64,000 bases of DNA from Novosphingobium resinovorum (lineage in GTDB: Bacteria; Pseudomonadota; Alphaproteobacteria; Sphingomonadales; Sphingomonadaceae), in the NCBI RefSeq assembly GCF_001742225.1, contig NZ_CP017075.1, positions 1,240,001 to 1,304,000 on the forward strand, written 5' to 3'. The notes below the pieces were generated by a model. The model saw only the letters and a program-made list of their open reading frames with translations. It made no database searches and was not told the origin of the DNA. The position numbers and the translations under genes were made by a program. Shown piece after piece: positions 1 through 64,000 of this stretch (position 1 is the first letter of the stretch; the number at the start of each line of letters is the position of its first letter).

Positions 1-102
1 ATGATGCGCATGGTTGTCCAGCTTCGGAAGATGAAGCCCGACGACCGCCGCGAAATGGAGATGCTCCTCGACACCTACAAGGCCGCGTTGGGGATCGACT
101 GA
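1..102 (+). CDS. 3' end of a phage gene, unknown product
   Basis: The frame is open from the first base and stops at 100-102, giving at least 33 residues (ends LDTYKAALGID). The ATG at base 1 may be internal because the window edge cuts the gene. Its stop overlaps the next start as ATGA, so it belongs to the same early prophage operon. No family is recognisable from this short piece. Confidence 0.55.
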   Translation: MMRMVVQLRKMKPDDRREMEMLLDTYKAALGID

Positions 103-929
103 TGGCTACGGCTCTAGCCCCTTGGGGGCATGACGCCCTTGCCGCAGATCTCGCGCGCAAGCTGCGCAACGACGGCAAGTGCTGGACATGGCTCAATGCG
201 ACCATCGGCGCATGGTCCGGGCCGCGCCCCGATATCATGGCGTTTCCGCGCTACCGCTACGACTGCCCGCAAATCCTTGCCTACGAGATCAAGGTTTCGC
301 GCTCGGACCTGCTGAGCGACCTCAACAGCGGCAAGTGGCGCAAGTACCAGGAACACTGCCAGTCGGTGACGTTCGCGATGCCCCACGGTATCGCCAAGGC
401 CGACGAGATCCCGGCTGAGTGCGGCGTCATGTTCCGCACCGGTCGCGGCTGGCGCACCGAGCGTCGGGCGACCAACATCGGCTCCGCCTGCTCGATCCAG
501 GCGATGGCGAAGCTGCTGACCTGCCATCCGTCGCAGGAGCCCCGGCCGGAGCTACCGAAGTACGAGCAGGATGGTCTCGCCCGCCACGCCCGCGACCGGT
601 TCACCAGGGCGCGCGGCAACGAGATCGGATATGCGCTCGCCCGGCTTGCCGCCGACATGGCGGAGGGCATCGACCCGGCGAAGCACGCGCGGGAGAAGGC
701 CGAGAAGATCCTTGTCGACGCGCATGCCGAAGCCGAGGAGCTTCGCAAGCAGCTGGTGCCCCTGCTGTCCGCCCTCGGTCTGCCGGAGAAGGCTGATTCG
801 TGGACCGTGCGGGAACGTGTGCGCCGCGCCATCGCCGAGCTCGCGGCCGACGAGCATGTTTCCCGCGCGCGCAATGCGCTCGCCGAGGTCACGCTCGCCG
901 TTGAACGCGCACAGGCGGTGCTCTCGTGA
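102..929 (+). CDS. MmcB-like PD-(D/E)XK nuclease-fold protein
   Basis: 275 aa. The N-terminal half has the pattern of the MmcB family, a restriction-endonuclease-like fold linked to DNA repair in alphaproteobacteria: RPDIMAF with Asp44, then YEIKVSRSDLLSDL with Glu62 and Lys64, which form a plausible D...ExK active site, then KWRKYQEHC. The C-terminal half (about 190-275) is Ala/Glu-rich and probably a helical coiled coil. Start ATG overlaps the preceding stop and the end overlaps the next start, so it is cotranscribed with the early genes. Nuclease activity is inferred; a DNA-binding role is also possible. Confidence 0.7.
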   Translation: MATALAPWGHDALAADLARKLRNDGKCWTWLNATIGAWSGPRPDIMAFPRYRYDCPQILAYEIKVSRSDLLSDLNSGKWRKYQEHCQSVTFAMPHGIAKADEIPAECGVMFRTGRGWRTERRATNIGSACSIQAMAKLLTCHPSQEPRPELPKYEQDGLARHARDRFTRARGNEIGYALARLAADMAEGIDPAKHAREKAEKILVDAHAEAEELRKQLVPLLSALGLPEKADSWTVRERVRRAIAELAADEHVSRARNALAEVTLAVERAQAVLS

Positions 930-1066
930 CGCCGAAACAGGAATACGAGCGTCGGAAGTACCTGCCCGGGCAGATCGAGGCGACGCGCCGCAAGTTGGCC
1001 ATGCTGGAGCGCAAGGCTGTACGGTACGGCATGCGCGACCTGCTGCGTACGGAGCGCCGCGCGTGA
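926..1066 (+). CDS. Small basic phage protein, 46 aa
   Basis: GTG start overlaps the upstream stop as GTGA, and the stop overlaps the next GTG start the same way. The product is strongly basic, rich in Arg and Lys, with no recognised domain. The two-sided coupling and GC-rich codon use support it as a real gene; the function is unknown. Confidence 0.5.
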   Translation: MTPKQEYERRKYLPGQIEATRRKLAMLERKAVRYGMRDLLRTERRA

Positions 1067-1428
1067 TCGAGGTCGATCTCCCCTATCCCCATGCCTACCT
1101 GTGGCCGAACCGACGCCCTGCGACGAAGCAGGCGGCATCGGCCCGGGTAAGCCAACACCGGACGTGGGCGTTTCACGCCACCATGGCGGATCCCGCCTGG
1201 CGCAGCTTCGTGCCCGGCGCCAGTGTGCCCGTGCACATCATCGTCAGCCGCAAGGCCGCTGGCGTCTACCCCGACCGTGACAACACGGTTGCTGCCGCCA
1301 AGGCCTACCTCGACGGGATCGCTGACCGCCTCGGCTTCAACGACCGCTTGTTCGCTGCGCCGACGGTAGAGTTCATTCCGCTTATCAACGGCCGGTTCCT
1401 CTTCCAGATCGGTGGCGCCCCTCGGTGA
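1063..1428 (+). CDS. RusA-like Holliday junction resolvase
   Basis: 121 aa from a GTG start that overlaps the preceding stop; the frame is open further upstream but that part overlaps the MmcB-like gene. RusA-family signatures are visible: an N-terminal PYPHAYLWPNRR strand, a central YPDRDN cluster (Asp71, Asp73, Asn74), Lys80, then LDGIADRLGFNDR with Asp94. RusA enzymes are small Mg-dependent nucleases that resolve four-way junctions, commonly carried by lambdoid phages beside replication genes. Length fits the family (about 120 aa). Confidence 0.75.
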   Translation: MIEVDLPYPHAYLWPNRRPATKQAASARVSQHRTWAFHATMADPAWRSFVPGASVPVHIIVSRKAAGVYPDRDNTVAAAKAYLDGIADRLGFNDRLFAAPTVEFIPLINGRFLFQIGGAPR

Positions 1429-2177
1429 AGATCTCTGAACTCATGCAGGCCATGAGCGATGCCGGTGCCCCCATGGAGGCGATCCTCATCGCCGTCCGCG
1501 CCATTGAAGAGCGTGAGGCGCAGATTGCTGCGCGTGATGAAGCCTTGGACGGGAAGAAGGCGAAGGATGCAGCCCGCAAGCGCGCCGAACGCCAAGCCGC
1601 GCGCTTTGTGTCCGACAATGTCCAAGGACAGTCCACGGACAATCCACGGACGGTCCAAGGACAATCCACGGACGGTCCCGGGATTGTCCAGGACGAACCC
1701 TCCCTTCCCCTCCTCCCCAATGAAAATAATTCTAACCCCACCACCCCTACCCACCCGGAAAACCCAACCCCGCCCGCGCGTAAGGGAACCCGGCTTCCGG
1801 CAGCCTGGGAGCCCGCCGCTCTGGATGGCCCGACAGCCGACGAGGTTTCGGCATGGCCGGTGGGTGCGATCGAGCGGGAACTCTCGAAATTCCGGGATTG
1901 GGCCAAGGGCGCGCCCGGCGTGAAGGGCGTGAAGTCCGATTGGGACGCAACCTGGCGGAACTGGCTCCGCCGAGCACAAGAGGAAGGACGGTACGGCAAT
2001 GGAACACATCGGAACGACGGTAGGTCGCCTGCTCCCCGGAATGCCGGGCGCCCTCGTGACGGAGCTATCGCTGAGCTCGATCGCCAGCTTGGGCTCGACG
2101 GCTTTGGCGAACCGCTTGGACGATGGGATGCTGGCGGCGGTCCAGGCTCTCGCGGCCGCTCCGTTGCCCGCACCTGA
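1425..2177 (+). CDS. O-like phage replication protein
   Basis: 250 aa. The N-terminal part is helical and charged (EREAQIAARDEALDGKKAK...RKRAER). The middle (about 65-125) is a low-complexity Gln/Ser/Pro linker encoded by the tandem DNA repeat at 1621-1697. The C-terminal part (about 150-190) has FRDWAKGAPGVKGVKSDWD followed by WRNWLRRA, a pattern I associate with C-terminal regions of phage replication initiators. Position next to RusA and before another small helical protein matches a lambda O-P style module. The assignment rests on architecture and context, not alignment; no N-terminal winged helix is obvious. Confidence 0.5.
   Translation: MKISELMQAMSDAGAPMEAILIAVRAIEEREAQIAARDEALDGKKAKDAARKRAERQAARFVSDNVQGQSTDNPRTVQGQSTDGPGIVQDEPSLPLLPNENNSNPTTPTHPENPTPPARKGTRLPAAWEPAALDGPTADEVSAWPVGAIERELSKFRDWAKGAPGVKGVKSDWDATWRNWLRRAQEEGRYGNGTHRNDGRSPAPRNAGRPRDGAIAELDRQLGLDGFGEPLGRWDAGGGPGSRGRSVART
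1621..1697 (+). repeat. 11-bp phased direct repeats, candidate replication origin
   Basis: Units of TCCAMGGACRR start at 1621, 1632, 1643, 1654 and 1665, five near-perfect copies exactly 11 bp apart, followed by degenerate units at 1676 and 1687. A pyrimidine-rich stretch and the AT-rich TGAAAATAATTCTAAC (from 1721) come directly after. In lambdoid phages the origin lies inside the initiator gene as iterons followed by an AT-rich unwinding region, and this array has that layout. Origin function is inferred. Confidence 0.5.
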
Positions 2178-2628
2178 GCCGTGCGACGCCCAGCATTTCA
2201 ACCAGTGCCTGCGTGTGCTGCTGGCGAACCTGCCGAAGCGCAATTCCGATGACATCAGCGGAAAGCTCCTGATCTCAACCTACCAGAAGAAGCTCGGCAA
2301 CCTCCCGAAGGATCAGATCAGCTTCATCGCTGACCGGGCCATCACCGAATGCGAGTGGTTCCCTTCGATCGCCGAGTGCCTGCGCTTGGCGGAAGGCTGG
2401 GAGCGGAACGACGATGCAGTGCGGGTTCGCCGCGAAGCCACGGTCGCCGCACGCTGGGAGAGACAGGCCCGATTCGAGGAGATGATGGCCCGCCTCGCCG
2501 CCGGCGACGTGGACCAGTCGGAGATCGATGGCCTGCCGGTGTCCTGGCTCGAAGTTGCCGAGACGCGCGGCCACCTGCGCCGCGAGGACGGCGGCCGGTA
2601 CACTTCGCGCATCCCTGCAAAGGCCTAA
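2128..2628 (+). CDS. Phage protein following the replication gene, possibly a helicase-loader-type protein
   Basis: 166 aa from ATG 2128. The frame is open back to an ATG at 1999, but that start would overlap the replication gene by 179 bases. The recognisable core is an all-helical segment (KLLISTYQKKLGNLPK, then a Trp/Pro-containing region) and a C-terminal Arg/Glu-rich helix. It has the position of lambda P or DnaC-type loaders but no Walker A motif, so it is not a DnaC-type ATPase. The function is open. Confidence 0.5.
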   Translation: MLAAVQALAAAPLPAPEPCDAQHFNQCLRVLLANLPKRNSDDISGKLLISTYQKKLGNLPKDQISFIADRAITECEWFPSIAECLRLAEGWERNDDAVRVRREATVAARWERQARFEEMMARLAAGDVDQSEIDGLPVSWLEVAETRGHLRREDGGRYTSRIPAKA

Positions 2629-2631
2629 TCC

Positions 2632-2898
2632 ATGGAGCTGGGGGTCATAGTCTCGCGCCACGCCATTGCGCGCTACCGCGAGCGGGTCCGCGACATGCCG
2701 GATAGCGAGATCGTCGCCGCGCTCTCGGGTCCTGCGTTCGTGAAAGCCGCAGACTTTGGAGCGCCCTACGTGAAGCTCGGGACCGGCCAGCATGTCGTCA
2801 TCACTGGCAGGCGCATCGCCACGGTCCTGGCGAAGGATACCTGGCTGGCGACCTTGTCGACCACCAGCATTTTCAATCTCAAGTACGCGAGGTCCTGA
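2632..2898 (+). CDS. Small phage protein, 88 aa
   Basis: The product starts MELGVIVSRHAIARYRERV. A His-x3-Arg-Tyr-x-Glu-Arg pattern near the N-terminus followed by short beta strands resembles small toxin/RNase-like folds (DUF4258-like), but no firm family can be assigned. It sits 3 bases after the previous stop and abuts the next gene, so it is part of the same operon. Confidence 0.5.
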   Translation: MELGVIVSRHAIARYRERVRDMPDSEIVAALSGPAFVKAADFGAPYVKLGTGQHVVITGRRIATVLAKDTWLATLSTTSIFNLKYARS

Positions 2899-3714
2899 AT
2901 GTACGCGGGGGAAGTCACCACCACCGATGCCGCGCCGGTATCATCTGCCAACATCTGCGCCTGCGGCACGCCGATCAGCCCGCACTCACGCGGCTCGTGC
3001 ATCAAGTGCGGGCACGCGAAGATGCGCCGCGGTGTTCCCGACGACTTTGCCGAGATCCTGCGCCGCCTCGGATCGCAGGGAGCGGCCAAGCACTACAAGA
3101 CTTCGCTGAGCACGCTGACCCGCTGGCGCCGCGAGTGCGGGATGGCCAAGCACCACCGCGCCAAGCCCTCGGCCGGGACCGGGATGCGCCGCACCGGCTT
3201 TGCCGAGCGCCCGCTGATGCATGCCCGCGACATGTCGTTCGTCGGACGGTCTGCGGACTACCTGCGCCGCTACGGCTCGATCCACCGCTGCAACCACGAT
3301 GGCAGCTTCAACCCCAAGGGCGATCACTGGCGCCGGAACAACCGGGTAGTGACCTCCGACCATATCGTGAAGATCGCGATCAACCTGGGCTTCCGGTACG
3401 AGTACGACATTGCCCCCGGCGAAGTCCCCGCCGGGTTCGCCTCGGTCGCGGAGACGGGCGTGCGCAACGCCGAGAAGTTCTTCGGCCTGTCCCGCCGCAC
3501 GGTCGCCCAGTGGAAGCGCGAGCGTTGCCCTGCCCCGCGTGGTGCGCGCCGCAAGGATACGCCGACCGACCTGACGACGATATCCGGACGCCTGAGCCTG
3601 CGCGCCATGGCCGACCACTACCAGGTATCGAAGGGCACCGTGATACGCTGGTTACGGGAAGCTGACGTCTCGATCGCCGAGCGCAAGAGCCTCGGAAAGC
3701 GGCTGAATTCCTAG
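2899..3714 (+). CDS. Zinc-ribbon and HTH DNA-binding protein, putative phage regulator
   Basis: 271 aa. Residues 20-45 carry two Cys pairs (CAC and CIKC, with His nearby), a likely zinc ribbon. Three helix-turn-helix-like segments follow: GAAKHYKTSLSTLTRWRREC (about 61-80), NAEKFFGLSRRTVAQWKRER (about 190-210) and MADHYQVSKGTVIRWLREA (about 236-255). It is the last early gene before an AT-rich gap, and the terminase/structural block follows. A role as an activator of late transcription is inferred from position only; a homeodomain-like homing or resolvase relic is an alternative. Confidence 0.55.
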   Translation: MYAGEVTTTDAAPVSSANICACGTPISPHSRGSCIKCGHAKMRRGVPDDFAEILRRLGSQGAAKHYKTSLSTLTRWRRECGMAKHHRAKPSAGTGMRRTGFAERPLMHARDMSFVGRSADYLRRYGSIHRCNHDGSFNPKGDHWRRNNRVVTSDHIVKIAINLGFRYEYDIAPGEVPAGFASVAETGVRNAEKFFGLSRRTVAQWKRERCPAPRGARRKDTPTDLTTISGRLSLRAMADHYQVSKGTVIRWLREADVSIAERKSLGKRLNS

Positions 3715-3763
3715 CTGCGCATAGCCGGAACAATTTTGAACCAACTCAGGCAAAGATTTTTTC
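3715..3763 (+). promoter_or_regulatory. AT-rich gap, candidate promoter for the packaging/structural operon
   Basis: This 49-base gap is among the few AT-rich stretches in the left part. It has TTGAAC (about 3736) as a possible -35 element and ends in ATTTTTTC directly before the ATG at 3764, with no clear Shine-Dalgarno sequence. It separates the early block from the packaging genes. No convincing -10 hexamer is visible. Confidence 0.3.
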
Positions 3764-4393
3764 ATGAAGAAAACGGCAGTGAAATCGAGGCCCCAGCCGC
3801 CCGCCGCTCTAATGGAAGCCCATGATGAGCAGTTCGTTCCCGACCATAAGTTCCGGGACTGGATCGTCTCGACCTTCATCGATGGCGAGGGGCATCTGCA
3901 TAACCCGGATCACCAGCACCTGCGCTTCGCGGACATCGGTGTCCTGTGGACCAACGTCGACAACAGCCGGAACATGCGGACGGTCATTGGGCAGGCTGAA
4001 CTGATGCCGCCCATGGCGATGGGGAAGTGGCAGCGCGCCCGCGCCGAGCAGCAGATCGCCGATTGGTTCGACGGCATGCCCACGTTCGTCCTGACCTTCC
4101 ACGCCAAGTGGGCATCGATCATGGACGACGCCAGCTTCTGCGCGCTCGTGGAACACGAGCTCTACCACTGCGCGCAGAAGAAGGACGATCACGGCCAGCC
4201 GAAGTTTACCCAGGCGGGCCTGCCATCGTTCGGGATTCGTGGACACGACGTTGAAGAGTTCGTCGGTGTCGTCGCCCGATATGGTCCGACCGCAGAGGTG
4301 TCGCGGATGGTGGAGGCCGCGCTCGGGGACCGTGGAACCAGCCGCCTCGATGTCGCTCGCGCGTGCGGCACCTGTCATTTGAAGGCGGCTTGA
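3764..4393 (+). CDS. Putative phage metallopeptidase
   Basis: 209 aa. The zincin signature HELYH occurs at residues 131-135 (HExxH), within an FCALVEHELYHCAQ helix, and a later region GHDVEEFVGVVARYG could supply the third ligand. This matches the putative phage metallopeptidase family seen beside terminase genes in proteobacterial prophages. The C-terminus has a CGTC pair. The cellular substrate is unknown. It opens the packaging cluster and is followed 1 base later by the DUF2280 gene. Confidence 0.7.
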   Translation: MKKTAVKSRPQPPAALMEAHDEQFVPDHKFRDWIVSTFIDGEGHLHNPDHQHLRFADIGVLWTNVDNSRNMRTVIGQAELMPPMAMGKWQRARAEQQIADWFDGMPTFVLTFHAKWASIMDDASFCALVEHELYHCAQKKDDHGQPKFTQAGLPSFGIRGHDVEEFVGVVARYGPTAEVSRMVEAALGDRGTSRLDVARACGTCHLKAA

Positions 4394-4394
4394 T

Positions 4395-4892
4395 ATGGCG
4401 TTGAAACCGAAACGGAAGCGCCCGGAGCGGCGTCTCGACGACACGGCGAAGGCCTACATCGTGCACGCGCTGGCCATGTTCGACACGCCGACGATGGTGT
4501 CGAAGAGCCTGAAGGAAGACCTTGGCGTCGATGCGAGCCCGCAGCTGGTCGAGAGCTACAACCCGACGAAGCGGGCGGGTCGCAATCTCTCCGACAAGTG
4601 GAAGACGATGTTCGAGGAGGCGCGCAAGGCGTTTCTCGAAGACGCGAGTTCGATCCCGATCGCGAACCGGTCGGCCCGCCTGCGCGCGCTGCAGCGCATG
4701 GCCACGAAGGCGGAGCACATGGGGAACATGGCGATGGTGTCCAAGCTGCTGGAGCAGGCGGCGAAGGAGATGGGCAACGCCTTCACGAACAAGATCGACC
4801 TGCAGTCCAGCGATGGGACCATGAGCCCGCCGTCGCTGAACGACTTCTACGGCGGGCTCCGCAAGGCGCAGGAGGGCAATGCAGATGGCTGA
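4395..4892 (+). CDS. DUF2280 protein, probable small terminase subunit
   Basis: 165 aa. The N-terminal half fits the DUF2280 pattern: AKAYIVHALAMFDTP, a central YNPTKRAGRNLSDKWK and FEEARKAFLED, with helical repeats after it. DUF2280 proteins commonly lie just before the large terminase and are considered DNA-recognition (TerS) subunits. Here five small genes intervene before the large subunit. The family call is good; the TerS role is an inference from position. Confidence 0.65.
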   Translation: MALKPKRKRPERRLDDTAKAYIVHALAMFDTPTMVSKSLKEDLGVDASPQLVESYNPTKRAGRNLSDKWKTMFEEARKAFLEDASSIPIANRSARLRALQRMATKAEHMGNMAMVSKLLEQAAKEMGNAFTNKIDLQSSDGTMSPPSLNDFYGGLRKAQEGNADG

Positions 4893-5001
4893 TTTTCTGA
4901 CGATCGCCGTGATGGCGGTGATGACCGGCGCGTGGATGTGGCATCACGAGGCGCACGTCGTTGCCTGGGTTGAACTGGATGACCTGGGAGACAAGGCATG
5001 A
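4885..5001 (+). CDS. Small hydrophobic protein, 38 aa
   Basis: ATG 4885 overlaps the DUF2280 stop, and the stop overlaps the next ATG as ATGA. The product starts MADFLTIAVMAVMTGAWMW, a single hydrophobic segment, then an acidic tail. It is probably a one-pass membrane peptide of unknown role. It is supported by two-sided translational coupling. Confidence 0.4.
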   Translation: MADFLTIAVMAVMTGAWMWHHEAHVVAWVELDDLGDKA

Positions 5002-5630
5002 GCACGAACGACGAGCGCGAGACGCTGCACAAGATCGCTACGAACGCGATCGAGGTGCTTACGGTCTACGACAAGCTAGCTGGTGCAGCATTCGAAGCGG
5101 CCCTCGCCTCCCTGCCCGCCCCAGCCCCGGCGGCGGAATGTCAGGATCCGAAGTGCTTCCATTGCGGCGACAGTGGCGAAATCTTCGGCCATGCCGACGA
5201 CTGCGACAACGACAGCTGCTCGCTGAACGGCGACATCGATAGCTGTCTCGGTAAGGTTGAGCCGTGTGAATGCGCCGAACCTGCAAGCGATCCTTGCAAG
5301 TTGGTGGTGGCTGATCGTAACGCGATGATCGACGCCGCCCGCCGCGCAATTACCGATCGCTATTACGCAGGTGGTAAAGTTCGCCAGATGACGGCGGTCA
5401 AACCCCGCGAACTCGCAGAGCTTGTACTGGACGCGGCATTACCTCTCGTCTTCGCCCAGCAAGCGCCCGCGACGGGTGGTGAGGAGGCCGAAGTTACCGC
5501 CTGGGACATTGCGCAGGCCGAGCGTCACTATCCGCCCTCAAGCTGGAGGCGCGAGGCCATCATGGACCTTGCACGGTTCGTGGCATCAGTTCGGGTCGCG
5601 GCCCTGTCCGCAAAGGACGGCACTGCATGA
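4998..5630 (+). CDS. Cys-rich phage protein of unknown function
   Basis: 210 aa. Residues 47-95 hold a cluster of about nine cysteines (CQDPKCFHCG..., CDNDSC, CECAEP), suggesting a zinc-binding finger resembling DnaJ-type knuckles but without a CxxCxGxG repeat. The rest is helical, including an ARRAITDRYYAGGK segment. Similar accessory proteins occur in early regions of sphingomonad phages; no function can be assigned. Confidence 0.5.
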   Translation: MSTNDERETLHKIATNAIEVLTVYDKLAGAAFEAALASLPAPAPAAECQDPKCFHCGDSGEIFGHADDCDNDSCSLNGDIDSCLGKVEPCECAEPASDPCKLVVADRNAMIDAARRAITDRYYAGGKVRQMTAVKPRELAELVLDAALPLVFAQQAPATGGEEAEVTAWDIAQAERHYPPSSWRREAIMDLARFVASVRVAALSAKDGTA

Positions 5631-5758
5631 TCGGCAAGCTGCTTTGCATGATCGGCATCCACGCATGGCATCGGACTGGGCGCGTCACTGACAGACAGCG
5701 CGGCATCAGCAAGCTGATCTGCACCCGCTGCGGAACCCGCAAATGGTGGCGCGCATGA
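5627..5758 (+). CDS. Small protein with Cys pair, 43 aa
   Basis: The ATG overlaps the preceding stop (ATGA), and the stop overlaps the HNH start the same way. The product MIGKLLCMIGIHAWH... ends with a CTRCG pair and basic residues, a short zinc-knuckle-like peptide. It resembles DUF1660-type small phage proteins (CxxGxHxW followed by CxRCG), a tentative resemblance. Confidence 0.45.
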   Translation: MIGKLLCMIGIHAWHRTGRVTDRQRGISKLICTRCGTRKWWRA

Positions 5759-6000
5759 GTGGTTGGGCATTAACCAGCCGGCGCCGTCGTCTTCGTAAGG
5801 CACTGAGAGAACGGGACGGAGACGCCTGCTGCTGGTGCTGGCTACCGATGCTGTTCGGCCTTCGGATGCGTCATCATAAGCTGATCCCGACCATCGAGCA
5901 CATTACCCCGCGATCGGAAGGCGGTTCTGACGACCTCGATAACCTCGTGCTGGCCCATCGCATCTGCAACCAGCGCCGCGCACAGGCAACGCGGATATGA
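5755..6000 (+). CDS. HNH endonuclease, packaging-associated
   Basis: 81 aa from ATG 5755, chosen because it overlaps the previous stop as ATGA; an upstream ATG at 5743 is possible. HNH features are visible: a CCWCW zinc pair, then TIEHITPRSEGGSDDLDNLVLAHRICNQRR, which carries the catalytic His and the Asn of the beta-beta-alpha fold. HNH proteins next to terminase genes assist genome cutting in HK97-like phages, a plausible role here since the large terminase is 260 bases downstream. Confidence 0.75.
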   Translation: MSGWALTSRRRRLRKALRERDGDACCWCWLPMLFGLRMRHHKLIPTIEHITPRSEGGSDDLDNLVLAHRICNQRRAQATRI

Positions 6001-6266
6001 GGGTCAAGGTCACCGAGCGGGACCTGCGCCACGGTGCCAACTCGGTGCGCTTCGGCAACGCCATCCTCGCGTGCGAGGGTTACGCGCCCTCGTGCTCGGA
6101 TCAGGGCCGCTGCGCCATGGACGGCCGGTGCTTCGCCAGCGCCCCGCACCTCGTCGCCGCGCGCATGATCGAAAGCCTCATACCGAAGGACGGCCGGGCC
6201 GGGATGCACTACGCCTACCTGCGACAGGCCGCGCAGAACCTGCGCGAGAAACGCGTCCACCTGTGA
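5997..6266 (+). CDS. Small phage protein, 89 aa
   Basis: It starts by overlapping the HNH stop and ends overlapping the terminase GTG start. The sequence contains a Cys-rich middle (ACEGYAPSCSDQGRCAMDGRC) that could bind a metal, followed by a helical C-terminus. No family is recognised. Translational coupling on both sides supports expression with the terminase. Confidence 0.5.
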   Translation: MRVKVTERDLRHGANSVRFGNAILACEGYAPSCSDQGRCAMDGRCFASAPHLVAARMIESLIPKDGRAGMHYAYLRQAAQNLREKRVHL

Positions 6267-7771
6267 ACGCGCATACGTCCATTCCCCTGCCCGGCCTTGG
6301 GCACAACGGCGGACCTACCCTCAATCCCGTCCTGCAGCCGTTCTGGCTCGCCGCCAACAATGAGCGTGGCGAGCCTATCCGCAACCGCGTGCTCTACGGC
6401 GGCCGCGCGTCGTCGAAGTCGTGGGATGCTGCAGGCTTCGCGATCTTCCTCGCCTGCAACATCAAGATCCGTGTCCTCTGTGCCCGCCAGTTCCAGAACA
6501 AGATCGAGGAATCGGTCTACGCCCTGCTCAAGGTCCAGATCGAGCGCTTCGGCCTGCAGGAGCAGTTCCGGATCCTCGACAACCGCATCGTCCACAAGCG
6601 GACGGGCAGCGAGTTCCTGTTCTACGGCCTGTGGCGGCACATCAGCGAGATCAAGTCCCTCGAAGGGATCGACATCTGCTGGCTCGAAGAGGCGCATGCC
6701 GTCACCGAGGATCAGTGGAAGGTGCTGGAGCCGACCATCCGTAAGGAGGGCTCGCAGTTCTGGATCATCTTCAACCCGCAGCTGTCCACCGACTTCGCCT
6801 GGCGCCGGTTCGTCGTGAACCCGCCGCCGGGGACGATCGTGCGCGGCATCAACTACAACGAGAACCCCTTCCTCTCCACGACGATGCTCGCGGTGATCGC
6901 CGCAGCGGCAGCCGAGGACGAGGAGGAGTTCAACCATATCTACCTCGGTGTCCCGCGCGACGACGATGACGCCGTGGTCATCAAGCGCTCGTGGGTCATG
7001 TCGGCCGTCGACGCGCACACCAAGCTCGGCATCGAGGTCAGCGGCCGCAAGCGCCTCGGCTTCGACGTCGCCGACGACGGGCCGGATCGCAATGCCCTCG
7101 TGCTTGCTCACGGCCCGCTCGCCATGTGGTCCGACCTATGGAAGGGCGGCGAAGACGAACTGCTCAAGTCGGCGACGCGCGCATGGAACGTCGCGGTCGA
7201 GCACGAAGCCGAGCTCATGTTCGACAGCATCGGCGTCGGCGCAGGTGTGGGCGGCAAAATCAACGAGTTGAACGGCATGCGCGAGCATCAGGCGGCCCGC
7301 CGCTACGTCAACCACATGGGGTTCAACGCCGGCGGCGCCGTGCACCGGCCCGATGACATCTACGCACGGTCCCACCCTCCCCGCACCAACAAGGACATGT
7401 TCTCGAACATCAAGGCGCAGGCATGGTGGGGCGTCGCCGACCGGCTGCGCAACGTCCACAATGCTATTCGCGGCTTCGGCGAGGATGGCGTGCGCACCGA
7501 CAGCTTCGATCAGTCGGAGATGATCTTCATCGACGGGGGCATGCCGAACCTGTCAAAGATCATCGACGAGCTATGCACGCCCAAGCGTGACTTCGACGGT
7601 GCGGGCAAGGTCAAGGTCGAGAGCAAGAAGGACCTGGCGAAGCCGAACCGAGTAGGCGGCCCCCGCCCGTCCCCGAACCTCGCCGACGCCTTCATCATGG
7701 CATATGGACCGGGTCAGGCGGCGATCCAGATGCATCCGGATGCTCTGAAGATGGCAATGGGGCGTCGCTGA
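6263..7771 (+). CDS. Large terminase subunit (PBSX/TerL type)
   Basis: 502 aa from a GTG start that overlaps the previous stop. The ATPase half shows VLYGGRASSKSWDAAGFAIF (Walker A variant GGRASSKS), IDICWLEEAH (Walker B with the catalytic Glu) and FWIIFNPQ. The nuclease half has GFDVADDGPDRNALVLA (first acidic motif), FDSIGVGAGV and a C-terminal NLADAFIMAYG. TerL translocates DNA into the prohead and cuts it. Portal and head genes follow, as expected. Confidence 0.9.
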   Translation: MNAHTSIPLPGLGHNGGPTLNPVLQPFWLAANNERGEPIRNRVLYGGRASSKSWDAAGFAIFLACNIKIRVLCARQFQNKIEESVYALLKVQIERFGLQEQFRILDNRIVHKRTGSEFLFYGLWRHISEIKSLEGIDICWLEEAHAVTEDQWKVLEPTIRKEGSQFWIIFNPQLSTDFAWRRFVVNPPPGTIVRGINYNENPFLSTTMLAVIAAAAAEDEEEFNHIYLGVPRDDDDAVVIKRSWVMSAVDAHTKLGIEVSGRKRLGFDVADDGPDRNALVLAHGPLAMWSDLWKGGEDELLKSATRAWNVAVEHEAELMFDSIGVGAGVGGKINELNGMREHQAARRYVNHMGFNAGGAVHRPDDIYARSHPPRTNKDMFSNIKAQAWWGVADRLRNVHNAIRGFGEDGVRTDSFDQSEMIFIDGGMPNLSKIIDELCTPKRDFDGAGKVKVESKKDLAKPNRVGGPRPSPNLADAFIMAYGPGQAAIQMHPDALKMAMGRR

Positions 7772-7892
7772 CCTGCTCCGCCAGTTGCTTGCGGATCTGC
7801 TCCTGGATGATGAACTGCTCCAGCGCGTCGGCGAGATCGGACACCTTGATTCCCATGCCCGCGCCATACCACGTGCCGCTGCCCGGTAACAT
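7695..7892 (-). CDS. Small antisense-strand phage protein between terminase and portal
   Basis: This minus-strand frame of 65 codons starts in the only real gap of the head cluster (7772-7920) and overlaps the terminase 3' end in antisense. The product contains MGIKVSDLADALEQFIIQEQ, a regular amphipathic helix, then an acidic/Pro-rich tail. Third codon positions are strongly G or C, as in real genes here. The start is uncertain: ATG 7892 has an AAGG close by, and ATG 7856 would give 53 aa. No family is recognised. Confidence 0.4.
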   Translation of the reverse strand: MLPGSGTWYGAGMGIKVSDLADALEQFIIQEQIRKQLAEQVSDAPLPSSEHPDASGSPPDPVHMP

Positions 7893-7920
7893 GGACCTTA
7901 CACCGTCGCTGTGAGGGACC

Positions 7921-9819
7921 ATGTTCGACCGCATTCGCGCTGCGTGGCGCGCCTTCTGGAACGGCACCACTGCCCCGGCCGCCATCGCCCTTCCCTCGCC
8001 CGCGCCAGAGGACCGCAAGCCCATGCAGGTCCACCGCGCCGCACTGTGGGAGGCCGATCGCGGCGGCGTGCAGGCATTCGATCAGGAAGCCCTGTTCCGC
8101 GCGCTGGAGCCGATGCCCGGCGTTCTGCCGGAGGGCATGGCTTTCGACGCCGTCTCCCCGTCCTTCGATATGCTCGCCGCCTACGGGATGGACCAGATGT
8201 TCCACGAGGGCCTCGGGTTCCTCGGATATCCGTACCTCGCCGAGCTCAGCCAGCGTGCCGAGTACCGCAAAGTCGCCTCGATCTGGGCGGACCACTGCAC
8301 CCGCAAGTGGATCAAGATTCACGGCGATGACGAAAAGGTGAAGGAACTCACCGCAAAACTGGAAGACCTGAAGGTCCGCGACTTGTTCCGGGAGGCGATC
8401 GAGAAGGAATGTCACTTCGGCCGGATGCAGATATTCGTCGATTTCGGCGACTGGAACGATGACATCGAGATCGCGGCGCCGCTGGCGATCCGCAAGGAAA
8501 AGATCACGCAGAAGCGGCCCCTCAAGGCCATCCGCCTCGTCGAGCCCATGTGGAGTTATCCGGGCGTCTACGGCTCGACCGACCCGCTTGCACCTGACTT
8601 CTACAAGCCCAAGGAATGGTATGTCTCGGGTCGCCGGGTCCATTCCTCGCGCCTTCTGACCCTCGTAGGCCACGATGTGCCCAACATGCTCAAGCCCGCC
8701 TATGCGTTCGGCGGCGTATCCCTCACTCAGATGTGCAAGCCCTACGTCGATAACTGGCTTCGCACCCGGCAGGCGGTGTCCGACCTCGTCAACGCCTTCT
8801 CTGTGATGGTGCTCGCCACCGACATGGACCAGGTGCTGCAGGCGAACCTGACGGCGACGCAGAACCTCTATCAGCGCCTCGACGTTTTCAACGCCACCCG
8901 CGACAACCGGGGCATCTTCGCGCTCAACAAGAACAGCGAGGAGTTTTCCAACGTCTCGGCACCGATCGCGGGGCTGCACGAACTGCAGGCGCAGTCACAG
9001 GAGCAGATGTCGTCGGTGTCGAGCATCCCGCTCGTGATCCTGCTGGGCATCACGCCCAAAGGCCTGAATGCGTCCTCGGAGGGTGAATTCCGCGTCTTCT
9101 ACGATGCGATTCTCGGCTACAATGAGAAGGTCGTCGCCGATCCTCTCCGCAAGATCATCGACATGGTCCAGTTGTCCCTGTGGGGTGACATCGACCCGGA
9201 GATCACCTTCGAGTTCGAATCCCTGTGGGAGATGAGCGACAAGGACAAGGCGGACATCCGCAAGTCCGATGCCGATGCTGCCGCGATCTACCTGGAGCAT
9301 GGCGTGGTCGATGCCGAGGAGGAGCGCGAGCGCCTCCGCAACGACGAAACCAGCATGTACCACGGCGTGAACCTCGAAGGCGCCGCCCCTGAGGACAACG
9401 ACGAGGATACTGAGGGCGAAGGTGACGAAGACGAGGTCACCGGCGCGCAGGATGCCCGCACCGCCCATGCTGCCGGCGTCATGTGCACGCTGCCTGATGG
9501 CCGCATGCTGTTCCTCCGCCGTTCCGACGACAGCGACCGTCACCCCGGCAAGTGGTGCTGGCCAGGTGGCAAGATCGATGCTGGCGAGGACGCCTATGAA
9601 GCGGCCATGCGCGAACTGTTCGAAGAGACGGGCTTCGATGACGTCATGCTCGGCCTTCCCGTCGACGTGCGTGACGGCTTCATCACTTTCCGCGCAGACC
9701 TTTCCGCCCCGTTCGATCCTGAGTTGAACGGTGAGCACACGGCCGCCGTCTGGGCTCATCCGCTTGACGTGCCCGGCCAGCTGCACCCCGGAGTTGCCGC
9801 CACGCTCAAGGCCATGTGA
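7921..9819 (+). CDS. DUF1073 portal protein fused to a C-terminal Nudix hydrolase
   Basis: 632 aa. Residues about 1-480 are a DUF1073 portal (Phage_portal_3-like: the MFDRIRAAWRAFWNG start, a long helical stem and IPLVILLGITPKGLNASSEGE, typical of portals). A strongly acidic linker (about 480-510) leads to a complete Nudix domain (about 515-632) whose box GKIDAGEDAYEAAMRELFEE fits Gx5Ex7REUxEExGU (about 549-571). The portal ring is the DNA entry channel. The Nudix part could hydrolyse nucleoside-diphosphate-linked compounds. The frame is uninterrupted, so the fusion is real in this sequence. The start follows a 150-base gap. Confidence 0.85.
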   Translation: MFDRIRAAWRAFWNGTTAPAAIALPSPAPEDRKPMQVHRAALWEADRGGVQAFDQEALFRALEPMPGVLPEGMAFDAVSPSFDMLAAYGMDQMFHEGLGFLGYPYLAELSQRAEYRKVASIWADHCTRKWIKIHGDDEKVKELTAKLEDLKVRDLFREAIEKECHFGRMQIFVDFGDWNDDIEIAAPLAIRKEKITQKRPLKAIRLVEPMWSYPGVYGSTDPLAPDFYKPKEWYVSGRRVHSSRLLTLVGHDVPNMLKPAYAFGGVSLTQMCKPYVDNWLRTRQAVSDLVNAFSVMVLATDMDQVLQANLTATQNLYQRLDVFNATRDNRGIFALNKNSEEFSNVSAPIAGLHELQAQSQEQMSSVSSIPLVILLGITPKGLNASSEGEFRVFYDAILGYNEKVVADPLRKIIDMVQLSLWGDIDPEITFEFESLWEMSDKDKADIRKSDADAAAIYLEHGVVDAEEERERLRNDETSMYHGVNLEGAAPEDNDEDTEGEGDEDEVTGAQDARTAHAAGVMCTLPDGRMLFLRRSDDSDRHPGKWCWPGGKIDAGEDAYEAAMRELFEETGFDDVMLGLPVDVRDGFITFRADLSAPFDPELNGEHTAAVWAHPLDVPGQLHPGVAATLKAM

Positions 9820-10622
9820 CCATGCGCCGCCCTGCCCCGGTGACGCTGGCACCGATCAGGCCATCTGCGCCGATCCGTGAGAAGTACGAGGCTCGGGCCG
9901 TCGCCGAGGTCGAGCGCATGCACAAGGACATCGTGCGTGAGATCAGCGCCGCATGGAAGCGGAACACGCCGGAGACGGTCCTGTTCGGCTCGGACGAGAC
10001 GTCCACGGCGGCCCTGCAGCGCGTGTTCAACCTGCTTGCGCGCAAGTGGCTCAAGCGGTTCGATACCTTGTCGGACAATCTGGCGGACTACTTCGCGCAG
10101 GCCATCAAAGACCGGTGCGATACCACGTTGCAGGCCAGCCTCCGGCGCGGCGGGTTCTCGGTCAAGTTCAAGATGACCGATACCATGCGCGACGCCTACA
10201 ACGCCGTGCGCGCAGAGAACGTTGGCCTGATCCGGTCGATAGGTGAGCAGCACCTGTCCAATGTTGAGACGCTCGTGATGCAGTCGGTCAGCACCGGCCG
10301 GGACCTGAAGACGCTCACCGCCCAGCTGCAGAAGCAGACGGGCATCACGAAGCGCCGCGCCGCGCACATCGCCATGCACCAGAACAACATGGCCACCGCC
10401 ACCATGCGCAGCGTACGCGAGCGCGAGCTTGGCGTAACCGAGGGCATCTGGATGCACAGCGGCGGTGGCCGCGAGCCCCGTGCCAGCCACAAGGCGTTCT
10501 CGGGCAAACGGTTCAAGCTGGCAGAGGGGCATGATTTTGGGGACGGGTTCGGCCATGTCCTTCCCGGTCAGGCCATCAACTGCCACTGCACCTGGCGCGC
10601 CGTGATCCCCGGCTTCACCTGA
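9816..10622 (+). CDS. Mu gpF-like minor head protein
   Basis: 268 aa from GTG 9816 (overlapping the portal stop), or 266 aa from ATG 9822. It has the phage Mu F-like C-terminal pattern: ITKRRAAHIAMHQNN, WMHSGGGREPRASHKAFSGKRF and PGQAINCHCTWRAV. These proteins assist head assembly, sit near the portal, and are standard next genes after portals in this class. The N-terminal 180 residues are helical. Confidence 0.8.
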   Translation: MTMRRPAPVTLAPIRPSAPIREKYEARAVAEVERMHKDIVREISAAWKRNTPETVLFGSDETSTAALQRVFNLLARKWLKRFDTLSDNLADYFAQAIKDRCDTTLQASLRRGGFSVKFKMTDTMRDAYNAVRAENVGLIRSIGEQHLSNVETLVMQSVSTGRDLKTLTAQLQKQTGITKRRAAHIAMHQNNMATATMRSVRERELGVTEGIWMHSGGGREPRASHKAFSGKRFKLAEGHDFGDGFGHVLPGQAINCHCTWRAVIPGFT

Positions 10623-10632
10623 CAGGCGCTAA

Positions 10633-10651
10633 CCTGAGGTTACAGCCTCGG
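10633..10651 (+). repeat. Palindromic junction motif, copy 1
   Basis: CCTGAGGTTACAGCCTCGG lies in the 40-base gap before the DUF2213 gene. GAGG and CCTC form an inverted repeat around TTACAG. A near-identical motif lies at 19239-19257 before the tape measure gene. It could be an operator, a promoter element or an RNA hairpin just upstream of the ribosome binding site (GGAG at about 10650). Confidence 0.4.
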
Positions 10652-10662
10652 AGCCGCCGCAG

Positions 10663-11940
10663 ATGACTACCATTCTCCTCGCTATGGATCGCGCATCGGT
10701 GCGCCGCCGCGACGCCAACGGCTACCTCCACGTCGAGATCAGCAATCTCTCGAAAGCGAACATCTGCCCCTACATGGGTTCGGAAATCCCGAACTGGCGC
10801 GACCTGGGGCTTGAGCCGGATCGCGTCTATCGGCTCTACCGCGATCCCGAGGAACTGGCGCGCGGCGCCCACACCTTCAACAACATCCCGCTTCTGTCCG
10901 AGCACCTACCGGTCAACCCCGACCTCTGGGACGACGAAATCCCGAATGAGGTGAAGATCGGCAGCACCGGCACCGACGCCGTGTTCGTGATCCCGTACCT
11001 GCAGAACAGCCTGGTTGTCTGGTCTGCCCGCTACCAGCAGGCGATCGACGACGAGACGCAGCGAGAGCTCTCCTGCGGCTACCGCTACCGCGCCGACATG
11101 ACCCCCGGCCAGACGGCCGACGGTTTGCATTACGACGGTGTAATGCGGGACATCATGGGCAACCACGTTGCACTCGTCATTGAAGGGCGCGCTGGTCCTG
11201 ACGTTGTTGTCGGAGACGAACTGATGAAGCTCAAGTCGCGCACCGCGCTTATGATTTCCGGGGCTCTGCAGGCCACGGTCCGCCCGCTGCTCGCCGCCGA
11301 CGCCAAGGTGGACCTGAGCAGCGCCCTGATGGCCTGCGATGCTGCGTCGCTCGGCAAGGCCAGCGGCCGCAAGAAGGCCGCCGAGCAGGTGCTTGCACTG
11401 GTTGCCCCTCACCTCGCGGCCGACAAGTCGATCGACCTCGACGGCATCGGCGCTGTGATTGCCTCGATTTCTCCGATGGCCCTCGACGAGGACAAGATCG
11501 AGGAAGCCGAGGATGAAGACCCGGAGGCCGCCGAAGACGACGATCCGGACGCTGCCGAGGATGAAGATCCCGACGGCGCGGAAGACGAGGATGACGACGA
11601 CAAGCCCAAGGGCATGGACGCCGCCACCGTGCGCAAGCTGATCTCGCAGGCCGAAGATCGCGGCGCTCGCCGCGTTGCCGCCCTCGATCAGGCGCGCGCG
11701 GACGTGAAGCCGCTCGTCGGCGAAGTCGTCGGCATGGACAGCGCGCAGGCCATCTACGCCTTCGCCCTCGACACCGCAGGCTATGACAAGGCCGACCTCA
11801 AGGGTGCCAAAGTCTCCACGCTGCGCGCCATGGTCGCACGCGAGGTCGAACTGGCAAAGCCGAAGCAGCCGCTGGCGCTCGATAGTGCCGCCACCAAGCG
11901 TGCGAACGACAGCTTCGCCGATCTCTACGGGAGCAAGTAA
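10663..11940 (+). CDS. DUF2213 protein, probable prohead protease/scaffold
   Basis: 425 aa. The N-terminal 190 residues fit DUF2213 (DANGYLHVEISNLSKANICPY, NNIPLLSEHLPV, SCGYRY, DGVMRDIMGNHVALV), a family considered prohead maturation protease. The central part (about 275-312) is an acidic 8-residue repeat of the EDEDPDAA kind. The C-terminal part is helical and ends ANDSFADLYGSK, as expected of a scaffold. It precedes decoration and capsid genes. Protease and scaffold functions are inferred from family and place. Confidence 0.75.
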   Translation: MTTILLAMDRASVRRRDANGYLHVEISNLSKANICPYMGSEIPNWRDLGLEPDRVYRLYRDPEELARGAHTFNNIPLLSEHLPVNPDLWDDEIPNEVKIGSTGTDAVFVIPYLQNSLVVWSARYQQAIDDETQRELSCGYRYRADMTPGQTADGLHYDGVMRDIMGNHVALVIEGRAGPDVVVGDELMKLKSRTALMISGALQATVRPLLAADAKVDLSSALMACDAASLGKASGRKKAAEQVLALVAPHLAADKSIDLDGIGAVIASISPMALDEDKIEEAEDEDPEAAEDDDPDAAEDEDPDGAEDEDDDDKPKGMDAATVRKLISQAEDRGARRVAALDQARADVKPLVGEVVGMDSAQAIYAFALDTAGYDKADLKGAKVSTLRAMVAREVELAKPKQPLALDSAATKRANDSFADLYGSK

Positions 11941-11943
11941 GCC

Positions 11944-12441
11944 ATGACCGGTTTCCAGACCAGCGTCGCCCGCAACCTCGCCCTTGGCATGCCCGGCGAC
12001 TTCGCGACCGCGAACCCCTATTCGAGCGTGCCCGCGCTCTCCGGCGAACTGACGGCTGGCCCGCTGGGCGTCCTGATCGCCGCATGGGCATGGGCCGATG
12101 ACACGACCGGTGTCGTCACCAATGCCAAGCCGGGCTCGAACGCCAACCGCCAGGGCTTTGTCGGCCTCAAGCAGCGCGCGGTCATCACCGGCTACATGGC
12201 CGAATCCACGATGACCATCAATGCGGGCATGGAGGTCACGCTCTACAACGGCGGCGACTTCTTCGTGCGCGCGACCGCAACCGTCACGATCGGCCAGAAG
12301 GTGTTCGTCAACACCACGACCGGCGCGATCACCTTCGCCGCTGCTGGCGCCACCGTCGCCGGCAGCGAGGAGAAGAAGTTCTTCGCCATGACCGCCGGTG
12401 TTTCCGGCGACGTCATCATCATCTCGGACAAGGGCTTCTGA
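11944..12441 (+). CDS. Head decoration / structural cement protein
   Basis: 165 aa, almost all beta strand, with small residues and the pattern GFVGLKQRAVITGYMAESTM, MEVTLYNGGDFFVRATATVT, IGQKVFVNTTTGAI. This is a common form of the capsid-stabilising cement proteins in phages with DUF2184 capsids. It is placed between protease and major capsid genes. Good structural call, exact family uncertain. Confidence 0.65.
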   Translation: MTGFQTSVARNLALGMPGDFATANPYSSVPALSGELTAGPLGVLIAAWAWADDTTGVVTNAKPGSNANRQGFVGLKQRAVITGYMAESTMTINAGMEVTLYNGGDFFVRATATVTIGQKVFVNTTTGAITFAAAGATVAGSEEKKFFAMTAGVSGDVIIISDKGF

Positions 12442-12442
12442 T

Positions 12443-13477
12443 ATGACCACCCCTCGCCTTTCGGAACATCGCAATCGCCTGGCGCGCGGCGGCGTCATCC
12501 TGCCCTCCGGCCTCGAATACATGCCCGAGGGCTGGCGCGAGAACGCGGACATTGCCATGGACGCGCAGCCCGCCCTGTTCAGCGTGCCGAACGCTGGCGT
12601 GCCGTCGCTGTTCACCACGTACATCGATCCGCGCCAGATCAAGGTCGTGTTCCAGCCCACCGTCGCCGCCGAGTTCTACGGCGAAGAGAAGATGGGCGAC
12701 TGGACCACGGACACCGCGTCGTTCCCGCTGACCGAGCTGACCGGCTTCACGTCGGCATACGGCGACTTCAACAACAACGGCAAGTCGGGCGCGAACGCCA
12801 ACTGGGTCAGCCGCCAGTCCTTCCACTTCCAGACCTTCACCCGCTGGGGTGAGCGTGAACTGGAGAAGTATGGAGAGGCACGCATCGATTGGGCATCGCT
12901 GCAGAGCGAGGCTAGCAGCGAGACCCTGAATCGCGCGCTCAACGCCAGCTACTTCTACGGCGTGACTGGTCTGAAGCTGTACGGAGGTACCAACGACCCT
13001 GCGCTCCCGGCCGCGATCTCGCCGGGCACCAAGGCCGCCGGCGGCCTGACCTGGGATGTCGGTACGGTCATCGAAATCTACAACGATTTCATGAAAATGT
13101 ACAAGCAGCTGCAGGTCCAGATGCCTGCTCTCGTGAACATGTCCTCGGCGATGGACTGGGGTATCCCGAACACTCTCGAACCGGCGCTCGCCAAGACGAA
13201 CGACTTCGGAAAGACGGTGAAGGAAATCATCCAGCAGTCGTTCCCGAACGTGAATATCACGGTCATTCCCGAGTTCGTCACCGGCTCGGGCAACCTGATG
13301 CAGCTGAAGCTGCGCGACGTGAAGGGCATGCCGGTCACCAAGTCCGCATTCACCGAGAAGATGCGCCTCCACCCGGTGCTCGTGATGGCCTCGGGCTGGG
13401 AGCAGAAGAAGTCCGCCGGTACGTGGGGCAATGTCCTGCGCTACCCGATCGCCATCGTCCAGATGCTGGGAGCTTGA
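12443..13477 (+). CDS. Major capsid protein (DUF2184-like, HK97 fold)
   Basis: 344 aa from ATG 12443, chosen because it follows the cement gene stop by 1 base; the frame is open upstream. It shows DUF2184-type features: RENADIAMDAQPALFSVPNAG, FTTYIDPRQIKVVF, a central LNRALNASYFYGV, and a C-terminal WGNVLRYPIAIVQMLGA. Size and position fit a major capsid protein that forms the icosahedral shell. Confidence 0.8.
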   Translation: MTTPRLSEHRNRLARGGVILPSGLEYMPEGWRENADIAMDAQPALFSVPNAGVPSLFTTYIDPRQIKVVFQPTVAAEFYGEEKMGDWTTDTASFPLTELTGFTSAYGDFNNNGKSGANANWVSRQSFHFQTFTRWGERELEKYGEARIDWASLQSEASSETLNRALNASYFYGVTGLKLYGGTNDPALPAAISPGTKAAGGLTWDVGTVIEIYNDFMKMYKQLQVQMPALVNMSSAMDWGIPNTLEPALAKTNDFGKTVKEIIQQSFPNVNITVIPEFVTGSGNLMQLKLRDVKGMPVTKSAFTEKMRLHPVLVMASGWEQKKSAGTWGNVLRYPIAIVQMLGA

Positions 13478-13480
13478 TCC

Positions 13481-13861
13481 ATGGCCGCTGCCACCAACAC
13501 CGCCGCTGCCGTCGCGGCCGCCACCCTCACCGTGTGCTCGAAGCTGCCGTTCGACTTCGCAGCCGAGCACGGCGGGAAAACCGTCGTCTTCAAGGGCGGC
13601 AAGGCCATCGACCCGGTCACCCGCGAGCCGTACCTCACCGGCGGCTACGGCCTGACCCGCGATGTCGATGCCGACTGGTTCGCGGCATGGTCGGACGCCG
13701 TGGGCGACTTCAAGCCGCTGCAGACCGGCGCGATCTTCTCGTCGACTTCCAAGGATCCGGAAGCGGAAGCGGCCGAGATGAATGGCGAGGTCGCCACCGG
13801 CCTGGAGCAGAAGTCGGCCGAGGAACTCGGTGTCGAGGTCGTCGCCGACGACAAGAAGTAA
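13481..13861 (+). CDS. Small head-region protein, unknown
   Basis: 126 aa, Ala-rich at the N-terminus, then KLPFDFAAEHGGKTVVFKGGKA, which suggests a small beta barrel, and an acidic C-terminus. It lies between the capsid and DUF4054 genes, where many myophages encode a small accessory head protein. No firm family. Confidence 0.55.
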   Translation: MAAATNTAAAVAAATLTVCSKLPFDFAAEHGGKTVVFKGGKAIDPVTREPYLTGGYGLTRDVDADWFAAWSDAVGDFKPLQTGAIFSSTSKDPEAEAAEMNGEVATGLEQKSAEELGVEVVADDKK

Positions 13862-13870
13862 GGATCGCAC

Positions 13871-14308
13871 ATGGCCATCGCGGTATTTGACTATACCGCC
13901 TGGATCACTCGGTATCCTGAGTTTGGGGCGGTCGGCGAACAGCGGGCCGCCCTATTCTTTGCCGAGGCTGGGCTGTACCTCGATAACACCGACGCCTCGC
14001 CCGTCGGGGACGTCACCGTTCGCCTGTTGCTGCTCAACATGCTGACCGCGCATATCGCGGTGGGTGCAGGCGCCCAGTCGCCAGGCGGCACGCCCGACGG
14101 CATGGTCGGGCGCGTGAGCTCTGCGACCGAGGGCGGCGTGACGGTCAGCTTCGACACCGGCCTTGAGGCAGGCACCGCGGCGTGGTTCCAACAGACCAGT
14201 TACGGCTTTGCATTCTGGCAGGCGACCAAGGGCCTGCGCAGCGCCATGTACGTCCCTGCCCCGCCGCGCATCACCGATCCGTGGAGGAGCGCCCGGTGGC
14301 GGAGGTAA
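13871..14308 (+). CDS. DUF4054 head-completion (adaptor) protein
   Basis: 145 aa. Starts MAIAVFDYTAWITRYPEFG and continues with a helical AALFFAEAGLYLDNT, LLLLNMLTAHIAVGAG, then SSATEGGVTVSFDT, a good fit to DUF4054. These proteins form the ring below the portal that accepts the tail. The C-terminal 12 bases overlap the next gene. Confidence 0.7.
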   Translation: MAIAVFDYTAWITRYPEFGAVGEQRAALFFAEAGLYLDNTDASPVGDVTVRLLLLNMLTAHIAVGAGAQSPGGTPDGMVGRVSSATEGGVTVSFDTGLEAGTAAWFQQTSYGFAFWQATKGLRSAMYVPAPPRITDPWRSARWRR

Positions 14309-14823
14309 CCGGCGGCGATAAGCTGGCGGAGGCCATGGCCGCGCTGCGCGACCGTGTCCTGTCTGCGCAGGAGGTCCGCGTTGGTTTCCTCGAAGGCGCC
14401 TCCTACCCCGACGGCGACCTCAACGTGCCCACGGTCGCCGCGATCAACAACTTTGGCGCGCCCGAGGCTGGCATCCCTGCCCGCCCGTTCTTCACCGACA
14501 TGGTCCTGCGCTGCTCGCCGGAATGGGGCGAGAAGTTCGCTGTCGTGCTGCAGTCGACGGACTATGACGTGAAGGCCGCGCTCGAGTTGATGGGCGTCGG
14601 AATGTCCGATCAGCTTCGCACCGAGATCATCGGTTTCGACAGCGTTCCCAACTCGCCGGTGACCGACCTCCTGAAGGAGCGGTTCCCCACTGGCGTCGGC
14701 GTGAAGTTCGATGACGTGCAGCAGGCTCGTATCGACGTCGCCAACGGCGAGGTAGCGGCACCTGGCAAGCCGCTCGTCTGGTCCGGCCAGATGCTCAGCA
14801 GTGTCGCCTCGGAGGTCGAGTGA
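14296..14823 (+). CDS. HK97 gp10-like neck protein
   Basis: 175 aa from GTG 14296 (an upstream in-frame ATG at 14182 would overlap the DUF4054 gene by 127 bases). Contains VRVGFLEGASYPDGDLNVPTV, INNFGAPEAGIPARPFF and a C-terminal KPLVWSGQMLSSVASEV, the arrangement of phage virion-morphogenesis/neck proteins. It probably joins head and tail. Confidence 0.65.
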   Translation: MAEVTGGDKLAEAMAALRDRVLSAQEVRVGFLEGASYPDGDLNVPTVAAINNFGAPEAGIPARPFFTDMVLRCSPEWGEKFAVVLQSTDYDVKAALELMGVGMSDQLRTEIIGFDSVPNSPVTDLLKERFPTGVGVKFDDVQQARIDVANGEVAAPGKPLVWSGQMLSSVASEVE

Positions 14824-15230
14824 TGGTGAACCTGCGGGCCATCGCCAACCGCGCGACCAGTCGCATGAACCCGAACGTAGAGGGCGCGGCGCAGGTTTCG
14901 ACGGGCTACATCACGTCGCCGGCGGGTAAGCGCGAGCCCGCATTTGCCGATGCCGTGCCCATCACGATCCAGATGCAGGCGCTGACCAAGCCGGAGATCG
15001 AGCATCTCGATGCGCTGAATATCCAGGGCACCGAGACGTCCGCCTTCGCGAACATGCAGTTGTCGGGCGTGGACGCGGTCAAGAACAAGGGCGCCGACGT
15101 CATCACCATCGGCACCGATCTCACAATTCCCGCTGACCTTCGCGGCTCCAAGTGGCTTGTCACCGCCGTCCTTGAGGGATGGGTGACGGCCGGATGGTGC
15201 AAGGTCGGCCTCACGAGGCAGAAGGCATGA
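14823..15230 (+). CDS. Head-tail region structural protein
   Basis: 135 aa starting at the ATG that overlaps the previous stop. A Thr/Ala-rich beta protein with AVPITIQMQALTKPEIEHLDAL and DLRGSKWLVTAVLEGW. It lies between two neck genes and is probably a minor neck or tail-tube-end component. Family not recognised. Confidence 0.55.
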   Translation: MVNLRAIANRATSRMNPNVEGAAQVSTGYITSPAGKREPAFADAVPITIQMQALTKPEIEHLDALNIQGTETSAFANMQLSGVDAVKNKGADVITIGTDLTIPADLRGSKWLVTAVLEGWVTAGWCKVGLTRQKA

Positions 15231-15790
15231 GCGATACGTGGAACGGCCACCTCTACCTCCCTCAGGGCGAGGTCGTCAGCCAGAAGCCGAGCGTCTCGCT
15301 GACCGAGGAGCAGATATTCACCGGCCTGCGCGCGTTCCTGCTCAACGTGCTCGCGGACGATGTTGAAGTCTTCCAGGGCCAGGACAACAACGTGCCGATG
15401 CCGACGCGCGAAAACTTCGTGGTCATGACGGCATCGGCGCGCCAGCAGCTGTCGCAGACGGTGCACACCTACGACCCTGAGGAGGGGGAGAAGGAAATCA
15501 GCCGATCGACCTCGATGCACTTCCAACTCGACACCTACGGACCGAACGCCTCGGACAACGTGCAGGTCATCACGACGCTATTCCGGGATGCCTATGGCGT
15601 CGATTTCCTTCGCCCCTTCGGCCTCGCCCCCCTCTTCTGCGACGACGGCGCGCAGATGCCGCTGGTGACCGGCGAGAAGCAGTATCTCCAGCGCTGGACC
15701 ATGCGCGGCGTGCTGCAGACCAACCTCGCAGTGACGCTCCCGGCCGAATTCGCCGACAATCTGATTACAACCTTGGTGGAGGTCACCTAA
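15227..15790 (+). CDS. Neck/tail terminator protein
   Basis: 187 aa from ATG 15227, overlapping the previous stop as ATGA. The pattern LTEEQIFTGLRAFLLNVLADDVEVFQ, PMPTRENFVVMT and QLDTYGPNASDNVQVITTLFRD resembles the neck terminator (gp12-like) proteins placed just before tail sheath genes in myophages. It would cap the tail tube and sheath. Confidence 0.65.
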   Translation: MSDTWNGHLYLPQGEVVSQKPSVSLTEEQIFTGLRAFLLNVLADDVEVFQGQDNNVPMPTRENFVVMTASARQQLSQTVHTYDPEEGEKEISRSTSMHFQLDTYGPNASDNVQVITTLFRDAYGVDFLRPFGLAPLFCDDGAQMPLVTGEKQYLQRWTMRGVLQTNLAVTLPAEFADNLITTLVEVT

Positions 15791-15791
15791 G

Positions 15792-17279
15792 ATGACGAGC
15801 ATTCCCGCATCGGCAATCGTGAACGTCCTGCCCGCCGTCATCGCTGCTGGTGGCTCGGGCCTGGACATCATCGGCCTGATGCTGACCGACAGCAGCCGTG
15901 TCCCGGCAGGATCGCGCCTGTCGTTCGCGTCGGCACCTGATGTCGCGGCCTATTTCGGCCCCCTCTCGACCGAGGCGACGCTGGCTGCGATCTATTTCGC
16001 CGGCTACGACAACTCGACGGTCAAGCCCGCCTCGCTGGTTTTCTGGCGCTACGCCCAGGCGGCGATTCCGGGTTTCCTGCGCAGCGCGCGCGTCGATGAT
16101 TTGACGCTCGCCCAGCTGCAGGCGCTGACCGGCGTGCTCACCGTGAACTTCGGGGGCGTCGCGGCCACGTCGGCAGCGATCAATCTGGCGGGCGCGACGA
16201 GCTTCTCGAACGCGGCGGATCTGATCCAGGCGGGCTTCACCACGCCGAACTTCGCCGTCACCTATGACAGCGTTTCCGGCGCCTTCGTCTTCACCTCGAC
16301 TGCAACCGGCGCCACCGCGACGGCCGTGTACGCAACGGGCACGCTCTCCACGCCCCTGCGCCTTACTCAGGCGGCCGGCGCGGTCATCAGCCAGGGTCAG
16401 GCAGCGAAGACGCCCGCTACCGGCATGGCCGAGGTCATCGACAACACGCAGGATTTCGTGTCGTTCATGACCACGTTCACCACGACCGACAGCGAGAAGC
16501 TCGCATTCGGCGCGTGGGCAGACGGGCAGAACAGCCGGTTCCTCTATGTGTCGTGGGACAACAATCCGGCTGCGAAGGCCACGGGCGACACGACCAGCGC
16601 ACTCGCGCAGGCGATCGCCGACGGCTACGGCTCGATCGTCGGCATCTACGACCCCAACAATGGCGCGTCGGTCGCGGCCTTCCTCATGGGCGCCATCGCC
16701 TCAATCAACTTCACCGCGGCAAACGGCCGGGCCACGCTGGCATTCCGCACCGGATCCGTGAACCCGGGCGTCACGAACGCCACCGTCGCTGCCAACCTGA
16801 AGGCGAACGGGTACAACTTCGTCGGCTCCTACTCGACCGCCAACGACGAGTTCACGTTCTTCTTCCCCGGCCAGGTCACCGGCGACTTCGACTGGATCGA
16901 CAGCTGGGTCTGTCAGGTCTGGATGAACAACGCCTTCCAGCTGGCCCTGATGAACCTGCTGACCTCGGTCGGCTCGATCCCGTATAACGCGGATGGCTAT
17001 GCACTGATCGAGGCATCCCTGCGAGGTGTGGTGGACGATGCCGTCAACTTCGGCGCAATCCGCGCGGGTGTGACCCTGAGCGCGCAGCAGAAGGCCGAGA
17101 TCAACACCATGGCCGGCGGCGACATTGCCGACACCGTCGAACAGCGAGGCTGGTTCATCCAGATCTCGGATGCGAGCCCGGCCGTGCGCGCTCAGCGCGG
17201 TTCACCGCCCTGCTACGTGTTCTACACCGATGGCCAGTCGGTCCAGACCATCACGCTCTCCAGCGTCCTCGTCCAGTAA
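15792..17279 (+). CDS. Tail sheath protein (DUF3383)
   Basis: 495 aa. Starts MTSIPASAIVNVLPAVIAAGG and contains PDVAAYFGPLSTEATLAAIYF, YVSWDNNPAAKATG and DFDWIDSWVCQVWMNNAFQL, typical of the DUF3383 sheath family. The C-terminal VFYTDGQSVQTITLSSVLVQ is the hand-shake strand seen in sheath proteins. Its presence shows a contractile-tailed phage. Confidence 0.85.
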   Translation: MTSIPASAIVNVLPAVIAAGGSGLDIIGLMLTDSSRVPAGSRLSFASAPDVAAYFGPLSTEATLAAIYFAGYDNSTVKPASLVFWRYAQAAIPGFLRSARVDDLTLAQLQALTGVLTVNFGGVAATSAAINLAGATSFSNAADLIQAGFTTPNFAVTYDSVSGAFVFTSTATGATATAVYATGTLSTPLRLTQAAGAVISQGQAAKTPATGMAEVIDNTQDFVSFMTTFTTTDSEKLAFGAWADGQNSRFLYVSWDNNPAAKATGDTTSALAQAIADGYGSIVGIYDPNNGASVAAFLMGAIASINFTAANGRATLAFRTGSVNPGVTNATVAANLKANGYNFVGSYSTANDEFTFFFPGQVTGDFDWIDSWVCQVWMNNAFQLALMNLLTSVGSIPYNADGYALIEASLRGVVDDAVNFGAIRAGVTLSAQQKAEINTMAGGDIADTVEQRGWFIQISDASPAVRAQRGSPPCYVFYTDGQSVQTITLSSVLVQ

Positions 17280-17291
17280 GGGGCATCGAAC

Positions 17292-17738
17292 ATGGCGAAC
17301 AATCGCACCCTCACGAGCGCCAATGCGATCCTCCTGATCGCCGTGGACCTCATCTTCCCGGTGGCCCAGCGCATCCAGGGGTTCTCGACCGACGACATCA
17401 CCGACATCGATGCCGTCGAGCCGGGCGAGATGGTGATGGGCGTCGACGGCCGTCTCAGCGCCGGTTACGTGCCCACCTCATTCCGTCAGACGATCAACCT
17501 GCAGGCGGACAGCGAGAGCAACGACTTCTTCGACGTGTGGGCGACCTATGAGCGCAACCGCCGCGAGAAGTCCGCGGCATCGGGCACGCTGATCATCCCA
17601 GGCGTGAAGCGCCAGCACACGCTCTACCGGGGCTTCCTGCGCAGCTACAAGCCCATCCCGGCCCTGCGCAAGACGTCCCAGCCTCGCCCGTTCATCATCG
17701 AGTGGGAGCGTCACTACCCCGCTCCCTACATCGGCTAA
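17292..17738 (+). CDS. Tail tube protein (DUF3277-like)
   Basis: 148 aa. The pattern MANNRTLTSANAILLIAV, VMGVDGRLSAGYVPTSFRQT, INLQADSESNDFFDVWATYE fits DUF3277 inner tail tube proteins, which follow DUF3383 sheath genes. Length is normal for the family. Confidence 0.75.
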   Translation: MANNRTLTSANAILLIAVDLIFPVAQRIQGFSTDDITDIDAVEPGEMVMGVDGRLSAGYVPTSFRQTINLQADSESNDFFDVWATYERNRREKSAASGTLIIPGVKRQHTLYRGFLRSYKPIPALRKTSQPRPFIIEWERHYPAPYIG

Positions 17739-17747
17739 GGGGCGGAC

Positions 17748-18287
17748 ATGGCTCGCAAACACAAGATCGTCACGATCGACGCCGAGGGTCGCGACAAGGG
17801 GAAGTCGTTCCTGATCGTCGAGAAGTCCGCCTGGGACAGCGAGAAATGGGCCACGCGCGCCCTGCTCACGCTGTCCAAGGCGGGCGTGGAGGTTCCGGAC
17901 GATGTCATGCAGGCGGGGGCCATCGGCCTGCTGGCGATCGGCCTCGACGCCTTCCGGCAGTTAAGCTTCGACGAAGCGGAGCCGCTCCTCGCCGAGATGG
18001 TCGCCTGCATCCACTTCGTCCCGGACGCGGCCGCCAAGGACCCGATGACCGGCCGCCCGATGACGCGCGGCCTGATCATGCCTACCGAGGTGAATGACGG
18101 CGACATCGAGGAAGTGCCCACCCTGCTCAAGCTGCGTGCGGAGGCGCTTGAGCTGCACGTGGGTTTTTCGATCAGCGCCGCCATCTCGACCTTGATGGCC
18201 ATGACGGCGCGCAATTCGAGCCGACCCCGTACGCAAACGTCCCCGGATCCTGCGGAGCCGCCATTGGAGCAGGTCGAGCCAGCCTGA
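17748..18287 (+). CDS. Tail assembly chaperone, unshifted product
   Basis: 179 aa, helical, ending in a Pro/Glu-rich tail. It lies directly after the tube gene and before the moron/tape measure genes, the universal place for tail assembly chaperones. A slippery heptamer at 18161-18167 near its end leads to a longer product by -1 frameshift (separate entry). Confidence 0.75.
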   Translation: MARKHKIVTIDAEGRDKGKSFLIVEKSAWDSEKWATRALLTLSKAGVEVPDDVMQAGAIGLLAIGLDAFRQLSFDEAEPLLAEMVACIHFVPDAAAKDPMTGRPMTRGLIMPTEVNDGDIEEVPTLLKLRAEALELHVGFSISAAISTLMAMTARNSSRPRTQTSPDPAEPPLEQVEPA

Positions 18288-18406
18288 TCGACCTGCAGAC
18301 GGTGTACGGCCTTGAGGACGTGTACGACCTGCTGGAGGTGATGGCCGTCGGCAACCAGAACGAGCGACGGGCCACGGAGGCGGCAAAACGCGATCCAGGT
18401 GGATGA
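17748..18406 (+). CDS. Tail assembly chaperone, -1 frameshift fusion product (G-T type)
   Basis: The canonical heptamer G GGT TTT lies at 18161-18167 in the correct phase. After a -1 slip the frame runs open for 79 codons to TGA 18404-18406, predicting 219 aa. The extension includes FEPTPYANVPG and LIDLQTVYGLEDVYDLLEVM, a conserved-looking T-domain ending that exists only in this frame. In lambda and most long-tailed phages such a fusion binds tape measure protein during tail assembly. Confidence 0.75.
18161..18167 (+). promoter_or_regulatory. Slippery heptamer GGGTTTT for programmed -1 frameshift
   Basis: In phase with the chaperone gene the bases read G GGT TTT, matching the X XXY YYZ rule. 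Slippage gives the downstream T-like reading frame. No strong pseudoknot was looked for by computation. Confidence 0.7.
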
Positions 18407-18432
18407 TTCGTCGCCTTGTGGAAACATAGCGT

Positions 18433-18450
18433 TCGTGCTGAAAAGCACGA
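18433..18450 (+). repeat. Perfect 7-bp hairpin upstream of the moron gene
   Basis: TCGTGCT and AGCACGA flank a GAAA tetraloop and end one base before the ATG at 18452 (18451 is a C). There is no U-tract, so it is not a standard intrinsic terminator. It could separate the chaperone transcript from the moron or limit translation of the moron. Confidence 0.4.
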
Positions 18451-18451
18451 C

Positions 18452-19219
18452 ATGGGGTTCATCGGCTTATTAATATTCTGGCTACTTTGCGCGTTTGCCT
18501 GCGAAATAATGGCCAACGCGAAAGGCAGAAGCGGTTGCCTTCACTCCCTCCTGGGACTTTTGTTTGGTCCATTGTGGGTTATCGTCACTGCACTGATGCC
18601 TACCGATACAGATGCGCTGGAACGCAGGTCGGTCAATAGCGGAAAGATGCGCAGATGTGTGTACTGCGCGGAAGCCATTCGGAATGAGGCTGTCGTCTGC
18701 AGATATTGCGGGCATGAAATTGAACCCTTACCGGCTCCGACATTCATTCAATACGTGGCTAACTATGCCGGTCCGTTGGGCGCATTGGTCGCGATCGTAA
18801 TAGGGTTGTACTTCGCCGGAACGATCAACGCGGAACAGCCGATTGATGATATAACTGAAGCGCCCTTTCCACTTGCGACATATCCATCGCAATTCGTGGA
18901 ACCGCGCGACCCGACGCCGGCAGAGGAGGATCTCCAGCCGGAGGCGTTACCATCTGCTCAAGGCGATGCATCACCCGCCAGCGATGCCCCTTCGGACGCA
19001 AGCCCTCCCGATCAAGAGATGGAGGGCATGAAGTCTCTGGCTTTGTCTCTCGATGAGCAATGCCGTGGAGGAGCTCACGCGCCGGACGATGCTGTGTGCA
19101 GACGCCGAGATAAAGCCTACGACTATTTGAAATTCCGAGGTGTTTGCTGGGCCTACAGCGACCCAGCCATAGCTCCGCCGCAATACAATTGGCATGATTG
19201 CAGCCAGGCGAGCCCGTAG
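18452..19219 (+). CDS. Membrane-anchored zinc-ribbon protein, probable phage moron
   Basis: 255 aa from ATG 18452; an earlier in-frame ATG at 18416 lies before the hairpin. Hydrophobic segments at about 2-20, 30-50 and 103-126; a zinc ribbon with Cys69, Cys72, Cys83 and Cys86 (CVYC...CRYC); then a Pro/Ala/Glu-rich tail and a short Cys-containing C-terminus. It breaks the chaperone-tape measure order and is visibly less GC-rich than its neighbours, signs of a recently gained non-structural gene. It may act in the lysogen envelope, for example in superinfection exclusion; this is inference. Confidence 0.65.
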   Translation: MGFIGLLIFWLLCAFACEIMANAKGRSGCLHSLLGLLFGPLWVIVTALMPTDTDALERRSVNSGKMRRCVYCAEAIRNEAVVCRYCGHEIEPLPAPTFIQYVANYAGPLGALVAIVIGLYFAGTINAEQPIDDITEAPFPLATYPSQFVEPRDPTPAEEDLQPEALPSAQGDASPASDAPSDASPPDQEMEGMKSLALSLDEQCRGGAHAPDDAVCRRRDKAYDYLKFRGVCWAYSDPAIAPPQYNWHDCSQASP

Positions 19220-19238
19220 GCGTCAGTTCCCATGATAG

Positions 19239-19257
19239 CCTGAGGTTACAACCTCGG
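19239..19257 (+). repeat. Palindromic junction motif, copy 2
   Basis: CCTGAGGTTACAACCTCGG lies just after the moron and 7 bases before the tape measure ATG. GAGGTT and AACCTC pair nearly perfectly around the centre. It matches the copy at 10633-10651 in 18 of 19 bases. Confidence 0.45.
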
Positions 19258-19264
19258 GGTTCCC

Positions 19265-20758
19265 ATGGCCACGCATATCCTAGACGCATTCCTGATCAAG
19301 TTCGGCATCGAAACCAGCGAGTTCGAGGATAGCGAGCGCGATATCCGCGACCGCTCCAAGCGCCTGCGGGAGGACTCGAAGAAGACCTTCGACGGCATGG
19401 AGGCCGGGAGCAAGAAGTTCGGCTCCTCAATCAAGAACGTCCGTAACGAGGTCGTTGGCCTGGGTCTCGCATTCATGGGCGCCCGCTCGATCACGGATAT
19501 GATCGGGAACATGATGACCGGCGCAGCGTCGGCGGAGCGCTTGGGCACCACAATGGGTATGACCACCCGTCAGGTGTGGTCCTGGCGCCAGGCGATGAAG
19601 GGCGTCGGGGGGCAGAACGGAGATGCCGACGCGGCGCTGCAGTCGATCCAGAAGCTGCGGATGGCATTCCAGCAGGGGCAGATTGATCCGGCGTCCTCTG
19701 GTATACTGTCTCGCCTGGGTGTCAGCGGCAATGACCTGCGTAACAGCAACCCCGGCGACATCATGCGCAAACTCTCGGGCGCGCAGTCCCGCATGGACCC
19801 GGAATTGTTCTCCAGCCTGCTCTCGCAGATCGGCTTGAGTGGGCCTGTCACGTATTTCCTGATGAAGGGCCAAAGCAGCGTGGAGCAGCTGCTAGACAAG
19901 TACGAGGAAAGTGCGGACCAGCAGGAGGAACTGGCAAAAAAGACCGAGGACGTCCAGCAGAAGATGGCCGAGCTTAACACGAGCATTCAGGGAAAGCTTG
20001 TTCCTGTTCTCGTGCGCGTTGCAGACGGTCTCGAAAAAATTCTATCGATCCTTCCTGGCGGCGGCGACGCGAAGACGAGGTCTTCTTCCGAGGGCCGTAA
20101 GGTGCTTTGGGAAGACAAGGTATTCGGCGGGCTGTTCACGATATACGCGGACAAGGCACCCAAGCCAGGTGGTCAGAACCTTGCGCAATCACGAGGTCAG
20201 GCGCCGGTCGGCGCTTTGAACTCCGGCAATGAAGCCCAAATCAAGCAGTTCCTGACGAACAAGGGCGTCGGTAGTGCGCGCACGCTCGGCATCATGGGGG
20301 CCTTGTTCGCTGAGAGTAAGATGGACCCCAAGGCCGTTAACCCGACCTCGGGCGCATTCGGCATCAATCAGTGGCTCGGCTCTCGCAAGGCAGAGCTCGG
20401 CCGCCGCTACGGCGTCGATAAAAACGGAAATCCCACAGCCAACCTGCAGCAGCAGCTTGAATTCCTGTGGTGGGAATTGAACGGCGGTGATCACGGCGGG
20501 AAGGCAGTGCTCCGTCAGAATACTGCGGCAGGCACGGCACGGACGATGATCGAGAAGTTCCTGCGGCCCGCCAAGGGCTACGAGACGACGAGCGATCTTC
20601 GCCGCGCCCAGAACTACATGAGTAGCCGCGGCGGTGGCAACATCACCATCCAGAATATGACGGTGCAGACGAAGGATGCCGCCAGCTTCCAGCGCGACAT
20701 GCGCGCGCAGGTCCGCCGCCACACCGTGGCCAAGGCTGATCAGGGCGTGGCCCCCTGA
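19265..20758 (+). CDS. Tape measure protein with lysozyme-like domain
   Basis: 497 aa. The N-terminal 60 residues are charged coiled coil, followed by a hydrophobic Gly/Ala stretch (about 62-100), further coiled coil (about 215-250), then a phage tail lysozyme region (about 330-440) with GIMGALFAESKMDPKAVNPT and AFGINQWLGSRKAEL. Tape measure length sets tail length at roughly 0.15 nm per residue, so about 75 nm or less is expected. The lysozyme part would open the cell wall during DNA entry. Confidence 0.8.
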   Translation: MATHILDAFLIKFGIETSEFEDSERDIRDRSKRLREDSKKTFDGMEAGSKKFGSSIKNVRNEVVGLGLAFMGARSITDMIGNMMTGAASAERLGTTMGMTTRQVWSWRQAMKGVGGQNGDADAALQSIQKLRMAFQQGQIDPASSGILSRLGVSGNDLRNSNPGDIMRKLSGAQSRMDPELFSSLLSQIGLSGPVTYFLMKGQSSVEQLLDKYEESADQQEELAKKTEDVQQKMAELNTSIQGKLVPVLVRVADGLEKILSILPGGGDAKTRSSSEGRKVLWEDKVFGGLFTIYADKAPKPGGQNLAQSRGQAPVGALNSGNEAQIKQFLTNKGVGSARTLGIMGALFAESKMDPKAVNPTSGAFGINQWLGSRKAELGRRYGVDKNGNPTANLQQQLEFLWWELNGGDHGGKAVLRQNTAAGTARTMIEKFLRPAKGYETTSDLRRAQNYMSSRGGGNITIQNMTVQTKDAASFQRDMRAQVRRHTVAKADQGVAP

Positions 20759-21375
20759 TGGCTGGCCCCGAATACCCTGACGTCCCGAAGGCAGGCGGCG
20801 TCCCGGCCGTCAAGCGCTCCGCCGAAAACCCGGGCACCGGAACGCAGGAGCAGTTGACCAGCGACGAGATCACCGTCGCCGGATACGATGACTATGAGTG
20901 GGGCATCTACAAGGTCGGCACCAAGCAACTTGCGCTCGAAGCGGACAGCGTCGTGTCGGTCGGCTACGATGCCGAATACCGGCTCGCCGACTACCCACTG
21001 GAAGAAGGTGGCTTCGAGACTTACGACAAGATCGCCCTGCCCTTCATGAACCGGGTCGTCCTGACCAAGGGCGGCACGCGCGAGGAACGCTCAGCCTTTT
21101 GCGCCTCGATCGAGGCCATTCGGCCGGATACCGAACTCTATTCCGTGGTCACCCCGGAGCAGATCTTCATCAACGTCAACATCGCCCGCGTCACGATCGA
21201 CCGCAGCCTGGAGGCGGGCGCCGGGATGGTGCGGGCTGAAATTGTCCTGCAGGAGATCCGGCAGACCGCGTCTTCGAGCTTCTCGAACACGCGCGACGCC
21301 GCCAGCGCCGATGCCGTCAACAATGGCAGCAACCAGCCTAAGGCCTCGACGGCCGCAACGGGTGATGTGCGATGA
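20758..21375 (+). CDS. Baseplate/tail protein following the tape measure
   Basis: 205 aa. The start overlaps the tape measure stop. A beta-rich core (SVVSVGYDAEYRLADYP, YDKIALPFMNRVVLTKGG, LYSVVTPEQIFINVNIARV, then MVRAEIVLQEIRQ) is typical of the Dit-like or LysM-type adaptor encoded right after tape measure in this phage class. The C-terminal 35 residues are Asn/Ala/Ser-rich and disordered. Confidence 0.65.
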   Translation: MAGPEYPDVPKAGGVPAVKRSAENPGTGTQEQLTSDEITVAGYDDYEWGIYKVGTKQLALEADSVVSVGYDAEYRLADYPLEEGGFETYDKIALPFMNRVVLTKGGTREERSAFCASIEAIRPDTELYSVVTPEQIFINVNIARVTIDRSLEAGAGMVRAEIVLQEIRQTASSSFSNTRDAASADAVNNGSNQPKASTAATGDVR

Positions 21376-21665
21376 CGGTCCTGCAGGTCCCCCTGATCGC
21401 GTCGCCGTCGCAGGAACTGAGCATCCGTCTAGGCCAGCAGTCTTGCCGCCTGCGCGTCTACCAAAAGCGCACCGGGCTCTACCTCGACCTGCTGGTGAAC
21501 GATCTCGTGGTAGCGCAGGGCATCCTGTGTTGCGACCGCGTCTGGCTGATTCGTGATCCAGCGTCCGGCTTCGTCGGCGACTTCACGTTCATCGACACGC
21601 AGGGCGCCAGCGCGCCTGACTACACGGGGCTCGCTGGACGCTACCAGTTGGTCTGGAACGGCTGA
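21372..21665 (+). CDS. Baseplate plug-like protein
   Basis: 97 aa. LGQQSCRLRVYQKRTGLYLDLLVNDLVV, then GDFTFIDTQGASAPDYTGLAGRYQLVW is the characteristic shape of the small baseplate plug family, placed between the adaptor and hub genes. The start and end overlap neighbours (ATGA and TGATG). Confidence 0.7.
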   Translation: MTVLQVPLIASPSQELSIRLGQQSCRLRVYQKRTGLYLDLLVNDLVVAQGILCCDRVWLIRDPASGFVGDFTFIDTQGASAPDYTGLAGRYQLVWNG

Positions 21666-22534
21666 TGGCCTTCTCCAAACGCAAGATTTCGCTCCAGTTT
21701 CAGCTGGGGCAAGGCGACTTCGGCGAGGCGGGCATGGACACGGTCACGCTCGACGACCTGCGATGCTCGGTGAACATCGTCCGCGCTGGCATCGGCTATG
21801 CGCAGGCAGATATCACGGTCTACGGCATGAAGCTGGACCTGATGAACAAGCTGACGGTGACGCAGAAGTTCTTCTTCGAAAACCAGCGATACAACCAGGT
21901 AATCGTCAGCGCGGGCGATGAGCAGTCTGGCATGGCCATGTGCTTTGGCGGGACGATCATGGAGGCATGGGCAGACGGCCGCCAAGCTCCCGACGTGGCG
22001 TTCCATGTGTCTGCGCAGTCTGGTGCGTTCGAATTGATGAAGCCGGTGCGGCCGGTCAGCTTCCGGGGATCGGTAGACGCGGCCCTCATGCTGTCCGGTA
22101 TTGCGGGGCAGATGGGCTACAGCTTCGAGAACAGCGGCGTCACGGCCACCCTCGTCGATCCCTACAAGCCCGGTTCGGCGAAATCTCAGATCGCGTCCAT
22201 CTGCCGGGATATCGACTGCCTCTCAGACGTCGATGATTCAACCAAGGTCGTCGCAGTGTGGCCGAAGGGTAAGGCGCGAGGCGCGCAGGCGGTCCTGATC
22301 TCTAAGGATACCGGCCTCGTCAGCTACCCTAGCTACACGCAAAGCGGCGTCCAGTTCTCCTCGATCTACAACCCCAACATCGTTTTCGGGGCGGCTCTCC
22401 AGCTGGAGAGCCAGTTCACCCCGGCGAGCGGGCAGTGGGCCGCCTACCATATCGCTCACCGCCTCGAATCAGAGGTGCCGAACGGACAGTGGTTCACCGA
22501 CGTCGAGTGCAATTATCTGGATTACGTGGCATGA
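21665..22534 (+). CDS. Baseplate hub protein
   Basis: 289 aa. A beta-rich protein beginning MAFSKRKISLQFQLGQGDFG with DDLRCSVNIVRAGIGYAQADITVYGM, resembling gp44/gpD-type hub proteins of myophages. It precedes the spike gene and overlaps it by 4 bases, consistent with a hub-spike assembly unit. Confidence 0.7.
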   Translation: MAFSKRKISLQFQLGQGDFGEAGMDTVTLDDLRCSVNIVRAGIGYAQADITVYGMKLDLMNKLTVTQKFFFENQRYNQVIVSAGDEQSGMAMCFGGTIMEAWADGRQAPDVAFHVSAQSGAFELMKPVRPVSFRGSVDAALMLSGIAGQMGYSFENSGVTATLVDPYKPGSAKSQIASICRDIDCLSDVDDSTKVVAVWPKGKARGAQAVLISKDTGLVSYPSYTQSGVQFSSIYNPNIVFGAALQLESQFTPASGQWAAYHIAHRLESEVPNGQWFTDVECNYLDYVA

Positions 22535-23217
22535 CCGAGAACTACACCGGCTTCGGCGGCATAGCCCAGACGCAAGACGATTACTCCGTCGCGGATTTCA
22601 TCGCGCGCCAGATCATGAACGGCATGGCCACGTCCGCCATTGTCGAGGTTAAGGCCGTCCACACCAACGGCGAGGACGTGACGGTAGACGTGCAACCGAT
22701 GGTGCATCAGATCGACGGCGCCGGAACCGGCATCCCGCATGGCATCATCCATGGTCTACCCGTTTTCTCGCTTCGCGGCGGCCCGTGCGTGATCCGCATC
22801 AACCCGCGCGTCGGCGATATCGGGCAGGTAAAGTTCTGCAGCAGCGACATCTCCACGGTGAAGAAGACGAAGGCGCCGGCGAACCCATCGACCCGCCGTC
22901 GCTTCGACTGGTCCGACGGGATCTACTACGGCGCGATTCTGCCGAAGCAGGCGGCCACGACCATCATCGAGGTCGATGGCGACGGCAACGTCTTGATCAT
23001 CTCCCCGGCCGTGAAGATGGCGGTCACCGACAAGGTCGATATCACCGGGATCGTCGATGCCTCCGGCGAGTATCAGGTGGGCGGCACAAAGGTCGTCGGC
23101 GAGCAGCAGAGCGCGATCACGGACCCTACTGGAGGCTCGACCGTCGATAACGGCGCGCGCACCGCGATCGGGGGCATCCTTTCGGCACTAAGGGCACACG
23201 GTCTGATCGCCTCGTAG
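22531..23217 (+). CDS. Baseplate central spike protein (Gp138 type)
   Basis: 228 aa from ATG 22531 (ATGA overlap). An OB-fold-like N-terminal part (VEVKAVHTNGEDVTVDVQPMV, GLPVFSLRGGPCVIRINPRVGD) and a C-terminal beta-repeat with VDGDGNVLIISPAVKMAVTD, followed by a Gly/Asp-rich tip. This matches the Gp138 N-domain spike family, which punctures the outer membrane. Confidence 0.75.
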   Translation: MTENYTGFGGIAQTQDDYSVADFIARQIMNGMATSAIVEVKAVHTNGEDVTVDVQPMVHQIDGAGTGIPHGIIHGLPVFSLRGGPCVIRINPRVGDIGQVKFCSSDISTVKKTKAPANPSTRRRFDWSDGIYYGAILPKQAATTIIEVDGDGNVLIISPAVKMAVTDKVDITGIVDASGEYQVGGTKVVGEQQSAITDPTGGSTVDNGARTAIGGILSALRAHGLIAS

Positions 23218-23228
23218 AATAGATTACG

Positions 23229-23564
23229 ATGACGACGACCCTTCTCCTCGACCGCGCGAACTGGGATTTGGCGCTAGATGCAAACGGCAACATAGCCGTT
23301 GCCGATGATCCTTACAGCATCGAGCAGGACGTGGCGTCGGAGTGCCGCGTGTTCGAGGGCGAGTGCTACTACGACACCACCCGTGGCATCGCCTTCTTCG
23401 ACATTCTCGGCCGCCCTGCCCCGGTCCAGCTGCTGAAGCAGTCGCTCGTGACGGCAGCCAAGCGCGTGCCCGGCGTCGGCGATGCCACGGTCTATCTCAA
23501 CGAGCTCACGCCCCGCTCGTTCGGCGGCCAGGTCCAGTTCTCGCGCGGAGTGGCGACAATATGA
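23229..23564 (+). CDS. Baseplate wedge protein (gp25/gpW-like)
   Basis: 111 aa. The pattern DLALDANGNIAVADDPYSIEQDVASECRVFEGECYYDT..GI fits gp25-like wedge proteins. It is next to the gpJ-like gene, the usual pair. A TAGAATAGATTACG motif lies in the short gap before it. Confidence 0.75.
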   Translation: MTTTLLLDRANWDLALDANGNIAVADDPYSIEQDVASECRVFEGECYYDTTRGIAFFDILGRPAPVQLLKQSLVTAAKRVPGVGDATVYLNELTPRSFGGQVQFSRGVATI

Positions 23565-24769
23565 GCAACGTCCCCTCCCCCGTGTTCGCTGCCACCGGCC
23601 TGTCTGTCCCTGCAGAATCGGCCGTCAAGGCTGGCGTCTGGGCAGATTTCCAAGCCGCGTTCGGCGGCGGCCTCAATGAGAGCGACGCGACCGGGCAAGG
23701 CCAGCTCGTCGCCGCGCTCACCGCGATCATCGGCGCGCGCAACGATCTGCTGTTGCAGTACGTGAACCTGATTGACCCGGCGTTCACGAGCGGCCGCATG
23801 CAGGATGGGATCGGCCGGATTTATTACCAGACCCGCATCTCGGCCCGCGCTACTGTCGTCGGCGTGCTCTGCACTGGCGCGGACGGCACCCTGATCCCGG
23901 CTGGCTCTCTCGCGCAGGCCAGCGACGGCACGATCTACCAGTGCCTTTCGTCGATCACGATCCCGAGCACCGGAAGCATCAGTGCCACCTTCCAGGCGAT
24001 CACGACGGGTCCGATCGCTTGCCCGGCCGGGACGCTGAACACGATCTACCGAGTCGTCCCCGGCTGGGATTCGATCACGAACCCCGCCGACGGCGTCGTC
24101 GGCCGCATGGCTGAAACCCCCGCCGAGTTCGAGCAGCGCCGATCCGCCTCGGTCGCCGTGAATGCGACGGGCATCCTTCCCGCCGTGCGCGGCGCGGTCC
24201 TGTCGGTAGACGGCGTGGTGGACGCCTTCGTCACCGAAAACGACACCGACGACGTCCGAACCGAGGGCACCGTCGATATCGCCCCGAGCTCGCTCTACGT
24301 GGCGGTCTACGGCGGCCTCGACGTCGATGTCGCCGCGGCGATCTGGTCGAAGAAGCAGCCGGGTTGCGCTTACACCGGAGGGACGACCATCAACGTCGCC
24401 GACCGCGCTTCCGGGTATAGCCCGCCCTATCCAACCTACCCGGTCAAATTCCAGCGCGCCACGCCGCTCCCGATCTTCATCGCGATCTCGATCGCAGACA
24501 ACGGCCTTGTCCCTGCCGATGCGCAGGACGCCATCCGCACGGCCGTCGTCAGCGCCTTCAACGGTGGCGACGGGCTTCCTCGCGCGCGCATCGGCGGCAA
24601 AATCTATGCCCTCCGCTTCGCAACGGCCGTTCAGTCAGCTGGAGCATGGTCGCAGGTCGTCTCGATCAGCATTGGCACCGCAGCGAGCCCGACCGGATCC
24701 GAGGTCGACGTTCCGATTGATCGCATGCCCACGATCTCCGCCGACAACATCTCGCTGACCCTCACATGA
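23561..24769 (+). CDS. Baseplate J-like protein
   Basis: 402 aa from ATG 23561, overlapping the wedge gene stop. Contains ETPAEFEQRRSASVAVNATG, AVRGAVLSVDGVVDAFVTEND and ADAQDAIRTAVVSAFNGGDG, the standard features of baseplate J/gp47 proteins that make up the wedge. Length fits. Confidence 0.8.
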   Translation: MSNVPSPVFAATGLSVPAESAVKAGVWADFQAAFGGGLNESDATGQGQLVAALTAIIGARNDLLLQYVNLIDPAFTSGRMQDGIGRIYYQTRISARATVVGVLCTGADGTLIPAGSLAQASDGTIYQCLSSITIPSTGSISATFQAITTGPIACPAGTLNTIYRVVPGWDSITNPADGVVGRMAETPAEFEQRRSASVAVNATGILPAVRGAVLSVDGVVDAFVTENDTDDVRTEGTVDIAPSSLYVAVYGGLDVDVAAAIWSKKQPGCAYTGGTTINVADRASGYSPPYPTYPVKFQRATPLPIFIAISIADNGLVPADAQDAIRTAVVSAFNGGDGLPRARIGGKIYALRFATAVQSAGAWSQVVSISIGTAASPTGSEVDVPIDRMPTISADNISLTLT

Positions 24770-25398
24770 CCACTCTCGTCCCCTTCGTCAGTCAACCGCT
24801 CGGCTTCACCGGGACCGACGATGGTGGCCAAGCGCTGTTTTTCAACGGCCGTCAGGTGCTTCTCTCGCAATACGCGAATAGCCCGGTGATGATCGCGCTC
24901 ATCGACGCTTTCAGCCAAGCGCTCGACCCGCAGGCGTTCTTCAACGCCTTCTACGACGCTGTCTGGAACATCGACGACGCTCAAGGCTTCGGCCTCGACA
25001 TCTGGGGTCGCATCGTCGGCGTCACGCGCGCGCTATATGTCTCGGATGAAGACTATCTGGGATTCTCGGAAGCCAGCGACGCCTTCCCGTTCGGCGAGGG
25101 CATCTTCTACGGGGGCGGCAACTTCACGCCCAACTACAAGCTCAGCGATGATGCGTTCCGACGCCTGATCATGGCTAAGGCCGCGCTCAATATCACCGAC
25201 GCCTCGATCCCGGCGATCAACGCCATCCTCATGGCTCTCTTTCCGGACCACGGGAACGTCTACGTGCGGGACAACCTCGACATGACGATCACCTACGTGT
25301 TCGGCGCGCCCCTATCCAAGGTCGATTACGCGATCGTCTCCCAGTCCGGTGCCCTGCCGAAGCCCATCGGCGTTTCCTTCACAGTCGAGCAACCCTGA
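24766..25398 (+). CDS. DUF2612 tail/baseplate protein
   Basis: 210 aa. Starts MTTLVPFVSQPLG and contains FFNAFYDAVWNIDDAQGFGL, IWGRIVGV, LSDDAFRRLIMAKAALNITD and IPAINAILMALFPDHGNV, the typical DUF2612 arrangement. In this class it follows the J protein and links the baseplate to the fibres. Confidence 0.75.
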   Translation: MTTLVPFVSQPLGFTGTDDGGQALFFNGRQVLLSQYANSPVMIALIDAFSQALDPQAFFNAFYDAVWNIDDAQGFGLDIWGRIVGVTRALYVSDEDYLGFSEASDAFPFGEGIFYGGGNFTPNYKLSDDAFRRLIMAKAALNITDASIPAINAILMALFPDHGNVYVRDNLDMTITYVFGAPLSKVDYAIVSQSGALPKPIGVSFTVEQP

Positions 25399-26138
25399 TG
25401 CAGCAGAGTGATCTTCCCGCCCGCTTCAATATTCCGTTCGCGAACAACGCCGGCGCGAGCTACATCCGTCAGATTCCGCAGGCGCATCAAACGCCTACGA
25501 CTTCCGACGCGCCTGCCAGCCTGTTTGATGGGTTTCCGCCCGAGACGTTTCAGCCTGTCGCGAGCGGCGGCATTCCTCCGAGCGGCGCGGACTTCAATGG
25601 CCTGTTCAACCAGATGACGGCGGCCCTGCGCTGGCTAGCCGCTGGCGGCCCCTCCCTGTTCAATGCGGGTTTCTCGGTCGCGATCGGCGGCTACCCCAAG
25701 GGCGCCATCCTCACCTCGATGGTAGACCCTCGCAATCGCTGGGTTTCGACCGTGGACAACAACACGACGGACCCTGATGGTTATTCGCCCGAGAACTGGG
25801 TCAAATATGGCACCCAGTCGTTCGAGCGGGACACCTCCGGCAACTGGAAGCGCACTAGCCCCGACGGATACATCGAAATGGGCGGCATCTATGCGGGTCC
25901 GATCAGCAGCGGCGGTGAGTTTGCCATCACCTTCACCTTCCCCTTCGGAGGCTTCCCGAACGAGTTCCTCGGCATGACCGCGATGACGCGTAACACGACC
26001 AGCAGCAACGACGGGGATACCACCTTCCAGGAGATTTCCGCGACCACAACCTCGATCCGACTGTTCGTGCAATCCGATCAAGGCTCGGGCTCACATGACC
26101 GCGCTGGTGGCTTCCGCTGGAGGGCATGGGGCATCTGA
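25398..26138 (+). CDS. Tail fibre or fibre-connector protein
   Basis: 246 aa. Begins MQQSDLPARFNIPFANNAG, then a Pro/Ala/Ser region and a beta-rich C-terminus (SPDGYIEMGGIYAGPISSGG, AITFTFPFGGFP) ending FRWRAWGI, a form shared with C-terminal tips of many phage tail fibres. Position between DUF2612 and the large fibre gene supports the role. Confidence 0.65.
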   Translation: MQQSDLPARFNIPFANNAGASYIRQIPQAHQTPTTSDAPASLFDGFPPETFQPVASGGIPPSGADFNGLFNQMTAALRWLAAGGPSLFNAGFSVAIGGYPKGAILTSMVDPRNRWVSTVDNNTTDPDGYSPENWVKYGTQSFERDTSGNWKRTSPDGYIEMGGIYAGPISSGGEFAITFTFPFGGFPNEFLGMTAMTRNTTSSNDGDTTFQEISATTTSIRLFVQSDQGSGSHDRAGGFRWRAWGI

Positions 26139-26188
26139 TGGCCGCCTGATCGCCAACCCGTATCCTAGATTACGGAGGTATTGCGCTC

Positions 26189-29100
26189 ATGGCTTCAACG
26201 CTTGTCGACCTGGTAAAAATCACTTCGAATAGCACTGGAACCGGCGCGATCACGCTGGGATCATCGGTTGCGGGATATCGCGGCTTCGAGGCGCTGACGA
26301 ACGGCGAGGTCTACAGCTATTCGATCCAAGATGGAGATGCATGGGAGTTCGGTCGCGGCACCTTCATGTCCGCGACGGGGCAGTTCATCCGAACGCCGAT
26401 CGATTCGAGCGATGGCGGCGCCGCGATCAACCTCAGGCAGAATGCCCAGATCGCTTTCGTCGCGCTCTCCGAAGATCTCGACGCCGTCCAGTTAAGCAAT
26501 GCTGCAGTGGCAGCGGCCGAGCAGGTTGCGATAGATGCCGCCCAGGTTGCTGCTGACCGCGCAATCGTCGAGGCCGGGAGCAAGACGGTCGTCAACGGTG
26601 AGGCCGTCTATCCGAACACCTATGCGAGCACTGTCCCACAGGGCGTAATCAATCTTTCGAACGACGGCATTACCACCGGCTCTGGTGGCACGCCCGGTAC
26701 GTATGCTGGCGGCGTGACGGGGGGGCCAAACGGTTTTTCATGGGAATACTCGATCGGGCTTGATGGCAAAATCGCGTCCTACGAGATCACCAGCCCCGGT
26801 ATCAGCACCGACACCACCGCGCCGACGCTGAGCTACGGCAGCGGATCCATCACTGGCGCCGTTGTACCGACCGCCACTGTTGCCGCCCGGATTGCCCAGG
26901 CATCCAGCTATTGGGCGATCTCCACCGACGGCTCGACGCTTGACCTCTACAGCAATGTGGCAGGATCACCGTCTCCCGTTCTCGATCCCACCGGAGACCA
27001 AGTAAAGGTCTTTGTCTCCGCTGGCGCTGAGAAGGTTGTAGATGCGGCCGAATCCTGGGCCCAATCCCCCACCGCACCCGACCCGCTCGACCCGACGAGC
27101 AAGAGCGCGAAGGGATGGGCGGGGGAGGCACAAGCACAATCCACCAACCTTTCCAACGCCACTTTCGCCAAGTACTTCGTCTTCCCCGGCTTCGTGCGTT
27201 CTGACAATGGCCGCATCGACACGACGACAACCCCCGGCGTCTACGTCAACACCGGCTACCTTGATCTGGACGAGATCAACCTTGCCGAAATCAACCTGCA
27301 GGGAGGCACCGGGGCCTATTCTATCGCCTACTATACCAGCGCTTTTGCGCTTATTTCGGGCGTGGCAGCATCGAGCAATGACGCTTACGTCAACACCATC
27401 CCAGCTATCCCGTCGAATGCCGCGTGGGCTGCCCTGTCTGCCCGCGCCACGCAAGGATCTCAGCGGCTTCTCGTAGCGGTGAAGCCCGCCAAGTTCCTCG
27501 ACGGCCAACCCGATGCGGGGCTGATGGGCAACGGCAACCTGTTCACGCTGCTGCGCTCACCGGGCTACTACAATAACGCATCGCCGCCCGTGCTGGTGGC
27601 CGACCCCAACTGGATCAATTCGGACCCGATCAAGGTAACTCCGGGCTACCAGATTAGCTATGACGCCTATGCCTCGACGACCGTTTCTATCCTTCGCTAC
27701 ACCGATGCGTCGGGCGCCTATGCGGGTCGGGTTCTGGGGACAGCGGCCAATACGCGCAACACGATCAACGCCATCGTCCCAGGAGCGGCTGCTTATACCG
27801 GGTCGATTTTCGGAACGACGCTGACGGTCACGGCGATCGCGTCAGGCACGCTTTCGGTAGGTTCTGTGGTTGGCGGCGCGTCGGCCGGGACGATCATCAC
27901 GGCGCTTGGCACCGGCACTGGCGGAACTGGCACTTATACCGTCAACAACTCGCAGACATTGGCGAGCGGCGCGCTAACCCAACCCGCAGCGCAGTTCGCG
28001 CAAATGTCCGCTGGAAACCCCGGCGCGCTGGGCGCTGCGGCAACCTCCCCGACGATGCCGAACACGATCAAGTACGGTCCTGCGGCATCAACCGGGCTGG
28101 CTGCTCCGTCCACGCTTGAAATCGCGGTGGGCGACAACCTCAAGACGTACATCACCGCCAACGGCTTCGTCACGTCTACGGGCACGACGCCTAATGCCGA
28201 TGCCAACTGGAGACGCACCCCTTCCCGCCTGACGATGCGCGCTGCCGGTGAGGGCAAACGTTACATCGCGTATGAGGCGCGCGGCAGTAACAGCATGAGC
28301 CTGATTTCTGCCGTTGACGGCAGCGGAACTGTTGTCGGTTCGGTTCTCGGCTCCGGTTCGTTTACGCAGTTCAAGGGCACTTTCGAGGTTCCTGATACGG
28401 CGGTTTCCGTCCACCTTTGCCATGCGGCTGCGTACCCAGCAACGTTCCAGTACCTCATTCAGCAGCCTGCGACCGGCGCCCCGGTCATCGCGCCCACTGC
28501 AAACATCGGGACCATCCCTGACAGCCGCAGTTCGACGCAGTACCCAACCTATCGGACGCTGCTTGAAAATCGCTTTGGCTGCTCTGTTCAGCAACTCGGG
28601 CTCCCCGGCGCAACGGTGCAGACCACTTCGGCGGATACCTATCTGAGCACCGTCACCAGCGCGCTTCCCAATCCGCGCATGATTGTCATCCTGCCGGGAG
28701 GTAACGATGCAGGCGCGGCAGGCAGTGTAGGAACCTTCTCCGCGTCCAGCCCCAACGGCGTAGCAGGCGAGGCAGTTAAAACCATTCCCACAGCGCCCTA
28801 CCCTGCCACCCCAACCGGTCTTTCGTTCATCGAATACATTTACATCACCGGGGCCAAGCTGCGCGATTTCTACAAGGATATCCGCACGCGCGCCGGGATC
28901 GTCGGCGGCGATACGGAGGCGCAGAAGTCGGCAAAGCTGGCGGCGGTACAAAAGACGCTGATCGTCTGGATCACTGACCTTCCGCAGCAGCGAGGTGACG
29001 CCTCAAATCCGTTCTCGCTGCCCGCCAACCACGAACGCAAGCGACAGGCCGTCATCGAAGTCGCCAAGCTGCTCAAGATGCCCTTCGTTGACATTCAGGG

Positions 29101-29251
29101 CAAATACCCGATCGATATGAGCCTTGAGCCATTTTACGTCGCGCCTACCACTCCCGGCATCAACAACGGCAATCTCACTGAGGACGGACTCCATTGGAAC
29201 GAAGTCTTGCAAAGTGTCGGCGTAGATATGCTGGCTGCGGAGGTCGGCTGA
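26189..29251 (+). CDS. Large tail fibre with C-terminal SGNH hydrolase-like domain
   Basis: 1020 aa. The N-terminus (about 1-110) is a gp53/gp10-like fibre anchor; the middle is Gly/Thr/Ser beta repeats; residues about 770-1020 resemble an SGNH/GDSL hydrolase: an IPDSRSS block in the place of GDS, a VILPGGND block (Gly and Asn) and DGLHWN (Asp-x-x-His) at about 996. Such domains deacetylate surface polysaccharide. GGAGG at 26174 is a good ribosome binding site. It probably decides host range. Confidence 0.75.
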
Positions 29252-29310
29252 TGACCCTCGCCACCGCCGATCACTGGATGGACCTGATGCGCGAAGGCAT
29301 AGGGGGCTGA
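29251..29310 (+). CDS. Possible 19-aa leader peptide
   Basis: ATG overlaps the fibre stop (TGATG) and the frame ends two bases before the lysozyme GTG start. The peptide [19 protein letters not shown] is short and could serve only for translational coupling of the lysis cassette. Weak support. Confidence 0.25.
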   Translation: MTLATADHWMDLMREGIGG

Positions 29311-29311
29311 A

Positions 29312-29920
29312 GTGCCAGAGGTAGACCCCCGTCAGTCCGCATTCGATGCAGTGCGCGCGATCTCGCGCCGCGGCCTGTTCAATGATCTCGGCAACGTCCT
29401 CGCCTTCGACAATCTCCTAGACGCATTTGGAGCACCGCGCATGCCCACCATCCTTCATCTCGGCCCGGAAGGCGAAACGCTCATCAAGAAGTGGGAAGGC
29501 TACAAGAAAGACCTCGGCGATGGCCGGGTGCAGGCGTATCCCGACCCGGCGACCGGCGGAGCACCGTGGACGATCGGCTGGGGCAGCACCGGCACCGACG
29601 TGAAGCAGGGCACCATCTGGACAAGGGAGAAGGCCCAGCAGCGTTTCGCCTCCCATATCGAGGAGGAGGCCGCCCCCGCCGTCCGCAAGGGCATCGGCAG
29701 CGCGCCGACGACGCAGCGTCAGTTCGATGCGATGGTGTCGTTGGCCTACAACATCGGTGTCGCGAACTTCCTCAAGTCCACGCTGCTCAAGAAGCATGTG
29801 GCAGGCGACTACGCCGGTGCCGCAGCGCAGTTCGCCGTCTGGAACAAGGCGGCCGGGAAAGTTATGCAAGGCCTCGTCAACCGCCGCGCCGACGAGGCGA
29901 AGCTCTATGGGAGCAAGTGA
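29312..29920 (+). CDS. Endolysin, lysozyme family (GH24)
   Basis: 202 aa from GTG 29312. A helical N-terminal extension (about 1-43) is followed by a lysozyme domain starting near the internal ATG 29441: LIKKWEGYKKD (catalytic Glu), YPDPATGGAPWTIGWGST and a C-terminal FAVWNKAAGKVMQGLVNRRADE, the usual T4/P22-type lysozyme ending. It cleaves peptidoglycan at lysis. Holin and spanin genes follow in order. Start choice is uncertain. Confidence 0.8.
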   Translation: MPEVDPRQSAFDAVRAISRRGLFNDLGNVLAFDNLLDAFGAPRMPTILHLGPEGETLIKKWEGYKKDLGDGRVQAYPDPATGGAPWTIGWGSTGTDVKQGTIWTREKAQQRFASHIEEEAAPAVRKGIGSAPTTQRQFDAMVSLAYNIGVANFLKSTLLKKHVAGDYAGAAAQFAVWNKAAGKVMQGLVNRRADEAKLYGSK

Positions 29921-29923
29921 CGG

Positions 29924-30289
29924 GTGGAACACTTCTCGCTTTCCGACTGGCTCACCTCGCTCGGCTATGGCCTGCTGGCGGGCATCGCGGGCGGCCTAGG
30001 CTACGTCATGCGCGAAAACGACAAGGGTAACCCGCTGAACGCCTGGCGTGCCCTGACCGAGATCGCCTCGTCCGGTCTGGTCGGCTTCCTCGTGATGCTG
30101 CTGTGCCAGGCCATGAAGATCGACCCGCTCTGGACCGGCTTCATCGTTGGCATATTTGGCTGGCTTGGGGCGAACGTGTCGATCCGGCTGCTGGAGCGCA
30201 TCGTCTACGAACGCCTCGGCATCAAGCTCCGCGCCAATACCGACAAGCGCGTGGAGGCCGCCAAGGCCCAAGAGGAGGAACGGCCGTGA
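29924..30289 (+). CDS. Holin
   Basis: 121 aa from GTG 29924. Three hydrophobic segments are visible (about 8-28, 47-63, 68-88) with a charged C-terminus. Gene position between lysozyme and Rz-like genes and the membrane pattern support a holin of the phage holin 3 type. The 3' end overlaps the Rz gene. Confidence 0.7.
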   Translation: MEHFSLSDWLTSLGYGLLAGIAGGLGYVMRENDKGNPLNAWRALTEIASSGLVGFLVMLLCQAMKIDPLWTGFIVGIFGWLGANVSIRLLERIVYERLGIKLRANTDKRVEAAKAQEEERP

Positions 30290-30678
30290 AGTGGCTCGGA
30301 AATCTACTAACCCCGATCAAGTCCGAACTGTTCGCCATGGTCGGTGTGCTCGCCGTCTGCGGCGTCGGAGCCGGGATAATCGGTTACCTACATATCCAGC
30401 GCCAGAACGATCAGATCGCGGCGAAGGATCGCTATATCGGCGACCTCGCCGAGGCGAACAAAGGCTGGGTCACCTACATGAAGCGCCGCGACCAGCTGCG
30501 CGACCTCGAACAGCGCAACGTGATCCTTCTTCAGGACAAGCTCACGCTGATCGATGGCCAGAACACCGCGCTCTCAGCGCAGATCGAACAGTTGGAGGAA
30601 AGCAATGCGGAAGTTCGTGAACTCATGTCTCGTCGCTTGCCTGCTGACCTGCGCCGCCTGCTCGAACAGCAAAAGTGA
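30286..30678 (+). CDS. Rz-like inner-membrane spanin
   Basis: 130 aa from GTG 30286 (overlap with the holin stop). One N-terminal hydrophobic anchor (about 13-35) then a long coiled coil rich in Glu, Gln and Leu. The out-of-frame lipoprotein gene starts inside its 3' part, the standard embedded Rz/Rz1 arrangement. Confidence 0.7.
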   Translation: MKWLGNLLTPIKSELFAMVGVLAVCGVGAGIIGYLHIQRQNDQIAAKDRYIGDLAEANKGWVTYMKRRDQLRDLEQRNVILLQDKLTLIDGQNTALSAQIEQLEESNAEVRELMSRRLPADLRRLLEQQK

Positions 30679-30877
30679 GATCGCCTCTGCGCCTCCGCTG
30701 GCGTACGAGGGCATCCCCGCTGGGCTGATGGAGCGCTGCACCGTACAGGACGTTCCGCAGGAAACGGTGGCCTCGATCATCGAGAGCCGCGGCATCTACA
30801 TCAAGGCGTTCAACAAGTGCGCAGCGAAGGTCGATGCAATTCGGGAGCATGATGCAAGGGCTCGGGCGGTGGAATAG
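30605..30877 (+). CDS. Rz1-like outer-membrane lipoprotein spanin
   Basis: 90 aa from ATG 30605, in another frame inside the Rz gene. The N-terminus MRKFVNSCLVACLLTCAACS is a lipoprotein signal; the lipobox is slightly unusual because Cys takes the -3 position. A Pro/Ala segment follows. With the Rz-like partner it would fuse inner and outer membranes in the last step of lysis. Confidence 0.65.
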   Translation: MRKFVNSCLVACLLTCAACSNSKSEIASAPPLAYEGIPAGLMERCTVQDVPQETVASIIESRGIYIKAFNKCAAKVDAIREHDARARAVE

Positions 30878-30973
30878 GCCTTCTTGCACAGCGGCGGCCT
30901 CGACCACTTCGTTTCCCTTTGCAGAGGGGGTGCTTGCTGCGGCGATCTCCCCTTCGCAAGCGGAGAGACGCAC

Positions 30974-31105
30974 ATGGGACGTTTCGTAAACCAGCCTAGC
31001 TTGCGACTTGCTGGCCCCTACTCCATCGGCGGCCAATGGCCCGCCGCAGCCGCCGAATCCTACATCAGTGGGGTTCCCGCCGCAACTGCCCCACTAGATG
31101 CCTGA
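30974..31105 (+). CDS. Small protein at the prophage right end
   Basis: 43 aa. GGAGAGA 6 bases before the ATG is a good ribosome binding site, and a small hairpin (TCTCC...GGAGA) includes it. The product is MGRFVNQPSLRLAGPYSIGG... ending in Ala/Pro. Its 3' end overlaps the convergent minus-strand gene by 41 bases. Function unknown. Confidence 0.35.
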   Translation: MGRFVNQPSLRLAGPYSIGGQWPAAAAESYISGVPAATAPLDA

Positions 31106-31313
31106 TCCTGTTCCGAGATGCGTTTGCGTTCTGATCGCGCCCGATGTCGTTCTCGCCCTTGAGCGATTCCCAGAACCACACCAGCGTCTCGCGCTCGATG
31201 CCGAGATCGGTCAGGTGCTTCAAGGCGGCGACAACCCTGTCGTTTGCCCCGCGAACCTCGAACGCCCGGTCTGCCGTCTCATCGATTATGGCGAGAGCTT
31301 CGTCGGTGGTCAC
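31065..31313 (-). CDS. Small phage protein, 82 aa, minus strand
   Basis: GTG start at 31313 overlaps the upstream gene stop as GTGA. The helical product starts MTTDEALAIIDETADRAF and has VVAALKHLTDLGIERE. GC-rich third positions and coupling to the next gene indicate a real two-gene minus-strand unit at the end of the prophage, where accessory or lysogeny genes often lie. No family recognised. Confidence 0.5.
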   Translation of the reverse strand: MTTDEALAIIDETADRAFEVRGANDRVVAALKHLTDLGIERETLVWFWESLKGENDIGRDQNANASRNRIRHLVGQLRREPH

Positions 31314-31474
31314 TCGACCTCGCCAGCCCCCTCGCCCAGCTTCGCATCGAGGATGAGGTTGAACGCCTCCAGCACCTCGGCCGCAGTCGTCAGGGGCAAC
31401 GACACGTAGGCGCCCTTGAGCGCTTCGGTGACGTCATCCTCGTTTGTCTGACGGAGGCTTTCGGCAGTGCTCAT
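31310..31474 (-). CDS. Small phage protein, 54 aa, minus strand
   Basis: Starts at ATG 31474 and couples to the following gene. The product MSTAESLRQTNEDDVTEALK... is acidic and helical. It is the first gene of a short convergent operon facing the lysis cassette. The sequence from 31475 to 31710 shows no further convincing gene and should contain the prophage right boundary. Confidence 0.5.
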   Translation of the reverse strand: MSTAESLRQTNEDDVTEALKGAYVSLPLTTAAEVLEAFNLILDAKLGEGAGEVE

Positions 31475-31710
31475 GAGAGCAGCGTATCACCACCCGGAGA
31501 GTCGCCCCAACTGCTTCCGTAGGATTGGTGCAGTGTCGGCTTGGAGGGTACGACCTACGCAGTTCACGGACGCGGAACAGATCATGAATCATGTTCGGGA
31601 CTATTTCGGGACTGGTTTACCGCGTTCCCGAGTCGTTCCGTCACCTGCCGCCACTTAGTGCAATAAGCGCTTGCGCTATAAAGCGGCGGAACCTAAGGGC
31701 ATCGGCGCGT

Positions 31711-31790
<80 letters not shown>

Positions 31791-31911
31791 TCCTTTTCCA
31801 CGGTGTCTCACACGGAGCCATTCTGGCTCATTGCACCGCGCTTTATCCTGATAAATCAGCGCCCTTCCGCACCTTACTGTGCCATGGCGTCGCCTTGCGT
31901 CACGAGGCCTT

Positions 31912-32003
31912 TGTTGGTTATTTGTTGGTTGCAACCAACAGAAACCAACATTCAACCAACACCCAAACCAACAACCAACATTAAGGCGAAAACCAACCAA
32001 CAC
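31912..32003 (+). repeat. CCAACA-type repeats upstream of the integrase, candidate arm sites
   Basis: About eight copies of an ACCAAC core, some inverted (GTTGGTT), crowd the 90 bases between the tRNA and the integrase ATG. The stretch is AT-rich compared with its surroundings. Tyrosine integrases bind repeated arm-type sites next to the attachment core, and repeats upstream of the integrase start could also mediate its autoregulation. Function is inferred from location. Confidence 0.5.
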
Positions 32004-32021
32004 TTCGCGATCGGAGGCCCC

Positions 32022-33260
32022 ATGCTGACAGACATCGCCCTACGCGCATTGAAGCCCGAAAAGGCCGCGTACAAGAAATCGGACAGCAAGGGGTTGTTCG
32101 TAACCATCCACCCAACTGGCAAGAAGGTCTGGGGCCTCGCGGTTCGGGTGGACGGAAAACAGAAGTTCCTTACCGGCGGCCACTATCCTGACGTCACCGT
32201 CAAACTTGCCCGGGCGTGGCGCGATACCGTCAAAGCTCAATTAACCCTGGGCTTGGCACCGACAGCTACTCCGCACAATCTGGAGCCGGGTTCCTCCACC
32301 AACGACATAGCGAACATCGGCGAATCGTTCGAAACGGTTGCACGGGAGTGGTTCGATACCCGCAAGGTAGCGTGGACGCCGCGCTATGCGGCGATAACGA
32401 TGCGCAGGTTAGAGGCGGATATCTTCCCGTTCGTCGGGGCGTTGCCGATCGCGACCATCACCCCTCGCCAGATGCTGGAAGCTTTTCGCGCCATTCAGGC
32501 CCGCGGCTCTGTCGAAATGGCGCATAGGGTGCGGAACCACTGCAGCGAGGTTTTTCGCTACGCCATTCCGGATGGCCGATGTGAGAGCGATCCTTGTCGC
32601 GATCTGGCCCCTGGCATGGCCAAACCAGCGCCAGTGAAGCATCACGCCAAGGTCGCAGCGAAGGACCTACCGGAGTTCTTCAAAAAGCTGAACTTGGACG
32701 GAGGAGACCGGACCAGTCACCTTGCGCTTCGCTGGACGATGCTGACGATGGTGCGGACACAGGAAACCCGTTTCGCGCAGTGGGCGGAATTCGAGGGCCT
32801 CGGCTCCGATGAGCCGATCTGGCGTATACCGCCCGAGCGGATGAAAATGAGTACCGAGCACATCGTGCCCCTGCCCCCGCAAGCGATTACGCTGCTGAAC
32901 GAAATTCGGGAACGGAATGTTTATCTTGCCGCTGGCAACGAGAAGCTCGGCACCTTCCTCTTCCCGGTTCACTATTCGAAATCACTCGTCATCAGCGAGA
33001 ACCGCATGCTTGACGTAATGTATCGCGTCGGCCTGCGCGGCAAAGCTACCGTCCACGGCTTCCGGGGCCTAGCCAGCACAGTGTTGAACGAGTCGGGACT
33101 GTTCGAGCCTGATTGGATCGAGTTTCAACTGGCGCACGCGGCGCGAGGAGTTCGTGCAGCTTATAACTCTGCCCGTTACCTCACTCACCGCCGCAAGATG
33201 ATGGTTTGGTGGGCCAATTACCTTGATGATGCCGAGCGGTCTGGTTCCAATGCTGGCTGA
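32022..33260 (+). CDS. int: P4-type tyrosine integrase
   Basis: 412 aa from ATG 32022 with GGAGG 5 bases upstream; the open frame extends back through the tRNA but those bases are not coding. The N-terminus has the DUF4102-like [25 protein letters not shown] pattern. The catalytic part shows HGFRG (His, Arg) near 345, an [13 protein letters not shown] box (second His and the nucleophile Tyr) and an Arg in MVRTQETR. It would integrate the element to its right into tRNA-Pro. Confidence 0.9.
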
Positions 33261-33298
33261 TTTTCAGACAATCCCCCAGACTTGATGCACGCCAGCTT

Positions 33299-33490
33299 TC
33301 AGTCATCCTCGAGAGCATCGATCCAAGCTTTGACGGCACTCTCGCGCCATCCACTGCAGCGCGTCGAAATTCGCAATTGGCGAGGAAAAGTTCCATCCTC
33401 AATCTTGCGGTAGAGGGTCGATGCTGAGAAACCAGTAAGCGCTAAAACTGCCTGACGGCGAAGAATCCGGTCTGTTGTGACTGTGTCCAT
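33299..33490 (-). CDS. AlpA-family DNA-binding regulator
   Basis: 63 aa. The MerR-like winged helix is typical of AlpA: RILRRQAVLALTGFSASTLYRKIEDGTFPR and WRESAVKAWIDAL. AlpA proteins act as activators of integrase genes or as excisionases in P4-like islands. It is convergent with the integrase, 38 bases apart. Confidence 0.85.
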   Translation of the reverse strand: MDTVTTDRILRRQAVLALTGFSASTLYRKIEDGTFPRQLRISTRCSGWRESAVKAWIDALEDD

Positions 33491-33539
33491 CTATGTGCGC
33501 CTCACAATGTCGATGCTGCATCATATCGACAATGAAAGA

Positions 33540-33577
33540 GGCCGTTCGAATCACAAGCCTGCAAGGATCGAACGGCC
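33540..33577 (+). repeat. 10-bp inverted repeat upstream of alpA
   Basis: GGCCGTTCGA (33540-33549) and TCGAACGGCC (33568-33577) are perfect inverted copies separated by 18 bases. It lies about 50 bases upstream of the AlpA-like start and could be an operator or a transcription stop without a U-tract. No gene is visible from 33578 to the intron end near 33720. Confidence 0.45.
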
Positions 33578-33793
33578 GTGGCTGGCCGCGAATGAGTTGA
33601 AAGCTGCCACCAATAGCAGCTAACCAAGCCGCGGAGGCTAGCCATTGAATGAATGAGATACCGTTGCCGGGGAGCCTGTCTCTAAAAGCGAGCGATGGTA
33701 TCGGCGGCTCGCGGTAGAGTCAGGAAGTGGCGCGGTGTCGTGCGGCGCGCCTGTGGGGCTTGCCAGACGATCCGTTTCCACTCCCTGCTCATC

Positions 33794-33826
33794 GAACCGG
33801 ACGTGCAGATCTCCCGCATCCGGCTC
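33794..33826 (-). ncRNA. Group II intron domain V
   Basis: On the minus strand it begins GAGCCGGATGCGGGAG and ends GCACGTCCGGTTC, a 33-base hairpin with the expected terminal GAGCC/GGTTC pairing of domain V, the catalytic core of the ribozyme. Confidence 0.8.
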
Positions 33827-33846
33827 TCGGACAAGATATCACGCCT

Positions 33847-35187
33847 TCACCCACGGCGGGCTGCGGCCAAGTTCGCCAGACGTACGAGGCCGAAGCGCTC
33901 GTACAGCTCAGGGTCGTGATAGGCTCCCTCGCGCTTTCGTCTGGTCTTGTGCTTGGCCCGCAGCCACCGGCGCAACCGCACCACTGTGTAACTGTCGATA
34001 GCCCGATATGCCCTGCTCGTGGTTCCAACCGAGAAGTAGTTGGCCCATCCGCGCAGCACCCGGTTCATCTTGGCCACAAGGTATGTGGTATCCTGCCATG
34101 TACGCGCTCGGTCTGTCAGCTCGTGGGTCGTAGCGATCACGCGCTGGATGCTTTTCTTTGATGGCCGGTGGCCCATGTAGGCTTTGCCGGTTTTCGCGGA
34201 GTACATCCGACCAAACGTGTATCCCAGAAAGTCGAACGTCTCGTCCGGCACCTTACAGATACGTGTCTTTTCCTCATTCACTGTCAGCTTCAGCTTTTCC
34301 ATGATCCTGCGCATGTGATCTAGCGCAGCTTCCGCATTGCCCTTCGCACACAGGATCACGAGATCATCAGCATAGGTGACGAGCCGCGCGCCTAGACGTT
34401 GCCCAAGACCGAGCTTCCGCCACCCCAAAACGAACCGGCGCATGTAGAGATTTGCCAGCAGTGGTGAGATGGGTGATCCTTGCGGGATGCCGCGCCGCTG
34501 ATCGCGGGCCTGCGTCGTTCGTGTCTTCCTGCCCTTGTCATCCGTTTCTTCGACAGCGCATTCCAGCCAGGATTTGATCAGATGCAGAACGCGCGGATCA
34601 ACGATCCGGCGCGATACCGATTTCATCAGCTCAAGGTGGGGGATGCTGCCGAAGTAGTCGGCAAGGTCGGCGTCCACGACATCCGGTCGGCCATAGAACA
34701 GTTGCTCCTCCACCTCGACCACGGCCTGCTGGGCGTTGCGCCCGGCTCGGTAGGCGTAGATCTCGGGTGGGAGGTCGGCTTCAAAGATCGGTTCCAGCAC
34801 CAGCATCGCTGCCGTCATGCAGACCCGATCCCGCACGGTGGAAATGCCCAGCGGCCTGAGTTTGCCGTTGGCTTTTGGTATGTAGACCCGTCTGATCGGT
34901 TCCGGTCGGTACGTCTCCTCTTTGAGCGCAAGCGCCAGTTCCGCCAGCCATCGCTCGACGCCGTAGTCCTCGATACCCGCAAAGTCCTGACCATCCACAC
35001 CCGGCGCGCCCCTGTTGGAACGACACTGGGCATAGGCATGAGCCAGAATGTCATTGCGGCTAATCTTGTCGTACAGCGCGTAGAACCGATAGCCGACTTC
35101 TGCCTTCGCTTTCGCGTGCAACGCCTTCTGCAGTTTCTGGACGCTTATCGGAGTTGATAGGTTACCCAATCTCCTGCCCCTCACCAC
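33847..35187 (-). CDS. ltrA: Group II intron reverse transcriptase/maturase
   Basis: 446 aa. RT motifs are visible: [59 protein letters not shown], and the catalytic YADD near residue 272, then FLGYTFG. A group II maturase X-like domain follows ([11 protein letters not shown]). There is no obvious HNH endonuclease domain. The protein would aid splicing and retrohoming. A nearby domain V rules out a defence-type RT as the simplest reading. Confidence 0.9.
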
Positions 35188-35820
35188 TTGCTGCGTTCAT
35201 CTTGAACTGAGGCTCCTTCCCTCCACCGACATTACCCGGCTTCCTCGGTACTACGGGCCTCTCCGCCACCCCATTGCGCCCTTCCCTCCCTCGCGGGCGT
35301 CCAGTTGCCGATCACCCGGCACGCGATGGGGCTTCCCGTGTTGCGAGCACTTTCCTTGCGTACATGCTGTCGCCACTACCCCGGTGCAGCAGACGGGTTC
35401 AACGTCGCTCAAACTCGCCCGTCCATATCAACCTTCCCCGTAAGGGTTAACGGGTCGGCCTGCACATCGTCCTTTTCGAGGATTGCTCAGCGTTCACTCA
35501 CGTTACGGCCTGTACGCTCGCACGGTCACCTACGTGACCGTTATCCGGGGGCTTCAGACATTTCGTCACCTCCACGCCTGCCCCGGTTGCTTCCGGCTGG
35601 AGCATCGCCGGGTGGGCCTCTCACCCACTAGAAAGTGCCGCCTTTGCACGGCGCACACCCAAATCGGCCGTTCAGCGGTCGATTTTCCATCCCCAGGTGC
35701 TGACCGTCTGCTTACCGGACTTCAGAGCCTGTGATGGCCGGTAGGTGACTGTCCGGTTACGGGTGTACAAACCCAGATAGCTGAACCGCCCCGAGATTGC
35801 CGGAGGCCAGTTTTCTTAAA

Positions 35821-36783
<963 letters not shown>

Positions 36784-37965
36784 TCACCGTTTTTGCTCCT
36801 GAGTGACGGGCTGTTGCCTCATCTAGACTGCTCCCGGCAACGGTTGGGAGGGAACGATGAGGAAGGTGAGCATGGCAACGCGGAAAGAATTGATCGAGGC
36901 GGTCGGCGCTCGATACCGGGCATGCGATCGGTCAAGTAAAGGCAAGGTGCTCGACGAGTTCGTTGCGGTCACGGGTTTCCATCGCAAACATGCGATGCGG
37001 GTTCTCCGGCAGGAGGCATCGGACCGAACTCCTGGGCGTGTCGGGCGCAGGGTCTACGATGAGGCTGTGCGCACTGCACTAGTGGTGTTGTGGGAGGCGA
37101 GCGACCGTTTATGCGGCAAGCGGCTTAAGCCGCTCATTCCGATCCTTGTCGAAGCGATGGAAGGTCATGGTCACCTCGATCTGGCGCCGCAGGTCAAGGC
37201 CAGTCTGTTCCGGATGAGCGCGGCGACGATCGACCGCTCACTGCGCGCCATACGCGAGGCAGGCCAGACGAAAAAACGGCGGCGTGGCGTATCTGGAACG
37301 TAGCTCCGGCGCAGCGTACCGATCCGTACATTCGACGACTGGGGTGATCCGGCGCCGGGGCACATGGAGGTCGATCTGGTTTCGCACAGCGGACCGGCAG
37401 CAAAAGGTAGCTGGGCCTGGACGTTCACTTTAACCGACATCGCAACGGGCTGGACTGAATGCGCACCGTTGCTGGTGCGCGAGCAGACGCTGCTGGTGGC
37501 TGTGCTTACCGAACTGCGCAGGCTGATGCCTTTCCCCTTGCTGGGATTCGACTCTGACAACGACAGCGTATTTATTAACGAGACGGTGCGCGATTATTGC
37601 GTGGCTCATGGGATCGCGTTCACCCGCTGCCGTCCTTATCGCAAGAATGATCAGGCCTGGGTTGAGCAGAAAAACGGTTCCGTCGTTCGGCGCCTGACGG
37701 GCTATCGCCGGTTCGAGGGCCTGGCAGCCACCGGCGCGTTAGCGGAATTGTACACGGCTGCCCGCCTGTTCGTGAACTTTTTCCAGCCATCGTTCAAGCT
37801 TGCCGAGAAGCAACGCGATGGCGCCAAGGTCTACAAGCGATACCATGCTCCCGCGACACTGCGTATTTCAGAAGTTCTGGACAGCCGTTTCACAAAATCG
37901 CGGACAGGCGTTTCGCTAAGTCCCGGACAGTCGGCGCAGTTTGGTCATAGGTGCCTTGTTGTGGT

Positions 37966-38742
37966 TCAGGCGGTTATGATTTCGGCTTTCTCTATGTCGG
38001 TCAAGAGGGGCGCGGGTCGGGTTTTGCGCATGCTGTCGCCTTCGAGTGTTATGCGGTGGGCATTGTGTACCAGGCGGTCGAGGATGGCGTCAGCGATCGT
38101 GGGGGCACCGATCATTTCGTGCCACTGAGCGACCGGTAACTGAGCCGTAATCAAGGTGGATTTACGCTTGTAGCGCTCCTCGCAGATTTCAAGCAGATCG
38201 CCGCGCTGCTGCTCGGTCAGCCCATGGCTGCCCCAGTCGTCGAGCACGAGCAGTTGGATGCGGGTGAGTTTGTCGATCAGGCGCGGGAAGCGGCCGTCGA
38301 GCCGGGCCATTGCCAGATCTTCGAACAGTCGGGGCATGCGAACGTAGAGTACCGAGTAGTCGAGCCGGGCTGCCTGACGGGCGAACGCACACCCCAACCA
38401 GGTTTTCCCCGTACCGGTTGGCCCTGTAATGATTAGATGTTCATGCGCCTTGAGCCAGTCGCCCTGCGCAAGCGCCAGGACGCTGCGGCGATCCAGCTTG
38501 CGGTGCGCGGCGAAGTCGATGTTCTCGATACAGGCGTCGCTGAATCGTAGTCGCGCGGCCGTAAGCCGGTTGGCGAGCCGCTTGTCACAGCGCATCGCCA
38601 TCTCCCGATCGAGCATCAGCCCGAGCCATTCGTCCCGGGCGAGCCCTTCGCTTCCCGCCTGTTCGGCAAGTTCACGGTAAGCACTCGCCATCCCGGCGAG
38701 CCCCAGCGTCTGCATCTGGTCCAACATGGGGTGTGTCAGCAT
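37966..38742 (-). CDS. istB: IS21-family helper ATPase IstB
   Basis: 258 aa. An AAA+ protein with Walker [15 protein letters not shown] and Walker [13 protein letters not shown], and the N-terminal IstB pattern [19 protein letters not shown]. It assists IstA by selecting target DNA. The start lies 15 bases after the istA stop. It appears intact. Confidence 0.9.
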
Positions 38743-38757
38743 GATCGTCGCTTCCTT

Positions 38758-40311
38758 TCACTGATAGTAGACCCCACCGCGGATGTTGCCGTGCGATGGA
38801 GCTGGCCGGATCGGTTCTTGGGCAGGACTGGCCTGATCCAGCCCGGATTTGAGGATCGAGAGGACCGAGGCATATGTGGTGGCCTCGATTGCCAGCGCGC
38901 GGTCACAGGCCGCATCGAGACGGACATGGCCATAGCCGCGCCCTAGCGAGAGGATGCCCATCGCCGAGCGATAACCCTGCTCGGGATGGCGCCGATCACG
39001 CATCATGCGCTCGACCATGACCGCCACGTTGGTGCCCATCCTGGCCGCGCGCTCGATCAGCGATGCCGGCGTCCGGTCGGCATAACGCTGGTGAGCCTTG
39101 GGCATGTGGGCGTTGACGGTGATGTGGAACCCGCGCTGCGAACTGCGAACATGGCTGGCGACCCGTTTGTGATCCTGGAAGATCTCAACCACCCGCTGGG
39201 TCAGCCGCACATCGACCTTGCGGCCGATCAGACCATGCGGAACCGAGTAAAAGTTGCGGTCGACGGCAACGTGGTAATCGGGATGAACCTTGGCGCTCTT
39301 CCATTCAGCGTATTCGAACGGGGTAACCGGCAGCGCCTTGAGCGCCGCGCGTTCGATCTCCTCGAACAGCTCGCGGCGCGAACGACCGACGTGACGCATC
39401 GTCTTGCCATTGAGAACTTCGAGCAAGTGGCCGATCTCGGCATTGAGCACCGCCAGGTCGAAGAACTGCCGATTGCGCAAGCGCGCGATGATCCACCTTT
39501 CCGCGATCAGCACCGCGCCCTCGATCTTCCCCTTATCCCTCGGCTTCGCCGGCCGGGTCGGCAGGACCGTCGTGTCGTAATGCTCTGCCATCGCAGCAAA
39601 GGTCGTAGTCAGGGTCGGTTCGAACCATAGCGCCTTGGCCACCCCCGCCTTGAGATTGTCGCAGACAATGGAAGCGGGCACTCCGCCGAAGTACTCCAGC
39701 GCCCGGACCTGGCCCTCAATCCAGTCAGGCAGCCGCTGGTGCAGGCTCGCCACCGCAAAGGTGTAGCTCGAGGCCCCAAGCACCGCGACGAACAGCTGTG
39801 CTTGGTGGATCTCGCCGGTGCCGGGGTCGATCAACGGGATCGTTTGACCGGCGTAATCAGTCTGCATCACCGCACCGGCGGCATGCCGATGCCGATAGGT
39901 CGGGTGGGCGCGCTTCTCGTGCGCGCCGAACTTGTCACAGAACCAGGTGTAGCCAAAGCCGTCGGGATGAGCCTCGCGGTATTCCTGCCACAACAACAGC
40001 AGCGTCACGCTTTTGCGCTTCATCTCACGGGAGACCAGTTGCCAGTCCGGCTCGCTCGTATCCCGCGGCGGCCGTCCCATTTGCCGGAAGAGTTTGCGCT
40101 CCAGCGCAGCCTCATCGCCGCCGTCATCTGGCATCGGCCAACTGTCCAGCCCCGCCTCACGCGCCCGCAGCAGGTAAGTCGACACGGTCGACTTGCTTAG
40201 CCCAAGCCGCTCCGACACTTCGCGCACCGAGAGCCCACTCTCATGGGTCAGCCGCAATATCGATCTGATGTCCTTCACGTCCGCTCGTCTCGGTTGCTTC
40301 CGTCTCGGCAT
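38758..40311 (-). CDS. istA: IS21-family transposase IstA
   Basis: 517 aa. An N-terminal HTH (GLSVREVSERLGLSKSTVSTYL), then the DDE core starting AVMQTDYAGQTIPLID, VCDNLKAGV and KPRDKGKIEGAVLIAERW. The C-terminal beta domain has VDRNFYSVPHGLIGRKVDVR. It appears complete, so this IS21 may be mobile. Confidence 0.9.
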   Translation of the reverse strand: MPRRKQPRRADVKDIRSILRLTHESGLSVREVSERLGLSKSTVSTYLLRAREAGLDSWPMPDDGGDEAALERKLFRQMGRPPRDTSEPDWQLVSREMKRKSVTLLLLWQEYREAHPDGFGYTWFCDKFGAHEKRAHPTYRHRHAAGAVMQTDYAGQTIPLIDPGTGEIHQAQLFVAVLGASSYTFAVASLHQRLPDWIEGQVRALEYFGGVPASIVCDNLKAGVAKALWFEPTLTTTFAAMAEHYDTTVLPTRPAKPRDKGKIEGAVLIAERWIIARLRNRQFFDLAVLNAEIGHLLEVLNGKTMRHVGRSRRELFEEIERAALKALPVTPFEYAEWKSAKVHPDYHVAVDRNFYSVPHGLIGRKVDVRLTQRVVEIFQDHKRVASHVRSSQRGFHITVNAHMPKAHQRYADRTPASLIERAARMGTNVAVMVERMMRDRRHPEQGYRSAMGILSLGRGYGHVRLDAACDRALAIEATTYASVLSILKSGLDQASPAQEPIRPAPSHGNIRGGVYYQ

Positions 40312-41197
40312 GGTCCCTCCAAGCTCCGCTTGCGGGGACGTTCATGCCAAACCGGCGCACCCAATGACCAACCGCACAAACTGTCCGGGACTTAGCGAAA
40401 TGCCTGTCCGGGACTTTCTGAAATCACTGTCCGCGACTTACCGGAATCGCTGTCCGGGACTTTCCGAAACACGCAGCGACACCGTTCCAGCGGTTGCTGG
40501 CCGACCCACGGACCTCCGAGGAGACGCGCCGAAACCTCCGCGAGGCGTTCGCCGATCTCGATCCGGTCCGGCTGTTGCGGGACATCCGAACGGCGCAAGA
40601 AAAGTTGGTGGGACTGGCCGACGGGGCAGTCGTAATGAATCCGTCGGAACCCTCGCCGCCAACGCTGGATGCGTTCATGACGAGCCTGCGGACCTTGTGG
40701 CACGAAGGCGAGGCAAGGCCGACAGCAACCGCAAAGGCCCCGCAGAAGCGTTGGCGCCGCCGTCCTGATCCGCTTGCGACGGTGACTGAACAGTTGAAGG
40801 CGTGGTTCGAGGAGGAGCCATGGCGCACCGGTCGGGAGTTGCTCGAGAAGCTACAGGCTGAGCAGCCTGGCGATTATCCGGATGGTCTGCTGCGGACCGT
40901 GCAGCGCCGGTTGAAGGTGTGGCGATCAGAACAGGCGCGTGCCTTGGTATTCAACCCGTCAGCTGCCCCCGCTGGCAGGCGCTTGGGGGCAGAGACCGTC
41001 TCTTCGTTGCCGCGCGACTGGGTACCGCTCCGCGTCGCCTCCGGCTCCGCTGCGCGGCCCCCAGTCGCGCAAGGAATAGTCCGTGAGGGTGATCTCCTGT
41101 AGGGAGCATTTACGTGAGGCAATGGCTATGCCGCTCGGGAACATCGCTTAATGAGGCAACACGTTTCTCGTCCAGATCGCCGCGCAACAGGTCGAGC

Positions 41198-41499
41198 TCC
41201 GCCTGGGCAAAATATGCCGACGCCTTGCGCAGGATCTCATTGGCTTGCCGCAGTTCGCGGACTTCACGCTCCAATGCCTTGAGCTTCTCGGCGGTCTCCG
41301 TCGGCACGCCACCGCGCTTGCCGCTGTCCACCTCGGATTTCTTAACCCATTCCAGCAGCGTGTGTCCGGAACACCCGATCTTCCCGGCCACCGATGTGAT
41401 CGCCGCCCAGCGAGAGGGATAATCGCCCTCATGATCCAAAACCATGCGGATCGCTCGCTGCCGAACCTCAGGGGCAAACTTGTTCGTCGTCTTGCTCAT
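41198..41499 (-). pseudogene. IS3-family orfA, 5' part, split by insertion
   Basis: Starts at ATG 41499 ([19 protein letters not shown]). An HTH_Tnp_1 domain with [14 protein letters not shown] and a leucine-zipper-like region. Coding runs to AELD, where the 8-bp duplicated target is reached. The missing end RPFKR and its stop lie at 36723-36740 before orfB. Joining the two sides restores AELDRPFKR and the ATGA overlap with orfB. The fragment reads on into the inserted element as far as 41110. Confidence 0.8.
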
Positions 41500-41553
41500 C
41501 GTGGACCCTATTCTCTCAGGAGTTAGGGCCTCCGGCAATCTCGGGGCGGTTCA

Positions 41554-41810
41554 AACGCCTTCTACCTCAATTTCATCCATAACTCGCCAGAATGACCTTC
41601 CTTAAGCAGCGCACGCATGTCTGAGTGCCCTACCCCGCGTCGATCAGATTGTCATGTGGCGCTGGCTGCCCATGCTGTTTTCGCCGCTGCGTTCGCCATG
41701 GTCAGGCCGGCGGGGATGCACCAGGATAGACTTCATGGGAAACCGCGTGAAGCTGACTGACGCATCCGAGCTCGCCGACTTGGACGTGAACGTGCGAGGG
41801 CTAGCGGCTC
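41554..41810. other. Intergenic stretch downstream of the defence operon
   Basis: About 257 bases between the IS3 end and the last operon gene. Short frames exist on both strands but show no convincing gene features. No clear terminator hairpin with a T-run is visible after the HNH gene stop. An operon end removed during IS insertion is possible. Confidence 0.4.
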
Positions 41811-42593
41811 CTAATCTGCGCACCACACGACTTCTCGATGCCACACCAAACGGTTGCGGTGGTCGTCGGTCAATGTCAGCGGCGCGGCATTATCCAAGTT
41901 GAGTGCCAAAATCTCTGCACGGGTTAATCGGGGCGATCCTACAGCGACGCCATTGTCGTCAAATGTGATCAGGCCCGCATCGAATGCCGCGTCCCACAGG
42001 GATGACAACAGCAAGCCATTGTGGACGTTCAGCCGTTCTTGATCGTTTTCGCATCTGGACCACGGGATAATATGCGAAGCGCGCAGCAATTCCGGGACGG
42101 TGATTCCGGTCAGGGGGCATGCGCTGTTCCAGTAGTTGAGTACGGCTGAGCGGAAGCGATCTTGCCCGACGCGGACTTTTTGTACCCGGTCAGCTTCTGT
42201 GTCACCCAGATGCGCGGTTTCTCGCAAAAATTCTTCAAATGGTAGCGTCGGTAGGCTGATGGACAGGCGGTAGACTGCACTGACGGCAGCAAACAGTGCG
42301 TCCCGCGTGGGAAATGCGAAGGCGGCGGCGTGCCCTTTGGCGCACGGAGTGGCAGCCGGCGCGGAGAGTTCCCGCGCAGCACCAGGATGGGCCACTGACA
42401 GGAAGAATGGCCCTTCCATGCCCCGCGCTGTTGCTGCGACGGCAATTTCGCCCGGAGCGCTGGACGAGGTGAAGAATAGCCACCCGGCGGCCTGGCCCAT
42501 CGGAATGCGATAGCCTTGCCCCTTTGCGGCATCTTCGAGCTCGGACCCCAAGGCGAATGGGTAGATGCGTAGGCGGTCGCCGGTGTCGATCAT
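41811..42593 (-). CDS. HNH endonuclease (HNH_2-like), last gene of the defence operon
   Basis: 260 aa. The C-terminal half carries the HNH_2 pattern: CPLTGITVPELLRASHIIPWS (Cys159, His174) then ERLNVHNGLLLSSLWDAAFDAGLITF (Asn192). The N-terminal 120 residues are a separate, mostly beta domain that could recognise a substrate. The ATG overlaps the DUF262 gene stop as ATGA, so it is translated with it. Likely a DNA-cutting effector; specificity unknown. Confidence 0.8.
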   Translation of the reverse strand: MIDTGDRLRIYPFALGSELEDAAKGQGYRIPMGQAAGWLFFTSSSAPGEIAVAATARGMEGPFFLSVAHPGAARELSAPAATPCAKGHAAAFAFPTRDALFAAVSAVYRLSISLPTLPFEEFLRETAHLGDTEADRVQKVRVGQDRFRSAVLNYWNSACPLTGITVPELLRASHIIPWSRCENDQERLNVHNGLLLSSLWDAAFDAGLITFDDNGVAVGSPRLTRAEILALNLDNAAPLTLTDDHRNRLVWHREVVWCAD

Positions 42594-44536
42594 GCCGCCA
42601 CCGGCTCACCTACGATTTCCTTGGTGACGTATGCTTTGAACGCGTCTGCATCAGCAAAGCAGCGGAAGCCGTTTGCATTTGCCAATGTAATCACCGCCGG
42701 ATCAGCGCCTACGACAAGGGCTACCGCCTCTGTCAGTTCCTGCCGCAGGCCATTAGGCCAAGCCACGTCTAGAACGGCGGCTTGCTCGCCAGATTCCACC
42801 GTCACAATCTCATAAGCCATGACCCCTGACGGCAACCCCTGATCGGCAACCCATTGTTGCAGCGCCGACAGGGCCGCCTCTTCATTGGCGTCTGCTGGCC
42901 CGCTAACAATGGCCGCCGACGTGTGAACGGGCGCTGCGGTGGCGAGCCACCGTTCGGTCTCCCCATGGAGCAGGTCAGCCAACAGGTCGTTTGTCGCCTT
43001 GGCCAGCAGTTCGCGGCGAGCGGCCAGGAAATCGGCATAATTTTCAATCCGCCACAGTTGCGGATCCATCGGAACCCATTGCGAAGAAAGGGCACCGGGG
43101 TGCCTTTCCTCGATGGCGGGAAAATAGGCTTCAGGTCGATCATCCAGAATGTCGAGATTGGCGCGTTTGGTCAGGAAGCAGAAGTTTGCGATCGCGTTGA
43201 CCTCAGCGCGGCCATAGCCAGCCTCGTAGAGGCGAGCCTTGGGGAAAATGTGGTGGACTTCCAGCTGACTGAGTTTGCCCAGCATCCCGGCCTTGAGGGG
43301 AAGACCGTTCCCCCAATCCTTTGCCTCCGCCATGCGCGTCAGCAGATAGAGTACAGGGTAGAATCGCGCGCCCAGGTTCCACCCGGTGAAGTGCCCCGGC
43401 TCAACCCGCAAGCCGCCATGCCAAAGGCGAAGAATGTCCAGCATGCGATCGAGCCCACCGGCATCCAGTGCTTCAAGATCGGCATCGATGAAGCTTTCGG
43501 TCGAACCTGAAAAGCGCCCCCACATGCCGGCCTGCACATACCAGAACAGCAGCTTGTCGCGCTCTTTCTGGTCCATCGGTCCGGTTCGCTGATCGAGATA
43601 GCGCGCCATTACCGAAACCGCGCCGCGGCCGAACAGCACCCGATCATGATCCAGTCCAAGTCGACCCGAAATCAGGTTCAGCGCGGTATCTATATGGCGA
43701 CTGGCGCGTTTCAAGGCATCCTGCACCTCGGGCGCAGTCTTGCCGTGCAAGTGCAGGAATTTCGCCTCGCCGGTCAACACGGTGTTCACCGAACGGAGCA
43801 GCCAGTCGAGCGAAAAATCGTACCCCGCCTGGCGCCATTTACCCAGTTGGACTTTCATCTCGGTCCGAGCCTGCGGCCAGTCGGCGCAGATTTTTGCCAG
43901 CGCCAGATCGCCTTTTGAAAGTTTGGTGCCGCCACTGTTCACTTTGTTGAAGATGTCGACCACGACGTCGAGCGTCATGTCGCCGCCCGTGATTTCCTCG
44001 ATATGCAGATCGATGTCGCGAATGCCGAGCAGTTTGCTGAGGCGGCTGACATAGTCGCTTAGTTGCGGCGCGTGTTCAGGGCTGGTGGAGAGAGAGGTGA
44101 TTATGGAACCCAAACCATCGTTACCCGCCTTCAACAGCGCGGTGACATCAATCCAAAGGGGATCGTCGCGCATCATGATGGGCTGGTAAAATTGAAATTC
44201 TTCGCGACCCATATGAAAATGCAGGCCGGCAAAGGCCTTTTCATTGCCGTCGAAAAACTGCGGCGGGTGCCCCCGGATTACACCATAGAGCGATGTTATC
44301 CGCTGCTGGCCATCGAGCAGCAGCTTGACCACGCCCGGTGCAAGCTCGTGATCGCCGCGGTGCTGTGCCCCCTCGGACTGGGTGGCCCAGACGAGCAAGC
44401 CGCCGACCGGATGCCGCCGATAGAGCGACCCGAACAGGCCGCGCACTTGATCACCGCCCCAGACATAGCCGCGCTGGAATTCAGGCAGTGCCATGTGGCC
44501 GTTGTCGATGTAATTCAGAATGGTAGCGATTTGCAC
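42590..44536 (-). CDS. DUF262-type nuclease with HNH-like C-terminus (GmrSD-like)
   Basis: 648 aa from a GTG start with GGAGG upstream. The N-terminal DUF262 (ParB-like) domain shows LPEFQRGYVW (17-26) and LDGQQRITSLYG (74-85), the nucleotide-binding/NTPase loop of GmrS, SspE and BrxU. The centre has FNKVNSGGTKLSKGDLALAK. A DUF1524-like HNH motif LEVHHIFPKARLYE lies near 427-440. These proteins cleave modified or invading DNA under nucleotide control. The C-terminal 130 residues are unassigned. It lies 59 bases after the ATPase gene. Confidence 0.8.
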   Translation of the reverse strand: MQIATILNYIDNGHMALPEFQRGYVWGGDQVRGLFGSLYRRHPVGGLLVWATQSEGAQHRGDHELAPGVVKLLLDGQQRITSLYGVIRGHPPQFFDGNEKAFAGLHFHMGREEFQFYQPIMMRDDPLWIDVTALLKAGNDGLGSIITSLSTSPEHAPQLSDYVSRLSKLLGIRDIDLHIEEITGGDMTLDVVVDIFNKVNSGGTKLSKGDLALAKICADWPQARTEMKVQLGKWRQAGYDFSLDWLLRSVNTVLTGEAKFLHLHGKTAPEVQDALKRASRHIDTALNLISGRLGLDHDRVLFGRGAVSVMARYLDQRTGPMDQKERDKLLFWYVQAGMWGRFSGSTESFIDADLEALDAGGLDRMLDILRLWHGGLRVEPGHFTGWNLGARFYPVLYLLTRMAEAKDWGNGLPLKAGMLGKLSQLEVHHIFPKARLYEAGYGRAEVNAIANFCFLTKRANLDILDDRPEAYFPAIEERHPGALSSQWVPMDPQLWRIENYADFLAARRELLAKATNDLLADLLHGETERWLATAAPVHTSAAIVSGPADANEEAALSALQQWVADQGLPSGVMAYEIVTVESGEQAAVLDVAWPNGLRQELTEAVALVVGADPAVITLANANGFRCFADADAFKAYVTKEIVGEPVAA

Positions 44537-44595
44537 TGCCCAGCCCCCTCCGTGACGGCTTCCAAGTATCTTAAGTACGAGACGAGGTTAAAGGA

Positions 44596-46512
44596 TCAGA
44601 AATCCATCCCGAACACGCGCTTGTCAGCAGGCGCGCCGTGAAGCTCCAAGCGTTGCCAGGGTTCCTTCTGGAATGCCTCCGGTGGTGCTGTCGTGGTGGT
44701 GACGATGTATTGGAAGAGGGGAGTTCCGCCGATCCCTTCCAGTTTCTGGCTCATCGTGAACAGCCTGTTGTAGATCGACAGGCCCAAGTCCGCTTCGCGC
44801 GGGCTATCATGGATGAGGAAGGCCGGAAGCTGGGTGCGCCCCTCGATTGTGAGAAGCAGCGCGGCAAGATCGAACGCGACGATCTTCAGAGAGTCCACAG
44901 CCGCTGTTGAGCGATCTCCCCCCATTTGAAAGCGGAGATTCAACTCGTTCTGCTCAAGGTCGATTTTACCGTTCGCCGTTTCCGGGATCAGGAATTTTAG
45001 GACCCCGTCGAACAGGAGCGAAAGGCGGTCTACGTTCTGCAGCGCTGCCGCGCGATGTTCTGACGCTGCATTTAGGTGTGTGCTCTGGAGCTGGAGCAAT
45101 TGTTCAATGGCATTAGTGCTGGTTTTCAGCTCGCCCAAGTGGGTAGCGTAGCGCGTGCTCATGGTGATGTCGCCCTTGGCCGCAGACAGGCGCCTCGATT
45201 GGTCGACCAGCGCCCTCTCCAGCGCTATGACAGCCTCGGCAAGCGGCTTAGCCGCCTGTTGGGCGGCAGCAATCTGGTACTTCACCGCTGAGATATTTGC
45301 TTCCAAAGCCCCTATGTCGCCTGCGATCTCAGCGATTTTGCCGATCAGGTCATCTCTTTCCTGTTCCCGCTCCCGGACAAAATCCAAGGCTTTCTGGTCC
45401 ATCCGCGTGCCGCACGTCTTGCAGACTGGGTTTTGAGCATCGCAGACGTGGGTGTGGGCTTTCGCAGAATTGTTATCGATGGTCTTCCGCAGTTCCGTCT
45501 TGGTAGCGAGATCTGCGTTTAAGCCAGCTAACTGGTTCCCGAGCTGGGTCAGCGCCCTTTCAGCTCCATCCTTGTCTTCCCGAGCTTTGGTGAGCCTCTC
45601 ATAGAGTTGTGGATCTGCTGCGGCCTCTGCTTGCGCAACGGCCTCGCTCGCTTGGGCTTTCCAAAAATCGGCCTGCGCGTCCGATGCGCCAAATTTCTGG
45701 GATAGGTCCGCCTGCATATCCTCGACGAGATGCTGCAAACGTCGGCGCTGCCGCCTTGTCTGTTCAATTTTGACGGAGCACTCTTCGGTTAAGCGTGAGG
45801 CCTCCATTTCACCCGCCGACAAGGCGTTGACGAGCAACCTGACAATCACAAGCCGATCCGCCTGCGACAATTGCCGCTGACGTGAAGCAGAGTGGGACTC
45901 GGTTTGTGCCGATCGCCATTCGAGTGCCGAAAGCAGACGGCACTCTTGGTCACGTGTCAGCCACGCCAGCGCGACTTCCCAGGCCTCTTCGACAGGGTTC
46001 GCCAAGGGCATGCGGCTCGCAGCCTCTGGCATGAACGCCTGGGTGATGGCATCGCGCAGTGCGCCAAGCCCGGTATGGGGCATTTCACCGCCAAATGCTG
46101 CCTCGAGCTCCTCGCCCTTCGCGCAATAGTGCCGGTTGTCGATACCAATTGGTCGGAGTACGACCCATGCCTCTCCATCCAGAACGACCTCGGCCCCGAC
46201 ATACCCGTCGGGTATTTTGTTGACCACCGCTTCCCGCAAAGCGTGCGAGCCAAAGCTGTTTTCGCCGAGGCAGTAGCGCAACAGGCGGCAAAAGGTGGTC
46301 TTTCCTCCGCCATGCCCCATCGCCTCGTTCTCATTACCTGAGTCTGGCGACCAGATGATGTTCAGCCCCGGTCTAAGCGTCACCTCCCGGATTGGGTCTC
46401 CCACGCCGCGCCAAATGACCAGGCGCCGCACCCAAAGCCGCGGGCCTGCTTGCCCAACTGCGGGTTGGACATCGTCGATCGAGATGGCGAGGAGATCAGG
46501 CTGCTGCGGCAA
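44596..46512 (-). CDS. SMC-like ABC-type ATPase with long coiled coil
   Basis: 638 aa from a TTG start inside the methylase gene end (AAGGGA lies before it). Walker A is GHGGGKTTFCRLLR (66-79); long helical coiled-coil arms run from about 215 to 500; a Cys cluster CDAQNPVCKTCG near 357-369 sits at the hinge, resembling a zinc hook; the Walker B region is LPAFLIHDSPREADL near 560-575. This architecture resembles the DUF2326/ABC-3C type ATPases of conflict systems. It may couple DNA sensing to the nucleases encoded downstream. Confidence 0.75.
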   Translation of the reverse strand: MPQQPDLLAISIDDVQPAVGQAGPRLWVRRLVIWRGVGDPIREVTLRPGLNIIWSPDSGNENEAMGHGGGKTTFCRLLRYCLGENSFGSHALREAVVNKIPDGYVGAEVVLDGEAWVVLRPIGIDNRHYCAKGEELEAAFGGEMPHTGLGALRDAITQAFMPEAASRMPLANPVEEAWEVALAWLTRDQECRLLSALEWRSAQTESHSASRQRQLSQADRLVIVRLLVNALSAGEMEASRLTEECSVKIEQTRRQRRRLQHLVEDMQADLSQKFGASDAQADFWKAQASEAVAQAEAAADPQLYERLTKAREDKDGAERALTQLGNQLAGLNADLATKTELRKTIDNNSAKAHTHVCDAQNPVCKTCGTRMDQKALDFVREREQERDDLIGKIAEIAGDIGALEANISAVKYQIAAAQQAAKPLAEAVIALERALVDQSRRLSAAKGDITMSTRYATHLGELKTSTNAIEQLLQLQSTHLNAASEHRAAALQNVDRLSLLFDGVLKFLIPETANGKIDLEQNELNLRFQMGGDRSTAAVDSLKIVAFDLAALLLTIEGRTQLPAFLIHDSPREADLGLSIYNRLFTMSQKLEGIGGTPLFQYIVTTTTAPPEAFQKEPWQRLELHGAPADKRVFGMDF

Positions 46513-49500
46513 TCCATTCCCTTTCTTCCTGCGGCAACGCCGCTACTGCGTTTTGGATTACGATACTGCGTATCGCATGAAGCACGAAGGCAGCGCGCCC
46601 ATCGGCCCAGGCTAGTGGGGCATAATGGTATATTTCAGCACCACGATCCCACATGCGGCTTTGCACGTTATAGTGGATCGACCGCTCAGCGCGCAGTTGA
46701 GCAACGGCATCATGGAAAGCCTGCGGCGTGGCCGCACTGAAGGCCGCGACGTTTGGAGTGGCTTGCAGGTTAACCTGATCGCCAACAAGCCGCCGCCACT
46801 GAGCCTGCATCTCTAGTGTCAAATGGTGCATCAACAGATGCGGCTTGGCTGCGAACAAGGCGGCCAGCCACACATCGAGCGGCGCTACCGGGCCGACTGT
46901 CTTCTTCATGATGGCCGCGAAGATATGCCGGACATCAATTGCCGCGTCGACACGGTGATCCCATGCCCTGTCGGCCACGGAGCTGACATCCGGGGCAGCA
47001 GAGGCCAGCTTGTCATAAGCGGCGAGGACGAGGCGTTGGGTGCGGTATTCGCCGTATTTCCTGATCTCGTTATTTTGCAGGACGCGGAAGGTTTCGCTGG
47101 GGTAGTTAGGCCCCATAACGTCCTTGGGGGCGAGCACATAGCGCAGTTCGTCGCGCGTCAGGCCATAGGCGAGCGCGTACCAAGCATCGAGTTCGGCGCG
47201 CAACTGGCCGCGCCGGTCGTCGTCCCACGCGAAAGGTGGGGCGTCATACCCCAAATCGCGGGCGAAGGAAGCCATAGAGTGGCTGGTATAGGTCAGTTCC
47301 AGCACGCGCGGGACGATGAAGGCGAGGTCCTCCATGGAGTACGCCGATGGGGGGAGGACAGGAAATTGTTGAAGTGTATATTTCCTAATATGGGAGCCAC
47401 CAACTTTTTGCTGTGCGCAGAAATCTACCACGAGTGAATTTAGCGCAGAGCAAAGTAAAATTGCCTCTTTCGCACCATTTTCAACAAGAATCAGGCTAAA
47501 TGTATCGTCTGCAGCAGCCGCAGGAGCAATACATGAAACCACAGTTCTTTCGTTAGTTGAGCTTGTAATATCACGCCATCCTGCGAACCATCCACGACCC
47601 CAATTTCTTAACGCATAACGCGCCTTCAAATCCGATCTTTTCACGTACTTGTCCGACGATATTTGGAAACTTGGATCCTCCAGTTCCTGTTCCGTCAGCT
47701 CTCTAAACTCCTGCAGGGATTGGTCAAAAGTTGCAGCTCGGTGGTTGAAGTGCCATACCATTGAGCCCCTATAAACAGGCACACGATCTTCCTCTCTCGC
47801 AATAGAACCTGCCTCGAAAATTATTTGATCTTTTGAATTTGATCCAGAAAAGAAGTTCTGAACCAGCTGAGCCTTGATCGAAGATAATCTTGTTTCTTCT
47901 TCAAAAAGGACAGGCACACGATCGTATATTTTTGCAGTCAACTGCGCATCATGCAGAGTACGAAATATAGGAGCAGTTTTGGTGTTAGGGTTAATTCGCT
48001 CTATTTGATCAGGAGACAGCGTGAAGCGCCGTTCTGTATGTTCAAGATGATCTACTTGTCGAGCGAAGAACACAAATTCTGACGGCGTTGGCGAAGCTTC
48101 TCGATAAGCCAAAAGACAAAACTTCGTTGCATGGTGAACGCCAGGGAAAATCATTTCCTCATTCTCAAATGAAAATAGCGCCTTAAGGCGCTGAGAGCTG
48201 ACCAAATGACTGAAGAATGGCGCAGTGGTAGCATCAGTGGCGATACCAGTGGGCACAATCAGCCCAGCTTGCCCACTGCGTCGGGTCAGATTGAGGAAAT
48301 GCTCGGCAAAAAGAGAGTACGTATTTATCTTTCCTCTGGCCGTGAAATTAAACCTCCCAGAAGCGCGAGAAAATTCATTAACAGCGTCAAATACTCTTTT
48401 ATCGGTTACGAATTTAGCAAAAACATCTGGCTGTTCTGATTCAAGAGAGGCTATAGCACGCTTACGCTTTATGCCCTTCATAATCGCAATTTCTGGAATG
48501 CGAGATGAAAAATACTCTCCTTCACTAAGCTGAACGACTTCCCACGGTGGATTGCCCAGCACAACGTCAAACCCACCTCGGGCAATGATCACCTCGGGGA
48601 AAGCCAAAGGCCAATGAAAAGCGCGGGCAAATTCCGCCGCATTGACCGCCGCTCCCTCAAGCGGACAATAGATATTGCCACCGCCCATGCGCGTGCGCAG
48701 ATGGCCAGTGGTGGGGATCATTGCGTTGCCACTGCTGATGGGAACACCGCCAGTCTTGGGCAGCAGGAAGGCTGCAACGTAGAGGTCGCAAGCCACCTTG
48801 GTGGCATAGCGCTGCGGATCGTTAGCCCAAGCCAGAAACTTCTCCCGCTTGGCCTTGATCTGGGCAACGGTATCTTCCGGCAGGTGGCGCAAATCGTCCA
48901 TCTGTGCAGCCAATCTGGCCGGCGGGAGCCCCCCGCCCCCAAGGCCGAAATCGAACATGCCTTGTCCGACTTTTTCCGCCTTGTTGCGCTTAGTAAAATG
49001 CTTGGCGGTCTCTTTGTCATCGCCGGTCAGCGGGTTGTAGGCGTCGTCTGGAATGCCCTCTTCCAGCGCTGCAAGGTCGAACACGCCAAGCAGGCTATCG
49101 CCGCACTGCAGATTGGCATCGAGGAAGCCCAGCGGCTTGCCCGGCTCCACCGTCTCGATCCAGAGCGCCACCTTGGCGAGTTCCACCGCCATAGGGTTGC
49201 GGTCGACGCCGTGGATGCAGTTGCGCACCGCATCGCGCATGGCGGCGTTGTAATCCGGCGCATCGGGATTGCGCAGCTGGGCCACGCGGTTTGCTACCCG
49301 ACGCGCTGCGCCCAGCAGGAAGTGGCCCGATCCACAGGCGGGATCGATGATGTTAAGATCAAGGATGGCATCAACGCCGCCCTCGGCCTCAGCGCGGTCG
49401 AGCACAGGATCGAGTGCGCTGTCGAGCAGGCACTGCACCAGACTATCGGGCGTGTAATAGCTGCCAGACGTCTTGCGTGCGTTGCCGCGGGCCTCAGCGC

Positions 49501-50863
49501 CACCGGCGAAGCTGAAGGTGTGGCCCTCATCCTCGCGCATCGGCACGAGTTCGAGCAGGCCTTCGTAGACGCTGCCCAGTTCCTCGGTCGCCATGTCGCG
49601 CCAGTTGATGCGTACGCGACGGCTGTCGTCGATCAGCCAAGCCAGCTTGTAGGCTGCGGTCAGGAAAGCGCGGTTGGGGATTTGCACGGTATCGAGATCG
49701 GGCGTTAGGCCTTGATCGAAAAGCCCGCCCAATGCAGGCAAGCCGAGCCGCGGTTCGCCCTGGACCAGAGCACGGAACACAACCTTGGCTCCTTCCCACG
49801 CGTCATGATGGTGATCGTGGGCATGGCGTTTGACCGACCGATCGCGCAAATGGGCAAAGCCGTAGTTGGCCGCATAAAGGTCGCGCGTTGCCTTTGGCGT
49901 GGCGGACGGATGCAGCAAGTCGCGGTCTTCTGCCACCGCGAGGAAAATCATCCGATAGATGACGCGCAGCATCTGCTCGAACAGGTGTGGTAAGGGCAGA
50001 TCGTTGCTGTCGAGCCTGGCGCGGACGGCCGGGTTGGCGTCGAGAAGGCCTTGGCCCAACACCAGCAAGGCGTCCTCCACGTTGACACGCAGGCGATCAC
50101 GTGCGGCCGTGCCAGCGCGCATACCGGCCTCGCGCCAGCGTTCTAGCGAGCTGTCGCTTTGTGCTGCCCCTTCCGCGCCAAAGCGTGACGCGTGGATCAG
50201 CAGCCACAGCGCCGTGAAATCGGCGAACATGTCGTCGCGAAAGATGTTTGCAAGGTCGACCTCGATCCATGCCGGGCGGGTCAGGCTGGCGTTGTCGCGC
50301 ATCAGGCGCAAGCGGTCGCCCGCGAATACCAGGCCCCACAGGGCAGCATCGTTGGCATTGAGCCAATCTTGCAGAAGCACAGTGGGTGACCGGCGATGGA
50401 TGCGCCCGCTTTCGTCATCGCCAAATTCCGGCAGCGCGCGGGCGAAGCCATCACCCGGCACACCTTTGACTAGCGGCGCGGGAGGCGCGACCACGATGGG
50501 CACACGACCGTCCTTGGCTTCCCAGGCGATGGTGAAGCGGCGATCCTCGCGATGGTGAACGTGCGGGCCGGTCAGGGCAAAGCCAAAAGCCTGCTCCAGC
50601 AAGCCTTTGGCGAAGGTTGCGGTCTGCGTCGTGGTGGGATCGGCAAGGCGATTGAACGTCTGCCAATGCGCCTGAGCAATGCGGAAATAGCGCGTGATTT
50701 CATCGCGCAGATTGGTGCCCTTGGGGCAGCCATAGTCGGCAGCCATTTTGGCGTCGGGCGCAGCGGAGGCGATGGCCTGCACCTGATCGGGGGAAATCAG
50801 GCCCCCTTCGATAGTGATGGCGGCAAGGCCCAGATCGGCGCTGCGTTTGGCGGCGCGAGACAT
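46496..50863 (-). CDS. Large N6-adenine methylase-like protein (DrmMI/Eco57I-like)
   Basis: 1455 aa. SAM-binding motif [21 protein letters not shown] (about 506-525), then [20 protein letters not shown], and the catalytic NPPW in [13 protein letters not shown] near 770. The N-terminal 400 residues are helical and C-terminal parts fit a target recognition region. Size and motif order fit the Eco57I/PglX class and the DrmMI component of class 1 DISARM, which marks self DNA. ATG overlaps the SNF2 gene stop (TGATG). No PD-(D/E)XK nuclease motif was recognised. Confidence 0.85.
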
Positions 50864-53652
50864 CAGTTCAACTCCGGAAGCAAGACATAGAGGCCGATAA
50901 TGTCGGCCGGAAGGACCGGGCTGACCTTTACCGTCGCACCACCGCCCGCCGCCTCGGTCAGGCGGATATGATCGTATGACAGAGTCTCGGCGCGGGTTTG
51001 CGCAAAGGCTTCGATCGCACTGGTGTAACTGGGCAATCGGCTGTGAGCATTGTCGATCTGGCGCAGCCTTGCGTCGGTATCGATGTCGCTGGATGCGGCT
51101 TGTTCCAGCAAGGCCAGCGCTTGATCGGCGAAGGCTATGGGCTCCGTACCCAGTCCGGCAAAGGCAACGGCGGTGGCTTCTTCAGCCAGCAGCAGGCGGT
51201 TGGTGCGTCCGCTGGTCACAAGCTGGTAGCGCAGCCGCAGCAAAAGTAGCGTCGTCATCTGGGCAACGGCGCGGGTGCGCCAGACACCCGCACGGCCAAG
51301 GGCCTTGCCTTCGGCGGCTTGCGGGTCGAGCGCGCCTTCGGCCAGCGTTTCGGCCATAATCGCGACTGCGGGATGAACCCGGCCGACATGGGTGACACCG
51401 GGGTTTGGATCATCGAGAAAGCTGATCCGGCGCGTGCCTTTGAGACCGCGCTGCCCCAACCTGTCGCGCATCGCATCGGGCAGGAAATCGATATGCAAAC
51501 GCGCATGATCGGCCAGCTTTTCCAGGGGCGCGCCGAGGCGCTGAAGGGCGCGCTCGGTAAACCGGGCGACTTCGGTGGGGCCTCCATTCAGTGCGCGCAT
51601 CTTGTTCCATTCGGGCAGGACTTCGTCCGGCTTCAGTGCGCCTTGGGCATAGCGCGACCGGCTTGCCTTTGCGTTTTCGGCGGTGTCGCGCCATTGCCGT
51701 TCAAAGCGCTGGGCAGCGGGGCCGAAATCGAATGTGAGCTGGCTTTTGGCATTACCGCCCCGGCGCAGCATCACGGCCTGCATCAAGGCGGACGTCACGC
51801 TTTCCTGATCTTCGGGCATTGGCACTGCCACGCCTGTTGCTTTGCGGATTTCGTCGGCCTTGCGCAGGATTACATCGAGCACCGCACCATCGATGGCGCT
51901 GTTTTCGCCATACATCATCAAGGAGCGAACGATTGGCGCCTGTTGTCCAAAGCGATCGACACGACCTTCACGTTGCTGATGTCGGGTTGGATTCCAGCTC
52001 AGATCGTAATGAATGACCGTGTCGAACAAGCTTTGCAGGTTGATGCCCTCAGACAGGCAGTCGGTGGCTACGAGTATGCGATTGTTGGAAACGTCGAGCG
52101 CTTCGACCCGATTGCGGCGCTCATCGGGGGCAAGGGCGCCGGTGACCACTGCCAGGGCCGCCTTGGGGAATTCTACGCGCAGCACTTCACCCAAAGCCTC
52201 GGCCGTGGCGATGAAGCGGCAGAAGATGACCGGCTTGGCGCCGGCCTGCATCAAAGGGCGCAATTCGGCCAGTAGTTGTTTCAACTTAGGGTCCTGTGCG
52301 GTGCGCGATGCGAGCGATTGTGCCCGTTCGATCAGCGCGCGCAATGCGGCGGTTTCTTCGCTGTCTTCAATAGCGGTGGCGGGTTCGATATCGCTTTCGA
52401 TGAGCATGCCATCTTCGGCATCGAAAACGACCGGCTCGATGGCGCCTTCTTCGGCCATGCCGCTCAGTCGATTGCTCAGGGCGCTGACAGCCGCAGCGGG
52501 AGACGACCCGACACAGCGCATCAGGGCCAACGTGCCCCAGAATGCCAGGCGGCGATACCGTTGATCCGTGCCTGCTCGCTCGGTGACGGTGAAGCAGTAA
52601 TCAAGCACTTCTTCCTGAAATGATGCAAAATCACCGTTGAGCGTGAATGGCGATTCCTTGGTTTCATGTTTAGCAAAGGCGCGCCGCTCGTCCCAGCCAT
52701 CCTGAATATCTGGTCGGCGGCGCTGAATGAGATGCTGCGCCAGGCGGCGCGCATAACGCTCCCGGGCATTGGCATCGCCTCCATTCGGGCCACCCGCCAG
52801 TTCTTTATGCACCAAGCCAAGCAAGCGGTCATAGGCGACCACGTCGCCACTGTGCGGCGTGGCCGTCAGCAGCAGCAGATGGCGTTCAGGATCGGTGGCG
52901 ATCCTCTCGAGCAAGTCATAGCGCTGGTGCTTGCCGCGTTCGTTGCCGACACAGCTATGGGCTTCATCGACGATGACAAATGGCGGGCAGGCTCGTGCGA
53001 ATTCGTCGCGACGGCTGTCGGCCTTTATGTAATCGAGGCTCACGACCGTAAACGGATAGGCATCGAACAGGCTTTGCGACGTGGGAAGGCCGCGTTCCAG
53101 GCCTCTGGCCTTGGCCGCGGTCACTGCGACGGCATCGATATCGAATTTTTCGGCCAGCTCGGTGACCCATTGATCGACGAGATGCGGCGGGCAAAGCACG
53201 GCAAAACGATCGACCAGCCCGCGATCGAGCCATTCGCGCAGGATCATGCCGGATTCGATGGTCTTGCCGATACCGACGTCGTCCGCGATCAGCAGGCGCG
53301 CCACATGCAGCTTGAGCGCCATCATCAACGGGACGAGCTGATAGGCACGCGGTTCGACACCCAGATGGGCGGCACTGCGAAATGGGCCTGCGCCGCGCCG
53401 GAGTGACAAACGCAGCGCGTCTGCCAGCAATTGCGCACCATCCTGCGTATCGAGCCGGTCTGCGGTAGGGGCCGCGAAGCTGGCTGGCTCTACGGGCGAC
53501 GATTCGAGCTCGGGAATGATGATCTGGGCATCGTCGTCGCTGCCCGAAAGGGGGCGCACATTGAGCATTCCCTCACCCGGCGAGGGCAGGACAATCCATT
53601 CGCGCCCGCGCGCACGCACCATATCGCCGGGGGCAAAAACAACCGCGTTCAT
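50863..53652 (-). CDS. SNF2-family helicase-like ATPase (DrmD-like)
   Basis: 929 aa. SF2 motifs: LIADDVGIGKTIESG (Walker A 127-131), PPFVIVDEAHSCVG (DEAH 229-232), LLLTATPHSGD (about 261-270), then a helicase C domain with VATDCLSEGINLQ and HQQREGRVDRFGQQ (arginine finger region). The arrangement fits the DrmD type of DISARM. SNF2 ATPases track along DNA. The start overlaps the helicase stop (TAATG). Confidence 0.85.
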   Translation of the reverse strand: MNAVVFAPGDMVRARGREWIVLPSPGEGMLNVRPLSGSDDDAQIIIPELESSPVEPASFAAPTADRLDTQDGAQLLADALRLSLRRGAGPFRSAAHLGVEPRAYQLVPLMMALKLHVARLLIADDVGIGKTIESGMILREWLDRGLVDRFAVLCPPHLVDQWVTELAEKFDIDAVAVTAAKARGLERGLPTSQSLFDAYPFTVVSLDYIKADSRRDEFARACPPFVIVDEAHSCVGNERGKHQRYDLLERIATDPERHLLLLTATPHSGDVVAYDRLLGLVHKELAGGPNGGDANARERYARRLAQHLIQRRRPDIQDGWDERRAFAKHETKESPFTLNGDFASFQEEVLDYCFTVTERAGTDQRYRRLAFWGTLALMRCVGSSPAAAVSALSNRLSGMAEEGAIEPVVFDAEDGMLIESDIEPATAIEDSEETAALRALIERAQSLASRTAQDPKLKQLLAELRPLMQAGAKPVIFCRFIATAEALGEVLRVEFPKAALAVVTGALAPDERRNRVEALDVSNNRILVATDCLSEGINLQSLFDTVIHYDLSWNPTRHQQREGRVDRFGQQAPIVRSLMMYGENSAIDGAVLDVILRKADEIRKATGVAVPMPEDQESVTSALMQAVMLRRGGNAKSQLTFDFGPAAQRFERQWRDTAENAKASRSRYAQGALKPDEVLPEWNKMRALNGGPTEVARFTERALQRLGAPLEKLADHARLHIDFLPDAMRDRLGQRGLKGTRRISFLDDPNPGVTHVGRVHPAVAIMAETLAEGALDPQAAEGKALGRAGVWRTRAVAQMTTLLLLRLRYQLVTSGRTNRLLLAEEATAVAFAGLGTEPIAFADQALALLEQAASSDIDTDARLRQIDNAHSRLPSYTSAIEAFAQTRAETLSYDHIRLTEAAGGGATVKVSPVLPADIIGLYVLLPELN

Positions 53653-56600
53653 TATGATACTCCAAGGGCGGTGCGCAAAGCGGCCGGAGCTTCATCGCCC
53701 GGCGAAGCGAGCAGATCGATCACATCGAGAATTCCAAGCGATGCCGCTTCGGCCTTGATCTCGTCTGAAGCGCCGCCGGGAACGGCGAGGACGTCCTTGG
53801 CAGACCAATAGAGCGAGAATTCGCCCTGTGACAGCCGCAGCGTGGTGGGCTTTGGGAATCCCCAGCGCAGAACGGCGTGCAGCCAAGGATCGCCGCCACT
53901 GTCGGCAGCGATGTCACCGACAGTGGCATGGGTAAGCGCGCGCAAGAAGCCGAGCATACCAGGATGGCGACGGTCGATCATCTCGTGGTCGGGCTGGTTG
54001 AAGTACGAGAGGATGCAGCGATAGCAGCCTGCCACGCAAGCATCTTCAGTAGAATGTAGCTCTTCGTCGTCGAACGGGGGCTGATAATGCATCAGCTTGA
54101 GGGCTTCGGCGGCCACTTCGGCGACCTTGGCAGGGTCGGCAATCAGGCGGTTGAGAACGCCTGCGCCACCCTCGGTCGCTTCGTATAGCAAAATGGCGTT
54201 GCGCAAATCACGGTTAGGCAGTGGTTCGCCCAGGATTTCGCCCTCTTCCAGTTCAAAAACGAGCTGGATGCCCCGGATCAGCGCATGCTGGAGCGTCGCC
54301 ATATCCTCGACACTTAAGGGGGCGCGGAATTGCAGGAGCATCGCGTTCTTATGGTCTTCGACAATCGGTACGATGCGTTGTGGCTTGGCCTGGGTGGGGT
54401 CGCCCATGCCTTCATCATCATCGCCATTTGATGGATCGGCCAACCATCGGCCGGTATTGGGATCGATGAAAAAGCCGAAGATCGATTTGGATTTGCGGCG
54501 GCGCAAACCCTTGTTGATCCGAGACAGTTTGGTGGCCGCGCCATAGTCGAGCCGCAGCAGCTCCTGCCCATCGGCAACGAGCAGGCAGGAGCGGATGTCA
54601 GGCTCGCCGGCCTGCATAGGCCATTGAAATACCGTCTGGATCTCAAAGCCGCGGCGCTGCCGGTCTTCGTCGTTGGCGGTGATGCGCTCTGCCGGCGCGG
54701 TCTCTACGTTGTCGATGCGTAGCACCGTATCCAAACGCTCGGCGCCACCCAGGGATGTATCGCAGGCGTGGCAGCGTTCCTGCAATTTGTCGGTATGAGC
54801 CGCACCGCATTGCGGGCAGAGGATCAGCTTCGATGTGGTCAGCTGATTGTTGTCGAGCCGATCGCGCGCGGGCAGCTTGGCCTTGGTCACACGGAAGGCC
54901 CGGCCTTCGTGGTAGATCATGCTGTTGGGGCCGAACTCGGCGATGGCCAGGAACCGGGGACGCTGCAGAACCGCGCTGCGTGTCGCCGGAATGAAGGCAT
55001 AGAGCGGCAGGCGGGGGAAGTTGTAGCCCGGCAGGAAGCCTTCGGTGGCGAGATAGCGATAGGTGTAGAAGTCCGAGCCGTTGCTGGCGCGCCCGGTTTC
55101 AAGGATTTCGAGCTCGCGCGAAGCATTGCGGTAGCGGGTTGCCGCAGCGGTGCGTTCCCCAGTCTTCAGGCCGACCTTGTTCTGGATCGCGTGGGCGAAA
55201 TCCTGTTCGCGCCTTGCGCTGCTATGCAGATCACGCCAGCGGTTGAAGGCATGGCTGAATTCGGACAGCGCTTGCCGATCAACCTGATCAACGAAAGCAT
55301 CGACATCTGCGAGCCAGGGCGCGTTCTTGAGGTCGACAGCCGACAGCATCGAGCCAATCAAACGGCGCATGATCGGGCGGGCAGCGCCGCTTTGGGCAAC
55401 TGCTGCCAGTCCGGTCGCGATTTCCGGGGCAACCGGCTTATCGTCGCCGGCCATATCGAGGTTTTCCGGGATCGACGATTTGAGCGGGACAGTGGCAACG
55501 GCCAGCCATTCAGCATGAAGATGGCTGCGCAATAGATCCTGGTTGGCAAGATCCAACGCCGGTGGCCGAACCACACCCGCGACGAGCGCGGGCTGATCCT
55601 TGAAGTAATATTGATCATGCGGCGATTGCGACGCGCAATAGATGACCACCAGCGCGGCTTGCCCACTGCGGCCCGCACGACCAGCGCGCTGCGCATAGTT
55701 AGCAGGCGTTGGCGGCACATTGCGAAGGTAGACCGCGTTGAGCGCGCTGATATCTACCCCGAGTTCCATTGTCGGTGAGCAGAACATCGCAGGCAGGAAG
55801 GTGTCGGGCTCGCCCTCTTGCCGCATTGCTTCATGATTGTCGACAAGGCGCTTGCGGTCCGGACCTTCGTAACGAAAGCGGTCTTCGCGCCACGAACGGA
55901 CGTCCTGATCGACCTGCGCTGTGTGTTCGCGCGCCTCAAAGCTATAGGGCAGATCGCCGTTGTGCCCCAGCATATCCGCGACTTGCTCATACAGGCTGCG
56001 GAAGAATGGGTTTTGGCGCTTGCCGTCACGCCGGGCAGTTGCCTCGCGCAGGCGGATCGCGGTCGGGGCCATCCGCCAGGCTGGCGCTTCATATCCGACA
56101 TTGACCCGGCGAACGAATTGATGAGCCTCAGCCGCTTGAAGCAGCGTCTCGATCATCTCATCGTATTCTCTGGCCGGAACCTGCTCATTCCAGATGCGGG
56201 TGTGCCGCAGTTCCTTGCCAAGCTTGCTCTGACGACCTGCCCGCAGGATCAACGCAGCCTCTGTAGCCTTGATCGTACCGCTGCGAGGAGGCGTGATCAT
56301 CAGGAATCCGGCCTGCCTCAGACTCTTCTCCTCTTCGCGGTCAATTGCCCATGGCAAGCGGAGCCGATTGCGAGAGACTTCGGCAGACTGGCGGACCTTG
56401 CCCGGGTCGAGCGCATCGGTAGCAACGGCAAGGCCTTGGCGCATGTTGTCGAACAGTCGCTCAAACAACTGCCGCCTGATATCTGGCGACGCCTGCGCCA
56501 ACCGGTGGCATGAGCGGAATTCCTCGTCGTCATGAATCAGGTCATCGAGGCCTGGGAAATGCGCCTCGATCAGGCCAACCTCTTCAAGGTTGGGATTGGT

Positions 56601-58814
56601 ATACCTCCAGCCTCGACGCAGGTCGGCCCAAAGCCTGTGTGCAAGGATGTCGGACAGCGTTTCCTGGGCCTCCTGGCGATTTTGATACCCTTTCGCTTTG
56701 GGATCGAGCATCCATTCGGTGAGGCGGCTTAGCTCATCGAGATCGAAACCGAGCGCAAGGCGTACAGCTTCACCAAAGCGATCAGGCTTCAGCCCTTGTG
56801 GCCCGGCGGCGCGGACCGCGCGCAAGATGGCAGCGCGCAGCAAGGTGACGAAGATGAAGTCGTTGAAATGACCAGCCTGAAGGGCGGCATCCTGGCGATT
56901 GTCGGTAAAACCGAGCAGCTTGCGCGTGTATGGCGCGAGCGAGCCATCTTGCTCCATCCAGGCCAGAATGGTCGCAACGATCAGCGTTGTCGTCGAGCTG
57001 CGACCCTCTGCCGACAATCCGGCAAGCTTGTTGATTTCTCGAGCCTGTGGCGCAGGCTGATACCCACATTCAGGACAAAAGCGGTACTGGCCCGAGAAGA
57101 ACCAGGCCGGAACGCCGTCGTCGCCAAAGCTACCGTCAGGTCTGACATGGACAAGCCGCCCCTCGTGCTTGTTTCGATGGTTGGATTTGAGCCGGAGCAC
57201 GCCAGATGCCGTTTGCTCTTGCCATTCATCGGGGTAATCTTCGGTGGCACCGCTGAATTTGAAGTCACGGTTGACCACAGGCACCAGATAGCCGGTTTCA
57301 GTGCCATCAGGCTCGGTTTCATCCTTGGTCGGCTCATCGATGGGGCGCGCAATGACGCGCCTTTCGCCGTCGACGCTCGCAATCGAAACGCTGTGATGTT
57401 CTTGGCCGCATTCTCGGCAGAAGTAGAGAGGGTACAGTCGTGCGTTCTCATCCTCGGGCAAAAACTTTTGCCCTTCGAGGCTGACCCGTCGCCACTCTGC
57501 AGGCTCAAGCGTTGCATAGGCTTTGCCTGCACCGGAAATGAAACGGTGCAATTTGAATGCCAGAAATGCACGGTCCGATGTGCCGCCGCGTTCGTCTTCC
57601 CGCTTACCCATCATGGCAAGCATGGCGGCAATTGCTCGCTCACAGTCGGGGACAGGCAGTCCGATTTGGGCGCTGAGGCCCTCGGCAGCCTTCAGCATCG
57701 TCATCGGCGACCGCCGTCGACGCTTTTCCCCTTCTTCGATCCCGACCTGCGTCTCGATCCAACAGGCGAGCGGATGGGTTTCGAGTTCGGCATTTGATAG
57801 GGCAGTCGGCAGAGGGTGAAGCACCGCTTGGCGCAGTGGTGCGATGAGGGTCTCCGCCTTGATCGCATAGGACGTTGCTCGGTCCAGGTCTTCGTCGATT
57901 ACCCCACCGAATTGAGAGATCGGTTGTCCAAAGAGCGTTGTCGCGACTTCGGCTACGGCCTTTGCTCTGTCCAATTCATCGGCCGAGCTTGACATCGTAG
58001 CCGATGTGCCGATGCAAATTAGATCCTTTGACGGGGTGAGGCGTTGCTTTACGCGGCGAACCAGCATGGCAACGTCGGCACCCTGACGACCGCGATAGGT
58101 GTGCAGCTCGTCAAGGACCAGGAAGTCGAGACCTTGGGCGTTGGCAATCACGGCCTGATCAAGCTGTGCCTGCCGCGTCATGAGTAGCTCGAGCATCATA
58201 AAGTTGGTCAGCAAGATGTCCGGCTTGTCACGCGAGATCTGTTGACGTTCTTCCTCAGTCTCCTGACCGGTATAGCGGGCGACCGTGGGTTTCAAATGGG
58301 CCGACAACCCGGAAGCCACCGCCTCATCAACGAATTTTCGGATCTCACCGAGTTGCGAATTTGCCAAGGCATTCATCGGGTAGATGATGATCGCTCTTGT
58401 GCGCGGCTCTTCGCCAGCCTTCTTTGCGCGGATTATGGCATCGACGATGGGTACGAAAAAGCAGAGCGATTTGCCGGAGCCGGTGCCAGTCGTGACGACA
58501 AAACTCTCGGAATTGCGGGCTTTTGCAACCGCACGTTGCTGATGCCGATGTAGCCTGATTGGCATGCGGTTGGGCCCGGCGGCGAATATCGGGACGAGCT
58601 CAGGCTCAATCACACCCTCTGATGCCAACTCGTCAATCGATTTGCCGGGTTCGTAACGGGGATTGATCGTTACGAGTGGGTCGGGCCAGAACTTCTTTTC
58701 ATCGTAAACAGCACGGATCTGCTGATCGATTTCTGGCGCCTTGATAGTGGAGAAAGAGCGGGCGAACGAAGCGTAGCGATCAACTAATGCGCGATCGAGT
58801 TCAAAAATATTCAC
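53652..58814 (-). CDS. DUF1998-type SF2 helicase, DrmA/DrmB-like single chain
   Basis: 1720 aa. Motifs: TTGTGSGKSLCFFVP (Walker A 109-116), DFLVLDELHTYRGRQG (DELH 235-238), GTSATM (about 269-274), the helicase C domain with SPTMELGVDIS near 1018 and YAQRAGRAGRSGQ near 1045. The C-terminal part is DUF1998/MZB-like with zinc Cys in CPQCGAAHTDKLQERCHACD (about 1334) and CVAGCYRC (about 1596). In DISARM the helicase and DUF1998 are split into DrmA and DrmB; DruE of Druantia and YprA/MrfA carry both in one chain. It would be the main DNA motor. Confidence 0.85.
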   Translation of the reverse strand: MNIFELDRALVDRYASFARSFSTIKAPEIDQQIRAVYDEKKFWPDPLVTINPRYEPGKSIDELASEGVIEPELVPIFAAGPNRMPIRLHRHQQRAVAKARNSESFVVTTGTGSGKSLCFFVPIVDAIIRAKKAGEEPRTRAIIIYPMNALANSQLGEIRKFVDEAVASGLSAHLKPTVARYTGQETEEERQQISRDKPDILLTNFMMLELLMTRQAQLDQAVIANAQGLDFLVLDELHTYRGRQGADVAMLVRRVKQRLTPSKDLICIGTSATMSSSADELDRAKAVAEVATTLFGQPISQFGGVIDEDLDRATSYAIKAETLIAPLRQAVLHPLPTALSNAELETHPLACWIETQVGIEEGEKRRRRSPMTMLKAAEGLSAQIGLPVPDCERAIAAMLAMMGKREDERGGTSDRAFLAFKLHRFISGAGKAYATLEPAEWRRVSLEGQKFLPEDENARLYPLYFCRECGQEHHSVSIASVDGERRVIARPIDEPTKDETEPDGTETGYLVPVVNRDFKFSGATEDYPDEWQEQTASGVLRLKSNHRNKHEGRLVHVRPDGSFGDDGVPAWFFSGQYRFCPECGYQPAPQAREINKLAGLSAEGRSSTTTLIVATILAWMEQDGSLAPYTRKLLGFTDNRQDAALQAGHFNDFIFVTLLRAAILRAVRAAGPQGLKPDRFGEAVRLALGFDLDELSRLTEWMLDPKAKGYQNRQEAQETLSDILAHRLWADLRRGWRYTNPNLEEVGLIEAHFPGLDDLIHDDEEFRSCHRLAQASPDIRRQLFERLFDNMRQGLAVATDALDPGKVRQSAEVSRNRLRLPWAIDREEEKSLRQAGFLMITPPRSGTIKATEAALILRAGRQSKLGKELRHTRIWNEQVPAREYDEMIETLLQAAEAHQFVRRVNVGYEAPAWRMAPTAIRLREATARRDGKRQNPFFRSLYEQVADMLGHNGDLPYSFEAREHTAQVDQDVRSWREDRFRYEGPDRKRLVDNHEAMRQEGEPDTFLPAMFCSPTMELGVDISALNAVYLRNVPPTPANYAQRAGRAGRSGQAALVVIYCASQSPHDQYYFKDQPALVAGVVRPPALDLANQDLLRSHLHAEWLAVATVPLKSSIPENLDMAGDDKPVAPEIATGLAAVAQSGAARPIMRRLIGSMLSAVDLKNAPWLADVDAFVDQVDRQALSEFSHAFNRWRDLHSSARREQDFAHAIQNKVGLKTGERTAAATRYRNASRELEILETGRASNGSDFYTYRYLATEGFLPGYNFPRLPLYAFIPATRSAVLQRPRFLAIAEFGPNSMIYHEGRAFRVTKAKLPARDRLDNNQLTTSKLILCPQCGAAHTDKLQERCHACDTSLGGAERLDTVLRIDNVETAPAERITANDEDRQRRGFEIQTVFQWPMQAGEPDIRSCLLVADGQELLRLDYGAATKLSRINKGLRRRKSKSIFGFFIDPNTGRWLADPSNGDDDEGMGDPTQAKPQRIVPIVEDHKNAMLLQFRAPLSVEDMATLQHALIRGIQLVFELEEGEILGEPLPNRDLRNAILLYEATEGGAGVLNRLIADPAKVAEVAAEALKLMHYQPPFDDEELHSTEDACVAGCYRCILSYFNQPDHEMIDRRHPGMLGFLRALTHATVGDIAADSGGDPWLHAVLRWGFPKPTTLRLSQGEFSLYWSAKDVLAVPGGASDEIKAEAASLGILDVIDLLASPGDEAPAALRTALGVS

Positions 58815-59067
58815 GACTACCCCTGCGCATCCTGCCGAAAATTTTAACTACGGCGATTAATAGTTCGATATGGTCGGCTGACGCCAGTCCAGATATATCC
58901 AAACCTTTGGGCTCGGGCCAGATTTGTAGATCAAGCAATCGGCTTACGAAGCGCCAAGGATCAGTACCATTTGAGATCAGGCCCGGAAATTTGGTCTCGG
59001 CCACATACCGACGCTGGCATTCCGGGTCATAATCGATGTCTATGAAGAAGCTTTGCACCGGGGTCAT
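58801..59067 (-). CDS. Small protein of unknown function in the defence operon
   Basis: 88 aa from ATG 59067, overlapping the Fic gene stop as ATGA, and ending 14 bases inside the helicase gene. The product MTPVQSFFIDIDYDPECQRR... has a mixed alpha/beta look and no recognised domain. It is coupled on both sides, so it is probably a true component, perhaps a small partner of the helicase or Fic protein. Confidence 0.6.
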   Translation of the reverse strand: MTPVQSFFIDIDYDPECQRRYVAETKFPGLISNGTDPWRFVSRLLDLQIWPEPKGLDISGLASADHIELLIAVVKIFGRMRRGSREYF

Positions 59068-60170
59068 GCCGGTAGCTCCAGAAAATAGCGGGTGTGCTTG
59101 AGTTCGCCATGTTTCCTTAGCGCACCAATCTGTACCAGATCGGTCAGGTCGCGCGTGGTGGTGGCTGAAGCCGCGTCCGTGATCGTGCGGTAGTTGGCAG
59201 CGCTGAGGCCTCCTTTGAACCCATCCACTCCTTCGGCGAACATGCGCAGGAGCGCCTTTTCTTGGCGTGGGTTCATCTTGCCGCGCAGGCGTTCGAGCAA
59301 ATGGGATTTGGCTATTAGGAACTCGACGCGCTCGATCGTGCGCTGCTGGGCTGCCAATGCGATTTCGGCGAACCAGGTCAGCCATTCGTCGATCTGGTTC
59401 GATTGACTTGCGTGCTGGAGCTGCTGGTAATAGGCTTTTCGCGCGCGCTGGATCATTTCAGCGAGTGCCGTAATCGCCGGGGCGTCGAGCCATTGCCCTA
59501 GCGCCTTCTCGGCAACAGCGCGACCGATCCTGCCGTTACCATCCTCGAACGGGTGGATCGATTCAAACCAGAGATGCGCGATACCTGCCCGCGCCAACAC
59601 GCTGACCGGCTGCGCGCCATCGGGGCCGCTGGTGTTGAACCAGCGAACGAAGGCGCGCATTTGGTCAGGCACTATCGCTGATGGCGGTGCCTCGAAATGC
59701 ACTTTGGGCGCGTGCAGCGCACCCGAAACGATCTGCATCGCATCTTCGTGGCGACGATAACGGCCAATGTCGACCAGATCGCGCCGCCCGTTCATTAGCA
59801 TGGCATGCCACTGAAATAGCGCGTCATCGGTGAGCGGGGCGCGATAGCCGCGATAAAGGTCAGCCATCATTTCAGCGATGCCGGCTTCGGCGGCATTGGC
59901 ACGACGCTGTTCGGCGGCAATGCCCAGATGATTCGCGATCGAGGATTGCACGCTGGCGCGGTCGAGGATCTCGCCTTCGATGGCTGAGCTATCGACTGCT
60001 TCTTGCGCGATAAGCGAGATGGTAAGGCCGTTGCGGTCGCTTTCCGGCAGATGCATCATGGCGCCCACGGCCACGCCTGCACCTTTGAGAAAGCGGTCTT
60101 CTAAAGGCCGCAGGCGTGCGGCATCATAGGCAAAATTCGGCCAGTTTGTTAGTTGCCAGTTCCACCGCAC
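59064..60170 (-). CDS. Fic-family protein with DUF4172 N-terminus, first gene of the defence operon
   Basis: 368 aa from a GTG start with GGGCGGGG upstream. The N-terminal DUF4172-like part contains an inhibitory helix SSAIEG (S61xxxE65G66), which places it in class II Fic proteins. The complete Fic motif HPFEDGNGRIGR is at 206-217. The C-terminal 70 residues look like a winged helix (LSAANYRTITDAASATTTRDL), so it may bind DNA. Fic enzymes AMPylate target proteins. A role as sensor or regulator of the system is inferred from being first. Confidence 0.85.
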   Translation of the reverse strand: MRWNWQLTNWPNFAYDAARLRPLEDRFLKGAGVAVGAMMHLPESDRNGLTISLIAQEAVDSSAIEGEILDRASVQSSIANHLGIAAEQRRANAAEAGIAEMMADLYRGYRAPLTDDALFQWHAMLMNGRRDLVDIGRYRRHEDAMQIVSGALHAPKVHFEAPPSAIVPDQMRAFVRWFNTSGPDGAQPVSVLARAGIAHLWFESIHPFEDGNGRIGRAVAEKALGQWLDAPAITALAEMIQRARKAYYQQLQHASQSNQIDEWLTWFAEIALAAQQRTIERVEFLIAKSHLLERLRGKMNPRQEKALLRMFAEGVDGFKGGLSAANYRTITDAASATTTRDLTDLVQIGALRKHGELKHTRYFLELPA

Positions 60171-60510
60171 GATTGATTACCCCGCCCTTTATCGATCACA
60201 ATTGCACGATATTCGATCGTTAGGAAATGCATTTTTACAGGCAATCACTGGCTTCCATTAGGGGAGGCTTTAGGAAGCCTTGGGCGCACCGTTGTCAGCG
60301 GCTTCGACGACCTGCTCGAAGGGCGGAGAACGACAGGTGTTGGTATGGCCGACTTCCCAGCGCCGCATCGGAAGGGCGTTCCTGGTCGGGCACCATTCGG
60401 CAAACCCTGTCGGATTGATGCAGTGAAGTGAAGCCTCATTTTGGAGGTTTCCCTTCAGGTTGGGGCGCTACCGTATATCTGTGCCCGTTCTATGTAACGC
60501 CCCCTGATTA
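60171..60510 (-). promoter_or_regulatory. Upstream region of the defence operon, candidate promoter/operator
   Basis: About 340 bases without a convincing gene. The minus strand next to the Fic start is AT-rich (TAAAAATGCATTTC, then AATATCGTGCAATTGTGATC) and has an imperfect dyad around CAATTG at about 60206-60211 with ATCGAT and CGATCG nearby (60197-60230), a possible operator. No firm -10/-35 pair. Confidence 0.35.
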
Positions 60511-60729
60511 GTGCCACAGCGGTTTTCAGAGCCGCCGACCTTTGCTACTTGGCGAAAACAGAAAATCGGGGAGCGGCGCATCGAACAGGCAGAGCGCATT
60601 CTAACAGCGTTGTATGAGGCCTATGACGCGATGGTCTACGCACGGGGCTGGCTATTACCGCAACATGAAACGGAAACGGCGAAGATCGAGGTAGAGCAGG
60701 AACAGGGGGTGGAATGCGTGGTCCCCTGA
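60511..60729 (+). CDS. Possible small or truncated gene
   Basis: 72 aa frame with a coherent helical sequence (KIGERRIEQAERILTALYEA) ending in an acidic tail. It could be a remnant of a longer gene, as no ribosome binding site is clear. It is the only candidate on the plus strand between Fic and MNT-HEPN genes. Confidence 0.3.
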   Translation: MPQRFSEPPTFATWRKQKIGERRIEQAERILTALYEAYDAMVYARGWLLPQHETETAKIEVEQEQGVECVVP

Positions 60730-61041
60730 AAAGCAACGTCACGTGGCCTTCGCCCAAGCAAAGCTCAATCGCCTGAGGTGGTCACGTCCCAAGGCGTGGT
60801 GTAGGTTCCGACAGTAGCGCTGCTGGACGGACGCGCGCTTTCCGTAACGCGCTGTAGCGTCCGGCCAGCAGCGCGGGTGACCGTCCGCTTTCGGAAGAAT
60901 GTCCGTTGGCGTTGAACGTCCGCTACGGGGACGCAAAGCCGCCATCGCGCATCGTGGCTCGAACGTCCACTATGCTGCCATCGTTTCTCCAAACCGGACC
61001 GAGCAGAAGGTCCCATTTGCCTCTCAGGCAATCACGCTTGA
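60730..61041. other. Intergenic region with repeated GTCCGC motifs
   Basis: About 310 bases without a convincing gene. The motif CGTCCGCT or a close form occurs several times (about 60891, 60926 and 60972 as CGTCCAC). Such degraded repeats are common in noncoding DNA of this group; no structure or function is evident. Confidence 0.35.
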
Positions 61042-61950
61042 TTAGACGCTCAAGCTATCTATCCATTTCGTAGATGCCTTCGCAACGCTATTACGCAGGT
61101 TAACCGTTGCGGTGCGAATAGCTTGCAAATCCTCAATACTTACGCCGTAACTTGTCGAGTACCTGGCCTCGACATAAGCACGCTTAGCAAGTTCGAAGCG
61201 GCGTCGGTCCAACTTAGTTGCCCTCGGCCAAGCGTCAATCAGCGTCGGCTCTTGGTCCTCGGCGAGTGAACGTAAAAACTTAAGGTTATGCGATCGAGGA
61301 ACATAATGGCTGCGAACCAAGAGATAGCAAATGTACGCTCGCTCGGCAGCCTGATGTAGTGTGAATGCAGCCTCCTTGCGCCAACCTAAATCTTCTTTGC
61401 CTCTTTTCATCTGATCCGCAGCCGTCGTCATTGCGCGATCAACGCTTGGCAACCAATCTGCGAGGTAGGCGCTCGCCATTTGAAAAGCGTCTTCTGAAGT
61501 AAGCGGCTGGGGCGCGGCAAGTGCAACGCCCGGAAGCTCATAAAGAGCAACGCCATCGCGCGCAATATCGACCCAAAAGTACTCTCCGCGGGTTAGCCCC
61601 CGGTTTACTTCTTCCAAGGTATGAACAATGATGTTCACTTGGCGTCCGATCATCGGATCACGAAGTATCTTATCTTCCGCCACATACCAGTAGTCGGCGA
61701 TGTCGGTTAGGTCTGCGTGACTTACGATGACGAGAAGATCAAAGTCGGATTGATAACCGTTTTGCGGCTCATCGACCCAATCACCGCGGGCATAGCTACC
61801 AAACAGGATTATCTTGAGGACCTTGCCATTCTTCTTCCACGGCTGTGTGGCGCGCGACGTCGCGATGGAGAATTCCTCCATCAGAAGTTGCGACGCTCGC
61901 GCCAGCTCTCGTTGCTGGATCGACGGCAGGTGATCAATATCCATGGGCAC
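61042..61950 (-). CDS. Nucleotidyltransferase-HEPN domain protein (MNT-HEPN type)
   Basis: 302 aa. The N-terminal minimal nucleotidyltransferase domain has IILFGSYARGDW (Gly51, Ser52) and SDFDLLVIV (Asp69, Asp71). The C-terminal half (about 150-290) is a helical HEPN domain with LHQAAERAYICYLLVRSHYV and RSHNLKFL. Fused or paired MNT-HEPN proteins are toxin-antitoxin or conflict modules where the nucleotidyltransferase modifies the HEPN RNase. The fused form here may be self-regulated. It lies between trb and the defence operon. Confidence 0.75.
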   Translation of the reverse strand: MPMDIDHLPSIQQRELARASQLLMEEFSIATSRATQPWKKNGKVLKIILFGSYARGDWVDEPQNGYQSDFDLLVIVSHADLTDIADYWYVAEDKILRDPMIGRQVNIIVHTLEEVNRGLTRGEYFWVDIARDGVALYELPGVALAAPQPLTSEDAFQMASAYLADWLPSVDRAMTTAADQMKRGKEDLGWRKEAAFTLHQAAERAYICYLLVRSHYVPRSHNLKFLRSLAEDQEPTLIDAWPRATKLDRRRFELAKRAYVEARYSTSYGVSIEDLQAIRTATVNLRNSVAKASTKWIDSLSV

Positions 61951-62034
61951 GCGAAGATTCTTGCCAATTCGGTAGCTTAGGGCAAGCGCTCATTTTACGT
62001 TTGCAGGCGGTCTGGTGAGCAGAACCCCTATAAG

Positions 62035-62047
62035 CTGACACTGTCAG
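62035..62047. repeat. Short perfect palindrome at the end of DUF2274
   Basis: CTGACA-C-TGTCAG covers the DUF2274 stop codon. It may be an operator or part of a weak terminator for the trb operon; no T-run follows. Confidence 0.25.
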
Positions 62048-62259
62048 GTCCGCTTGAGACTGCTCAGAAAGGCACGGTCGCTCTCCAGATAGCTGCTCAG
62101 GATCGCCGGCACCATTTCGGCGACGGAGACCTCCCTGCCGTAGACGGCAGCATAATGCGCTGCATAATCGTTCAGCAGTTGATGCAGATCCGGCATTACA
62201 GTCACGGCAAGCCTGATGGGGGTCCGATCGGGCAGTTGCGGAAGCTTAATCGTCGTCAT
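62044..62259 (-). CDS. DUF2274 protein of the trb operon
   Basis: 71 aa. The sequence KLPQLPDRTPIRLAVTVMPD and LHQLLNDYAAHYA.. fits DUF2274, a small protein regularly encoded after trbI in alphaproteobacterial integrative conjugative elements. It follows the trbI stop by one base. Function unknown. Confidence 0.8.
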   Translation of the reverse strand: MTTIKLPQLPDRTPIRLAVTVMPDLHQLLNDYAAHYAAVYGREVSVAEMVPAILSSYLESDRAFLSSLKRT

Positions 62260-62260
62260 T

Positions 62261-63562
62261 TCAATTCTCCCTCATCCAAGGCCTCAGCACCAGATCCTGA
62301 CGCACGACAAGACGTACGGGTGCGCCCGGTCGGATGGTAATGGTGGGCTGAACATCGAGGTTACGCTGGGTGATCTGATCGCCTGCCCGGGCGGTATTCG
62401 ACTGTGCGGATTCTCGCAGAGCGCGAACGAGCTCACCCTCCCCGGAAATAGAGAGTTCGGTCCCGACGCCCAGAAGCGTCGCGAGTGCGACGCCGCCAAT
62501 CAGACGTCCGGTGTGGTTGTTCACCCGGCCCGTGAGCCCTGCATTGCCGGCAGCGTCTGTCGCCGGCATATTCTCGAGACGCATCGAGGTACCATCCGGC
62601 ATCATCAATCGCTGCCAGACCACCAGCGCGCGCTGCTGGCCATAGGCGACCATGCTGTCGTACTTGCCGAGCAGTCTTGCGCCCTGAGGGATCAGCACGA
62701 CCGTGCCCGTCGCGCTGTCGTAAACGTTCTGCGTCACCTGTGCGACGACCATGCCCGGCGTGTCCGAATTGACTCCTGTGATCAGGCTGGCGCTGATGAC
62801 GCTGCCCGCGACCAGCATGTTGGCACGCGAAGATGTCAGAACGTGCGGGTTCACATCACTGCGGGCCTGGGTGTTCTCGATAAATTGGCTCTTGCGGTCC
62901 TGAGCCTCTGGCGCGCCAGACGCACCGGCGTTCTGCCCGCCCTCCCCGGTACTATCGTGCGCGCTAGCCGGTCGTATCGCATCTGCAGCCACCGTCGCTG
63001 CGCTACGGGTAGTGGCCATCAGCCCGGACTGCCTGGCTGCCCTTGTTTCCGCCAACCTCTGCTCTTGCTCAGCCTTGGCTGCGGCGGCTGCGGCCTCGCG
63101 CGCCCGATCAGCCTCGCTATTTTTTGCATTGAGGATCGGGCGCCCCAGATCGCCGGGCAACGCCGGCCCGAGCTTCGGCGCATCGCCGTAACCCTTGGGC
63201 AAGTCCGCGAGCGTGTCGTTCGCCGGCTTGGGTAGCGGCCGCGACAAGTCGCTTTCGGGCGGCAACTGCGCTGGTACATGGGAGCGCAGAGCGAGCCAGG
63301 CTACGCCCATCAGGATCGCGATGCTCAGCCCGCTGAGGCCGATAATCACTTCCTTGCGGAACCGGATAGCACTGGGAGGCGAAGCCCGGATCGCAATGGA
63401 TTCCGGCGCGACCTTCTCCGCTGAGGAGCGGGCCCTTTCGGTCGTCCTCGCGTCAAGTGCGTCGCTGCCGGAGCCTCGGATATCTCCGTCCATGCCAGGT
63501 GCATGCACGCGGGCCGGTGCGATGATGGCGCCGGGTACTGCGTCGTGATCGGTTTCGCTCAT
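62261..63562 (-). CDS. trbI: Conjugal transfer protein TrbI (VirB10 type)
   Basis: 433 aa. A cytoplasmic N-terminus, one transmembrane segment at about 72-92, a Pro/Ala-rich linker, and the TrbI/VirB10 C-terminal beta domain (LVAGSVISASLITGVNSDTPG, VLIPQGARLLGKYDS, LTGRVNNHTGRLIGG). It spans inner and outer membranes in the mating-pair type IV secretion channel. The ATG overlaps the trbG stop. Confidence 0.9.
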   Translation of the reverse strand: MSETDHDAVPGAIIAPARVHAPGMDGDIRGSGSDALDARTTERARSSAEKVAPESIAIRASPPSAIRFRKEVIIGLSGLSIAILMGVAWLALRSHVPAQLPPESDLSRPLPKPANDTLADLPKGYGDAPKLGPALPGDLGRPILNAKNSEADRAREAAAAAAKAEQEQRLAETRAARQSGLMATTRSAATVAADAIRPASAHDSTGEGGQNAGASGAPEAQDRKSQFIENTQARSDVNPHVLTSSRANMLVAGSVISASLITGVNSDTPGMVVAQVTQNVYDSATGTVVLIPQGARLLGKYDSMVAYGQQRALVVWQRLMMPDGTSMRLENMPATDAAGNAGLTGRVNNHTGRLIGGVALATLLGVGTELSISGEGELVRALRESAQSNTARAGDQITQRNLDVQPTITIRPGAPVRLVVRQDLVLRPWMREN

Positions 63563-64000
63563 GAGCGTCCCTTCCGCACCGGACCTCGCGTGATGCGTAC
63601 GACCTGCTGCTTGCGTGCGCCGAAGCGCAGTTCGGCGACGCTGAAGATGCGATCGACGACGTAAAAGCGTCCCTGCATCCGGTAATTCACCAGTTCGGCG
63701 GAACCATCGCTGCCGACGAGGAAGAGCGGCGGGGCTTCCCCGACACCGATAGATGCCGGAAACTCGATGAAGGTCTGCCGCCCGTCATCGAATGCCCGCA
63801 GCGGTCGCCATGCCGGTGCCGCGCCGGTTATCGTGTATCCGAAATAGAGATTTTCAAGCGGCAACCCGGCCGCAACCGGCCGCGCTGCCTTTTCCGCGTC
63901 CTGCGCCCGTTTCATCGCCAGCAGTTCGTCGAGCGGATAGTTCCACGCTAGCGCGGCCATGCCGGCACCGGTCCGGCTCGTCAGTTGGAGATGGTAGGTC
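63559..64000 (-). CDS. trbG: Conjugal transfer protein TrbG (VirB9 type), C-terminal part
   Basis: The frame is open to the window edge, so the gene is truncated at the 5' side. The visible part has YHLQLTSR, WNYPLDELLAMKRAQDAE, YTITGAAPAWRPLRAFDDGRQTFIEFP and NYRMQGRFYVVDRIFSVAELR, the standard TrbG/VirB9 C-terminal domain that contacts the outer-membrane ring. It couples with trbI by ATGA. Confidence 0.85.
   Translation of the reverse strand, partial: TYHLQLTSRTGAGMAALAWNYPLDELLAMKRAQDAEKAARPVAAGLPLENLYFGYTITGAAPAWRPLRAFDDGRQTFIEFPASIGVGEAPPLFLVGSDGSAELVNYRMQGRFYVVDRIFSVAELRFGARKQQVVRITRGPVRKGRS

Follow-up and report, generated by a model that had tools for sequence, protein, structure and literature searches.

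An ARMADA type I-like operon of Novosphingobium resinovorum with a Lamassu-like SMC gene and an SMC-associated methylase tail

Gene content and the ARMADA-type core

Among the closest described systems, ARMADA type I (Bell et al. 2025 preprint, PMC12458937) consists of a YprA-like helicase, a BrxHII-like SNF2 ATPase and a PglX-like methylase in this order, and its YprA ends in a Vsr nuclease predicted to be active. For an E. coli ARMADA type II, phage protection has been published, and type II is reported as non-abortive (PMC12458937). A review (PMC10586767) ascribes abortive infection to Lamassu.

The window, i.e. the whole stretch of 64,000 nucleotides analysed, contains eight genes on the minus strand, running from position 60170 to 41811 in the order Fic, 88-aa protein, helicase, SNF2, methylase, SMC-like, DUF262 and HNH. 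The genes and the regions distinguished within them are the following:

59064..60170, minus strand: Fic protein (DUF4172 + Fic), 368 aa, accessory head gene, SoFic-like by PADLOC
58801..59067, minus strand: small protein of 88 aa matching no profile, its gene joined to fic by an ATGA overlap and to the helicase gene by a 14-base one
53652..58814, minus strand: YprA/DruE-like helicase with MZB/DUF1998, ARMADA I type, 1720 aa, by profile matches
53655..54002, minus strand: C-terminal helicase region, occupied by a Vsr-type nuclease in ARMADA I relatives; motif DF.Y...DGPxH not found
50863..53652, minus strand: SNF2/RapA-like ATPase, BrxHII/DrmD-like, 929 aa, by profile matches
46496..50863, minus strand: PglX/DrmMI-like adenine methylase, 1455 aa, by profile matches and the motif NPPW
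47264..48613, minus strand: putative target recognition region, methylase residues 751-1200, by comparison with locus L002
46499..47008, minus strand: C-terminal methylase tail associated with the SMC gene, residues 1286-1455, a winged-helix domain by prediction and LmuC-like by a fold search that alone is not significant
44596..46512, minus strand: SMC/Rad50-like ATPase, LmuB/DUF2326-like, 638 aa, by profiles; overlaps the methylase gene by 17 bases
42590..44536, minus strand: DUF262/GmrSD_N protein, HEC-05-like, 648 aa, exchangeable slot gene, by profiles and the motif HHIFP
41811..42593, minus strand: HNH_2 endonuclease-like protein of 260 aa, by profiles; nearly always the last gene in this lineage

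The successive junctions are a 4-base overlap, a 14-base overlap, two 1-base junctions, a 17-base overlap, a 59-base gap and a 4-base overlap. Gene coordinates thus confirmed the junctions listed in the initial annotation, and its proposal of a single unit was supported as one apparent transcription unit, with nearly all genes overlapping. Its descriptions of the components as defence-type and of the composition as unusual also held, as did the cargo position near trb: the operon lies between an integrase at tRNA-Pro and trb genes. The 28-base 3' end of the tRNA-Pro had no second copy in its own genome with up to two mismatches allowed, and the far end of the element was not placed.

Pattern searches found the motifs GTGSGK and DELH in the helicase, GIGKT and DEAH in the SNF2 protein and NPPW in the methylase. 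The best PADLOC matches of the helicase were to DruE (E 4e-90, vs 1e-14 for DrmA), and its residues 1508-1601 gave the sole Pfam MZB match among the eight proteins, and by these profiles it is a YprA-like helicase of the kind found in ARMADA and Druantia, with DUF1998/MZB fused to it. The SNF2 and methylase genes follow it in the ARMADA type I order, and the same order is kept in the relatives. The motif of the C-terminal, predicted active Vsr nuclease was not found, and the core is hence on its sequence an ARMADA type I-like variant and not a typical member. The operon also differs from ARMADA type I in its separate HNH gene, in the extra methylase tail followed by the SMC gene, and in the added Fic and DUF262; a word search of the main text of the ARMADA description (PMC12458937) returned neither Fic, SMC nor DUF262. 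The order of the core genes is that of a named system, and the initial remark that no named system with the full set was known stands, within the searches made, for the accessory part.

The operon had first been read as a variant of class 1 DISARM. The SNF2 and methylase proteins are akin to DrmD and DrmMI, as then stated (PADLOC 3e-68 and 2e-69, respectively), but with the NCBIfam DrmD model SNF2 scored 277 bits, under the cut-off of 610 bits. The supposed DrmA/B core was not upheld, as the helicase and DUF1998/MZB form one protein of 1720 aa that is far closer to DruE than to DrmA. Class 1 DISARM has a separate DrmB (DUF1998) and the PLD nuclease DrmC; Pfam detected neither a second MZB protein nor a PLD domain in the eight proteins, the latter agreeing with the original remark that DrmC was not seen. 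Membership in the DISARM family was rejected on these grounds and is in our judgement very improbable. Druantia shares with the window a helicase nearest to the DruE profiles, but the window adds a methylase and SNF2, and neither DruA-D nor DruH was among the PADLOC matches listed, up to 25 for each of the three core proteins.

The methylase was compared with that of the otherwise near-identical operon of L002, from which residues 751-1200 are swapped (identity 25-58% inside this region and 84-98% outside). This stretch is presumably the target recognition region.

The lost Vsr motif and the HNH gene

The Vsr motif was not found in 47 of the 59 loci, the window included, and was detected in the other 12 (L072 by eye, the remaining 11 with a regular expression); going by its residues, the fused Vsr nuclease of the window helicase is eroded. 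Searched by tblastn with the window HNH (E 1e-6), the HNH gene was detected in none of the 12 loci with an intact Vsr motif, of which L061, L062 and L083 extend just 0.5-2 kb past the operon, and in 40 of the 47 with a lost motif. Among the latter without a match, L021, L022, L029, L069 and L085 end too early, the stretch of L068 stops after a DUF262 gene, and in L081 the methylase is followed by an IS21 element. The window HNH protein has Leu at the position of the third His of some relatives. The swap between HNH and Vsr is a single change on the tree and the independent-pair test has one pair, so that it was treated as one lineage event and not as statistical proof.

The methylase tail and the SMC gene

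When an SMC gene follows the methylase (an SMC match within 1.5 kb after it on the same strand), the methylase is extended at its C-terminus by an additional domain (159-205 residues) in all 26 loci judged, and when the SMC gene is absent, so is the domain (27/27 loci). On a tree of 50 rows, in which the states of tail and SMC were identical throughout, so that a single set of labels stood for the two, they switch jointly on all 11 independent paths; the tree was a quick build with long branches flagged. L033-L036, L060-L065 and L067 were found by SMC searches and have the SMC gene by construction. The count omits L021, L022, L029, L069 and L085 (methylase C-terminus missing), L030, L032, L066, L073 and L074 (fragment, truncated methylase, type III, or remnant), the duplicates L001, L037-L059 and L075-L079, and, by the HMM-end threshold, L034 and L035, both with the SMC gene and about 150 extra residues. 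The counted genes include broken methylase frames in L008, L010, L020, L031, L061-L063 and L086, and broken SMC frames in L060, L061 and L063. From the SNF2 plasmid matches, 14 of the 40 listed (566 records) were taken, picked for diversity; from 10 SMC plasmid records, five were taken directly, a further three correspond to loci L012, L091 and L093, and two partial matches in Priestia were left out.

The tail is predicted to be a winged-helix domain, and its two top Foldseek matches were small chains of Lamassu complexes, with non-significant E-values. Tails of the alphaproteobacterial and magnetococcal families showed no link in sequence (hhalign probability 0.3%) and agree only in the order of predicted helices and strands. 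The PADLOC scan of six tails gave no match save a weak one to Avs2 (E 0.016) for L063.

The SMC protein carries GHGGGKT (Walker A), CKTC and HDS by pattern search. Like LmuB of Lamassu/ABC-3C (LmuABC), it is a Rad50-like ATPase of small size (about 640 aa) that carries a CxxC zinc hook, and LmuB was its best profile (PADLOC 4.7e-15, modest scores); the ABC-3C comparison proposed initially thus places the gene in the Lamassu/ABC-3C sphere by profile. The partner domain, whose predicted fold is LmuC-like by the non-significant matches above, forms the C-terminus of a methylase or type III Res instead of a free protein, and LmuA was not among the PADLOC matches listed, the lists being complete for the five accessory proteins and giving up to 25 matches each for helicase, SNF2 and methylase. 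Neither the SMC protein nor the tail had solved-structure relatives by sequence, and phage records searched with the L068 SMC gave no match.

The tail and SMC pair occurs also on two type III Res subunits, one of the tails being of the window type (HMM E 3.5e-23). Two relatives of the window SMC gene come after Mod-Res operons (L066 and L099); there it is Res that bears the tail, whereas a Mod/Res pair is absent from the window operon. A word search with the tail of the L066 Res returned its own protein alone, and a plasmid search nothing.

We consider it fairly probable that the operon is an ARMADA I-like restriction operon with an added two-part Lamassu-like module. The module would consist of the LmuB-like SMC ATPase and the LmuC-like winged-helix domain fused to the methylase C-terminus, and the separate HNH gene would stand where other relatives have the fused Vsr nuclease. 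The methylase would mark self DNA at a site set by the exchangeable recognition region, and an SMC dimer would dock on it via the tail and sense a feature of invading DNA, e.g. an end, a hairpin or a replication intermediate. Only DNA both unmarked and flagged by SMC would then be passed to the helicase and SNF2 motors and cut, with Fic and DUF262 as possible add-on effectors. We infer the SMC-methylase docking, the sensing, the order of events and the anti-phage activity of the operon.

The module could instead watch the methylase or Res and start an abortive response when a phage inhibitor binds or blocks it, with no DNA sensing. The tail is located on an enzyme that phage anti-restriction proteins could target, Fic could serve as a cell-level effector, and abortive infection is the action ascribed to Lamassu. 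Against this, no constant LmuA-like effector was seen beside the pair: L062, with just 1.7 kb past SMC, L063, and L065, where a 678-aa ORF follows, had no match to the window Fic, DUF262 or HNH. The non-abortive protection reported for ARMADA type II also speaks against it, and we hold this explanation to be improbable.

A broader reading, which we put forward tentatively, is that a Lamassu-derived SMC and an LmuC-like docking domain have been grafted as a portable coupler on unrelated modification-type restriction enzymes, confining their action to DNA both unmarked and structurally abnormal. The pair may then act as a plug-in part through which DNA-cutting defences of different kinds inspect DNA that enters the cell. 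The literature listings searched contained no description of such a coupler; new here are the tie between methylase tail and SMC gene and the second use of this pair on type III Res. If true, this would be a recurring route to composite immunity, in which the sensor adaptor of one system is fused to the enzyme of another, and it would bear on the means, other than methylation, by which ARMADA, DISARM and Druantia separate invader from self. Its occurrence on type III enzymes would tie SMC-type DNA sensing, as in Lamassu, to restriction-modification. The strictly co-inherited SMC and its fused, presumably docking, domain are a concrete deletable component, and a long methylase C-terminus offers a simple genomic rule to spot such hybrids.

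Accessory genes

The complete eight-gene set was found in one of the 30 loci compared, L002 of Novosphingobium resinovorum; the head genes of L003, L007, L012 and L021 are not assessable, these loci starting inside or at the helicase gene. Other genomes repeat the helicase-SNF2-methylase order as well as the SMC slot, so the operon is not a chance assembly. To an ARMADA I-like core it adds an HNH gene that is nearly constant, an exchangeable slot (SMC ATPase, DUF262, helicases, others) and a head, Fic plus the 88-aa protein, that few loci share.

Ordinary stacking in a defence island, with independent defence genes (SoFic-like Fic, Lamassu-like SMC, DUF262, HNH) selected for co-expression beside an ARMADA I core and no joint working, is unlikely for the operon as a whole, leaving unexplained both the gain and loss of the methylase domain in step with the SMC gene and the presence of a tail on type III Res next to SMC genes of that family. 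For Fic and DUF262 stacking is likely. The Fic protein, with the motif HPFEDGNGRIGR by pattern search, matched SoFic (PADLOC E 6e-44) and did not reach the NCBIfam SoFic cut-off. The 88-aa protein, whose longer start at 59385 falls inside fic, was found in L002 only among the loci compared; the pair of Fic and 88-aa genes occurs in 1/30. The DUF262 protein has the motifs DGQQR and HHIFP (pattern search) and matched HEC-05 (PADLOC E 1e-36); SoFic and HEC-05 are stand-alone PADLOC entries, whereas here their relatives lie within an ARMADA-type operon. DUF262 varies independently, being near full length in five of the 30 loci, and elsewhere the exchangeable slot hosts a UvrD-like helicase, an M78-like peptidase, PD-(D/E)XK or McrBC.

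Operon architecture and the ARMADA type I-like core

All eight genes that the initial annotation had placed at 41811..60170 were found there on the minus strand, and the junctions it had described were recovered unchanged, with overlaps of 4, 14, 1, 1, 17 and 4 bases and a single gap of 59 bases. The sought motifs of the operon proteins were present in a pattern search; the HNH motif of the window has Leu at the position of the third His in some relatives.

Pfam matches of the operon proteins, in operon order (41811..60170, minus strand)
Fic protein: Fic and DUF4172
Small protein (88 aa): no Pfam match
Helicase: DEAD, Helicase_C and MZB
SNF2 protein: SNF2
Methylase: Eco57I/N6 methylase
SMC-like protein (638 aa): DUF2326, 28.2 bits, slightly below the cut-off of 28.7
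DUF262 protein: GmrSD_N
HNH protein: HNH_2

The top PADLOC matches of the helicase were DruE, and the order of helicase, SNF2 and methylase is that of ARMADA type I as described in the accessible text of the YprA preprint PMC12458937. According to the same text, an E. coli ARMADA type II gives protection, and the YprA helicase of ARMADA I has a C-terminal Vsr nuclease that is predicted to be active. The Vsr motif is gone from the YprA C-terminus in the window and in most of the relatives examined. A word search of the accessible main text gave no match to Fic, SMC or DUF262. Neither was any match to ABC-3C, DISARM, Druantia or DUF262 obtained in the accessible part of a BREX-related survey (PMC12839542), and no description of an SMC or Lamassu component joined to ARMADA or type III restriction was found in the titles and abstract openings searched.

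Co-occurrence of the methylase tail and the SMC gene

The SMC family is uncommon: its model matched three of the 385 genomes of the class, one match being a 62-residue remnant, and nine of the 398 genomes of the phylum sample. Among 28 aligned methylases, the 17 with an SMC neighbour continued for 170–196 residues beyond window residue 1286, where the SMC-associated tail begins, and the 11 without one ended within 14 residues of that position, L008 and L020 having broken frames. When plasmids and whole genomes were added, part of the loci being found through SMC itself, the extra residues numbered 159–205 in 26 of 26 loci with an SMC match at most 1.5 kb after the methylase on the same strand (SMC+), and −1 to 42 in all 27 loci with none (SMC−). 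The rule also held among the 30 loci found through SNF2 alone (13/13 SMC+ and 13/13 SMC−, four not judged). On the SNF2 tree of 50 rows, which has long branches, the SMC state changed 11 times, and the tail changed together with it in 11 of 11 independent pairs.

In one locus, L025, the methylase (1607 aa) and the SMC protein (660 aa) match the rhizobial versions in length, whereas the helicase and the SNF2 protein fall among the sphingomonad loci (69 and 77% to the window, and by the SNF2 tree); judging by length, methylase and SMC may have moved as one. The methylase of L061–L063 consists of two open frames split around residue 1000. Small genes lie in or just 5' of the methylase gene in L061, L062, L063, L064 and L084; at least one of them, in L062, is a PIN-domain gene, and L084 has an annotated Phd/VapC pair.

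Apart from the window and the G106 remnant, the SMC matches of the phylum sample comprised eight loci in seven genomes. In seven of these (L060–L065 and L067) the SMC gene, broken in L060, comes after an ARMADA I methylase whose C-terminus is extended. In L066, which the name of an identical protein (P0161) assigns to a Magnetococcales MAG, it follows a type III Mod-Res pair, and the C-terminal domain of this Res is a homologue of the magnetococcal methylase tails (HMM E 4.9e-29). A scan of viral contigs gave three further loci. In L099, Mod precedes a Res that carries ResIII and RE_endonuc domains; residues 1060–1214 of this Res match the window-type tail (E 3.5e-23 in a set of 789 proteins), and its frame overlaps the SMC gene (SMC model E 1.4e-182 among three sequences). 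The L099 SMC is 33% identical to the window SMC versus 26% to that of L066, while the latter is 39% identical to the L061 SMC versus 21% to that of the window, and from these identities tail type and SMC type are paired. L100 and L101 lie at contig edges and hold the end of an SMC gene together with an HNH gene.

Within the methylase, residues 751–1200 (window 47264–48613) are 25–58% identical to the otherwise near-identical operon L002 of Novosphingobium resinovorum, versus 84–98% outside this region; the other operon proteins are 96–99% identical, the small protein 78%. The pattern fits a clean swap of the recognition region between the window and L002, from which a self-marking methylase would follow. 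The SMC protein might dock on this methylase through the tail and, once docked, could serve as a second check on incoming DNA, ahead of the motors and the nuclease.

Nucleases and accessory genes among relatives

Of the 59 loci in which the YprA C-terminus is covered, 12 kept the Vsr motif; 11 were recognised by pattern and L072 by eye. The operon HNH gene was present in none of these 12, three of which have little downstream sequence, and in 40 of the 47 loci lacking the motif. By these patterns a fused nuclease was apparently swapped for a separate one, but on the tree this amounts to a single change.

With the SNF2 protein as query, 30 loci were obtained, mostly from Sphingomonadales and rhizobia with some from Burkholderiales. 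According to tblastn, 26 of them have the HNH gene, 13 the SMC gene and five a near-full-length DUF262; Fic and the small protein were found only in L002, four loci being without the stretch upstream of the helicase. Fic and DUF262 look like optional extras. The slot between methylase and HNH is elsewhere occupied by a UvrD-like helicase (L005), an M78-like protein (L024), a PD-(D/E)XK protein (L027) and others, and in a Nocardioides plasmid the methylase is followed by an AAA ATPase and McrC, in agreement with the McrBC remark in the accessible text of PMC12458937. In other loci, WYL regulators, AbiEi/AbiEii and Mre11/Rad50-like pairs are among the upstream genes.

The UvrD-like slot helicase, identified by Pfam in L005 and by the same cluster in L019 and L024, recalls the GajB-like ArmD of ARMADA type II; in L080 the slot holds an annotated ATP-binding protein of similar size. 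A metallophosphoesterase and Rad50/SMC-like ATPase pair lies directly 5' of the ARMADA I core in L020 (Pfam), L026 (clustering) and L088 (annotation). Just upstream of the ARMADA I helicase of L067, a short ORF (17129–17551) matched Fic weakly, at 21.9 bits against a cut-off of 24.

Genomic setting

The genome carrying the window is 6.9 Mb. Features around the operon:

31711–33260: tRNA-Pro (TGG), then a tyrosine-type, phage-type integrase
33753–40311: group II intron and its maturase, IS3-like transposase bearing an ALIL frameshift pseudoknot, IS21-like pair
61042–61950: nucleotidyltransferase-HEPN protein, between the operon and the trb genes

The tRNA-Pro and integrase probably form the left end of an integrated element; a second copy of the 28-base tRNA-Pro end was not found in the same genome. 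Onward from the integrase the order is group II intron and IS elements, operon, nucleotidyltransferase-HEPN, and TrbI and CagX-type conjugation genes. The nucleotidyltransferase-HEPN protein gave weak HalB/PDC-M05A matches.
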